Source: Xestospongia muta (lineage: Eukaryota > Porifera > Demospongiae > Haplosclerida > Petrosiidae). From it: 64,000 bases of DNA. Positions 1-64,000 of this stretch are shown in pieces (the first letter of the stretch is position 1; every line of letters begins with the position of its first letter). The position numbers were made by a program, and so were the translations under genes. The DNA lies in assembly GCA_963693285.1 (NCBI GenBank), contig OY848919.1:8861461-8925460 (forward strand), read 5' to 3'. The notes below the pieces were generated by a model, which made no database searches, had not been told where the DNA came from, and was given only the letters and a program-made list of their open reading frames with translations.

Positions 1-34
1 CAACAAGTCAACTTGTTCTGGACTTATTCATGAA

Positions 35-1039
35 GAACAAAAGCTGTTCGATACAGCGTGCTAACGAAATAACTCAGCTGATCGCAGAGATGGTGGCATG
101 AGATCTACGTTTGATTAGCATTGTTGAGGGAGAGGGATTTATAAAAATCTATTGAACTTTTTAGAACCTGGCTACAAGGTAACGTCTCATACACATATTA
201 CTAAAGTTTGTCATGACATGTATGCTGAACAGAAGGAAAAGCTGAAGCAAGAAGTTAAAAGTAGTAGCCATGTAGCCCTTACCTCTGACATCTGGACCAG
301 TGCAGCCATAGATAGCTATTTAACAATAACTGCTCATTTCAGAAACAGTGATTGGCAGCTGTGCACCAGAGTACTAACAACAGCTAACATGGCAGAGCAT
401 CATACTGCGGTTAACATAGCTGACAGGCTAACTAGTACTGTGGAAGAGTGGGGTATAGCTAGCACACAGGTGAGGGCTCTCGTACATGCTGCCAATGCAG
501 TCAATGCTGTTGAGCTAACTGATTGACCCAATTTTGGTTGTGTGGGTCACACACTACAACTGGCCATAAAGTCAGGGCTTGAAATTCCTGTCCTTCCTTA
601 GTGAAGAACAGAGAAGATCACCCTTGATGAAGTGATTGACCAAGCAGAAATGCTGAAGTTAGAAAAGTTGGATGATTGCGCAGTAACAGAACCTCCTGTT
701 AAAAAGAAAAGAAGTGCAATGGATTTTTTGTTGGGAGAAACTGGAGAAGCAGTAATTTTGACCAACAAAGATGAAATGGAATACTTCAGCCAAGAACCAG
801 CCCTGGACCACAATTCTGATCGATTAGACTGGTGGAGAAAGAATAAAGAACGATTTCCTGCACTTTCAAATTTAGTCAAGAAGCTATTCTGCATCCCGGG
901 AACATCTGTTCCCTCAAAGAGGATTTTCTCTGTTCCTGGAAATATTGTTACTAAAAAAAGATCAAGCTTAAAGCCAGAAAATGTAGACATGTTAGTTTTT
1001 TTGCACAAGAATCTTCCTCCAGTTTCATTGACACATTGA
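35..1039 (+). pseudogene. hAT-family (ZBED-like) transposase, broken
   Basis: Three pieces in different frames line up with one hAT transposase. Around 35-150 a piece reads ...RANEITQLIAEMVA, then a stop, then IVEGEGF. From 152 to 526 the next piece runs NFLEPGYKV... SDIWTS... and, after an in-frame stop at 523-525, continues with a CVGHTLQLAIKSGL block, the typical hAT Cys-His segment. From 632 to 1039 lies the C-terminal dimerisation (hATC) segment with WW, FPALSNL, CIPGTSVPSKRIFS and a final LxPENVDMLVFLHKN. The catalytic middle part is missing (deletion between about 590 and 632), and frameshifts and stops are present, so this is a dead copy. The call rests on recognised hAT motif order. 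No terminal inverted repeats were found; the left end probably lies outside the window. Confidence 0.85.
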
Positions 1040-4000
1040 ACTCTTTGAACTTTGAAGTACTTTGTTTGTTTATTCAGTTATTGTATAAAGTGTCACTATG
1101 TGTTGAATGTGTCACGCCCACACAAATATTCGAATATTCGATCATTAATTTCACAAATATTCAGATATTAATAATCACTATTCGTTTCAGCTCTAGAATG
1201 TAAAAAATTCAATATAGGTTGTATTATAGTGTAGCAACAAAAGACAATTATAGTATTGCTATATTCATTACATTTTGCAACTCAAAGAGATTATTAAAAA
1301 GTATTGACAATTATCAATATTAAAAAAAGAATCAAGCATAACAAGAAGTATTTAGAGCTGTTGGATACTGATGCAGCAAATTCAACATAGATGTATACAT
1401 GTTAATATTGCTTAGCTTATGAATTTATCATTTATATTTAATTTTTTTGTGTCATTAAACTGATAGCTACTTTGTCAAAACTTCCATATTCCATTTAGTG
1501 GCATTATTTGGATAAGTATAGATTTTATAAAGTATGCATATTTTATATTGAAGATAAAAACCTCCTTCATTCAGGTTTAAAATTGTTCAAACATTCACAA
1601 CAAGGTATTTATTACGTTGAAAGGAATAAATCTTGATATTAAATAGGCTGGACAAGGTAGCCTGCTGTTGCCAAACCTTTCCAAAGAGAGGAAGGCTCTG
1701 GATAAAATTGTACATGTGACTCATTCAGCAAGAATGCGAAAGTTGGTAGCGCCATCTTATATCTGACTATGTGTTAAGAGAGTGAAAAGTGTAAAATGGC
1801 TGTTGTGTAATGTACTTTTTCAAATAGAAGCACAGACTGTCCTTTATTAACTAGCATTGTCTTGTATCACATACTGCCTTAAGGGCAAAGTTTGAAGCAG
1901 CTTCAAGGACATTACTGGCCATCATTGACTCATGTGGAATAAGTGTTGTTAAGTGAAAAGGAGGAACTTGTTAAGGTGTATATGTCACGTTGCATTCTTG
2001 GCATTGTGTCGCATAACATAGTGTCAATGCTGTTCATATAAACAACCACTCATGTCAACTAAAACATCACCCTCATTATTATACTCTATTAGTGCAAAAT
2101 GGAGAATGAAATGTTGCTTTGCTTTACAGATAATGAAAAAGGCAACAGAAACAAAGAACAAGGTGGGTGTGTCCTATTTATTTAATAGCTCCAACCAGGA
2201 GAGTTTCACAGTTTCAGTTACCTGGCTAGCTACTTATTTTTATGTCTTTTCTCTTGGTCTTGGGTCCTTGTAAGCTTTGGCTAGATACTTGCTACAAGCA
2301 AAGAAAACAACAAACAGCCTCAATGAGTTTCTCGTTTACCGTCAAGATAGAAATTGATTCTATCCTTCGTTGTGACACATCAAGTTTGTGCGGTGCACAT
2401 GCCTTGTGTTCACAAATTGGCGTACATACATGAAACGACGTGATGCAAGGCTTTGCGTCGTTATGTGAACCAGCTTAAATGCACGAGGTATTTCTGAGAC
2501 CTACAAGATTTCTGCTGACTATATGATCCAGATAGATGTGCATGTACTCAGACCCTTCCTCTCTTAGTAAATGGTTAGCAATGCTATATAGGATCAAATT
2601 TCCTGCCAAATGCAAGGGATTTTTTATTAATTTCAAAATAAACTTAAAAATTAAGCCGGTTAATACACTGATAGAATTTGCATTTAAATGACTTTTGCTC
2701 TTTATTTCACTCTAGTTAGTCAAATGAAATATAAGGCAGTGTTTGTTAGTTAGTTCATTAACGAGCACATGTTGCGTGTGTAACAGATCCCACCCCTAAA
2801 TTATTGAGTTAAGAATTTACAATATATAGCAAAATATGACTTTGAGTCCTGGCAGTGACTATTGATTATATGTTTGCTAAAGTATCAAAACATAATTTCA
2901 AATAACAAAGAAAATTTAGGTGAAATCATTTAAGAAGTCCTTGGGAGTGAACATGTACATTAATTTAAATTATATTGGAGTCTAATTTAAGTTAACGAGC
3001 TAGTCACGTTATTAAGCTTAATCTCTTACCTGTAATATTAATCAATATGACATTGAAAGTAGTTTTAGGTTCTTTTTGGAAGCCAAAGTTTAATCCGTTC
3101 CATTCGTCAGAAGAACAAGTCAATAAGAGCAGGACCTATTCACACCCCCATGACAGCTGCGTGATTATCACGTGCATTCTCCTGATTATTAATTGATTAT
3201 TATTCATAAAAATTATTAAGTATTAATTGTGAATAAAAGGTAATGCAAATTATTAACCCTTCAACTGCGTTATTAAACAGCTCTTTAGTTGAAGTAATTG
3301 AAAATTGAGAATGTTTTCATAAAAACATTCTTAATTCATCCATTCAGTTAATTAGTTTGTCAATATTTGTAAGGCATGTATTTATAAAAAAACTGTTGCA
3401 TATTCACTGGTACCTAAATCTACAAATACAATGACCTCTAACAGGTTTAATATTTAATTAATTAGATGTGTGATTGCTTAACTTCTATTCTTGAGCAAAT
3501 AATAAAATCAATATCTTGAAAATTAAGCACACAAATATTTTATTTACTATTAGCTTATTCAGTAAATAAAACTAAGTGTCTTGAGAGTAGACATATTGAT
3601 TGAGAAACAACATGAAAATATAATATGATATTCTGTAATATAATAATTGCAATGTGAGTATGGCTACACATATAAGATATATATGATTTAATCAATACAT
3701 AGCATTTAACTTTCTGTGACATTTTACTTTTTGCAGGCAATGAAGATACACGTTCTGATGGCATTCCTTTTCTCTATTTGCTAGTTCATTACAATATCAA
3801 TGGATATGTGAAATGGTGCTGATTGAAATGATTTATATTTCTTGGACAATTCTTGTTTTTGAGGTAAATGATCTTTATCAGACTGATCTGAATTATTAGT
3901 TTTAGATCTTTGCTTCATTTTTCCTTTAACAGGTAAATATGAATGAAAATCAAATTTTTAACTTCTATTTATTAATTCACCTCTTTTATATTTCTTGTAG

Positions 4001-4850
4001 CATATAATTATAAGGGAACAGTATTACAATCTGGTTGTTTTGTTGCCACCTATACCAGAATAATCAAAATATTGACTTCTTTGTTTGTCGTTTGACCTTT
4101 ACATTTATGAAGTGAAGATTCTAATTAATGCTACTTTCTTTCATGCCTTTGTTTTAACTAAGTAAACATATTGCATACATTATAGTAGCATTGCGTCACC
4201 TGAACAAGGTAGTCATAAATGTAAGTGTATATGTAAAGGACTACATTTAAGAGCCGGTTATGTTGGAATGGATGATGTGAATAATATTAAGGAGTAGAAA
4301 ATTATTAAAGAATAAAGGTCAAAGTTAATTCAGATTGTACAGTGTCAATACCAAACAAATTAGTGAGACATACTAGTGACAAATCGTTAACTACATACAG
4401 ATTTGAGTTGACAACATTATCAATGATCAGTGTGGTTTACTTGGTTAAAACAAAGGCATGAAAGAAAGTACCATTAATTAGAATATAATATGTTATAATA
4501 AAAGCATATAATATTGTTTTATTATAGGGAAGAACCATATATATTAGTGAGCAAAAATGGGACATCTTTGAGGCATCTGAAGATAATATTTGTTATGGGT
4601 GAGAGAAGATACATTGGTGCTTTCGAAAGTTGGCTCTGCCCCTCCTTTATAAATGTTGGGGGGGCATGAGCCCCCTTCACCCCCACCCTTAGCCGCCTAT
4701 GTTTCCAATATAGTAAGGTAACTGGTAGCTAAATAAATAATCTGTACAATAATATGCTTCATTTAACTATGTGATGGTGCTAATGTCATTGTAATAGCTG
4801 AGCGTAATCTAATGAATTTGATATCTAAGTAAACACACACACACACACAC
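1040..4850. other. AT-rich non-coding stretch
   Basis: No convincing gene was found here; reading frames are short and have no recognisable family or paired splice sites. Weak copies of the end sequence of the 16.3-kb element (AGAGAGGAAGG with a nearby GGTCTG) occur near 1655-1700 and, inverted, near 2550-2580, so a very decayed inverted-repeat element may lie between them. A GC-rich patch at about 4620-4700 with runs of G then C (GGGGGGCATGAGCCCCC) looks like the end of a degraded repeat. A CA/TA microsatellite closes the stretch. Confidence 0.5.
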
Positions 4851-4861
4851 ATATATATATA
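4831..4861. repeat. (AC)n(AT)n microsatellite
   Basis: About nine AC dinucleotides are followed by about five AT dinucleotides, directly in front of the transposase fragment that starts near 4862. Confidence 0.9.
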
Positions 4862-5197
4862 GCAGTGGGTACACCTATAGGAGATGTAATTCTCACTGAT
4901 CGTGGATTTACTGTTGCAGATGATCTTGCCCTTTATGGAGCCAAGTTAGAAATTCTTGCGTTTACTCGAGGCAAGTAGCAACTATCACAAAAGGACATTG
5001 AGTACTCAAAGCAATTATCCACTGTCAGAATACATGTTGAAAGGGTCATAGGTCAATTAAAGAAGAAATACAGAATTTTAAAAGCCCCCATTCCTGTTAA
5101 TGTACTGAAGCATAAGGATGATAAAGATTTTGCAAATACTGGCAAAATATTGACTGTTTGTACAGCCCTAACAAACCTTTCCAAATCTGTTGTGTAA
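4862..5197 (+). pseudogene. DDE_Tnp_4 (PIF/Harbinger or THAP-type) transposase C-terminal fragment
   Basis: One frame gives GDVILTDRGFTVADDL, then LEILAFTRGK, an in-frame TAG, then STVRIHVERVIGQLKKKYRIL, ending in a TAA. The DRGF block, AFTRGK and the VRIHVERVIGxLK block are the last catalytic Asp and Glu regions of the DDE_Tnp_4 superfamily. The N-terminal half and first Asp are missing and the frame is interrupted once, so the copy is inactive. It faces a short minus-strand reading frame (5301-5390) that may belong to the same element. Confidence 0.8.
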
Positions 5198-5300
5198 TCT
5201 ATAATTATGAAAAAAATGTATTATCAATTATGCAAATTAACTTTATTCTATAGCAATCAATTTTGCATGTATAAGATTCAGAATTGTCAAGACTTAAAAT

Positions 5301-5390
5301 TTAAATATGCTCTTCTTTGTCTAGAAGAATCAGCTTATCAATGTACCGCTTTCTAGCAACAGGGTCCAAACTTGGAAAGTATTCGCTCAT
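5301..5390 (-). pseudogene. N-terminal fragment of a transposon-associated protein
   Basis: A 29-residue minus-strand frame starts MSEYFPSLDPVARKRYIDKL. This resembles the SKQRYTDKV start of the minus-strand fragment at 43945-44311. In both places the fragment faces a transposon-type coding fragment on the plus strand. I believe these are the start of an element-borne protein that in other invertebrates carries SWIM or YqaJ-like exonuclease domains; that naming is recalled, not shown here. Nothing after about 30 residues survives. Confidence 0.3.
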
Positions 5391-7158
5391 TTTAAGTGTT
5401 TGCTTCGTGGTTCACCTGTAGCTCAACTACCACTACGAAGTTTTCCCACTAAGAGGCTTGGCAAATAGCACTTCCGTGACGCATCTCATTATAATTCTGT
5501 GCAAACATTCCATTCCGCCTACGCACGAAAGAGGTCTATATCACATGCATGGTCAATGAGGCCAATTTGTGCTTGGTAATTATTAACAACAATAATTTGA
5601 ACAGATATAGATTCTATGTCAAATGTGGAATTTCAATATGTAGCAATAATGTGTGTTTGCCTACATTTTTGGAATTAAAAAAATAATAAATAAGGAATAT
5701 GATTATTAATAAATTAAGAAATAAAATTATTGAAAAACTACTGTTTAAAAATAAGTGATAGATGGTGTCACATTTCTTAACAATGAAACTGATCTTGCCA
5801 GTAACACTTGAAGGGTGTGTATGCAGTTTCTAATAGTCCAAATGGTATCACTTGACAATTCTATAAGGTTGAAATTATATCACATATATTACACCATTAA
5901 TAAAAAGTGTATTTTAAAATAAAATCTATGACTGAAATAATTTGTTTCACTACAAATAAAATTCTCTCAAAGTATATATGATGTAGGTGGAGTCAATACG
6001 TAACATTACATCATGTATAATCATAATTGTATTCCAACAGGAAAAAGATATTTTAAAGTCAAAACATACTTTAACAAATGAATAATAAATTTTAGTAAAA
6101 GCTTGTAATTGCTTGCCATGTCATTTGTTATTTAAATTATTATTATTGCTTCCATGGAGTTTGTTGTGATAGTAGTTGATCTAGGTAAACTACAACTCTA
6201 TAATGACATGTACAAGCAGATTAGACAAGTGTTATTCAAACCATCTAAATGAACGACACTATTTAATACTTACTTCCTGAGGTCAGTCAACTAAACTCCT
6301 CCCAATATTATTACTGGGATTGAATTTCAATATCAGATGTATCTCTTGTAGTAGAAAATAAACAGTCTGCAGAAGCTACCCTATTGAGAATAATATCAAA
6401 TGAACTTAGTTTATAGTTCATATTGTACTATAATATGACAATGGCAGGTTAATTAGCAAGGGATACTCACCATTCTTTAATTATAATGTCAACAAAATGA
6501 GATAAGGATGAATATCAAATTATCACATTGTAAAATACATTCTATACTCTACATGTACATTATATAACCAATATTGAAAGTTAAAGTAACAAACAGTATA
6601 GTTGTAACATGTTATTGACAGTGCTTTAGTTAGAGCTCACCTATTAACATCAAATCCTTCCCATTAATATGGATTACCATAGTTGAGTTTGTGATATCAT
6701 AATTACCATAATTTAGAGAGACAAGTTTAGATAATACACATAAACATTTAGATAGTAACAGCTAAGACTAGACAGGACACATTTTAAAATCTGTTAAAGT
6801 TACTTGGAGAATGATACCTATATTGTGTAATAAGATAATTTATTCAATGATAAATGCAAAATCCAAAGTGTAGAGTGATTAGTTATATTAAATTTTGTCA
6901 TGAAATAAGTGATAATGTAAATTTATAATGTACTAGATGCAGTGTTTTAGAACTCTAGATTAATCAGTATCTACAATGCCTGAAACTGTGACAATTTGTA
7001 GTGTGAATTGGTTATTGTCGATAGTCATATGAAGCAATAAAATAAAGTAATATAAGTAGACATACAAAAATAGTCATTGTACTGTAACTAGCTACTTACA
7101 AAGTACACGGCATTGATATTGTGTTGGAGCTACTGCAATGATGGCATTTGAATTTTCA
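5391..7158. other. AT-rich intergenic stretch, downstream of gene A
   Basis: No gene recognised. The sequence is strongly AT-rich with only short frames. Gene A ends at its right edge. Confidence 0.5.
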
Positions 7159-10100
7159 CTACACAATTGTTTCCAATTCTAGTAAGAGGACATAATGTTA
7201 ATTTTATAATGTAATATACAATATGGCATACCTTTATATTTTGCCATTATCTTATCAGCTAAATCCTTTTGACTTAAATCATATAAAATATCAAAGAATG
7301 TTCTGAAAACACTGCCATCATGTTTAACACGATCTCGAACTTCGTCAAGAATATTTTCAAGACGTTCCTCCCTTGTATCTCTACTCTCTCTGTCTCTCAC
7401 TCTCTTGTAGACAGACTCAGAAACACTCTCTTTAGAGTAGAGTTTCCTAACTAGAGCAGAATGGTCAATATTTGATTCAACAATGGCATCAGTGAATTGA
7501 ACCAGAACTCTTATAGCAATTTCGGAATTTACTGAAGTACCAATTGGATCACTTGTTTCTGGTATAAAGGTAAAAATTAAATCTATTACAAGTGTTATTA
7601 TTCTAGAATTCACTTTGACATAACAATACATAATTGTTTTCAATTACTAACATTAGACCCTATAAGCCTTAAAGTTTATTTAAAAAGTCAACATTTACTT
7701 TTTTGTTTCTTGGTAAGTGATGAACATATACTTCTATCTTTTTCTGACATCGGCTCATCATAAGAATAATCAAAATCAATGTCTTCTCTTTCTCTCTTGT
7801 CTCCTATAACAATTACATGAATACAATTAGTACCAGGCATTTTTAAAACACAAGTAAAAATTTACCTATCTTTTCATTCTGTCTTCTATCATACAGTAAT
7901 GTTTCTTCATTATTTACTACATATTCATCTGTCTTTGAGTCCTCTTCATCAGATGATGCATGTATGTGAAGTTGTTTTCTGGGCAAACTGTCTTTATCTG
8001 ACAGAATGGAATCACTGTGTGGTCTTTTGCTTCCTAGTATAACATAGAGTATCTCAAAACAATGTTGCAGATAGTTGTGTATGTATGTGTACCTGATCTA
8101 GATAAAAACATACTAAACTGATTTTCTTGTTCCATATCTGCTGACACAGTAGCCTTTATAAATATAAAAGTAACATAAAAAAGCATAGTTTGCTGCAAAA
8201 CTCTACCTTTTTATACCAAATCTTATGGCATTTCAGTAAAGGCATTCCCCCTCTTCTATCAACACATTTAGCAATAATAGGATCATCATATTCACATATT
8301 GCAGGATGCGGAGGTGATGACTGACAAGTGGTACAATCACATCGGAAACCAAAGGAGTGATGAGACTTGTAGGTATAATGTAAAGACTCTGTTACTATTT
8401 TTAAACTTTTATTAAGAGTGCTATATATCTTTGGGCAAAGTTCTTCTAGTGGTATGGCTCCATCAACACCTGGTATACGATCCACCAACACTTCCAGATA
8501 AGTAACATGACTAATAAGTGTGATTTGATCATAGCATTTACCAACAATAAAGGTAATTTTATTGCGATAATGAGGTGATTCCTTTAATGTCCACTTCATT
8601 TTTGACTTTGAAGTGCTACTTAATAAATGAACCACTAAACAACAAAATACACCAACAGGAATATAGCCACAGTTGAAGTATATGATTAAAGGAGTGGGAA
8701 ACGTTAACTTGTCATTGTGTTCTAGTTCTACTGTAGTAGGTTTAAGAGCACAAGGCATAAAGTAATACTTCTCATTTTTATGAGCAACGTTTGCTTCAAA
8801 AGGACCAGCTACAATATGAAGACTCTTTAGCAGAGTAACCAGTCTTAGATGAGTCAGAGGATCTCCCTTTCTTAAAGGTACGGTTGTCAAATAGGACTCT
8901 GTAAACTGACCTGTTATACGAAACTCTGTTTCAATGGCAGCACTACCAGAAAATTCATAAGTAAAACTAGATGTAATTAGTTGTGTGATGCGATCGAATA
9001 CTAGTTGGAGGTCAGTGATAACAATATCTTCTAATCCTTTAACATCAGGATAGTGCATGATACTACCTACTCTGTTATGTAAAAACCACAATGCTGAATT
9101 GAAATCATCTCTGTCTGATATACCACAATTTTTAGCAAGCTTATAACAGGTATCTAGTTTGTGAAAAGATTTCTTACTTTTATGCAACTTTAAATTAAAG
9201 TTACACCATGACACAGGAATGGTCAATTCCTGAAATTTCTTGGAAATTACATTGTGAAGGGTAGTCCGTAAGTGTTCAATATGTTCTTGGTCATTTATGG
9301 TATCAAGAGCGAAAATAGCCTGGTCTTTACCTGAAAATTGGACCAAATTGTCACGGAATAGGTCATCACTGCTCTGAATCTTGAGTTTCAGTTGTTCATT
9401 AACTTCGACTACTTTATGTTCATTGACACAGTCTCTGTGAGTAGCAATTAGAAATGCAGCAGGTTCTGAGACATCTTTAATTGGTAATTCATCAAATCTC
9501 CATCCAATTGTGTTTTGTCTCAAACACGCTATACTGGCTAATGAACGAAAGATGACTTCTTCATGTGTGAAAGATGTTTCGTAAGGTAGAGAATCATCAG
9601 TAGGTGAACGATAAGTAATCATAAAGCGACTTCTCAAATCTTCTGTTAGTTTAAACACAACTAAATTGATTGCTGGACCAGTGATAAGAGCTGGTAGTAT
9701 CTCATGAAATTCTGGTTGTCCACCAGTGTCATTAACATGCAATATAGCATGGCTACTTTCACAAATTTGTTTAGATCTTTTGTCAAACTCAATTCTCTTG
9801 GTGATAGGAATGCTTTTTACTGCTTCTGATAAACTTTGAATAGCTTTCTCATTTGGAGTATGTTTTAAACTTTTCAGAATATACTCATTTGGAACATGTT
9901 CATGTTCATTCCCATCATCACTTTCTATTTCGTCATCTGGAGGGATAACTTCATTAAATCTGCTTACATTATGTATTTCTATTTTTTTAGAGCAAAATGT
10001 CTTGATACCTGGGCTATTGCTGCTATCTTTAATTTGTTTACTTGTCATTGTTTCTTGATGAGGGTTATCATTTTCATGAATCAGCTTTCTTTGCTCAGCG

Positions 10101-12469
10101 ATGTCATTTTGATGTTCATTACCACGAATCTTTTCAGCAGATAATCTTTGTTCATTTGTGCATATACTTAACGATGAATAATTGGCATCTTCAGAGATAT
10201 ATGGTGTCAAAGATATTTTTTGAAATATAAAAGCAGCTTCTTCGTCTACACTATGTTTTCTCCATTCACTGGGGTTCTTGTCTAGTCCAGATACTACAGC
10301 ACTTTCTTTCTGTATTTTTCGAAATGAATCAACTGGTACTGCTACACTGGCAATGCCAGTACTAAAAGAGGGTTCGACAAGAGTCTCATTGAGTAGCCTC
10401 TTCTTTAAGGTACTCTTACCAGCACCTGGTGGTCCTGTTAGGATACATTTAACAACTCGTAAATTTATCAATCCATTACTTTTTATGGCCTGTTGATATT
10501 TGTTGTGATGGTACACTAATCTTTTCAATTTGCAATCAACCATACTGCCAGTTATTGATACAACTGTATGACAGTCAGGATGAGAAGTGAAATATTTTAC
10601 TAATTCAAGGTTTTTCTTGTTAAAAGCAGTTTGCAAAGGTGCAAAGTCATGCCAACCTGGAGCATTAATATCACAACCACACACTTCAACAAGATACATC
10701 ACTAAGTCTAAATTGTTAGAAAATGTACATGCTACATGAAGTGGACGTCTGCCATCATTGTCTACAGCTTCTAGGTCACATTCAGTTAGAGAGGTCAAAA
10801 ACTTTACAACATCTAAGTGATCATAATGACAAGCAAAATGTAAAGGGGTGTAGCCATTTACTCCACTAGCGTTAATATCACATTTTTCTACTTCAACTAG
10901 ATGCTTCACTAATTCTATGCTGTTAATTAATGCACATGCTAAATGAAGTGGTCTGTTGCCATCATTATCTTTAGCTTCAACATCACAATTATAACACATT
11001 GTAAGATGTTTCACAACGTCAAATGCATTGTGTTCACAAGCTCCATGAATGAGTGTACCACCATTAAACCCCTTTGCATTAATGTCACAACCAGCTTCAT
11101 CGATAAGATAACTCACCAATTCTAGATTGCCAGAAAATTTAATGGCTAAATGTAGTGGCCGATTACCATTAGAGTCTTCAATTTCACGATTACATTCAGG
11201 CTTGGATGTCAGAAACTTAACAATCCCAAATTGATTATTCCGACAAGCTATATGGAGGGGTGTATAATTATCTTGCCCATTGGCATTAATATCACAACCT
11301 ACCACTTCAACTAAATGCCTTACTAACTCTATATTGCCTGTAAATTCACAGACAATGTGAAGTGCTCTATCACCAAGTTGGTCTTCAGCTTCTTTGTCGC
11401 ATTCAGGCTTAGAAATAAGGAATTCAATTATTTCAACTTGGTCCTTTTCACAAGCTACAAGCAGGGGTGTATAGCTGCTTGTCCCTTTTGAATTAATATC
11501 ACATCCTGCTACATCTACAAGATACTTTACTAACTTTACGCTGCCTGAATATCCACATGCTATATGAAGTGGTCTGTTACCATCTTTATCTTGAGCTTCT
11601 CGATTACATTTTAAACTAGATGTTATGTACTTCACTGCTTTGAAATTATTATTCCTGCAAGCTATATGTAATGATGTCCACGCATTTGGTCCCTTAGCAT
11701 TTATATCACACTCAGCATTATTGATCAGATATTTCACTAGTTTTGCATTATGAGAAGATGCACTTGCAATGTGTAGTGGTCTGTAACCATCTTCATTTGC
11801 AGTTTCTGTACCTAGACCCACTTTTGTAATAAAGAAATCAGCTATGTTTATTTCACCTAATGTAACAGAATAATGCAAAGGATAGGCTGTCTTAACATCT
11901 AGCCATTCAATGTTATCTTTAGCAACAAGCTTGGCCAACTCTACTTGATTCTCCTGAATCACTCTGTCTATAAAATTTTTGAAGGATATCTTTCTCAGTA
12001 ATGGTACGATTATTTCCCAAGTTGAAATCTTAACACACTGAAATACATCATCAGGAGATAACACAATATTTTGGGTACATATAAATAAAACAATGTCTGA
12101 ATTTTGATTCTTACAAGCATAAAAGAGAGGAGTGTGTCCATGTATGTCACGAAATAACTCCAAACAGTCTTGGCATTGAGTGAACAAGAATCTAACAAAC
12201 TCAAGTTTACCAGTGACACATGATAAATGAAGCAGAGTTGAACCATCATTATTAAATAAGGAACCACAGTCCACAAAACCAGATGCACTAATTAAGTACT
12301 CTAAAACCTCTAACCCACATTGAACAGAACTACAGCACAAGTGAAATAAAGTGTTTCCTTTATCATCATGTATCAAAGGAGAAGCTCCTAGTTCAATAAG
12401 CCTCTTGACATGTTCCAGATCACCTTCAGTACAAGCAGTACGAAGCTCAGTCACTAAGTAAGACTCCAT
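7159..12469 (-). CDS. Gene A: ankyrin-repeat ROCO GTPase with C-terminal CARD-like domain
   Basis: Six exons (12469-8207, 8153-8093, 8033-7866, 7803-7699, 7558-7232, 7178-7159) sum to 4944 nt, 1647 residues. The ATG at 12469 opens a natural ankyrin start. Residues about 8-640 are ankyrin repeats, the later ones in a regular two-repeat super-unit. A Roc-like GTPase follows: P-loop GPPGAGKST (~678), switch II DTGGQPEF (~915), G4 THRD (~1010). A COR domain starts at IPVSW (~1086). A Cys-rich patch (CDCTTC, ~1380) closes the giant first exon. Exons 2-4 are acidic and basic linker, and residues about 1533-1641 form a CARD-like helical domain closely similar to the N-terminal one of gene B. Likely a cytoplasmic sensor or scaffold for death-fold signalling, as in DAPK-type ROCO proteins (inference). 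The last 20-nt exon is tentative; an alternative acceptor lies about 40 nt further on. Confidence 0.87.
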
Positions 12470-13860
12470 TGTAGTTAGCTATAGAGATTTAAAAATAATA
12501 GGAGAGCACTTAAAACACAAAATGACAATCCAAGAACAAATGAAAAAACTTAAGAAAGATATCATTACATACAATGTAATAGTACATCAATAACTAACAG
12601 GTTTTGGTTTATGGTTAAAAAACGATAAATCAGTTAATCAAGATGATGTTTTTTTAGATAGCTACATTATGCATGGCAAACATGTTTAATTTCCAATGTA
12701 AAAGCATTTAGGAAGGGATAGGAAAGCATTCACAGATAATGCTTTCTTTGAAATTTGCTGTAATAGTATTTGATGACACAATAGCATCATATACATGAAC
12801 AATCAGAAGTCAATAATCATAGGAAAAGTGAAAGGGAGAAAAGCACCTAGCAAATAATTGAAATGTCTACTCTCATACATTAGTGATGTTATGGTTTATA
12901 TACACATACTTAAGCAAGAACTGCCGAATGATTTACTGTGCAGTGAATGCTAGTAAAATATAGCTCATAGTGGATTTACCATTCTGCTGTTTTTAAACAG
13001 GATATGGGTAACAGAAGTGCAAGTATAGAGACTAGATAGGCCTCTTTGGCCAGTGGTTTGTATGAGGCTATTCTAATAGCAGTAATAGAGCTAAGAGAAA
13101 CTATAGTTATATTTGTAGCACAGATATCTCAAACATTAAAGTTGAAGAAAACATCCAGGCAGTTTACCTGTGTGTGTCTAAATATAGTAAAGTGATTCAG
13201 AAAGGTAGGCATTTCAATTATATATTTTCATACGTTCTTCACACTACTCTCCAATTTTTTGTAATTATAAGAAACAAAATATATATACATTTCAGGCAAT
13301 AATTATATATACGTTGCATTAAGTAAACATGTAGGTGCTATTGTTTATGGTCTGGGAAGACAGTGGCTTCTTTAAGCTTTCAATATTGTTGCCATTTAAA
13401 CCAGAGTTTCCTTGAACTCGTGGAAGTCATGACATTATCATCCTCCTTCAATATAATCTATAAGTTTACAATCTCTGATAGACACAATATGATACTTTAC
13501 ATGAGTTTTCTTGTTTTGAAGACAGCTCAAAACATCAAAGTTGCAATTTAACTATCACTGACTTATTCCTTATAATTCGAGTTATGTCATTTATAATAAT
13601 CTTGGGAATTTTCAGCTATTTTGATAGTTTGATATAATTTAATCTGATTGGTGGATTTTCTCCAGGTATGTTGTGGTCAGTCATCAATGTTATATTCTGT
13701 TCAAGTTGAGTTGGTCCCTTCATTAAAAAAGGTGTTGTATGCATGGAATGTAAGGTCAGGTATTTCCTCATCTATTCATATGCAATTAGCGCTGAAGTAC
13801 ATTTAATATTATTCATTGTTAATTCACGTGAATGTCATGCGAACAGATCACGTTTTCTTT
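12470..13860. other. Upstream region of gene A, no gene seen
   Basis: About 1.4 kb without a supportable gene. The TAATTA/GCATGCGC promoter module seen before genes B, C and D was not found here, so gene A seems to be driven differently. No TATA or other clear promoter signal could be assigned. Confidence 0.45.
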
Positions 13861-14106
13861 CGTGCTCGTGAAAATGCAAAGGGAAAAAGACTGAAATCAC
13901 AAACAAAGGAGGTTGTTGCGAATGTCTATGACTATTTTGAGGAAGTCAGCAGGCATCAATAGACTCAAGGACCTCTTAAATGAACCTACGATGCCACAGG
14001 AGTTTCACGTACAAGCATCAAGAAGCTATGGAAAGAGAAAGTTGACACTGGTGGAGCTGGTTTGTCAACTCCAACAAGAGATACAGACACTCCAGACACA
14101 TGTTAG
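13861..14106 (+). pseudogene. HTH N-terminal fragment of a transposase (Tc1/IS630-like?)
   Basis: One frame reads RARENAKGKRLKSQTKEVV, then NVYDYFEEVSRHQ, a stop, then after a second stop TYDATGVSRTSIKKLWKE and a short Ser/Thr/Pro-rich tail. The KGKRL..QTKEVV..VY.YF block plus ATGVSR.SI resembles the helix-turn-helix start of DDE transposases common in invertebrate genomes. Two stops break it and no catalytic domain follows. Family assignment is tentative. Confidence 0.5.
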
Positions 14107-14109
14107 TTG

Positions 14110-16330
14110 ATAATTTTGATTGTGAAGTCATCAGACGAAAAATCACAAAAGACTATACCTGATTATTATTTCAATAAATTTACAATAGAACATCTGTTCA
14201 TAATAATTATTATAATTAGAACTGTAATTTTGAATTGCCAGGTGACAAACGGCTGACTTCACAAGGTCAAAAGTGTTTTTTGTTAAATTCTCTAAGGTGC
14301 ATAATTTGAAGTATGTCGAAGGTATGCCATTGAAAATGTATGGAGTTTTTTAGTTTGCTACTTTCTTGTAGCACTAGACAGCCAAAGTTTATATATAAAA
14401 TGTGTGTTTGCGAGTTGAATCCATTGGTGCAAATTCCATGCGAATAGCACATAAAACGGCGAAGTTTTTTACATGTCTGGGTGGCCCAACTCAACTCGTA
14501 CAGAGTATAATTCTTTCTGGTCACATCTTAGAAGATCATGAAAAAATTTGTTCTCTGTGCATACTCCAAATGATCGTGTAAATAGCTTGCAAAAGTTGCA
14601 AATGAGTAGCTATAACGTGTTTATTTATACTTACATTATCTAAGCTTAATTATGTACTCTTTCATGTTGAGGATGACTGTGGTTTAGTGGAATTCCAATA
14701 ATATTATGTTATCAACCTAACTTGTGGTTATGTTGAAGCTTTTCTGGATTGTTTATTGCTGTCTTGTCTCTAATTAATCTACCCTACTTTTGCTATTAAT
14801 AGTATTCTTGACAATTTCTTATTATTTTGCTAATGCTAGAGAATAGTCTGGCATTGCCTCTGCTTCACTAAAAGAAATATCATGTGACACCAGCATACAT
14901 TACTCATAAGAATCAATATAACTTTAGTTTATGGCAGTGCTTTGCTGAGCGGGTGGCAATCACATGTGAAAATCATACAGAGAATTGTCTGCAATTCTTT
15001 CTGTTTGTTGTGGTGAAGATGTTACTGACAGGTCAAATTTCAGGAGAAATTGGTATAGCAACTCATCAATTTTTACTTTTGAGATCTAGAGATAAATTAC
15101 CATGTGCAAGTGCAAATCTCAGGTGAATCAGTTTCCCTGATTGATACAATAAACATGTTTATACTTAAAGCCATCAATCTGTGACTATTTTGAATACTAC
15201 CATTTGGCTGGTCTGCAATATATTTGCAGCATGCATGAATAATATATATCTCCAGACCACTTTCACTTTATGCAAAGTGTGAGGCAATACCAAACTACCT
15301 GGAGAATGCTTGTGTTAGCGTTTGTTAATAATAAGCAAATTACATGTGACATCAGATCACGATGGGATGTAAAGAACATTTTTGGTTTAAAATGTTCCTA
15401 GAAATCATTCACTTTAGATGACATTTTTGGTTTGAAACGTTCCTAGACACCATTCACTTTATATGTCCTTTTTGACTTGAAACATTCCTAGAACCATTTA
15501 CTTTATATGACATTTTTAAATTGAAACATTCCTAGACACCATTTACTTTATCTGACAATTTTGTTTTGGAATCTTCCTAGATAGCTGACACTCTAATTTT
15601 TGATAAAGTTTTATACTGACAAGGCTCTTGAATGGTACAAACCATTTCTCACTAGCTCATTTGTTGGTATGTTGTACTTTTATATATCAACAAATTATAC
15701 AGTGATTAATGAATATAAACTCTAAATTCCACAGTAATCCACCCATGTAAAGCACAAGTAGTTAAAACAACATATTAATTTTTATAGTGTACTATTTTAA
15801 TGTATTCCTTAGATGCTAAGAAAACACAAGTTAGACTGTTCAATGTGTTTAGATCAGTCAAAAATATACAATGCTTAGTGTACAGTTAGTAGAAACTATA
15901 AATAGTTGCTGTTGGACTTGTGAGCAACCACATGTTTTGATTAAAATCAATGACTCAGCAAAAAATAAGCTATGAATATTGTTATAAATACATGTTTTTA
16001 ATCTAGTGGTAAAATATATGCTCATGAGAGACTAGGTATAGTCTCTCTTATCTCCATCAAGTTTTGCCGTAAATTAGATTAATTCCACCCTCATTTTCTA
16101 TGTTCTATCACAGCTTGTCTATAGGGTACATAGTCCTGTACTCTCCATCTCATTGAACCACTCTTCATTGACTCAGATGTTGATCTTGCTCTCTCTGAGA
16201 GCAGGATCATGAGTTACTTTTCTTCATACAAACATTTTCCTGTAAGGTCAATCTTAGATAGTACCTAAAGCCCTGACAATTAATTGCCATTCACCAATGC
16301 ACTCACCAATTACATAATTAGCATTAATTA
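14110..16330. other. Non-coding stretch with a minisatellite
   Basis: No supportable gene. Contains the 45-bp tandem repeat listed separately (15376-15590); otherwise AT-rich unique-looking sequence. Confidence 0.5.
15376..15590. repeat. 45-bp minisatellite, about 4.7 units
   Basis: Units begin ACATTTTTGGTTT and contain GTTCCTAGA(C)AC(C)ATTCACTTTA. Four full units of 44-45 bp and a partial fifth are visible, differing by a few substitutions each. Confidence 0.9.
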
Positions 16331-16501
16331 CATATAGGATGACTAGTCTCATGAGTCAGACCCTTTGCTTAGAGAGGAAAGGTCTGGTCTACCATGCATA
16401 GTGCAGTTGTCAAACAGGAATTTCATTAACTAGTAACATTATAGATTTTTGGTTTGTAATAGTTACATGTTAATGAAAACATACTGAGCATTTGAATCAG
16501 C

Positions 16502-16722
16502 ATGGAGAAAAGGAAACACCAGGTTGTTCAAGAAATGTTTGCTAAGCTAGGATACGACAAAGTTAAGCCAGAGCAGATGACGGCTATAGAAGCTTTTATT
16601 AGTTTATTAGTGGTATTGATGTGTTTGTCACTTTACTGACTGGGTTTGGTAAAAGCCTTATATATGCCACCCTAGTCTCTCCCCTGCTTGGATTGATGCA
16701 AGACCAGGGTCTTCTCCTCTAA
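16502..16722 (+). pseudogene. RecQ-like helicase N-terminal fragment inside the TIR element
   Basis: The first frame reads MEKRKHQVV... LGYDKVKPEQMTAIEAF and is followed, after a one-frame shift, by GIDVFVTLLTGFGKSLIY and then SPLLGLMQDQ. KPEQ..AI..F, the Walker A variant TGFGKS and the SPL..LM.DQ motif are diagnostic for the first helicase motifs of RecQ-type enzymes. The residues between motif I and the SPL block are shortened and the frame shifts once, so it is a fragment. It sits wholly between the inverted repeats of the 16.3-kb element. Confidence 0.75.
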
Positions 16723-16854
16723 AGCAATCTCCTCTGCATCTATTCTATTTCTTCTATTAATACGTGAAGACTTCATTAGAAGTAAGTAATTAATATGTTA
16801 CGTTATTATGCAACTACGTAAACAATTGTAGTTTGGCTGAAGTACCTGTTGACC

Positions 16855-17470
16855 TAGCCTCGTACCCAGGCGTTCTAGTAGAATAGAACGCCTGGTGACT
16901 ACTGCTTGCGCATGCGCGTAATTATTGAAAATTTTGACATCATAATTACTACTTTTTCAATTAAATGATAAATCAATGGGCTGGGTTTATAATGATGACG
17001 TTTCATTCACTACACAATTTTAAGTATGGCTAGTCGAGTTTGTTGGTTATGCAGTGATTTATTGGAAGCCAAGAGCAACAAACATGTTCAATGCTGTTGG
17101 GATGCAAAACAACTGAGTTTTTCGAATAACTTCTTTGTTTAATGTTATTGTTTTAAGAGATCATGGTCTCTCTTTATATATTTGTATCAAGTGCAAACTT
17201 CGAATTGTGTCTCTAGAGAAATCTCTTGTAGACTTAGAGGCATTCAAACAGCTGGTTCCTAGCTTCTTTAGAGTATACAGTAAACCAGCAAAAAATTTTC
17301 TATCAGTATTACAAGTAGCCATCACAGTTAATCAAACATTGCGGTAGAAGGAATTTTGACGTCATAGTTGACGGAGGATTCCTAGAGTATACTATTTTCC
17401 AAGAAATCTGTGGAAATTAAACGCATGCGCAAACAGTAGTTACCAGGCGTTTAGCCTGGGTACGAGGCTA
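16855..17470. mobile_element. Nested 616-bp inverted-repeat element with perfect 9-bp target duplication
   Basis: Ends are TAGCCTCGTACCCAGGC, inverted at the right end as GCCTGGGTACGAGGCTA. The flanks are CTGTTGACC on both sides (16846-16854 and 17471-17479), a perfect 9-bp duplication. Each end also has CGCATGCGC. The interior contains short frames with paired cysteines: CWLC at about 17040 and, in another frame, ICIKCKLR then SLEKSLVDLEAFKQ at about 17185-17240. Together these look like a broken small CxxC...CxxC zinc-binding protein. Inserted into the larger element, so it is the younger of the two. Confidence 0.85.
17026..17347 (+). pseudogene. Broken small zinc-finger-like reading frame within the nested element
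   Basis: A plus-strand ATG at 17026 starts MASRVCWLCSDLLEAKSN, which runs to about 17140. A second frame (17135-17347) carries YICIKCKLRIVSLEK and DLEAFKQL. Joined by a shift, the pair has the CxxC ... CxxC spacing of ZAD-type or similar zinc-binding domains. No DNA-binding fingers follow. Whether any peptide is made is unknown. Confidence 0.4.
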
Positions 17471-17590
17471 CTGTTGACCAAATAGTGGTTTCCCTAGAAA
17501 TGCTGGGGAAGGACACAACTGCACTATGCGTGGTAGACCGGACCCTTCCTCTCTAAGCAAAGGGTCTGGCTCGCGAGACTATAGGATGAT

Positions 17591-18364
17591 CGTGTAATTT
17601 TTGTCAAATGAATAAAAAAATTAACTCGATGTTTATTTCATTTCTACAGGGCTTGTCTGCCCTGCCATCTTGTCAAATTGATATTCAATTCATGGGAAAA
17701 CCAGGCTTCCTGTCTAGTATTTTGTGTGCCATATTTAAATGTGTTGAATGATAGCCTTACTGAGCATGCGAACCCCACTTTATTCTTTTTTAAAAAATAG
17801 ATATAGTTAAGTACTGACCTTAACTTTACTATTCCACTATGAAACTCGACAGAGCTAAGAGAGAATCCAGTACGAAGTTTGATCCAGTTCCATCAATCCG
17901 AGATATTGGCGCCAAGATCATGACAAAACTAGTTGTTTTGAATATTGATTTAGGGGCTACCTCATGCACTATAAGGCAGATGACATAATACGAGGTAACT
18001 AACAGTCATCGTTACGACCGTTACGTAATGCCACACCCCATGAGCGAAAACCATAACGACATTCACGAGTGCAGTCTCGCTCCCTATGCATTATTCAAAT
18101 TTGGTGTGCCTGCAAAAGGTGTATGTTTGAGTTAGTATGGGTTCGCCTACTCCGGGTGTGCCTACTCGAATTTTAACACTATAGTACGGTTTCGCCTACT
18201 GATACCGTACTTCTAATTAAAGAAACATTGTGAATTTACAAATTACAAGACATGAGCTACTGGACCGAAAGGGACTGAAACAGTCTCAGTAATGACAAAG
18301 GAGTTTGAGGTAAATGATTAAAATAGTGTACAATTTTATGTTAAGGAAAATAAAGATTAAACAA
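17591..18364. other. Spacer with repeated GCCTACT motif near MULE transposase 3' end
   Basis: No gene. Between about 18110 and 18210 the motif (T)CGCCTACT or TGCCTACT recurs three times, and GTACGGT...ACCGTAC forms a small inverted pair around 18184-18212. This may be the subterminal region of the element that carried the MULE transposase at 18365-19230; no matching far end was identified. Confidence 0.35.
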
Positions 18365-19230
18365 TTACAGTTTATTGTGTTGAAACACGCCTGCTACATA
18401 GTCTGATGAAGAGATTATATTAGTGCTAAATCTTTCTTTGAGTTCCTTAATGTGTTGATCTTTCTCAATAGCTCTCTTTTTCCGACAAGATGGGCATTCA
18501 CCTGCTGCAAGCTGCTGTATTAAAACCTCTGTACTGACTTGTTCTCTCTGAAATACCTCAACACATTCAAAGATATTCGGATGGGATTTACCAACTACTC
18601 GCTGTAGACGATTGTGCCAACCCTCCAAGTGATTGTTTGATCGTAGTCCTTCAGTCTCATATAAGTTCCAATCTGCTGTATGGAATGTTCCAGCTATCCA
18701 TGTTGTTTCAAAATATGCAATGAATTCATCAATTCTTGGTAACTCTGGAGTATCTGCTTTTATTCTTTGCCATGAAAGATGAACAAAACAAATAGGAACA
18801 AAGGCAAGAGCTGCTGTTCTACATATAAATGACTTTAGTTGATCTGTATTTTGTTTGTACTGGTTTTGCAGACCAATCTCTTGTATTTTTCTCATAATTG
18901 CCTGGCAGAAATGATAATAGCGTCCTTGATGTGTAGATGTTGGACAATTTAATTGTATTGCTTGTTTGATGGCAAGTTCAAAGTCAGCAACAACTGTCTC
19001 AGGTTCAAATTATAGTTGTAGATTTTGAGTTTTCAATTTTATGATATGAAACAGTCTGTTGTAAGTAGCCGTAGATTTATTTGGCAAGAGTGCATAAATT
19101 AGTGGGTGTTGCTTACATTGTTAAATGCATGTATGATAAAGATTTGATAAAAGAGTTTCGAACAAGTCTGGAAAGTCCCATCAACGTAGATTGTATCACC
19201 CTCACAAAGAATCTTTATGTCAGTGTCTGT
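18365..19230 (-). pseudogene. MULE transposase, broken
   Basis: Read on the minus strand, the piece starts near 19230 with EGDTIYVDGTFQTC, the first catalytic Asp block of the MULE domain. After a shift comes KQHPLIYALLPNK, an in-frame stop, then FEPETVVADFELAI, the second Asp block, and GRYYHFCQAIMRKIQEIGL, the C/HxH block. The tail (18365-18895) contains RSNNHLEGWHNRL, typical of the MULE C-terminus, and a CPSC pair. One frameshift and one stop inactivate it. This superfamily makes 9-bp target duplications, which matches the three non-autonomous elements nearby; whether this transposase mobilised them is inference. Confidence 0.85.
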
Positions 19231-21850
19231 AAGGTTTTATAATTGCTAGTTTTAAAGCTTGCTTTTATATGTTTCTAAAAGTATATCTTCGTGTTTTAAA
19301 TTGGTCAAGTCTTTGTGATCTTTTATGAAAGATCGGTGTTTATGTGAATGAAATCGTGATGAATGATGAATTTTTCACTAATGTTATCAGTTCTTCGGAG
19401 TATGTTAGTATTATCACACAGGAGCCTATAGCCTAGGAAGGGCAGAGAATGCAGTTACGTATTGTAGCATCGAGTAAAAACATAAGGAATATCTAATTAT
19501 TATTCATAGCGAGTTAACCATTTCATAATTCACAAACTCATCAGCTTTTTTGAGCAGATTATTGTAATCTACAATGGTTTTAAATGACATTTGCATGATC
19601 TTTCCTCCTTTGTATAATATAATTGCCAAACAAACAAATCGTATTTTTTAAAACTTCAAGACAAAACTCCCATAATGTCTTCAAAGATCCTTTGATCTGA
19701 ATGTAAAAAAATAATTCAAGTTGGCATTCTGTATTACTCTTAAAAGAACATGGTTTGTAAATAGCACACAACCTCTCTTACTGTACTGCTGACTAAACAT
19801 CTTACTTCATTGATGATGCAACTTCTACTTCCTATACCATTATCAACAGCCTCAGCATGTAAGCAAAATACATCTAAACATGTAGATTTAGGTGATAGGC
19901 CATTAAGCAATTAAGATAGTCAAGATGGTGATAGCATGAAATTGAGTAATAAAAATGAATGTAATACACAGGAGGCTTAAGATGAAAGCTACCTTTGAGA
20001 CAATGTACCTGCTCTACTACACCCACTACTATGTCTCAAGTTCCTGCACTACATAACTCCAGAAACCAAGCCAAAATTAGCAGCGAATGATGTAATAAAT
20101 CAAGCAAGCAGAGCAGAGAAGCCCAGAACAAGCAGAAATGGTGGAAAATTGCTCTTAGAAGACAATCTTTTATTTACTCAAGAAGACTGAACAAACTTGT
20201 AACTTGTACTATTTAGAATGAGTATCATATATATACTGCTTCTTAAATAATGGTTTGAGGTATTGAATATACATATTTAAAATCATCATAATAGATGAAA
20301 CATTTCAGTAAAGTTATGAGTTATTCAAACAAAGAAATCAGACCCTAAGTTATTAATGTCAAACTAAAAATTTTAAGCAAAGTTCAGTTGATAATTATGC
20401 CAACTGAAGCATATAGTGCATGCTTATGACCAAGGAGCAAAGGCATTCCAGGGTCATAACTAAGTGCTTTTTAGGATCAAACTGTGGCCATATATATTGA
20501 ATAAGTGATAGATGAGGATCGCAATAACGATTATCGAACTGAGTACTTGTCTGGAGTAAGGAATGTTCTTTGCTCTCTAAACATCATGATACACAGATGA
20601 TCTGGTGTATTTACTGGTTTCTTGTAGTATTAGCAATTCTTTGCATTTGTATTTTACTGAAGTATTCTGCATGCTCAAAAAAAAATAAAATGCTACACAT
20701 TTCTGATACAATTTCTTTTATATTCAATTAACAGGTTTAAAAAAACTGATGATTTCTGTCATTTCCACCATTTCCATTATTTCCATTTCCTACCATTTCT
20801 CCTTGCCCTGATGAAACAAGTATCAAACATTCTTAACAAAGGTTCTGACAGTACTGACAAAATTAACACACTAAAGATTGGCTCTATTTTCATATAATTT
20901 AGTCTACAAAGATGATGTGGAATTAGATAAGGAAGATGTACTAGACCCACAAGATCCAATTGTACATGATGTATATATCAGTTGTTAATATAATAATAAT
21001 GCATAATTTATTGATATGTACTAACCAATATATTGTAGATGAAACCCTAATAAGGAGTTGGAGAGGATGGGAGACAGAGAGGAATTTCAGAGAGAAATAG
21101 TGTTAACTAATGAATGATTTTAAGTGTTAACAAATCAATCAGTTATACCAGTTACTATTAAAACATATTATATATTAGTATGTATTAAAATATATATGGA
21201 ATATTTAGAAATCCAAAAAGCAGTAGCTTTTGATCTACTAGATCCTTCTTTCCTCCTCTACTCCAAACTTTGTTAGACTTTAAAGTACTATTTTTTCCTT
21301 CAATACATATAATAACTAAAAACATAACTATAGTGACCACTACACATGTGATGTATATGGTCTATTAAGATAAAACCATTGATGAATATAAGTACTGAGA
21401 CAGAAATAGTAGAAGAGAGCCAGGGGTCAACTGAGGTCAACAACTGATCGTGTGACATACTTGAGTACTTTGTTCAACATTATTTTTTAATAGCTGAAAA
21501 AAGTTATATTGTGTACATGTCCCTTTCCTACAGTAAGTGATCACATACTGTGGTATATACATAGTGCTACTATCTCATAGTAATACTGACACACACATGT
21601 AGTGTACCCAGTGGATGTTGTATGGAGTGATACTCCTCTGTTGTATTTAATTATGTAAAGACTGTTGTATAGTACACTTGATTCATCTTGATGAATTCTT
21701 CATAACTATATAATGAGTTGTAAATATTATTTTACATATATATATATATTGTGTATTAGGAGAATGACTGAGCTTAGAACAACGTAGTAAACTGACTTCT
21801 CTCTCCATTGTCTGTTGCTGCAAATTATAGACGGTATAATGTGACCTGGA
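19231..21850. other. Non-coding stretch between MULE remnant and gene B
   Basis: About 2.6 kb with no supportable gene. A CCATTTCC-rich patch lies near 20755-20800. Short frames here have no recognisable domains or splice pairing. Confidence 0.45.
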
Positions 21851-21855
21851 AATAA

Positions 21856-21890
21856 GCTCCACCCTAATTAGATTACTGAGCATGCGCAGA
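21856..21890 (+). promoter_or_regulatory. Shared promoter module of gene B (NRF1-like)
   Basis: GCTCCACCCTAATTA is followed by TGAGCATGCGCAG. The same two-part module occurs before genes C (48139-48176) and D (minus, 43036-43074). GCATGCGC is the core of the NRF-1 palindromic site. The start codon of gene B lies 76 bp downstream. Function is inferred from recurrence at three gene starts. Confidence 0.6.
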
Positions 21891-21965
21891 TGGTATTAAC
21901 CCAACCCAAACAATTCTACTTCTTTTTGCTTTTCAGTTATAAAACAATCCTTTTCAAACTAGATT

Positions 21966-24900
21966 ATGACGGAAGGAGGCAAATTACCTGTGGAATCATG
22001 TAAGTGGTTACTCAATGATTGATCTGTATGTTCAAATATATCCAGCTATATCTTATGTTTATGGGCTTACAGTCCTTAATTTTTATTTTTTGAAAATTAT
22101 TTAAAAATAAGTTCTTCTATATAAAATACTTTTAAAAATATTTAAAAAGGTTTTTATGTTAAGTAAATTAGGTTACGTACTGCAACATTCATGATGTAAT
22201 AAAATCACTTTCATAGAGTGTTTTGCAATTTAAAAAAAATCCAATTATAGTTTTTCCAAATACCAAAAAAATTACATATGGGTTTCTGATACGGCGCTTC
22301 ATTGATTTTAAAGCTTTTATTGAACTCTCATAACTTTCTGATTCATCTAATTTAATCGTTACGCATTTCTCTGAAAAAATCATACATAATTTTAAAGAGA
22401 TCATGCTATTGTAGACATCTAAAGTTTCGTAGTTGCAAATTATTAAAACTACCTCACAACAACAGCTTTACTAATCTGCCTTTTTCTTTAATTTTTGTGA
22501 TGAGTATTCAAAATGAAAGATGTCTGTTTCCATCTGTGAACCTTCGTATTTCCTTCATTATAACTACAAAAGTATCACCATCATTACTAAAATGATTAAT
22601 TAAAGTGTCATCATGGTCTTCATAAATGAATAATAACACTTTTAACAAGAAAAGAAATACAGTAACTGTCACTTTCCAGCTAAACTAATGAAGTAAAAAA
22701 TATGAAAAAAAATATAAAAAGGGAACCAGATGGTAAGAACTCTTTATAACAACATAAACATTTTTGTTAAAAATTTTGACCCTGTAACCCTTAATATGAG
22801 AGGGCCTGGCATACTATGTTACATCACTAACTAATTAATGTATTATAAATATCATAATCACCATATTTATTTAAATAGTAATTAGTTCATAATTTATATC
22901 TATACTCTAGATGGTACTCTGAATTCTGATTTAGCTAGACAAGCTTTACTTCAATGTATAGACATTATTGTTGAGTCGTCTATAGACGCCTTTGCTCTGG
23001 CAAGGAGGCTTTATTCAGAAGAGATTATTTCTGAAGATGTTTACAAGAGAGTAAGAGATAAGGCCAGTAGGGATTCAAATGCAAAGTGTCTTGAAATTCT
23101 TCTTGATGATATAAAGGATCGTGTCAGATATGATGCTGGTATCTTGACTAAATTTGTGGATATTTTAATAGATCGTTTACATCGACAAGATTTAGCTGAT
23201 AAAATCATGTCAAAATATAAAGGTATTATACATTATCAATACATGTAATGAAAAATAAAGAGTTAAAATGTTTATAGTATAATTGATCTATTTTTAATAG
23301 TTGTACATATTATCTCATTTTGTATAATGTATATTATATTATTTAATACACTATATAATTAGATTATTAGTAGAAGTTATGATAGTTATATTATTATTGT
23401 CCAGGTCTTGATGGACAAGATAAAGAAAAGGAGTTGATATCCACTCATAACAAAAAGAAAGGTATGATGTGATAATTAAAATCAATTATTAAATCTGTTC
23501 TTAATCAGAAACAACAATAATGTACATGAGATGTGCCTTAGAAATAACTCTATTGCCTGGTGTATAGGTCCTGTATTGTTTCTTACTATATGTTTAGTTG
23601 ATTGAGTAAGATCTCTTAGTAATAATAGTAGAAGAGGATAAAGTGAACATATCAGAGACACATGAGGAGAAAACAATGAATAATAATCATGCATGAATGA
23701 TAAGTAGTCATACCACCACATCTCTTCTTCTATGAGGTCAATACATATTAGGTTCTTAAGTCTAATCATGATTATATCATACTAGTTAAGATATTCTCTT
23801 GCTTCTAGTGATGTTGTCTCTGGCATTACAATTAAATACAATAGGGACATTATTAGTTTGAGTTTGAGTGGTCATATCACTAGTTGGATCTTCTGAAGGT
23901 ACTATGTCAGTAATAGGAGAATTCTCTTGATTGTTATTAACAATATCTCATCGATTTCTCCTTAACACTTAACCAGATAGACAGAAAGGCAGGCAAAGTA
24001 TATAACCCTCACCCACACAGAGATTAGCAAGGGTTAACAAACATAAATTATGAACATATTTTCACTAATTTAAAATTAAAATGTAAAGAACAAAAACAAG
24101 TATATAAGAATTTCAAAAAAGTATTAAATGTAGTGATGGCAGTAAAACTCAAGTCCAAGGTCGGAATGGCAGTATCAACATCCTTACATAGTATCCACAC
24201 AAAAGTACCTGAAAACAAAATTGTATATTATCTATGTTTAATAGCCTTTTACTTGACTTCATATGGAACTGCTACAACTAATGTAGCAAATTAAATGTTG
24301 TGCTCTTGATATTGTAACTAGAGACATCCACTTGTGCTTGTTTGAGATGTTTTGCTACCATCTCTAGATTTAATGTGTTTTTTCAGGAATTTTTTAAACT
24401 TACAAATGTTATCATGTGTGGAAAGAGCAGAGTTCATTATTCCACATACTATACGTGCATTGTATCATGAATAATTGTTGTCTCTCTTCTTTTGTAATAG
24501 ATTATTCTGGCTTGCTTGCAAAATCTCTTAAAGAAGGTCATGTTAAAGTTATGTATACCAAACTCTCTGTTTCTGGTCCTCCAGGAAGTGGGAAGTCTTG
24601 TGTTATGAAACTGCTACTTGATGAGGATGAGGATCCTCCGCTTGTTCATTGTAGTACTCCAGTATCTACGAACCCTGAAATACGAATGGTAGAGACCTTC
24701 CAAGTTAAAGAATCTCAGTTTTGGAAGAAGATAAAGCTTGAGTCGTTAAAGGAGATGGTTATCGAAGCCATCAAGCATTACTTAAATGAACATGATTTAT
24801 CTGCTCCTATTGTTACATTGTCTATGGAGAATGTCACACAGCATCCAATGTCCTTATCCCCTTCAGTATATAAGCATGTTCTAGAGATGTTATCAAGTGT

Positions 24901-27730
24901 GCAAGAATCTGCTCAGCTCTTTGAATCACAGTGGATATATGCAATAGACTCTGGAGGTCAAGCTGCTTTTCTAGATATTGCTCCTCTTTTATTACGTTAT
25001 ACTTCAGTGAACATTCTCACACACAAACTAAATGAACAGCTTAATGGGAAAGCTAAGTTTTTTTACAGTATTGATGGAAAAAAATTCAGCAACTCGGATG
25101 AACAACAAGTTACACACCTTCAACTTCTTGAAACATCATATCGCTCATTTATCTCTTTTAATCCTCCTAATCTACCAGATATTCACATGAAACCTTCTCA
25201 CAAAGAGCCTCTCACTCTAGTGCTGGGAACATTTTATGATAAGATAGGAGATTCTGGTGAGTCATTAGATGAAAAAAACAAACTTCTTTGGTCACAATTA
25301 AAGCCATACACAGATGTATATCATATCTTTGGAAAGAATATTATACCCTTAAATGCAATTGCTAGAGGTGAAAAAGAGAAAACATTGGCAGATGACATTC
25401 GTCGTAAAATATGCCAGTCTTACATCGAGGCAGACATTCCAATTCGATGGTTCTTGTTTCAGTTGGAGTTGGAGGAGCATCGGAACAGCTTTGTTATTAG
25501 GAAGATTGAATGTATCAGCATTGGTAGTGCTCTTGAAATGAATGAGGATGATATAGAGGCTGCCTTAATGTACTATCATGATTTGACCATCTATCTTTAT
25601 TTTCCTGGAGTCCTTGATGATGTTGTCTTTCTTAACCCACAACCACTCCTTGATGTATTGTCCCAGTTGATTAGCATATCTTATACTGGTATGGGTGAGT
25701 ACTTAATAAGTAAAGGTGTCTTCATTCCTCCTAACTCTCACAAGAACCTCAAAGACAAGGGAATTTTTTCACAAGATCTACTGATTGCTTGTGACTGCCT
25801 GTCACAGGTATTTTCAGATATTTTCTCTGCTAACGATTTCCTCAAGTTAATGGAACACTTGTTTATTCTATCACCTCTACCTGATAAACCAGGAGAATAT
25901 TTCCTTCCTTGTGTCCTTCCAATGGCTCCAGTTACAAATTTAGAGAATTTAAGAGGATATTTTAAAGAGAAAGTTGATCCTCTTGTTTTGGCATGGATTA
26001 ACGATGATGAACCTAAACCTCTTCCACAAGGTCTATTTCCAGCTTTGGTTGTCAAACTTCTGTCACACAATTGTTCACCAAAATTCAATCTATTACCTCC
26101 ACAGTATGACAAACCACAATGCCGTAATGCTATTCACTTATCATATAGCCATGGAGGAGCAGTTTTATTAATAGATACTATTTGTTGGCTAGAAGTATTA
26201 TACACTGGTCAACAAAGTGAGTGTTTTCGTATTCATCAAGTTATAAAAGAATGTATCAATGCAGTTGTAGACAAATTTCATTATATGCGTACCTTAAAAG
26301 ATCCTGAGGAACGGTTTCATTGTCCAGTTTGTAATACTACAGAACACCTTTGTCGTTTGAGTGAAGACAAAAAAGTACTGACATGTTGTATATACAACAC
26401 AACTTGTTTTACTGATGTGACACGTCAGCAAATTTGGTTGAAATCTGAAGTTAAAAGTGAGTTTATAATAGTATTATTAACCAAAATAGCTACATAATAC
26501 ATATAAATTGCCAGTAAAGTGGAGTTTTTCCTTTAACCATAAACATTTTTGCTTATACGTTTTGAAGATGTTGACATATTTGAAAGCTCTTCAGTTATGC
26601 ATACACATTACCATGTATGCCATATCAATTTATTATAGACCAATTTAAGAAGGAGCAACTTTCAAAGAAATATAGCATTTACTATTACTTTGAATTATTA
26701 AATTTACTGGCTTCAGATACTATCTGCATTAATAGAAATGAGAATTAAATATGCTAATTCTGATTACCCATGATTCATAAAGATAATATATAATAGGCTG
26801 TAGATTCTATCTAAATGTATCTACTTGTCATTGAGATAATAGCCAATGAATATTATTATATCATTTTTTCTTAAAGGTCAAGTATCACAGAAACATTCAC
26901 TAGTACCTCATTCAAGGGATAACACGCTGAGATCAGGATGTTCAGACACTGATGGTTTATTGACAATTCCTCCTAGTACTACACTTTGTACTCAATTAGG
27001 TATATATACATGTAATGAATATGACATTGGTGGGGCTGTAATGGCATGATATGACAGTGTTACGTAGTAATTTCATTGTTAAGATCAAGTGCTTTGTTGT
27101 TATCATAACTATGTACCATTAGCAAAATTAAATGATGTGTTTCTAACTATAATACTTCTAACTTCACAGATGCAAAACCTGAGAAACATAAATTACTATG
27201 GTTACTTTCTTCAGTCAATAGTAAATGGTATGAGCTTGGTGGTCTTCTTGGAGTTAATTCAGACACTCTTAATAGCTTATTCAATTCTCAATGTTCTGAT
27301 GGTGTAAAGATGTCAAAAATGTTGCAAAGCTGGTTGGATAATGGACCAACTCCTACTACATGGAACAATATCATTAATATAATTAAGGGACCCCTACAGG
27401 ATATAACACTTGCTGATAAAATCTGTCAAGAGGTTATATCAGGTAAGTATTTCTATTATTAGTATCACTAAATTCATTCCTTATTACTACCAATATTAAG
27501 TATTTTTAAAATATAATTTGTTACAAAATTAGATTTTCCATTTTACATTTTGCACACAATTGTTTGTGTTTTGTGTTGCTTGAGTATCATATAACCACCT
27601 CTTACTCCCTACACTCTGTTTGGTTTAAGTTTACAGGTTGATTTATAACCACAACTTTACTATACTGCTTGTTACAGAGTTAATTATGATATCTATCATT
27701 GGCTTCCTCTTATTCTTGTGGTTCTTATAA
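21966..27730 (+). CDS. Gene B: CARD-like, ROCO GTPase, death domain
   Basis: Exons 21966-21999, 22911-23222, 23405-23461, 24501-26456, 26877-26999, 27170-27442 and a tentative last exon 27678-27730 give 935 residues. Residues 12-115 are a CARD-like helical domain nearly matching the C-terminal one of gene A. A short basic linker leads to the GTPase: P-loop GPPGSGKS (~160), DSGGQAAF (~284), and GTFYDK (~377) in place of the usual THxD. COR begins at IPIRW (~446) and shows YYHDLTIYLYF and NPQPLLD. A Cys patch (CPVC, later CC) sits near 740. Residues 828-918 are a death domain with LGGLLGVNSDTL and SWLDNGPTPTTWNN. If the last exon is right, the protein ends in a hydrophobic stretch (IIGFLLFLWFL); if the donor at 27443 is not used, it stops soon after the death domain. 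All internal introns are phase 1. Confidence 0.85.
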
Positions 27731-28239
27731 TAGTATTCGTAATAATATTGGCATTTTTAAGTATACTTTGAGGACCCTCCATATAAATTATGTGTATAAT
27801 CTCAAACAAGTAATTACTTCCTGTCTGGAAAGTCTAAATAAGACAAAATAATTCTAATTTGTTGAGGAATAAGTCACTTATAATAATTTCATTATATCAA
27901 TTTCCTATATATAGAATGTAGGAGTTATAATTAGCAGTATTTATTGTACATCATTAATAACATACTAGCGTGAATGTTTTTGTCTAACATTTTAGGTTCA
28001 TTTAAATGACCTTACTCAGATGTCTGTGACTTTATCAAAATATTATTAGATATTTTGTTCTTATTAATGTTTTTACAGTTTTTCTATAATAATATAGAAT
28101 TATACTGAAACGTACTAATAAACACTAGTTATAATGTACAATCCCTTTCATTTTAATGTAAACATTACAAAATTATTGATTATAGTTAACAGAGAAAGAA
28201 TTGTAAAACATAAGTTCTCGTGGAAAACCATTGACTCGA

Positions 28240-28970
28240 GTTTGCAAATCAATACACACCACCCTAATTAGAATTTAAGGTTGTGCTTTATTGACCATGA
28301 TCAGATTACTTGACAGTAAGTGGCAGTTAAGGACGAAAGACATTGCTGTTTGGAGATGAGATTAGTTATGGTATAAACAATCCAACTTTAATTTCCTGAA
28401 GTCCTCCTTAAGTTGTTATTCTTAATCCTCAGCTATTTCTTAACAAATTTTCACAGGTGATTCTGTTATTTCTTTGAAGACTAAGATATCTATATTCCTC
28501 CTGTAGTTCACGAGAAACACAAGGCAAAGGGAATGTTTTACTATTATCCTTGTGTGATTATCTGTCACATGGTTTTCAGATATCTTCACAGCTGAGGATT
28601 ATATAAAATTGATGGTATATATTTGTTTATTCTATCTACTTTACATGAGACAGGACAATATATTCTTTCTTATTTTATTCTTACTACCACTGACTTAGAG
28701 TCTTTCAGGCAGCTTTTAAAAAGAATGTTGATCCTCTTATCCTGTCTTGGCAACTGAAACCTCTAACCCAGCTTCTTTTTCTGCATTAGTTGTTAGTTTT
28801 CTATCGTGTATAAGTGCAACAGTTTCACCAACATCTGAACTAGCAACTTCAAGACCTGACACTCTATAATATTGTAACACTATTTATCATGTGGAATTAA
28901 CCTTGTAGGAGCAGTTTTATTAGTGGATGCCATGTATTGGTTGGAGATATGCATTCTATTCTCAACCACC
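28240..28970 (+). pseudogene. Decayed paralogue of genes B and C (COR region remnant)
   Basis: From about 28500 the sequence matches the second half of the large exon of gene B at nucleotide level with many stops and shifts: GGGAATGTTTT...TGTGATTATCTGTCACA, TTGTTTATTCTATC, then GTTGATCCTCTTATCCTGTC and GGAGCAGTTTTATTAGTGGATGCCA. The P-loop half and the death domain are missing. Just before it (28258-28272) stands CACCCTAATTAGA, a remnant of the promoter module, without the GCATGCGC part. The piece lies directly after gene B in the same orientation, so it is an old tandem copy. Confidence 0.8.
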
Positions 28971-29435
28971 AAACTACTACCATTATATTTGCAAAGTTTA
29001 AAGTTTAAAGTTTAATTTGTAATACAAGAAAACACTTCTGACTTTTTAATAAAGAAAAACAAAAACCACTTGTTTTAAAGATTACTATCTTGTTAATAAA
29101 ACATACCAGCTGCTTTCGTTTATAACTAAAGTTAAAAGCCAATTTATGTTATTGTTATTTTAGTGGAAAGATATGTTCTTATATCTAGGTATCAGAAGTG
29201 TCTACAGACTGGTCATTGTTCATATACTTGGATATCTGACAGTCTTATTCCTATACCTAGACATAACACTGTGTAAATGCTACAGTATATGCTATCTTAT
29301 TACATAGTTATCACCACCTTATACTTCAGGAATAAGCCACAGATAAGCTTGTTTATATCAGTAGTATAATAAGGGTTTATAACACCCTATAGATATGCTA
29401 TAAGCACCCCTGTTTTAAGCTCTCTTATATTTCTG

Positions 29436-29502
29436 AAATAAGGTGTACTTATAACTGTATTATAACAATGTTATGGAAATAAAGTGTACTTATAACTGTA
29501 TT
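29436..29502. repeat. Short direct repeat flanking a MITE insertion
   Basis: GAAATAAGGTGTACTTATAA and GAAATAAAGTGTACTTATAA recur 42 bp apart, both followed by CTGTAT. The inverted-repeat element at 29503 is inserted at the end of the second copy. Confidence 0.7.
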
Positions 29503-29912
29503 CAGGGTTTCATACAGGGGGGATGGGAACATGGGATTTCCTCTCCCCCCCCCCCCCCCCCAAAGTTCAGTTCCCCCCCAAGCCTCATAGAATTAACTGT
29601 TACAAATCACTGAAATATGTTTATACCATCATCATGTAACAAAAAAGTGCATAATTTAAAGAAAAACTTTGATATATCTGCCATGTTTACAAGCACGTGC
29701 TCTTCAGATTGCTCACTGATGCAAGGTATTAATGGCAGGTGCTAGTGAGCTAACTCAACCATGACAGTAGCTGATTAACTTTACTCATGATATTTATTGT
29801 TTGAAATTAAATTTTGCATAACAAATAGTTCATCTAAATTCAAAGATTACATGTGCAAAGCATTCATGTTTAGACTTCTCCCCCTAAGCAGAAAATCCTG
29901 TATGAAACACTG
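29503..29912. mobile_element. 410-bp inverted-repeat element with CAG(G/T)GTTTCATACAGG ends
   Basis: The left end CAGGGTTTCATACAGG is mirrored at the right end, whose reverse complement is CAGTGTTTCATACAGG. GTATT stands on both sides (29498-29502 and 29913-29917), giving a possible 5-bp target duplication. CAGNG ends are typical of hAT elements, though 8-bp duplications are more usual there. A run of about 18 C residues lies near the left end. No coding capacity. Confidence 0.65.
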
Positions 29913-32720
29913 GTATTATAACAATTATGTATCATAGCTTATTTTGAGCATTGCCAATTTGGGGGAGATATTTTCACAAAAATGAAATGCAACACAAACG
30001 CACTATAATAATAATGTCAATCAGAACAAAACAAATATTTAGAATTACTGTCCTCTTCTCTTTCTACTGTTGCTGTATTAGGATTTAGTACTGACACAAT
30101 GACTAATTCACCATCACAAATTTCACCATTATTTTTATTTAGTCCATCTTTAAGTATCCACAGCTTTGCATTTTCTGAAATTTTTGTTTGAAGTGGGGAC
30201 CCTACTTCTCTTGTGAATCATGCACGGGAGGAATCAATTTTCACATTTCTTTCATCAAGTTTTTCCATGAACGAGTTAAATTGATCAGACTGATAATGTG
30301 GTTGATGGCGAACATATTTTTCTTCGACGAACATCATGTCTGGTCTTACAGACTCCCAAAATCTTGTACGTCTTTCAAATGTCTACATTATTGAAAGCAT
30401 AAGCATTGTGGTATATATTGTATACAAAACATACCCACTGCTTTCTTGATCTCAGTTGTTTTTTACTTTTGACTGAGGTCACCAAATTCTTTGGGCATCT
30501 TTTTATAAGTCCTACAACCTTCTACAAAGAAATAACGATCAAAACAAAATAAACTCATCACATACTCTATTAGTAAGGAATAAAGTATAGTGGATTATCA
30601 TTCTTTGGATCATAGCATGAGCATAAGTTAGTGATGTGTGCGTGAGCAGTACTTGTAAGACAAGGGGTGTAGCTCTTTTACGTTTACCGATACTGCTAGG
30701 AGTTACAGAAGTACTTGAGGATGCTGTCGAAGATCTGATATCGATATCATCTTCTGGTGTTTTCTGTCGAGTCTCTAAAGAATCCAGTTGATTGTAAATA
30801 CAGTCAATTTTGATACAAACACTACCACGTTTTGAGTCCATACATTGTTGAAAAGATTGAAGTATCTTGGTCAATGTCTGTATGTCATTATGACTTGTAA
30901 CATGACCATCATTTGTAACTTGACCATCATTTGTTCCAGTATGGCAAAGAGAAGTAGATCTATTTCCAGTCAGGAGAGATTGTCCAGGGAGCTAGTATGG
31001 TGATGGCGACACACTACAAAAATGCCAGCTTAATTTGACCAACACTACCACTAGAAATGAAGTACCTTTGTCTAGTGAATTCATCTAGTTGTACATGATT
31101 ATGAGAATCAGTGAGTTCAGATGACAAAGGCTGATATTGCGGCCTATAGTGTGTACATATAACATAATGGAGTCTCGTTGTACGACAACAAACCTTTAGG
31201 ACAAACATTTCATTTTCGTAACAATCACTTAGTCAGTATACTTACATGAGAAAGAAATCAAGCTAACAATCATTGCTTACACAACAGACTTTTTACTGAT
31301 TACAAAATATCTTAACTTTCATTTGATATTTCATTACAGAATGCTACTATATATCACAGGCATGTAAGTTAGGGTGATCCCGATGTGCTTGTGTTTTATA
31401 GTAAGGCATGTACCGTCATATATTATAATATATAGTATATTTTGTACCTAGATGAACTGTAAAACTTGATGAAGTGGCTCCACAGGTATTCTTTTACCTT
31501 CCAAACTGAAGAGCTCTCCTTGCACCTGTTAATGTAGATGAAAATGTAGTTGCAGTAGTGTCTTTTGATGTTCCTTTTCTTCTGGCTCAGTGTAACTCTA
31601 TCAATAATTCTATATACGACACGAGGTATATACCGTAAATAATCTATTCTTTTTAAAGGTGGTATTGTTGGCAATTTTGTAATTTGATCATGGAGAAGTG
31701 TGTGAGTCGTAAAAGAGTCTGTTCTTATTCTTGTATGGAAGAGGTTGCACATATCTCTTTTTACCATCATCTAAACGATAAGACAGGTGTAGTTTGTCCT
31801 GGAAAATGTAGTCTATTGGTGTCTTACACTTCCAACGATAAGGCCCGATCAATTGTTTGATGACGAAACTGGTATCACACCTGTCCAGTCTCAATGATTG
31901 ACTGCACAGAGAGAAGCTACCACAATCTTATTAATCCAATAATCGAGAAAGTTTTAATGATGCCGAACTGAAGAATCTACAGGAAATGTATAATTGTTTA
32001 TATCCTGCAACAGAATACGATATTGTTGAATCATTTCTGCAAGCAAATATCCGTTATCTTTTCTAAGCAGTAAATCACGTTCTCCAAAATCAACTGCTGT
32101 TGTTGCACACTGCCTTAATAATGTCATGGGTATTGATACAAGTAGACAGGCACACATCCAAGCTGGATTTGTAACTTATTTCTTTCGTCATGAGTTAAAA
32201 CTAAAATCCAGGTCAAATTTCGTAAAACTACAAATACTAATGTATTAGCTACATGTCCAATGGTTGGAAGATCACCCATATTGAGATTCATTCTAACAAC
32301 ATTTCTTTCTTTAACAACATTTGTGAGAGATAGCTATGTCAATTTTATTCCTGTTGCTACAATAGTGGGACATTGTGCAGTTGCCGAGACTAATGTAAAA
32401 CTTGATTATAGAATTGACAAAGTGATTGTTTGTGTTCCCTTATTAAAAGTGCACTTGTTTGATATTAGCTGTGTCTTTTGTAAAATCTTATATATATTAT
32501 ACTTAATTAAATGTATAATTCACAATAGTGATTATTATTAATGGTTATGGCAATAAGCATATGTTTATATCAAATTGCTTAAAATAAGTCTGTTATAAGC
32601 AAGATTATAACAGAATGAGGTATAAGCACCCACACTATACCATCCTTATATGGACTGTTAGTATAAGAGAGCTTATAACAGTCTGATATTACTGTTATAA
32701 TAGGTGTCAGATAATAGACT
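29913..32720. other. Degraded repeat-like block with broken minus-strand frames
   Basis: Several minus-strand frames (around 32157-31954, 31894-31423 and 30874-30539) and one plus-strand frame (32260-32541) show no family I can name; the 30539-30874 frame has an SSTASSSTSVTPSS linker followed by KRKR. The borders carry related sequence in opposite orientation: TTATAACACC, ATAAGCACCC and AGCTCTCTTATA near 29360-29430, and their inverted counterparts near 32570-32710. This suggests one decayed inverted-repeat element of about 3.4 kb, later hit by the 410-bp element. Evidence is similarity by eye only. Confidence 0.35.
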
Positions 32721-33023
32721 ATTCTTAGCTATTTACATAGTGTTTCTCAATGTACAGCAACCATTTGTGTGTGTCAGGATTCAGTCAGGTCTATAGTATT
32801 CATTACCGACCTCATCACCAATTATTATATGTGTTTTATATATTTAATAAGGTTAACTGGCAAACACAACTAAAAGTAACAGAGAGAGAAATAACAACAA
32901 CTCAAAAGTAACATGTGCTCATACATTTCACAAACAGGTAAGACAAAGGATATAGACTTTGTATAAATCAGAAATATACAGATCTTAAAAATACACATTC
33001 TATGCTTTATAGGTTGATCACTA

Positions 33024-36000
33024 TTAGTTACTATCAAGTGATGAATCAGATCCTTTAGAGTAAGCTTTGTGTTTTCTGAATGAATGATGTTCATCAGAAT
33101 TACTGTCTTCTGATCTTTGCATCTTTTTTCCTGTAATAATACGAATATACAAGTTAACAGAAGCTATCATATTACCTTTAAGTTCTTTGGGTCTTCTTTT
33201 TTGTTTTCCTTTCTTTGTGTAATGTCTTCCTCCTGCTGGTTCCTTTCCACATCTACTTGATAACCTTGACTCCTCGTCAGAAGATGAACTGGTATCATAA
33301 GCTTGTTGTTTTTTATATGATGAATCTTTATCAGAATCTTTACCCTCACTTTTTCTTCTTCCTGTTAAAATTTGAATCTAATACAATGAATTCATTTTAA
33401 TAACATACTGTGTACAGATCGCTGTAGCTCAACCGGTATTTTTAAGTTCATCTTTGATGATGTAGTTGAATCTAATACAACATTAAGAACTGTTAACTAT
33501 ATATCAATGGTTTTAAAAAATGTTACATTACACAATAATTATTATAGTCGACAAGATTATCACAACTCTATTAGTTACAGATAATTAAAAAGTCATGTGA
33601 AACAATTGAAATTCAATAATTTGTTTATAAAAACACACACATCTGAGACAAGCAATAATTTATAATTTCATTTGTTGAGATTAAGTCACATGCAAAAATA
33701 TATATAACAATAGGAAATGGACAACACTGTGTGAGTCTGACACATGGGCCAAACTAATCTTATCACAATCTGGTACGTAAAAATGACAGTAGTATATTTA
33801 GTTTGAAAAGTACAAAAGTACAGAACTATGGTTGAAGCAGCTAAAGTATGATACAGTAATGTTAGTTAGCCTTATATTTTATTCATCACTTTTCATTCAT
33901 CATTTTTCAAGAGTTGCGCTTTTTGAAGAGGTCTATTTGAATATTTGTCAAGCCTACTACTGAAACAGAAAATAAGTCACAAGACAAATCACAGTCAAAC
34001 TATAAAGATGAACATATACATCACATGATATGTTATTTGTCATGCAAATAGAGATGGAGCCACAACAGAACTGATAAGTAAAATTATTATAGCTTGAAAA
34101 AACAAAATTTCTATAAAAATTTCTACATGAAAAATGTGATTAATTACAATTTACACATGCAGTCATTTTTGGAGCAATAAATTATTAATATTTGTTTGGT
34201 CAGTATTACAAATACATACTTGATTTAACTTTTTGACGGATTTCATCAGCAAATCTTTTATTTTGTAGGGGTCCCTCTATCATCTCAATGATATTGTTCC
34301 ATGTAACAGGAGTTGGTTCATTATCCAACCAGCTTTGTAATATATCTGACATCTTCACAAGCACAGTACATGTAGAAGTAGATAATCTCTTAATGGTGCC
34401 TTCATGAACTCCAAGTAGCTCTCCAAGCTCTTGCCACAAATGATAGATTTCAGGTAGTAATGTCAGTAAAACATGTTTCTCAGGTCTTGCATCTGTGAAG
34501 TATTAAGTAATAAAGTTAGAGAAACATCATATAATTTTTCTAATGCTAGATAGTTATAGAACATGCGTGTATTTTAGCAAAAAAATCACTACATAACATC
34601 ATGCCTTGTAGCCCCACCCACATCATGCTATTCCATATACACATACCTAATTGAGTACAAGGTGAACTAATAGAAGATGTTCTCAATTGAACATCAATTC
34701 TTGAACCTTCTGTTTTGTTATCATTATCTTTTGAAAGATGTTCTGGTAAATATTTGTGTAAATGTCTCCGTGACACTTGATTAGCTTAAGAGGACAATTT
34801 GTAATGATATTTATTCAGTTGTAATATACTATTAGAATACCTTTATGCTTTGTCTTTTCTTTTCTTTTTTTCTTTTGAGGCTTTTTTTTACATGACTCTT
34901 GCTCTGAGTCACTGTCAAATTTAAACACGTTCACTTCTGATTTTGATAGAGAAGCTTCTTCCTCCGACGTTGAGTCACGTCCCGAAGTACCATCACGGGC
35001 TGTCCCTAATTAAATTATAATTAACCTCTACAACTAAACTCTTTACTTCAACAAAACCTTAAACTAATGGCAATACTAATACCTCATCCATGGGACAATA
35101 ATACAGTTGGGTCCACTAAAAGTATATACAGTATGTAAGCAAATAGACATGGAAAATTGCCTAGATCTTAAATCTTTTAATACTGTTAACTGTAATTATT
35201 TCCCATCAATTAAGTATACATATCTACATATTGAGTTACGATTGTTATACACAAAATCATGATAATAAAGAAGGCATCACTTGTGAAAAGTGAATATTAC
35301 TACAAAACTGATGTAACAAATAGCCTTACAAATATTATATACCTTGTACTTTAGCTTGTTCTTGTTCACTAAAAATTTGATCCAAGTATTCCTGTATGGT
35401 ACTAGCTATATTGAGGGATTGTCCTTTTATAACCTCAATGATATTAAACCAAGTAGTGGGAGAGGGTTTTGTCTTTATCCACTTCTGTATAGCTTCATCT
35501 AGCTTCATTTCATCTGATTTGTTTAAGTCATCAATGTCTTGAATGTTCACTCCAAGCTTACTACCAATCAAGCCCCAATTTGAACTGATTGGTGCCAACA
35601 GTTTAACAAGATCACATACTGTTGGTCTTTTATCTGTAGTTAAAATGAAATAATACGTATACATAACACAGTATAAAGTAAACCATACCTTGATTGCTTT
35701 TCAAAGAAATCCATGAAAAATGTGGTAAGTCTTTTGTTATTTGAATGCAAAGACCATATGGTGATTTGATAAGCTCACAAAATAGCAAAGAATAGTGATG
35801 TTCCAAAAAAGCAAGGTGGCGTGGCCATTGGCCACAAGGACAAAAGAAGGCCATTTCCCATTCAACTTCTTTTTTCCGTTTCTTTTTGGTTTTTGCAATG
35901 GCATTTTCAACAGCTTTTTTGACTTTAGGTTGATCTCCAGGACATTTACAACAGATCCCAAACCAATCTGAAGACTCTACCAAACCAACTTCTCCAAGCC

Positions 36001-39000
36001 AACATTTCGAATGTAATAATATAGAATTGGAATATATCTTGGAAGTGCTTTTATCTAGTGACCACAAGAATTTATTATTGACTTTGGTTGAGAGGAGATT
36101 GACAATCATAGCACAAAAAAGCCCAACTGGAGCACCATTTCTAAAGTAAAACAGTAATGCAGTGTTAGTAGAGGATTCAAATGGAATTGCATTTGAAGGG
36201 TCAGTTAATGGTAATAAGGCTGGCATAAAATATTTGTCATTAGGTGGTTTGCTATTAGGCAATTTCACTGCTAATAGAAGATGAGTGAAAATACTAAACA
36301 AATGTGATTTAAAATCAATAGCTTCTTCAGATTTTAAATCAGTAACTGCCTTGGATATATCATGAAACTTCTTAAAGTGTTCTTCATGTGAAAAAATATC
36401 ACTGGAAATTATACCAAAATTAGCCATGTCTGGCCCTGCTAGTGTGCCAGGACCTATATTCATTCCATTACGTACTTTACAGACAAGAATCATCAGTTCA
36501 TTCACTATTTCAATGAGGCTATGTGGATCAATAAAGGCAAGATTAGTGATTTCTTTTGGATAGTAGAGAATAGAGTTTAGAAGAGAGAAAAATCTTAGTG
36601 CAGGCTCAATTTCATCATCTTCCAAACCCAACGCAATACCTAAAGACATGCACTCTTCCAGTGTAAGAACACCACAACTTGAAGAAGCGCTATCACGTAG
36701 AAGAATTTCATAAGCATACCATGTTAATGGTACATCAACTTCAAAAGCTTGTTTACTTAATTCATTACGAATATTACTAATTGTGCTCTTCAGTTCATCA
36801 TCAAATGTTTCTTCAGGATCAGATGCTTTACGACCATCAACTTTAAAGAGAAGTTCTCCTGAAGTAGGATTTTGGTATAACAAATTATCAGACACAGATT
36901 GAAAAATCTGTTTAAGTTGATCCACTTTATGTGCAATCGCTTCATTAACTTGTCCAAGCTCACATTTATCTCCATGAGTAGCAATAGTAATAACTTTTAA
37001 TCTATCTGGAGGTTTTATTGCTGAGGAAAGACGACGGCTGCCTTCACTGGTCATATCATTTCGTTGTTCATAATTCCTAAACGTGATCATACTTATAAGT
37101 CGTCTTAAGAGAGTCTCAACTTGTAACGAATATTCACTTACCAAGTATTTCTTCCCATCTTCACATTGTAATTCAGCGGAGGATTGACTAGAGAGGTCTT
37201 GAGCTAGATTGATAACTAACATAAGAACTGATACACACGGTATGAAAGCTTGCAAGATCTGCTGAAATTGGATTTGACCTCCAGAATCAATAAAATAAAG
37301 CCAATCTTTATACAGTGTTAATTTGTCAGGCCTGCTAGAAACTTTGTTGAGGAGGTTTGACAGCTGTTTTGCTAAATCGTCATGTCTCGTCTCTGTTAAT
37401 TGTGGACTAGGATTAGATTCTGGTGATATCTCAGGACATAAAGATATATCATCATAACTTGCATTTTCAATATGAGGTGTTAAAGTATTGTTGTCTGAAA
37501 TACTTATATGACTTAATGGGGCATCAGCTACATCTAGATGTGTTTCACTAACATCCTGTTCAACATCCTGTTGCTGAACTTCCATGCAATTGTCATGGAC
37601 ACCACTGTCTCCTTTTTTGTTGTTTTTATGTTCATTTGACGGTGTTCTACTCCTTTCATCACCTTTTTCCATTACACTCTTGATATCATTTGCAAACATT
37701 TCAACTATATTTGTATCACTGATAAGTTCCCATTTCTTATCTTCATTTTGGCCATATGTTTGCATTGAAAAATCTCCAACTGCTACTTGTGGACGCTCAG
37801 CAATACCAGTGCTCTCTTGCTTATGGTAGCGTTGAGAAAGAATAAGAGATTTCACTGATGTCTTGCCAACTCGAGCTGGACCTTGTACAAGGACTTTTGA
37901 AACTTTAGCTTGGATCTTACCTCCCTTTTTAATGGCTTCACGAATATATTTGTGATCTAAAAAAGAGACAAACCTAATCAACCAAGTTCAAACTATCCAG
38001 ATTGTATATGTAGCACAGTCTAATAGCAAAGTAAGTTTACAAAGCAAACTTAACAAGATATTATTAGTTCAAGTATATTTAAAAATGATTGACAAGAAAT
38101 AACAAAAAACAGGTAGGGATGAGGTGTTCATACAACACATGACAAAGATGATTGCTGCATGAATATCAAGACAACACCCCAAGGAATGTTTCTTGTATGG
38201 TAACAATACAAGATGCTTTAATTGATTGGAAAATTTGCCTAGATACATCAAATGTACCAACCAACCTAATAGTCAAGAAAAAAAAAAGATCAACGAATTA
38301 GGTTCTTGTAGACCACTAACCCTTAAAAGAAGAGAGTTTTAGATCAAGATTCAGAACCTGACAAGTCTCAGTTCTAAACTGACTTTGACATTGTCACAAT
38401 GGAAAAAAGTTGTCGCTGACGAATACTTTATTTCCTATTGTTATTAATGCTTTGATAATTTTGTTCAACTTTGTTGTGATAGTAGATGACAAAAGTCAAG
38501 AACAGATCACATGCAAGCTGGCTTAAAGTATTAAACTGTACTTCATATAGAATCTTAGTGATGTAAGCACAATAAAAGTATTTAATACAGTGCATGATGT
38601 ATCAAAAGGTGTTGACAATGCTATATGTAAATTGTATTAGGTAAAGTTTTTTTCTAATGCTATATGAGATACTTTTCACAAAAGATGTAGTCGAGATGTT
38701 GTATGAACACACACCCAGAATGCAATATATTCTGAAGGCATGAGAACAGAACAGTGGTTTAAATGATTTATAGTTGATGCTTGGGTGGATCAATGGCACT
38801 CAACAAGGCTACAAAGAAGCATGATAATTGTTTTAACTACTTTTCCTAGCTGTAAGTGATGAAAAGCAACAGCTCAGTCACAAAAATGACCACAACACAC
38901 AGTGTTGCATAAGGTTTAATTTGATACAGCACTGTCACTGCCTTTAATATGCCCACACATCATTCTATAAATACACAATATTGAGGTGATTATGCTTTAT

Positions 39001-40824
39001 GTAGCACCATAGATGTGGTCATTATTTATATCATACGTCATTTTTCAATACTAATGTCAATCAGAAACAGTTAAAACAACTTTTCTATATACGACTGACA
39101 CCCCAAGCACAACCATACATTAGTTAATGTATAATGTTAATGTTCATGCAGCACCTAGCTTTGTCTCATACTGTATGATTATTTGAAACAATACTCTAAC
39201 TAATACATAATGAAAATCACAGAAGTATAAAATACTAACCTATTATCTGCAATCGACGTTTAAGACCACCTGCAAGAGAAGACAGTTATTATAATAATTT
39301 TTAAACAATCATGCACAATAATTTATAGAAAATCACTAACAAATAGTGCAATTAATTATCATCTTGACATGGTCATAGCATTATACCACAAACACATAAC
39401 ATAGTAGAAATTAACAATGTAACAAACACAATAAGTTAGAAACTGTATCACATAGTACAATATTATTTCTGAATTAATTAATTTATGGATTTGACCAAGA
39501 TTAAAATGAATATTTGTTAACAATTTTAAGCTCTATTTGTATTAGTTATGATGAGGAAAAGTCTATGTATGATATAAGGTTGTACCTGATTTATTTCGAT
39601 GAATTGTTATATTCACTGGAGGTGTTATACCCTTCAGTTCAACGGGGTAAATGAAATATCCAATAGTATCTGGACTATCACTAGCATGTATAAGAAACTG
39701 ACATGATGATACCATAGTGCTAGGAGATGATCGAAAATTATCAATATCAGTTCGCCATAACTACATATAAATAGGTTAATAAAATATAAATAAATGGTTA
39801 TCATATCAAACCTTGCATGGTTCAATCATTGGTTTAATGCTCCATCCTGGAGGTGGTTCTTGTTGAAAAACAAGTTCAATGAATCCATTTTCATCAACAA
39901 AATCAAAATAAATGGAATCTTCAGTATCAGAACTCCATTTTACAAACTAAATACAATACAAAGCAGTAAAAATTATAACATATTAAGATGTTGGTTAATG
40001 GACTGTTGTTACCTTTAAATAACATTCAAGATCTTTCACAACAGATAAAGTAGCTATCCATTTATCATCTTTTTCCTCATAATTAATAACTCCAGTGTAT
40101 ACAAATGATAAAAGTGGAGTGGGTCCTCCATTGGGATCTATATGATGAGCAAATATTGCATTGTAGTAATTCATTTAGTGTACTTTGATTCATTATGTAC
40201 TTTTCCTCACCTGTTTCTTTTTGTTTCTGTTTCTGGTCAGCTACAATAGCAACAAGGCAACATGATTCACACATGAGGTTAATGACTCCATGTCTACTTT
40301 CTGGATTAAACTGTCCTCCTTCAATCAATGTGAACTGATAAGGTAATGTTGTAGGAGAATAGGGAGCTCTAGCAAAGTGGAGCCAACTAGCCTGAGCTTC
40401 GATTTCTAATTTTACACAGTGTTGTATTTCTAATTTGTAAGGCTCAGTAAGTGGTTTAGAAAGAGAAATGTTGTGTACTGCACTGACTAATTTAGTGTTT
40501 TGGGGGAATTCAAACCGGCCTTCAATAAGTGTAGTCACGGCTACTTCAGTTACTGTTACAGTGGTATCACTATCAATGTTCTCTGTTACAGAATGACCTT
40601 TAAAAGCAAAAACATCGTAACAGTAATATAATTATAAAAATTCTCTAAGATAGTTTTGGGATTCTAATAATAAGATTTCCCTAATGTAGAAGATTGAAAT
40701 TTGACAGTAGCTATGATGTTGCTTCTCAAGTCATTGAATGTTAAATATCACAATTAATGTTAAAGTACGTCTAATTTACTGGTTGTAGTGTGCATTAGTA
40801 CTAACTATATTTTGGTTAACATTA

Positions 40825-40860
<36 letters not shown>

Positions 40861-43002
40861 ATATATAAAGCAAAACGAAACATTACAATTATAACAATTG
40901 TTCTAATGTAGTTTTAAGAGTGCTATTACTAAGATTAGAGTTGCAATAAGAGTACATTTAATTTTCTGGTTGTGATGTTCACTAGCAGTCAATGTGTGTA
41001 GATTAATTTATTTGTCTGCTTTAATATTCAATAGTCTATTTTAATTTTTAGGCAATTATATTCTTAATTAAATTAATTAATCAAATACTACATACCTGAC
41101 TTATCCATTACAAAATAGAGTCTATCTTTAAGACTAGGACAAATCTTGCAAATGTCCTCATGTTGTTTGGATAATGTGAGCTGCTGTATTGTAATGTTTT
41201 TAACTAGCTCTTCACAAATTGTCTTAATATCGTCATATTTCAGTGAAGTATTGCGGAGGTATAGTTCTTTCAATGACGTCGTTGTTTTTATTAGTTCAAC
41301 TATTGCACTGGTACTGACTGAAGTGATCCCATGATTATTGCTGACAGCTAAACTAGTAAGTCTTCGATTTTTAGCAATCCCTTTACAGATGAAATGGACA
41401 CCTTTATCAGTGATGTCACAGTTGGAGAGATCTACTGTTTTCAATGTGTCATTATTACTTAACACACCAGACAAGCAAATGACATCGTCATCTGTCATAG
41501 GAACATTCCATAGGAATAGTGCCTCAAGAGAAGTGTTAGGATGTGCTAGAGCATCAATAACTTGTTTGATACTACCAGTAGGGAGAGAGGAAGACATAAA
41601 GAATAGTTCTTTCATTCCAATAACTTTCTTTGACAATGTTGACATACACATATTGTCCAGCGAAGTGTCCTCTATAGAAAATTCCCTCACTGCAAACTGA
41701 TCGAGATTATCTATAAGTATTAGGGCACTTTTAGTAGTTGATGAACGAAGTTCAATACGCCATTTTCTTGTCTTTCGTTCTTGTTTTAATCTACCCACAA
41801 TATTTTCACATTGTTCAGTACTTGGTGAGATGATTGAAACACTATTGTTATTATGTCTCCAATAAGCATTCCCAGTGTCACCTGTTGTGTAAAACAGAGT
41901 AACTGTAGTACACACAAAATTAATATATGCATAAATGATATAATTAAATACTTAGAGAACGTAAGTCTATTGTCCACACTGATAGTGATCTCTGTAAAAC
42001 CAGAGCTTGATTCTTGAGCTAGCTGTTATATTTATTTGAATGAGATATAACTTTATACTTTAGTTGATAAAACTCAATTAAAATCCAGCTAAGCATTCTG
42101 AAAAATACTTAAAATGCATGTACATGTCATTTACGAATTTAGAAGGTCAACATCTAGTTTATACTGTACAATCTAGGACTATAAATGTATTTAAACCTGG
42201 CAAAACCCTTAGCTATATAATATGTGGTAATAACATCAATTATTTTCAAGTTCAGTGTCATTGCTTTTGATCAAATATCTTGAAAAGATGAACATAAGCA
42301 ATTAAGCATCGCATTGTCTATCCTCATTTCTATTGTATACAAGGCAGAATGAAAAACAATTTTATGTAGCTAAAGTTAATAAATATAATGACATTTTTAT
42401 TAACTTACGTTTCAGTCCATATTTAGGCAATATCTTCTTAGCCATATCTCCAAACACTTTCCACAACAAGCCATTTATATCATCAAGAGTGAGGTCATCT
42501 GTTTGTTGCCATTCAATAACAAACGTGATTGACTCATATTTGAAAGAAGTTGAGACAATCGTTACATTCTCACTTCCCAATACTCTGTGTTTAAACTTCT
42601 CACAGATCTCATAAACTGCAGATTTATAGGCTGTGATATGATGTCTGACATTTTCAATATTATAATGGTCAACAATTGTCTCTAAGCAGGTAATATTAGT
42701 TATGGTACATTGCTTTTTTATTAACACAATAACATCATTAAGTGATTCAGCTGTTGACAGATGAGGTTTTAATTCGTGGAAACGTGTTCCACGAAACTTT
42801 TTGACTTCTTCAAGTGAAGGGATGCCCTCAGTAATAAGAGGTACAATAGTATCAAGAAGCTCTTGAAATTTTGTTTTTACTTGATCAAAATAATTCTTAT
42901 AACCAGGAGATAGATAAACCTCTATTTCGCCACCTAAAAAGTGATAAATATTACATTGAAAAGATGTAACAGCACCTCACCTAGCATTTCTTTTGCTGTC
43001 AT
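33024..43002 (-). CDS. Gene D: LRR, ZU5-like, ROCO GTPase, double death domain protein
   Basis: Fifteen exons: 43002-42981, 42933-42409, 41881-41096, 40597-40211, 40137-40013, 39946-39812, 39760-39586, 39269-39240, 37956-35689, 35633-35343, 35005-34841, 34784-34647, 34492-34220, 33361-33176, 33130-33024. They sum to 5613 nt, 1870 residues, all in phase. Residues 8-182 are an unnamed N-terminal domain. Residues about 183-444 hold RNase-inhibitor-type LRRs. Residues 445-573 are ZU5-like, and 574-718 a beta-rich, possibly UPA-like, region. The Roc part has P-loop GPARVGKTS (~752), DSGGQIQF (~952) and THGD (~1057); COR starts at VPLTW (~1140). A Cys pair (CPCG) follows near 1437. Death domains lie at 1485-1581 and 1683-1773, separated by an acidic exon (SEEEASLSKSE) and a linker; the tail is rich in Lys, Ser and Arg. 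Likely an intracellular receptor-like scaffold for death-domain signalling (inference). Confidence 0.87.
40828..40861. repeat. (GT)n microsatellite in an intron of gene D
   Basis: About sixteen GT units lie in the intron between the LRR exon and the ZU5-like exon. Confidence 0.9.
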
Positions 43003-43035
43003 AGCTGCAATGTAAGCAAGGGTGGGGCTCAAGCA

Positions 43036-43074
43036 ATCTGCGCATGCTCAAAAAAGATAATTAGGGAGGAGCTC
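43036..43074 (-). promoter_or_regulatory. Shared promoter module of gene D (NRF1-like)
   Basis: On the minus strand the sequence reads GAGCTCCTCCCTAATTA, a short A/T-rich spacer, then TGAGCATGCGCAGATTG. This is the module found before genes B and C. The gene D start codon lies 34 bp downstream. The plus-strand THAP reading frame starts 120 bp to the other side, so the region could act in both directions. Confidence 0.6.
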
Positions 43075-43194
43075 ATTACAGGTGTTTGTATTTTGTAAGT
43101 GAATTACAATTGAGTGCGTGGCTGACGTCATCAGCAATAAACCACACCCGCCGCCATCTCGCAAGGCAAAAAAGAGGCAGAGGCACTAGAGAAG

Positions 43195-43578
43195 ATGGTT
43201 CAATCAAGTTGTGTTGTGGGATGTACTAACAGGCAGGGGAAGGGAAGAGACATTTCATTCCATACAATACCCAAAGTAAGCAATAATGACAGCTAGGTAG
43301 CTAAGTTTTTAATAATGCTGTATATATAATATTATTATGATATATAATATTATCAATCCTCTTTGTTAACTCAGGTCATAGAGAATCAAGAACATTATGT
43401 TTGTGAGGTATCTACAAGATGTAGATCAGCATGGTTGAAGAGCATCAAGAAGAAAGACTGGACTCCTGGTCCTGGTGCACGAGTTTGTTCATGTCACTTC
43501 ATAACCAACAAGCCATCATCTCTCCTTGATGAGAGCAACACTGACTGGGCACCATCATTAAGAATAACATTGAGATGA
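43195..43578 (+). pseudogene. Truncated THAP-domain reading frame
   Basis: Two exons (43195-43275 and 43375-43578) with clean GT-AG borders give 94 residues. MVQSSCVVGCTNR begins the domain with the first Cys pair, AWLKSIKKKDWTPGP carries the conserved Trp residues and VCSCHF is the closing C-x2-H, so this is a C2CH THAP zinc finger. The frame ends just after the domain. Downstream, around 43655-43790, a coiled-coil-like frame with a stop (ALSSELDRNCAALIKQDI) may be its lost continuation. THAP domains bind DNA and often come from P- or Harbinger-type transposases; the convergent fragment at 43945-44311 supports a mobile origin. It could still be expressed as a short protein. Confidence 0.65.
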
Positions 43579-43944
43579 TATTAAAATAAATTAATATAGT
43601 TAGTCTACTACATCTCGGGCAGTAGGAAGCCAGCTACATTTTGAGATGTGCACGCACTATCTTCTGAACTGGATCGCAACTGTGCTGCTCTTATTAAGCA
43701 GGATATTTAGCTACAACATGAGAACATGCTTCCCCAAGTCTATAAGAGCCATTTCGAATTGGAGGACATGTTAGTGCAATAATCAACTCACCCTGCCATG
43801 AATGTATAGTGTGCAGTAAGTATTTCTCCACTATGTTGGCAAACAACTCATGGAAGCAAGGGAGTTCCTGTCATTCTCTGAGAATGGTTGACTTTGTGTA
43901 CAAACAATATAACTATCTTGGTTTTTGAAATACAATAACATTAC

Positions 43945-44311
43945 CTTTCTCATAATAAGCCAATGATCTTCAGTAGAATGCTTGAACTGATGAGCTCTAA
44001 GATCATGAACCCAGCCAACCTTGACAAAACCATCACCTCTCCAACATCCCCTTCCAGCTCTACAAATCTAGTAGTAATAATACTTATAGCTACTAACTGT
44101 TCACGTTTCATACAGAGCTACTTACTTTCATCTCCTCCTTAATATAAGCACTTGGAGTAGCAACCATATATACAAACATGTCACTCCATGCCGCATTTGG
44201 AACGTGGTTAGGCTCTGCCTGCCAAAGCTCACTTGGAATTGCATATCGATCCTTCTTGAAGCCAACTCCAGTTACCTTATCAGTGTATCTTTGCTTGGAT
44301 TTTGCAGACAA
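43945..44311 (-). pseudogene. Element-associated protein fragment convergent to the THAP frame
   Basis: Two exon-like blocks on the minus strand (about 44311-44126 and 44067-43945). The first reads LSAKSKQRYTDKV... then PYxIPSELWQAEPN-like sequence and ends EEMK at a GT donor; the second reads CRAGRGCWRGDGFVKVGWVHDL and ends at another donor. The GWVHDL block and SKQRYxDK start match a widespread invertebrate family that often precedes SWIM or YqaJ-type exonuclease domains in transposon-like genes; this is recollection and moderately uncertain. No ATG start or C-terminal part was found. Confidence 0.4.
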
Positions 44312-44629
44312 ACCACTATAATATTCTTATGCGAGCTCCATCATAACAATTGTTATTGTGACCAGCTGCCACGTGGGTGTTCGTTGCCTCGAAAGATGGT
44401 GGTTAGCAACGGTGTCACGAGGCGATGACGTAAAGTCACGTAATGCACGCTCTCTATTGAGCGTTCCTACCCTTCTAACACACTATTTATAAAGTGATTT
44501 ATATAATATATATATGTGTGTGTGTTTGTGCATGTGTGTATAGCTCAGTAGTTATGAGGAGTTCAACAATATGATACTTGTACTGCAAAATTCTCTACAT
44601 GTGTACAACAGAGTAATCTGGTCTTTGTA

Positions 44630-44957
44630 TAGTCTCGTCCCAGACCTACTCGCAAGCTTAAAGTAGGTCTGGTCACACAGCTTGACTTTTGTGTCCCCAG
44701 TAAGGATGTGGCGCGGGTGTTGGTATGCAATTAGAGGTAGTGTGAAATATGAAATCATCAAATTAATGTGTTAAAGCAGATTTAATGAGAGAGCCATGCA
44801 TTCGCTTTCACACATACTTCAATTTGATAATATTTATATTTCACACTACCTTTAATTGCATACCAACACCCGCTCCACATTCCATACTGGGGACACAAAG
44901 ATCAAGCTGTGTGACCAGACCTACTTTAGCTTGCGAGTAGGTCTGGGGACGAGACTA
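44630..44957. mobile_element. 328-bp MITE with ~125-bp inverted repeats and perfect 9-bp target duplication
   Basis: Ends start TAGTCTCGTCC and the inverted repeats extend about 125 bp, including CAGACCTACTCGCAAGCT, GTCACACAGCTTGA and GGTGTTGGTATGCAATTA, with few differences. GTCTTTGTA flanks both sides (44621-44629, 44958-44966). The TAG(T/C)CTCG end and the 9-bp duplication match the two elements at 16.3-17.6 kb, so all three belong to one MULE-like group. Confidence 0.93.
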
Positions 44958-44966
44958 GTCTTTGTA

Positions 44967-45689
44967 GTGATCTTCGTGTTAAAATACAACATCAAGAACT
45001 GTTAACTATAACTATCAATGGTTTTGTTTTGCTTGATCATACAGATCACAGACAGTGGTCACTAGTTATATTACTAGTTATTGTAGAGTAAACTACACAT
45101 GATCAGACGAATCACGTTCGGACGCTTGATAAGTAACAACATAGTGAAGCAGTAATGATTAATTAATGTCTACAACAATTTCTGATATAAACAGCAGAGA
45201 TATATAAGTTTTTACAGACAGGAAATGTGCCAACTGACGCAACACTCGCAGTTATAATTTTGTCATACGCATGAATGAGTGTACAGGTGTACTGTAAAAG
45301 AGTCGATCGGTCTAAACTTCTCGATAGGAAGGTCGACCTGTTCGCTGCATAAGTCGTTAATCTATATATCACGTGAGCTGCAAGACTATGTAGTAAATGT
45401 TTCAAACTTTGTCAGGAGTCGCAACAGCAATATACTTTTACTCAAAAGGTTCAAAAATGAATCCAAAGTTCTTACAAATTATAGACTACAGTTTGAATAA
45501 TACAATTTATCTTTTGGTCTATGATTGATTGCAGCACATTAGTAACGGAACCATTCCATGGCACATAATGGATTATCACAGCCAATCATTAGACCTTGCT
45601 CTTTTTTCCACAAAAACAATACACTCTACTTATGAATGTAACAATGAGAAAAATAGAACATATAATTTGGTCATACGTTCTAGGTGATG
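44967..45689. other. Non-coding stretch after the MITE
   Basis: No gene recognised; short overlapping frames on both strands lack family features. Confidence 0.45.
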
Positions 45690-46570
45690 TACCCCTCCTT
45701 GTAACACACTCTAGCTATAGATTATAAAGTTGAGAACAGTTAATATCATATACTCCATGTACTCACTAGTTTTCTGAAGCTTTGTGTTGTGTTCTATTAA
45801 ACATTAAGAACATTTACATAAATATGACAAACTTATCAGAGATACAAACCTTCTAGAAACAGACTGTATATCTGATTGTAAAATACACAACAATGGAAGT
45901 AACACAATTACTCTACACTTAATAGTTTCTTGAAGCTTTCAATTAACTTCCGTTAACAATAATAACTTTGAAATAAATGTTACAATACATATGAGATGAC
46001 ACACCCTTTCTAGTAACAGACCTAGATTATGATTATGAACAAGAAGTCGATGTCATATACTGCACTCATAGTTTTCTTAAGATCTGAGTTGCTTCTATTA
46101 AATAAGAACATCAAAATAATTATGATATTACTTACCAATTAACATACCAGTTCTAGTAACAGACTCTATATAGACTGTTAAATCACACAACATTAGAAGC
46201 ATGACTATTATTTTGCATTTATTAGTTTATTGATGCTTTGAGTTAACTTCTAGTAAACTATAACAACTTTGAAATAAATATTAAATTACCTACCAGATGA
46301 TGGACTTCTACTAACATACACTATATATTATAAAGTACAACCATTTAAAGCATAACAGTTTACGGCACTCATTACTTTTTTGAAGCTCTGGGTTAACTAT
46401 TAAACAATAAGAACATTCAGCTTAATTATCAGATTACTTACCTGACAATACACGTCTTCTACCAACAGACTCTATACATATTATAAAATTATGCCATGAG
46501 AGTATGACAATTATTCTGCACTTACTTTTTTGTGGCTCTAGATTGACTTTTAAAACAATAACACCATTGG
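45690..46570. repeat. Diverged ~150-bp tandem repeat, about six units
   Basis: Each unit contains TTCTAGTAACAGACTCTATA, an A/T stretch, a GCACTCATAGTTT-like segment, TTGAAGCTTTGAGTTAACTTCTA and AATAAGAACAT. Starts of units fall near 45700, 45853, 46010, 46152, 46305 and 46453. Units differ by roughly a fifth or more of positions and alternate subtly between two versions. On the minus strand every unit shows a TTTAATAG or similar followed by a roughly 100-nt block and GGTAAGTAA, resembling an acceptor, exon and donor. Confidence 0.8.
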
Positions 46571-46882
46571 ATTATAGCAATTTATTTTTATATTTCTTAA
46601 AATACTTTTATTACTCTAGTACTCCTTCATTTGAAATATCTGGTAATAAATTATTAATTAATATGGTCATATGCCCTACTCAAGTAAGTTATATATAATA
46701 TAGTTCAGTATTAATTAATTAATATTAAATTTATCAGTCACTAATATGTTCCATGTGGTTAGAATTTGGCATTCACTAGATGTCTATGGAGTTGGAACTA
46801 TGTTCTCAGTTAATCCATCAAACACATGTGCTCATTTCATTTACAAGTTTCTGTCAGTGACAGAAAAATGATATGGATATTA

Positions 46883-47107
46883 GTAACACATAATGGTGGA
46901 CATTATCAAGGAACACTCAATGATAAAGTGACTCCTTTAATTGCTATAGAGTCACATTAACCTAAGTATGGAGAAGTTATAAAATACAAAATCAAAGTAG
47001 TTACACCTGAGTGGCTACTTAATAGCATCAATCAGTGTGTACAACTACCTAAAGAAGAGTATTCATTACAACCACAAATGTCCTCCCTTACTGATGATAG
47101 AACATAA
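46883..47107 (+). pseudogene. BRCT-domain fragment
   Basis: One frame reads THNGGHYQGTLND then VTPLIAIESH, an in-frame TAA, PKYGEVIKYKIKVVTPEWL, then NSINQCVQLPKEEYS. NGG.Y, VT.LI and the closing VVTPEWLxxSI block with its conserved Trp are the core of a BRCT repeat, of the type found in PTIP and TopBP1. One stop interrupts it and no further BRCT repeats were seen, so it is a stranded fragment. Confidence 0.75.
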
Positions 47108-47724
47108 CAGACAGAAGACAAAAAAGCTGATTTTGTAATATTGTGAGATAGACATTATGAGCATGTTTAATAGACTAAAAGCTGTGTGGTGGGTGATCTG
47201 AGTTTTGTAAGAGTTGTGTAAATTGAAATTGTGTCTCCAGAACGTCAACCTGACCAATGAGAGTGTTCCTAATGCAAGAGGTTTATCTAGATATTACATT
47301 GATAGATTTGTTATCACTGTATAATTATTATTATTTTACAATTACTATTACCAAGCTATCTCTCTATATAAAAGACTGTGTCATCAGAAAAGTATATTTT
47401 AAACACTAATCCAGGTGGGGGAAACACAATCAAATAAAATTGTAGTATAGAGACCTGAAAACAATAGTGAATTGAAATAATTTCATTATATTATATATCA
47501 GATTCAGTTTTAACAAGAATGAAGAATCCTATGGAGTAGATTTAATGAAGATGTGTCACACCAGAAACAATGAGCTTAAAGGTCATCATGCAGATGTATA
47601 AAGGCCCAACAGGAGAGAGACATGACGTAAAGAAAGGAAAACTAAAAGGAAGAACTGAAAACTTAAAAGTATTATAATAACTTTTATCAACTTGTATATT
47701 TATATTATTATGGGACACAAGATA

Positions 47725-47990
47725 CAATGATCAGAAGACAGTAATTCTGATGGACATCAATCATTTAGAAAACACAAAGCTTACTCTAAAGGATCTGATT
47801 CATCACTTGATAGTAACTAATAGTGATCAACCTATAAAACAAGGTAAATATAAATTATAGTGTATATTTATAGGATATACATATTTCTGATTTATATTTG
47901 AAAAATAAACATTACTAAAGCATTACTTCTATAATACAATAATGAAGACTATACTAAATGTATATTCTTTGTCTTACCTGTTAGATATTA
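47725..47990 (+). pseudogene. Copy of the last exon of gene D in opposite orientation
   Basis: The stretch AAAGCTTACTCTAAAGGATC...GATAGTAACTAATAGTGATC is nearly identical to the terminal exon and stop region of gene D (33000-33120, minus strand). Similarity continues into the 3' flank (TATTTCTGATTTATA, TCTTTGTCTTACCTGTT). The splice acceptor seen in gene D is lost here (GGGACAC instead of ACAGGAA). It stands about 230 bp before gene C, in the same direction, as if a former gene on this strand had ended there. Confidence 0.85.
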
Positions 47991-48138
47991 AGACAAGTCA
48001 TTAACCTAACTTTCTGTAAAATGTGCAATTAATTTAACACATTATCAGTACATGTATCATCTTGTTGAACTCCGCATAACAACTGAGCTATATATAAATT
48101 TATATATACTTCGTATTTGAACACAAATTTGCAAATTA

Positions 48139-48176
48139 GTTCCGCCCTAATTAAATCGTTTTGAGCATGCGCAGAT
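48139..48176 (+). promoter_or_regulatory. Shared promoter module of gene C (NRF1-like)
   Basis: GTTCCGCCCTAATTAAAT is followed by TTGAGCATGCGCAGATTG; the start codon of gene C is 48 bp downstream. Same order and spacing as before genes B and D. Confidence 0.6.
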
Positions 48177-48223
48177 TGTATGAGCCTTACTCTTCTGTTG
48201 TACACTTTGTTTTCCCACCTACT

Positions 48224-51200
48224 ATGGCAGAACAAGCCGATGATTTGTATTTCCAACAGTTTTTGAACGAAAAACCAACTGTTACTGAATTACTTGAACA
48301 CGTCAGAGTTGATACCAAGTGGTACACGTTTGGTGTACTACTCAATTTAGATACCCTTAAACTAGATGATATCAGCTTGATGAATGAAGCCACTGACTTT
48401 AAAGTTTTAAAGATGTTTGAGTTATGGCTGACTACGAACCCAAATGCTACAAGAAGAGAAATTATAGAAACGCTCCAGAAGGAAGCTATTAGTGAGAGTG
48501 CTGTTGCTGAGGAATATATGAAGGTATTGTGGAAGACTATTAGAGAAAGTGAGTGATACATAATTAGTATTAATGTGTGTTAAAAGTTATAGCATCATCT
48601 CGTAATCCTTGGTAGCTAGACAGACCCAACTCTTGTGATTGAACAATTTATATGGAGAAGGGTCTAGTTAAATTGTAATGCGTCACAAAGTAAGCATTTC
48701 AATGTTAACAATCATACATGTCGTGGTCATAATGATATCTCATAAAAGAGTTATAAAGTGGTTATCTCAATGTGTGAAGCCAGTGACCCTAATACTAGTA
48801 GTAGTAACTTGATCTTTTATGTAGTAGCCAGTACTTTAGCTAGTTCTTTGATTGTTTTAATTTATTAAGCTCCACCTTCCTGTTTCAAGTGTCACATTAC
48901 ATTATCAAATTTTTAGTTTTTCCCATTATTATTATAGACAAGTTGTTCTATTACAATTTTCTAGACCCTTTCCCATCCTTTATTATATGATAGTGGTTGT
49001 GTCTGGCTTGTGAAACTGTAGGGGCAAGGGTTGTAATAGATACTTTGAGTATGTGTGTGACTGTCTGTTACTTTTTCTTTAGTATGATATTGAAACTCAA
49101 AAACTTTAGTCCTATACAATGACAATTGCTAGTGTTTTTTGTATCACATTCTGCTCTTTTGAATTCGATATTGAATAAGAAAACCTACTGTCTTTATAAT
49201 AGAAATAGTGAATGCATTGTGTCTTTATCTACTCTTTAAATAGAATGTACATACTCACTAGTACTGTCCATGTCTTTATTTCTGTTTGCTTTCTGTCTCT
49301 GCTTGTAATAGCAAAATGTAATAATTGTATTTCTATTGTTTAATAACAATAATTATTATACTAGTATAATATAATTATAAGTAATATTAGAATGATTGAA
49401 AGTATTCCATTCTCTCCAATTAGATACTGATATAAACAAGTTGAGACGTGTTATTGGTAATGTCCTTCCTCAGCACCATTCTTCATTACATGAATCAAGT
49501 AGAGATAGTCTACAGTTACTAGCTACTGAAATGTATGCTACTGGTCTTATTAGCTCAGCAGTTCGACAGTCACCTTCATTTCATAATATCTTCGCTGACT
49601 TTACAGCAGTACTGGGTTTTATGAGTACTGTCTCTGAAATAGAGCAAAACTGTGCCATGTTTCTGTCAATACTTACTAAAATAGGAGGTCCATGTGCTAC
49701 AGCTAGTCAAGCCCTTCAACATGACTTCATTAAAAACAGTAAAGCTGAATGTAGAGTAGAACTACAATTAGGTATGTGATTTAATTATAATTATGAACAA
49801 AAGGATAATGATAGGGAAATTAAAAATGAAAGTATCTAAACAATTCTATTTATTAGTATTATGTATCAGGCATATGGTAGTGTTGCCTATGTAAGGATAG
49901 TATTATGTACTAGTTTGTTCTTATTTTTCCATTTTACGCAACAATAACTACAAAAGTTGAAGCCTTATCAAGAATTATTTTACACAGAATGGTATATTTT
50001 CACATGAGGTATACTGCTTTACTAGTATTATTTTGAGTGCTTTTGACAATGAAAGTACCGGTTTGCATTGGGGTTGGAAGTAACCTATAAAAGACAGCAT
50101 TTTTGTTGGTTAATATCCTTTCATGAGGAAAAACAGAGTCGTTAACGGAAGTTTGTATTCTTCTCTATCATGAGACCTGTTCTAACTTACATTCTTGTGT
50201 GGTAAGGCCCTTTGTTTAAAGAGGAAGGCTCTGGTAGTGCATTCCTGGTGAAACCATAGAATTTTGAACCTGTGTCTGGAAAACCACATTGTTTTTATAA
50301 TTGAGTGTGATTGTGAACTGTAATATAAGATGTATGAATGAATTATTCTTTACTGTTTACTGTTGGAATATGGCTTGTTCAGCCATTCTCATTGCATTTG
50401 GTTTTGTGTTACATTTCCTTTTTATTCATGCTCACTAAAATAGTTATGTTTTTAGTCACACAGAGAGGAAGGTGCTGGATTAGCTTATGAATACATATAA
50501 TAAAAATTGAAGGATTAAAATTATTTATAGTACAATTGATCTTTCTTATAGTTGTACATATATTCTCATTTAGTATAATATATATTATATTATTTAATAC
50601 ACTATGTAATTAATAATTATTAGTAGAAGATATGATAGTTATATTATTATTGTCCAGATCTTAATAGACCAGATAAAGAAAAGTTGAAATCCACTCTTAT
50701 GAAAAAGAAAGGTATGACATCATAATTATAATCAGTTATTAATTTACTTCTGGAGTGATGAATAAAATTAATCTATATAATGTAACTGCTGAGCACACAG
50801 TGATCAATGATTATTATTATTATTACAACAACAGCAGTACTATTAAAACAATGTAGGATGATTTTTACATGTTATAATCTTGTTAATTGCTGTCATTTTA
50901 TAAGAAGTGTTTTTAGTCTGCCTATAATATAGTGAGAAGTATTTGTAATTGTGTCAATCTTCTTCATGATAGGTCTAGTTAACATTGACTAATTGTAGTT
51001 GAAGATCAGTTTTTTAATAAATCCTAAGAGGACACCTTCACCTAATAACTACTTGACCTAGATTAAAGACGAGAACGAAAACAAGTTTATATTTTCACGC
51101 TTTATTAGTACTATCACTTCCTATTGACTGTATATTTATATCACCTTGAAATCAGTCTTCGTCATTGCTCAATTCTACACCAATCATAATATTTTTACTT

Positions 51201-54200
51201 GTTACAAAGATGTTGGTCAACATTTTTACTCATAATTACTTCTTTCGCAATTATGATGATGAATATTACAAAACATATTTAATTTCTTAATTAGAACATT
51301 TAATTCCAAAATAACTTTAAAGACAATTTAGTTATCTGCAACTGTCTAACAGCTATCAGAACATAGATATAGACTACAGACCATTAAATATAACATTCTT
51401 CTTGCCACAAGGTTTACATGTGAAGTTTATATTTTCATTTTTCAAAGTTCAAAAGTAGTGGCATATCTTCAAACTTTAGGACATAATTTATATGGGATAG
51501 CTACCATTATGAAAGATGTCTTGAGCTTGTTGGAAAAAGATGTTGCTTGTAACAATTGGTTCCAATGTTCTAACTTTGTGAGAGCAAACATTTGAAACAT
51601 CTACAGCTTATCAATCCATCTTTATCTACAAAAGAGTTCATGTAGACATAGAGAGGCCCTTGTTATTGACACAGTAATTATTTATGTATGGAGAAGTATA
51701 AATTCAATTATGATGCTGAAGATATAACAAATTCATTATAATGTTGTCATTATATATACTAGTAAACTTTTTACAAACTACCTATATTTTGTATCATTTT
51801 ATGAAGATTTTGTCTTTATTTTACATTAGATTATTCTGACTTACTTGATAAAGCTCGTAAAGAGGGTTATGTCAAAATTAAATGGACCAAAGTATCTGTT
51901 TCTGGTCCTTCAGGAAGTGGAAAATCATCATTCATGAAACTATTACTTAATAAGCCTGCACCAGTTAATCATGTGCACTCCAGTAACTACAGTACCTGAA
52001 GTAAGGATTATAACCATCATGGTTGATGAAAAAGGTTCATCTATCCAGTCTTGGAATGAAATAAACCTTGAATCTCTAAAGGAGATGATTGCCAAAGCCA
52101 TCAAGAAAGGAGTTCAGACAGTAACCGATAAAGCACAAGAAATAAATCTACTTATAAAAACTGCACCATCTCCTGCTTCTAATGTTTCCAAAGATATTCC
52201 ATTTAAATTATCTAGTATGAAGGAATTAGAAACTCTTTCCCACCCTCCAGTTTCTGATGTTACCAAAGATATCTTAGAGATGTTACCTGATGTGGAGGGG
52301 TCTACTCAGCTGTTTGAGTCACATTGGATATATGCAATAGACTCTGGAGGTCAAGCTGCTTTTCTAGACATTGCTCCTGGATTGTTACGTTATAATTCAG
52401 TGAATATTCTCACACACAAACTGAATGAAAAACTTGACGACAAAGTTAAATTTTACTACAGTGTTGATGGAAAACAAATTGGCAAGCCAATGGAACAACA
52501 AGTCACAAACCGACAACTTCTCGAAGCATCATTTCGATCTCTAACATCTGTACTTCCACCTAATTTGCCTTCAAGTATTCCTCGTTCTTTGCAAGATCCA
52601 CTTTGTCTAGTACTTGGAACATTTTATGATAAGAGTGGAAATTGTAGTGAATCCTTAGATGACAAAAATTCTATTCTTTGGTCTTCATTGAAGCCATATG
52701 AAGAATTTACTTATGTGTATCGTACTGCTGGAGAAAAAATCATCCATCCTTTAAATGCTGTTTCTAGAGGTGAACACGAGACAAAGCTGGCTGATGAAAT
52801 TCGTCGTAAAATAAGCCAATCATACATTGAGGCAGACATTCCAATTCGATGGTTCTTGTTCAGGCTAGAGTTAGAGAAGAAAGCTTCTCAAGATATTATC
52901 AGCAAGTCCATTTGTATCACAATTGGCAGTGGTCTTGACATGAATGAGGACGATGTAGAGGCTGCTTTAATGTACTATCATGATTTGACCATTTATCTTT
53001 ATTTTCCTAAAGTCCTCTCTAATGTTGTCTTTCTTAACCCCCAACCAATTCTTAATAAACTGTCTAAATTGATCAGTATTTCCTTTGTTGATAACATTAG
53101 TTGCTTAGAGGATCGAGGTATCTGTATATCTCTTGGAGCTCATAAGGAACTCAAGGAAAAAGGAATGTTTTCAAAAAAACTTCTAACTGAATGTAAATAT
53201 TTTTCACAAATATTTACAGAATTCTCATCTGATGACTTCTTGAAGTTAATGGGGCATTTGTTGATTTTGTCTCCTCTACCTGATCTACAAAAGTATTTCC
53301 TTCCTTGTGTCCTGGAAACTGCTAATGATAACGAGTTGGAGTCTTTGAAAAGTGATTCCACAGATCCTCTTATTTTAACATGGAATCAGAAGCCACTTCC
53401 ACAGGGTGTGTTTCCTGCATTGGTTGTCAACCTTCTCTCTCGCAAACGTTCACCAACATTTAATCTTTCACGTTCCAAAAAGCCATATCGTAATGCTATT
53501 CTTTTATCTTGTGGAACTAGTCTATGGGGAGCAGTTCTATTAGTAGATGGTATTGAGAGGCTGGAGATATTTTGTAAAGACAATTGCCATCGTATTTATC
53601 AAGTTATTAAAAAGGGAATTAAGATTGTCATTGAGAAATTTCATTACAGTGACAGCTTAAAAGTTCCTGAAGTGTGGTTTCATTGTTATGTTTGCAAAAG
53701 AAAAGATCACTTTTGTTGTTTGAATGAAGGCAAAAATAGACTCACATGTTGCAACAATGAAATGGCTACTGTTCCTATTGACAGCACACCTGCTGTATCA
53801 TGGCTTTTAGCTGAAGATAAAGGTGAGTTTACAAATAACTAATTACAATGATTACTCTGACTAATAGTATTTAAATGATGCCTTTTCTGGTTAATATGTT
53901 TAGATAGGAATAATAATTCCAGATGTACTATATGCTTGATAGCAAAATTTATAAAGTAAAGTATGGTGTGTATCCAAACTCTGTAGTTTTGCAGGCCACT
54001 AGGACTTTACTTCATCAATCTCCAGAAATAATTTATTAGAAGATGTGAAATAGAGGACACAACTGATGAGAAATAATTTACAGTTAGCATTAAAAGAGTT
54101 AAGGTCTAGGCATACAGAAGGTGTCAATTATTTTATAGTGTTACGTATTAGTATTGCATTTAGTTTAAGACTCTTTTAAAGTGAAAAGTTTAGTGGTAGA

Positions 54201-55653
54201 GGTTAGTTACGATTTAATTTATAATTATGTATTAGGGACAACCCATGATGAAACTTGGGAACATAACTCAACATCAGAGGAAGTTCTATTAGAATCAGAT
54301 GTGGATTTTTTTCAGTCTGACAGTGAATTTGAGTCAGAGTCATGTGAAAAGACTCCTCAAAGGAAAATAATAAAAGAAACACACAACATAAAGGTAGTAT
54401 AATAATAGTCCCACCTTAATGAATATCAATATGAGATATAAGTGCTTTCTTGGTATCATAACTATTAGCAGAATTAAATGATCTTTAATAACATAATATT
54501 TCTTAACTTTAACTTAACTTTAATATTTCTTTCTTCATAGAGATAAAACCTAAGAAACATGTGTTACTAAGGTCACTCTCTTCAATCAATAATAAGTGGC
54601 GTGAGCTTGGAGATCTACTTGGAGTAGATTCAGACACTCTTGAAAGCTTATCCAAATCTTCATTTTCTGACTGTGTAAAGATGTCAACAATGTTGCAAAG
54701 CTGGTTGGATAATGAACCAACACCTACTACATGGAATAATATGATTAACATAATAGGGGGACCTCTAAAGAAGAAAAGTCTTGCTCTTAAGATCTGTCAA
54801 AAACTTAAATCAAGTAATTATAAGTTGTTGTGACCAATTACACATGCAAGCATTAATAACTTCATCCTCAAAAATAATTACTGTACATACAAAATGCAAT
54901 TAACTACATTTTTAATGCGGAACTTTTAGGGAAATGCTTTGTTTTCATGTTTTAACAATTAATTTCACTTACCTTTTTTTAAAAAGGATCTGTTGATCTA
55001 TGCCTATTTGATAAATAGCACATCATATGATGCATGTGTTTCATTGTTTGACAATGGTTTAACTTGTGAGCTATTGTCTGTTACAACTATAAGCTTAACA
55101 AACACTCAAAGTGAGCTCTTAAAGAAGTACTACTTGTAAGACACAATTGTTTATGCAACATCCACTGAAGTTAAACTATTATCAATTACCACACCTATGG
55201 TGTAACTGCCTGCATATTTGGCATATTTTGACACATGGTGCAAGCCATTTTAAAGTCTTTAATTTTTTTTCACAGGAACTAAAAAAAGAAAAGGACAACA
55301 GGCGGAGGAAATAGACTTTGACCTGTTAGAAGTTAGTAAAAAAATACCACACAAGAGGCCCAGACATCATTATGACCATACATCATCTGACAGTGACTCA
55401 TACTCATATGACACCCACTCAAGCAAACATAGAAAGAAACAGACAAGGAGATCTCATAAGAAAAAAAGCAAACATGAAAGAAGACACCACAAGAAACATA
55501 AAGGTATTATTATATAGATATGGCTAAGAAATATGACTTGTCACAGAACACAAAAGGCGAAGATCAGAAGACAGATTTCCTAATTACTCTGGTAGACATT
55601 GTTCATTTCAAAAATACAGAGCTTGTTGCAAAAGATCTTACAATGATTATTAG
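48224..55653 (+). CDS. Gene C: death domain, ROCO GTPase, death domain; one frameshift
   Basis: Exons 48224-48548, 49424-49771, 50658-50711, 51830-53822, 54236-54393, 54543-54813, 55276-55503, 55547-55653. Exon 1 is a death domain (KWYTFGVLLNLDTLKLDD). Exon 2 is an all-helical domain of unknown type, possibly death-fold. The GTPase has P-loop GPSGSGKSS, DSGGQAAF and GTFYDK; COR begins IPIRWFLFRLELE; a Cys patch (CYVC, CC) follows. Then an acidic exon, a second death domain (SWLDNEPTPTTWNN) and a His/Lys/Arg-rich tail. In the large exon the frame changes between about 51956 and 51985, about 40 codons in, compared with gene B; the remaining 620 codons are open. It is either a very young pseudogene or a sequencing error. 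The last exon has the same length (107 nt) as that of gene D. The ATG at 48224 is chosen because it follows the promoter module. Confidence 0.8.
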
Positions 55654-56153
55654 TACATGATCATAAGAAAAAGGTAATACTTATCATGTTCTATATAATA
55701 CACATGATCATATAATAAACATACTTTATACTACTACTTACTATTAATTGACAGGTAGTGACTGATTTATTACTTTATTATAAAACCACATCTCTTAGAC
55801 AACCTATAGTTATAAAAAGTTTGTATAACACAATATGTTACCATAGTAATCATCTTAATTATTTTTATTTAGACTCCTCCCACTTCCCTAGCTGATGGGT
55901 CATATAATTAATGCTTATGATAAGGATCACTAGTTGCTGTAACACAAATGGGTGTGGTCTATATAATGAGATTATGATATCGTTAAGTACAGGAGAATCT
56001 GGTATCTCTCATGATTTCATTTCCTCAGATCTATACCTCTTTAGTCATTGTTTCTCAGAAAATGTCTTATATAGAACATCATGGATTTATCTAGGTCACT
56101 ACATTGTACAAATGAGAAATACCTTATGAATAATTCATATTCATATCTTTTAG

Positions 56154-56289
56154 ATGAGGATGCTCTTGAGAGGTTGTTAGATTTGAGATTATTTGATTTC
56201 AAGAACTTATTACATCATATCTTGAGTTGTAAAGAGTTTATTAATGCTCAAAGTAATGAATTGGCCCCTTTATTTAATGTAATAAATTA
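56154..56289 (+). other. Possible stray exon between the two copies of the gene C tail
   Basis: After an acceptor-like TCTTTTAG, a frame reads DEDALERLLDLRLFDFKNLL and ends ...APLFNVIN before a stop. It is rich in Leu and could be helical. The segment is missing from the second copy of the duplication (near 57410). No family recognised. Confidence 0.25.
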
Positions 56290-56619
56290 ATTCCTTAATG
56301 TTCTATGTTGTAGGTCTCAATAAAGGTGACAATGATCCTGCAATAAATAGCTATCTTTCATTACGTCATCTAAAAGATTAATTAATGGACGACTACAGGA
56401 ATAGGTTAATGAAGTATGGATACATGAATAATGATTGAGTGGATGGATGGATGGATGGGGGTGGTCAGACAGATATATCAATAGTCAGAGACATTCCTGA
56501 TATTTTCCTTATAGGCATTAGAAATAGGGGATGAATTTGAATTAGAAGAAACAAGGACAATGGTGTAATAAACACGTCGTGTCTTTCCAAACTTCTACAA
56601 TAATCTTTAGCATACTCTA

Positions 56620-56965
56620 GATAGACTTTGACCTGTTAGAAGCTAGTGAAGATATATCACACAAGAAGTGTAGATATCATTATGACTATACATCATTTGA
56701 CAGTGATTCATATGACACCCACTCAAACAGACATAGAAAGAAACAGACATAGAAATCTCACTAGAAAAAAGCAAACATGGAAGATGATACCACAAGAAAC
56801 ATAAAGGTATTACAATACAGATAGGGCTAAGAAATTTGACTTGTCACAGGACGTAAAAAGCAAAAATTAGAAGACAAAAATCCTAATCACTCTGGTAGAC
56901 ATAGTTTGTCCCAAAAACACAGAACTCATTCCAAAAGATCTTACAATGATTATTAGTACATGATC
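56620..56965 (+). pseudogene. Duplicated last two exons of gene C, first one broken
   Basis: The first block reads DFDLLEASED... HYDYTSFDSDSYDTHSN-like sequence and then meets in-frame stops (ACATAG, CACTAG). The second block after CTTGTCACAG stays open to the same NDY-stop as gene C and is closer in composition to the tail of gene D. No upstream exons remain, so it is a 3' fragment. Confidence 0.8.
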
Positions 56966-57760
56966 ATAAGGTAAAGGTAATACTTATCATGTTCTATATA
57001 ATACACATGATCATATAATAAACATACTTTATACTACTACTTATTGTTAATTGACAGGTAGTGACTGATTTATTACTTTATTATAAAACAATGTTAATTT
57101 GGTAACAAAATAGAGAAGTCCATAAACACAGTATGTTACCATGGTAACCATTCTACTTAACCACAACTTTTATTTAGACCCCTCCTACATTCTGAGCTGA
57201 TGAATCATATATTTAGAGCTTATGATAAAGATCACAAGTTACTCTGTAACACTGATGGGTGTGGTCTATTATAATGAGATTATAATATCATTAAATACTG
57301 GAGATATTGGTACCTCTCGTGATGTTCATTTCTTAGAGCCATACATCTTTAATGCAATATTATGTCTCAGAAAAGTCTTATACAGAGTATCATAGAATTA
57401 TTGATCAAAATAATGGGTTAGCTCCTTTAATTAATATAATTAATTAATTCCTTAGTATTTTAATTTGTAGTTCTAAATGAAGGTGCCAATGATCCTGTAG
57501 TAAACAGCTATCAATTATCTTGCCATCTAAAATTTATTACTGGATGACTACAGGAATAGGTTAATGAAGTATGGATACATGAATGAATGGATGGATGGAG
57601 GTCATCAGACAGATAAATCAATAGACAAAGATATTCCTAACATTCTCCTTATATACTTTCGCGCATGTGTAGCCTGGCTCAACCGGCACTATTTTTAAAA
57701 TAGAAGGCTGCTGGCTGATTCGTAAACCATTCTATATAGGCGTTCTTCTACAGATCATTC

Positions 57761-60700
57761 ATGGATCCCAGAAATGTCAAAGTTTGCCCACTATGTTCAT
57801 TTATGGTACCAAGCCTCGTGTATTTGCTTAAACATGTCCGAGAGATCTATGCACACAGACCTTGATTCTGTATCATCTGTTGCTTGGTGGTTGTCAAAAA
57901 CAATTTAGAAAATCCGAAGTTTACAGAAATCATGTGTATGATTTTCACACGGATTCTGATCCTGTTATTCAATCTTCTACCTTTCAAGATCAGGATAACC
58001 CTGATCATTTGTTGAATTGTGAAACTGACTCATTCCATGACCCAGAGATGACCTCATCCATACTGTATTCAAAGAAAAGGGCTGCTGCTACATGGATTTT
58101 AAAAGTCCAAGAGATGTACAAACTACCTCAGTCAACAATGGAACAAATTCTTAAGGATGTAACTGGGTTTTTTCAAAATATACTTATGGACCTCCATGAT
58201 GAATTGAAGTCGATCTTGTCAAATTCTGGTGCTGACCACACACAGCTTAAGGGATTTGATCAATTATTTAGTGCTAACTCCTTCTATACCAATCCATTCT
58301 TGGGATTAGAAACCCAGCATGGACATCTCAAATATTACAAAGAGTCGTTGAATTTTGTGGTAAGAAGTATTATAATAAGTACTGACTTTATGTTCTTGTT
58401 ATTTTCACAGGAGCCAGAGCCAGTCCTTCTTGGCATCGAAAGACAGTGGACAGGAAGTAGGAAAAAGAGAAGATATGCTGAAGTGCGAGAAGAAATGATG
58501 TATATTCCTTTATTGAAAACCACTCAGTTCCTCTCTTATAATCCTGATGTTGTGAGAATGGTATGTTCAAAAACAAATGTGTACACTTTTTGAAAATGCA
58601 TTATTAAATATTTTATCTTTAGGTTGAGATGGGCCACAATTTAGACAATGGAATTATTAGAGACTATTGTGATGCCACTATGTTTTCAAAACATCCCCTC
58701 CTAACATTAGACTCAAGTTTTCTTCGGATATTTCTATATTATGATGATTTGGAGGTATGTAACCCACTAGGTTCCAAACGTATTATCCCCAAGTTGGGTA
58801 AGTTATTCATTCATCCTTCTGATTTAATTTACAGTCTATCTCCACCTCTATACAATATAGCTGTATTTTATTTTGTCCTTGGGAACATCCCTCCTTTATT
58901 CCACTCAAAGTTAAGCCGGATTCAACTAGCAGCTATTGCAAAGAGTGAACATTTGAAGAAGTATGGTGCTAATACAATTTTGAAGCCTATTATAGAAGAC
59001 ATAAAGAAATTGGTAAACAGTCATATCTACTGTAGCTTATTAATCTGTTGTTGACTTTTTTTTATAGGAAACAGGATATATGTTTCAGATTAGAGTACAG
59101 CCTCAAATGAAATGGGGCACTCTCTGTTTGGTTCCTGCTGACAACTTGGCAAGCAATATATTAGGCGGCTTTAAAGAAGGTTCCACTGCCCGTAAAGGTT
59201 GTCGTCACTGCCTTGCTCTCCTCTCTGACATTCAGTCAATATTCACTGAATCCAAACTTACATTACGTAACCCTGATGAACACAAAGCCAACTGTGATGA
59301 ACTAGAAAAAGCAACTACTCAACGAGACCGAGACAAGCAGTCTATGGAATTTGGGATCAACCAGTGGTCAATTTTCGATGAGTTACAGCACTTCAAAGTT
59401 TGTTCAGGACCCCTTGTACAGGGCGTCATGCATGATGTCCTTGAAGGTACAAAAGCATACTTGCTTATTCATTTATTAAAATCTTCTATAGGTATTGTTG
59501 AGTATGAAGGAAAGGAACTCCTTTAGCAACACATAGACAAAGATGGCTACTACTCTTTAGAGTATCTAAACCAACAAATAACGGGGCTTTGAACTAGGAT
59601 TTATGGAGATGAAGAATCGACCATAAACTATTGCTTTGTCTACCCTACGCAGTAATGATCACAAACTGAAGCAAGAAGGTAACAAGGGTTTCAACATTCA
59701 GTTTGTTTTTTTAACTTCACTACTTCATAGCTGCACAAATGTGGTTGCTAGGAAGGGTTCTACCATTGATGGTTGGGGACAAAGTTCCTAGTGGTGACGA
59801 GTTTTGGATCAATTTTTTTGGACTTACTGGAGATTGTGGATATCTTAATGGCCCCAGAGTTCACTGAAGATGATGTAGCTAATCTAGCAACATTAATTTC
59901 AGACCGCCATCAACAGTTCAAACTGCTGTATCCTAATGTCTCCATCACTCCTGAAATGCATTATATTGTGCACATGCCAAGGCTGATTCTTGAGTGAGTT
60001 TATGCAAATAACAAGTCTCAGACAGACATATACATGTATGCAATTGTCAATTATTATATTTTTAACAGATTTGGACCACTAAGACAACACTGGACAATGC
60101 ATTTTGAAGGAAAACACTCCTATTTCTAAAAACTCACTCAAAGTGTTGGTAACTTTATCAACCTACCATACACTCTGGCCATACATCATCAGAAACTTCA
60201 GTGCTACCACAGGATGAATAATTTTGTGTATCATTCAGGAACAGTGGATATTGGTCCAGGTAAATACGTAATTTCTCATTTGCTATCATTTTCACCTCAT
60301 TCATCTAGGTGACATTGTGTCTGCTTTGGTTGCTCCACCAGAGTTAGCTGAGTGCTCAGGAGATATTACAAGGTTGTTATGATTACACTGTTAGAATCTC
60401 CCACCTACATGTACCAATTTTTTAATTAATTTCTGCTATTGAACAAATTTCTGAGAATAACTCTACCTGAAAGTATTACAATTTTAAACATGCAATCACT
60501 AAACCCTCCCTTCCTAGCAAGTGACTTGGCTATGAGACTAACTATATTTGTTGTTGTAAATTTAGAACTGCCTTGATTTGGTATCAAGTACTATTAAGGT
60601 TATTTTGTGATTCTTTATTACATGGTTGCATGGGTGTCCATTGATGGCACATTGTACAAGACGTCTTGTGCCTTGGTGGTGAAGATGGACACAGATTATT

Positions 60701-60945
60701 CTGTGTTTGGGAAGCTGCTCAATATATTTGTCATTAATTATAATGAAGTTTATTTTGAAGTACAAGTTTTAAACACATTAGAATTTAATTATCACTATCA
60801 TTGTTTTGTCGTTCAAATGTCCTCAGTAAAATCCACTGTCAAATACAATAATCTTTTTTCATTCCAACCACATCAAATTAGAACAATGCCTGTTTGTCAT
60901 TCAATCATACACTGTATAGTTCCTAAATATTATTTTAGATCTTAA
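57761..60945 (+). pseudogene. Multi-exon transposon-like protein (C2H2 start, YYDDLEVCNPLGS family), broken
   Basis: Exons with GT-AG borders: 57761-58359, 58411-58560, 58623-59012, 59068-about 59523, then parts at 59730-59994, 60069-60260 and 60309-60374, and a tail at 60625-60820. The start has CPLCSFMVPSLVYLLKHV and, after a shift, GCQKQFRKSEVYRNH, a degenerate zinc finger. Blocks MGHNLDNGI, FLYYDDLEVCNPLGSKR, KGCRHCLAL, MHDVLEGTKAYL, PEMHYIVHMPRLIL and FGPLRQHWTMHFEGKHSYF follow the order of a large invertebrate family of transposon-derived proteins, which I place near CACTA/tnp2-type transposases by memory. Defects: a shift in exon 1, a stop near 59524, a shift in a T run near 59810 and a stop replacing Lys near 60127. 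It is not functional as read. Confidence 0.75.
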
Positions 60946-61299
60946 TTTTAATGAATTAATAATGAAAATCTTAATAAATGAATTAATAATAAATAAATAA
61001 TTCATCATAATTAAGGATTCATGAGTTAGCAAAGTAAAAGGCAGAGTATATTATGTCGTCACTGATTCAAATTTTATGTCGAATGCGTGTGTTCGGTACT
61101 GTACCTCTATTTACACCTCACTGCTTTACCTTACACCCTATAGTATATTTACACCCCTAAAACAAGAATAAGTTACTCCCTGGTATACGATATTTACTCC
61201 TGGTTTTTAACAGTGTATAACAAAATCATTGTACTACAGTAGGTAAGCTGTTGAGTTTTTATTGTAAGTGTTTTACTTTATGGAAGTTTATTGCTAGAA

Positions 61300-61372
<73 letters not shown>

Positions 61373-62568
61373 TAATTATATATACATAGATCTAGCATAC
61401 AGTGATCTTACGTATGTACACTCCTCAATATTAAATTGTTAGGCTGGTTGATTCTCGCCTACAATAATATTGTGTCTTGCATAATTCTGCTATGCATATC
61501 ACAGGAAAATGATATTTAATTCCAACTGTTGTTTTTCCAATTCTTTGCAATGTTTTTTATCGTCTTCATGACTCTAAGCAAACTGTAATCCAGTTCAAGT
61601 CCATGGCCACTTTGATTACTTAATTCACTGTAAAAATTAATTGATTGATTTAACTGATACATGGTAATACAAGTTGCACATGCAAAATATAAACATAGTA
61701 CTGTTTTGAATACTAATGTACTATGAAACTGATGGTTATGTGGCTACATAAGCAGTAGTACATTAGTAATGAAATAGTATTATGATTGCTTTTTTAAAAC
61801 AAAAATCAGTTTGCAATTGCAAACTATATTGGCTGTAAGATACATTAAATTTGTTCCTCTGTCATTTGTTTATGTATTTTCAAATTACAAAGAATGAACC
61901 CTTTATTGTTTCATCTAAGACATTAAAAAAGAACATTTGTTGATCGTGAGATTACATCTTACAAAAAGAAAGGATAAATACAATGATTAAATATTCCGTG
62001 TTTCTTCTTGATGAAGAGATATATCAGCAAAGTAGGTTCTATTTCAAAGTGATAATCATTATAAAGAAAATTTCTTATAATTAAATCAAATAATATTGTG
62101 ATATAGTGTTGGTGCATTGTTTGAGTTTATTAATCCTGATTAATTGACTATTTATGCATGATATTCTAGAAGATAAGAAAGACATTATAACTCGTTGTAT
62201 GACCTTACAACAGGTATAACTCATGTACTTGGAGACCATAATTCTTTCTATCTTTTATTATACATTATAGCCACTTACTGAATTAAGAGGTCTTGAATAC
62301 GAAATTAACAACTACATTGGATTTCAATGGGTGGAGAGACAAAATTATTATTAATATTAATCAAATTATCACAGACATTTTATGTTGTCGTTCTTTAATG
62401 TACTGTAGTCTGTAGTCATGCTGTCAAAGATAAAAATAGCAATAAGACACAATATTTACTAATTCCACTTTTATTTATGACTTAATTTGGACTACTATAT
62501 GCAAGAGTTAAGTACAATTTTAAAATCTAATATTGATATATATAGGCTATAACTACCAGTAAGTCGTT
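60946..62568. other. AT-rich non-coding stretch
   Basis: No gene seen. Contains the long TA microsatellite at 61302-61386. Confidence 0.5.
61302..61386. repeat. (TA)n microsatellite, ~80 bp
   Basis: Nearly uninterrupted AT dinucleotides with one G (ATGTAT) and one short break near the right end. Confidence 0.95.
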
Positions 62569-62682
62569 GCTACAGATCCCTTTGGAATGGGTTTGGATTG
62601 TCCAGATGACAGTAGAATTATTAACTGGGACCTCCATAAGATTTGGAGGATCACATTCAAGAGACTGGAGGAGCAGGATGGT
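62569..62682 (+). pseudogene. RecQ-like helicase fragment (motif V-VI region)
   Basis: The frame reads ATDPFGMGLDCPDDSRIINW and ends RLEEQDG. AT.. FGMG.DCPD...IINW is the signature of RecQ helicase motif V, and the last residues correspond to a changed motif VI (QE.GR.GRDG). Nothing before or after continues the domain. It complements the N-terminal RecQ fragment at 16502-16722 but is too far away to be the same copy. Confidence 0.65.
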
Positions 62683-64000
62683 ATCAATTTTAAAAAACTG
62701 CATATATGTCATTATTTTATTCAAAATGAGAAATTAGTCATGAATATGTAGAGTACTACGAACATGCAATTATTGTGAAAACAGAACAGTTTGTAGATGT
62801 GTATATATTACTATTTAGTGATTTTCAAGTGCCTGTACGATGTACATGTACATTGTTAACCTTAAGCTTATTATAATAAATGGTTCAATTGTATGTTTTT
62901 ACAATCTGAAATCTTATCCAATTATTAATGTAGTAGGTATTTTAGGTCCTTTGGTACAATATTAATAAGATCATCTACAGCTTAGTGAAACTTCAGAGAT
63001 AAGACCTATAATAATATTTATATTAAATATTTATGGAGGTCTAGCTGGTATTATTATAGTTACAACTTCTTTACTATTATATATTAAATAATTTCTGATT
63101 ATAATTTCAAATCATTGCTGCTTCGTATGTCAATAGAGGACTTGTGATGGAAAAGTTGCATCAAATTACATCATTGTTATTATTGTATGTCAATAAATGT
63201 ATTTGTTATGGACAATTTACATCTTCTCTACAACTCTTTAACAATAATGCTTGTTAACTTGATGGAAATATAATCAGCTCAACTATAGTATAGCAGTAAT
63301 TGGTTTTTGATAGTAATTTTATTATGTTGGTAAATACATATCATATTGCCATCATTTAACATAGCATATCTGAATGTATTTTCCATCAAAGAATACATCA
63401 ATAAACCAATAGTGAGTTTCTGGATGACATTAACCGACAGTAAAAGAATTGTACCAAAAAAACATTGGAAAGAATTGGAAAAACAACTGTTAGAAATAAG
63501 TACCATTTTAAGGCTTGAATGTAAATGACAATGTTATGTATTCAGGTGTGTCGATTGAGTGTGAGTATTACCGTCAGTTTTGATGTAGATGTGTCTTCCT
63601 TACCTAGCAAAAGGCTATACATGTTCATTTTTATAGTTCATGTCTTTTTATTGCTGGGTATTAGACCTTTGAATCTATGCAAAAAGTGATATTAAAATGG
63701 GTCATGTAAATGCGAGTGTTATCATTGGTTGTTTTGATGTGGGTTTGTCTTCCCCATCCATCAATAAATTCATTTGTTCATTTTAGTACATTCTTATGTT
63801 GTTGACTATCTAGCGCATTTCTTGTGAACTGTTGTAATAATGTATATTCACCAATCACTCACATTGAATGATGGCACTTTGTGTATTGCAAACCATTAAC
63901 ATCACGTGTTTGCACATAAGAATGTGAAGCTTGTCACTGTTAGGCTAACTTAAGCTGACTGCTTCATCTCAGCAATGAAATTCATGTATATACATGCGTA
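62683..64000. repeat. Non-coding end of window with a diverged ~150-bp duplication
   Basis: No gene recognised. Two diverged copies, starting near 63559 (GTGTGAGTATTACC...GATGTAGATGTGTCTTCC) and 63709 (ATGCGAGTGTTATC...GATGTGGGTTTGTCTTCC), sit about 150 bp apart. A smaller pair (TATGTCAATA...TTGTGATGGA / TTGTTATGGA) lies near 63127-63220. Confidence 0.45.

What the first reader, a model, noticed from the sequence alone, without database searches (positions are those of the whole stretch)
7159..55653. Cluster of ROCO GTPases with swappable death-fold, ankyrin, LRR and ZU5 modules
Four genes share a Roc-like GTPase plus COR core, seen in DxGGQ, COR motifs and a Cys patch, but carry different partners: ankyrin plus CARD-like (A), CARD-like plus death domain (B), two N-terminal helical domains plus death domain (C), LRR plus ZU5-like plus two death domains (D). 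Known animal ROCO-death proteins such as DAPK are single genes; a local cluster with interchangeable sensor ends looks like an NLR-type diversified intracellular receptor family built on Roc-COR instead of NACHT. The receptor role is inference.
Basis: partly seen in the sequence, partly recalled or inferred. Interest (0 to 1): 0.88.

Follow-up and report, generated by a model that had tools for sequence, protein, structure and literature searches.

The report
Mix-and-match GTPase death-fold receptor genes
The animal genome behind this window, probably a sponge's, holds at least 272 places coding for all or part of the core of one GTPase family, and exons predicted to be interchangeable join that core to different sensor and cell-death parts, so the proteins likely work as an internal alarm system much like NLR immune receptors.

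Summary
New: module exons are predicted to be flanked by phase-1 introns on both sides (acceptors 61 of 64, donors 50 of 58; controls 36-46%), so they can be exchanged in frame. DNA shows exchange: gene C's exon Y with flanking intron is 87-90% identical to one in a gene with another core type; gene D's 5' part is 98-100% identical to a paralog 230 kb away, its 3' part mostly near 82%.
The immune/cell-death receptor role is inferred; transcripts, species and signalling are untested; gene C has a frame break. New variant of a known kind: ROCO proteins shuffled like a receptor repertoire.

The parts
10487..12478 (-). Gene A: ankyrin-repeat array, same open frame as the core (first ATG at 12469)
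   Evidence: Pfam Ank_2 6.1e-96, 9 stretches
8159..10486 (-). Gene A: Roc-COR core (GPPGAGKS, DTGGQ, ATHRD) with C-terminal Cys patch
   Evidence: COR-A 1.1e-7 and Roc 2e-4, both under cut-off; aligned in A2; motifs
7182..7558 (-). Gene A: CARD-fold exon X at the C-terminal side (predicted acceptor at 7558, phase 1)
   Evidence: 49% identical to the modelled X of gene B; splice sites
22911..23222 (+). Gene B: CARD-fold exon X, predicted 1-1 exon of 312 bases
24501..26456 (+). Gene B: Roc-COR core, predicted 1-1 exon of 1956 bases
27170..27459 (+). Gene B: C-terminal death-domain exon
   Evidence: Pfam Death 0.0019, under cut-off; in frame after splicing
42365..42976 (-). Possible 5' exon of gene D, no Pfam family; membership in D uncertain
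   Evidence: donor AAC|GTAAGT phase 1 at 42409 fits the LRR acceptor; no Pfam hit
41096..41881 (-). Gene D: LRR exon, predicted 1-1, 786 bases
   Evidence: Pfam LRR_6 2.3e-6; donor CAG|GTATGT kept in L015
39586..40597 (-). Gene D: ZU5-like stretch, four predicted exons (two of three internal introns phase 0)
   Evidence: splice sites; ZU5 only through relative L023; no direct Pfam hit
35689..37956 (-). Gene D: Roc-COR core, predicted 1-1 exon; identity to the paralog in L014 drops at about 36.1-36.7 kb
   Evidence: alignment; identity profile
35343..35633 (-). Gene D: death domain 1, predicted 1-1 exon
   Evidence: Pfam Death 0.0042, under cut-off
34210..34492 (-). Gene D: death domain 2
   Evidence: Pfam Death 0.002, under cut-off; 56% identical to gene B's DD
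48155..48548 (+). Gene C: N-terminal death domain exon
   Evidence: Pfam Death 5.1e-5, above cut-off
49424..49771 (+). Gene C: helical exon Y, predicted 1-1, 348 bases, no Pfam family; at least 150 matches genome-wide
   Evidence: shared with a D-type gene in L017 together with flanking intron
51830..53822 (+). Gene C: Roc-COR core; frame break near 51.96-51.98 kb, P-loop part in one frame, rest in another
   Evidence: COR-A 2e-8, just under cut-off; frames read apart; relative P0001 reads through in one frame
54541..54813 (+). Gene C: C-terminal death-domain exon
   Evidence: Pfam Death 1.1e-4, 22.7 bits against a cut-off of 22.6
55276..55514 (+). Gene C: Arg/Lys/His-rich tail exon (predicted); region 55248-56082 is 87.5% identical to DNA behind a D-type core in L016

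Best explanation
The four genes belong to a family of at least 272 Roc-COR core loci in this genome whose module exons, predicted to be symmetric phase-1 cassettes, the DNA shows in several cases exchanged between paralogs, and the proteins likely act as NLR-like intracellular immune or cell-death receptors with a GTPase in place of NACHT. How it would work: (1) shown: a conserved Roc-COR core, with P-loop, DxGGQ and T-x-x-D motifs kept, stands beside varying ankyrin, LRR, ZU5-like, CARD, DD and Y modules; (2) shown in DNA: exon Y with its introns and the 5' part of gene D are shared with other family members far beyond what their other parts are; (3) predicted: nearly every module exon begins and ends in phase 1, so a new module can be spliced in frame without repair; (4) inferred from Roco biochemistry: binding of a ligand by the repeats would shift the Roc-COR monomer-dimer cycle; (5) inferred from CARD and DD biology: the clustered CARDs and DDs would recruit death-fold adaptors and start inflammation-like or cell-death signalling.
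Against: No transcript, ligand, challenge expression or downstream partner was seen. Gene models come from splice consensus; where sites scored alike, or the top one cut into the core (24585 in B, 51914 in C), I took the site outside the domain. A module beside a core could belong to a neighbouring gene; the labels rest on neighbourhood in pieces of up to 10 kb, and L010 was cut before any X could be seen, so the true count of changes may be 4. The 272 include partial cores and possible pseudogenes; gene C has a frame break. Phase rows are paralogs, not independent; sites under the score threshold were dropped uncounted; six A-type core acceptors may not be real because ankyrins and core share, or nearly share, an open frame (without them 56 of 58). 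A-type cores end in phase-0 donors (7 of the 8 exceptions). The identity step between D and L014 could also come from assembly. No listed X, Y or ZU5 match lies within 6 kb on the same strand of a listed NACHT (0 of 150, 150 and 61), so an adaptor pool shared with NLRs is not shown. 97 of 150 X and 128 of 150 Y matches lie near no listed core: the cassettes are not exclusive to this family. LRR and ankyrin comparisons show no positive selection (0.31-0.58).
Confidence: 0.58

Rival explanations
1. A DAPK-like apoptosis or stress regulator family: the proteins transduce internal stress, not pathogen signals, and the copy number reflects tandem duplication without receptor diversification.
For: Gene A's order (ankyrin, Roc-COR, death-fold) is that of DAPK without the kinase (DAPK order from PMC6320773, passages); dN/dS of cores and repeats is below 1.
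Against: No kinase among the frames of the four genes that were scanned; at least 272 loci with differing ends look like a receptor repertoire, not a conserved regulator.
Confidence: 0.2
2. Self/non-self (allorecognition) or symbiont-tolerance genes: the exon-shuffled family labels individuals or manages resident microbes, and the death-fold ends trigger rejection.
For: Exchange between paralogs 230 kb apart would make individuals differ; PMC8195603 (passages) names sponges among animals with allo-incompatibility and with large death-fold/TRADD-N expansions.
Against: No polymorphism data here; membrane anchors were not searched for.
Confidence: 0.1
3. The death-fold, LRR and ZU5 exons belong to separate small genes that merely neighbour Roc-COR genes.
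For: No RNA was available; predicted introns before the cores are 1.3-2.1 kb; death-fold exons are very common in this genome (1488 first-look Death candidates), and many X and Y lie near no listed core.
Against: In-phase splice sites on both sides of nearly every module; one open frame of 1482 aa over 8 exons and 852 aa over 3; LRR donor kept in L015 with the stop lost.
Confidence: 0.07
4. A decaying, mostly non-functional duplication cluster.
For: Gene C frame break; 8 of 150 COR-A matches hold stops, and core matches hold more.
Against: dN/dS 0.27-0.50 for cores; P-loop, G3 and G4 kept in 24, 25 and 24 of 25 cores; many open frames of about 700 aa.
Confidence: 0.05

Closest known systems
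DAPK1 (order from PMC6320773, passages)
   Same: Roc-COR with ankyrin repeats before and a death-fold domain behind (gene A)
   Different: No kinase found; CARD as well as DD; death-fold on either side of the core; very many copies with differing ends
Brown algal LRR-ROCO candidate immune receptors (PMC11378527, abstract and passages; Zambounis 2012 as cited there)
   Same: Expanded Roc-COR genes thought to be immune receptors, diversified by exon shuffling
   Different: [quoted passage not shown] here whole domains of several kinds sit in predicted phase-1 exons
NLRs of sponges (PMC12909245, passages)
   Same: NTPase core with LRR or other sensor plus CARD/DD, partly in clusters
   Different: Core is Roc-COR, not NACHT; no listed X, Y or ZU5 match lies near a listed NACHT here
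Amphimedon NCOA6-type TRADD-N expansion (PMC8195603, section 10 read whole, other passages)
   Same: Hundreds of proteins with 1-3 death-like domains and variable ends incl. ankyrin and LRR
   Different: That section names no AP-GTPase or Roc-COR core for the sponge; TRADD-N is the hub there, Roc-COR here. Its figures and source data were not seen
Bacterial AP-GTPase (Roc)-COR conflict systems (PMC8195603, passages)
   Same: Roc-COR as switch with LRR sensor and variable end
   Different: Variable ends there are mostly effectors (GT4, TIR, caspase and others); here adaptors of the death fold
ROCO-TIR and ROCO-death-TIR proteins of sea anemones (PMC5094078) and ROCO-TIR proteins of Aplysia (PMC9334734), passages
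   Same: Roc-COR fused to innate-immune adaptor domains
   Different: Reported as a few genes, with TIR; no shuffled family described in the passages seen

Membership tests
ROCO (Roc-COR) proteins | Ras-like Roc domain with P-loop, G3 and G4 motifs | tested here: met
   P-loop in 56 of 70 rows of A2 (14 lack it, at least some because the row starts behind it), DxGGQ-type 68 of 70, G4-like 70 of 70; 24, 25 and 24 of 25 tree cores; Roc fold
ROCO (Roc-COR) proteins | COR domain directly after Roc | tested here: met
   COR-A in 38 of 70 rows at E 0.01 (gene B itself under cut-off); model aligned to LRRK2 1329-1867; that this spans COR-A and COR-B is recalled
ROCO (Roc-COR) proteins | GTP binding and hydrolysis | not testable with these tools
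   needs protein
DAPK subgroup | N-terminal Ser/Thr kinase | tested here: not met
   no kinase hit in the scanned frames of the window's genes; a SH2-tyrosine-kinase frame beside one D-type core in L026 may or may not be fused
DAPK subgroup | ankyrins before Roc-COR, death domain after | tested here: inconclusive
   A has ankyrins before and a CARD after; no ankyrin hit in B, C, D
NLR | NACHT NTPase | tested here: not met
   no NACHT hit among Pfam matches of the cores; fold is Roc-COR
NLR | sensor repeats plus death-fold adaptor around an NTPase | tested here: met
   A and D only; B and C show no recognised repeat sensor
CARD (module X) | six-helix CARD fold | tested here: met
   [not shown]
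Death domain (modules of B, C, D) | Pfam Death above cut-off | tested here: inconclusive
   2 of 5 window DDs above cut-off, 3 below; profile of 21 against PDB: THO1 0.0039, an unrelated regulator 0.018, FADD 0.025
ZU5 (gene D) | Pfam ZU5 | tested here: inconclusive
   no direct hit; only through L023, itself under cut-off
Exon-shuffled module system | module exons with the same phase on both sides | tested here: met
   predicted sites: 61 of 64 acceptors, 50 of 58 donors phase 1; controls 36-46%; exceptions mainly A-type core ends

The most novel reading that the evidence does not exclude
An animal runs a second NLR-scale receptor system with Roc-COR instead of NACHT: hundreds of GTPase receptors assembled from a shared library of phase-1 exon cassettes (CARD, DD, Y, LRR, ZU5, core) that is still being reshuffled between genes by recombination, outnumbering the NLRs in the same genome and possibly differing from one individual to the next.
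Probability: 0.45. Interest if true: 0.88.

Novelty: new variant of a known kind. Interest (0 to 1): 0.76.

Why it matters
If true, the NLR design (sensor, NTPase switch, death-fold adaptor) does not depend on a NACHT or NB-ARC switch: an animal lineage scaled up the Roc-COR GTPase, known in people mainly from LRRK2 and DAPK1, into a receptor repertoire. The one-phase exon grammar gives a concrete, testable route by which intracellular signalling proteins can be reassembled without breaking the frame, and offers a natural series of Roc-COR switches with different inputs and outputs.

Tried and rejected
NACHT or AAA identity of the P-loop part: single-sequence Pfam hits to AAA_22 or ABC were weak and the fold is Roc-COR. 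ZU5 as a genome-wide partner: 61 Pfam ZU5 matches (150 scored of 182 candidates), 1 near a listed core. Cassettes shared with NLRs: none within 6 kb on the same strand of a listed NACHT. Relation of Y to X by profile comparison: no support (probability 1.3%). PDB profile searches with X and Y gave no death-fold hit; phmmer with gene C's core gave no hit. Positive selection: none in the LRR/ankyrin comparisons (4 of 16, one without usable dS); X and Y reach 1.01 and 1.12, one pair each. Literature: in the rows listed by nine searches (most lists were cut at 10-20 rows) I saw no paper on a sponge Roc-COR expansion; the library holds only open-licence papers, so this is no proof of absence. Species: not named by any tool; 'probably a sponge' rests on genome size and on reported death-fold and NLR expansions of Amphimedon and is inference. 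Comparison of 272 with 97: the Roc-COR loci come from four queries, NACHT from one family search, so the ratio is not like for like.

Full report
What is there. The window is C3:8861461-8925460 of an unnamed 158 Mb genome in 28 contigs. It holds four genes with a Roc-COR core. Gene A (-, 7.2-12.5 kb): ankyrin repeats and core in one 1440-aa frame, then a CARD-fold exon. Gene B (+, 22.9-27.5 kb): CARD-fold exon, core, death domain (DD). Gene D (-, 34.2-41.9 kb, perhaps from 43.0): LRR, ZU5-like stretch, core, DD, DD. Gene C (+, 48.2-55.5 kb): DD, helical exon Y, core, DD, basic tail. Gene C's core has one frame break near 51.96-51.98 kb; the relative P0001 reads through that place in one frame.

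How many. COR-A: 150 scored of 261 candidates. Core queries A, D and B: 76, 89 and 110 matches from 58, 57 and 64 scored of 706, 754 and 954 candidates. Merged by place these give 272 loci, 198 of them within 50 kb of another; the window's cluster holds 32 between C3:8.574 and 9.469 Mb, of A, B and D types. The searches are capped, so more loci are likely; but partial cores count, so intact genes may be fewer. NACHT: 98 matches, 97 over the cut-off, from 102 scored of 155 candidates in one family search; the two counts are not like for like.

The exon grammar. For each module exon in the window and the 28 loci then held I took the best-scoring acceptor and donor beside the domain without any demand on phase; rows came from the window and 19 of the 28 loci. 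Acceptors: phase 1 in 61 of 64; donors: phase 1 in 50 of 58. Seven of the eight phase-0 donors are A-type core ends. Six A-type core acceptors may not be real because ankyrins and core share, or nearly share, an open frame; without them 56 of 58. The same scoring on frames without module hits gave phase 1 in 82 of 179 and 34 of 94 acceptors and in 48 of 109 and 15 of 36 donors. Five loci on other contigs gave 11 of 12. Two of three introns inside the ZU5-like stretch are phase 0. With the chosen junctions gene D reads open for 1482 aa over eight exons and gene B for 852 aa over three. Exon lengths of LRR, X, Y, core and DD1 are multiples of three. The LRR exon of D ends in CAG|GTATGT; in L015 this donor is kept while the stop codon behind it is not. 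So modules could be inserted, lost or exchanged in introns without a frame error. That exons with one phase on both sides mark exon shuffling is general knowledge (recalled).

Exchange seen in DNA. (a) Window 49206-50536, the Y exon with its introns, is 87-90% identical to L017:961-2318, where Y stands before a D-type core; gene C's core is B-type (57% to B), and D and B cores share 23%. (b) Window 55248-56082, gene C's tail, is 87.5% identical to L016:7719-8559 behind a D-type core. (c) Gene D and the paralog in L014, 230 kb away, are 98-100% identical from 42.3 down to about 36.7 kb, 91-95% to 36.1 kb, and 75-93%, mostly near 82%, from there to 33.9 kb: a crossover or conversion boundary inside the core exon, unless it is an assembly error. 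(d) B, C and D share DD and linker DNA at 71-81%. In a maximum-likelihood tree of 25 cores, starred sister pairs stand beside different modules (L012 DD, L013 Y-Y; L016 DD-DD, L017 X-Y before and DD-X behind; L026 DD, L027 X), and the last module changes at least five times over 22 labelled rows. Labels rest on neighbourhood; L010 was cut before an X could be seen, so four is possible.

The cassettes are not exclusive. Of 150 X matches 53 lie within 6 kb on the same strand of a listed core (random mean 2.7), of 150 Y matches 22 (random mean 2.1); the rest lie near no listed core. No X, Y or ZU5 match lies near a listed NACHT.

Constraint. dN/dS is 0.27-0.50 for five core comparisons and 0.56 for one whole frame, 0.31-0.58 for ankyrin and LRR where dS is usable, 0.47 and 0.56 for DDs, 0.57 and 0.81 for the ZU5-like exon, and 1.01 and 1.12 for the N-side X and Y pairs, one pair each. 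Cores are kept; N-side cassettes look looser.

Function. Roco proteins cycle between monomer and dimer with nucleotide (PMC6337361, passages), and CARDs and DDs assemble signalling complexes (general knowledge). The simplest joint reading is a receptor in which ankyrin, LRR or ZU5-like parts sense, Roc-COR switches, and CARD/DD/Y recruit adaptors. Steps after the architecture are inferred. Against over-reading: B and C have no recognised sensor repeat, so they could be signalling partners of the others and not receptors.

What is known. DAPK order and Roco classes: PMC6320773 and PMC6337361 (passages). Brown algal ROCO exon shuffling with 72-bp phase-2 LRR exons and a single LRR-ROC-COR architecture: PMC11378527 (passages). 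Amphimedon expansion of 357 TRADD-N proteins with death-like domains and variable ends: PMC8195603 (section 10 and passages); it places AP-GTPase-COR systems in bacteria and in DAPK. ROCO-TIR or ROCO-death-TIR fusions: PMC5094078, PMC9334734 (passages). GTPases are among genes regulated after LPS in the sponge Halichondria, with no hit for ROCO, COR domain or LRRK in that text: PMC8242945 (passages). Sponge NLRs: PMC12909245 (passages; no hit for ROCO or GTPase). No row listed by nine searches described this family.

Verdict. New are the scale, the one-phase cassette grammar for intracellular death-fold modules, and DNA-level exchange between core types.

Noticed in passing
605-1039 (+): hAT transposase C-terminal dimerisation region (Pfam 4.4e-22); a further frame at 128-526 may belong to the same element.
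   Followed up: no
18365-19009 (-): Weak MULE transposase match (0.0025, under cut-off).
   Followed up: no
57832-59526 (+): Three neighbouring frames of 143-253 aa without Pfam hit; perhaps one transposon-derived gene (guess).
   Followed up: partly
28483-28738 (+): Short stretch 69% identical to part of gene B's core (25713-25984): a core fragment.
   Followed up: no
L026:2320-3764 (+): SH2-tyrosine-kinase frame (and one SH3 hit among the frames scanned) directly before a D-type core; fused or neighbouring is not known.
   Followed up: partly
L028:7740-9824 (-): Ankyrin plus Roc-like frame that no window module matched: a further Roc type.
   Followed up: no
L018:3311-9050 (-): A B-type core lies just before a D-type core on the same strand; two genes or a double-core gene.
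   Followed up: no
window 8159-10486, 24398-26497, 35633-37987, 51938-53842: Cys/His patch with near-constant spacing at the end of the core; possibly a metal site. Not compared with LRRK2 or DAPK.
   Followed up: partly
G000:C1:9916889-9926217 (-): Six X matches about 1.8 kb apart, five with the same score: a tandem X array.
   Followed up: no
genome-wide: 1488 first-look candidates for the Death family in a 158 Mb genome; only 150 scored.
   Followed up: no
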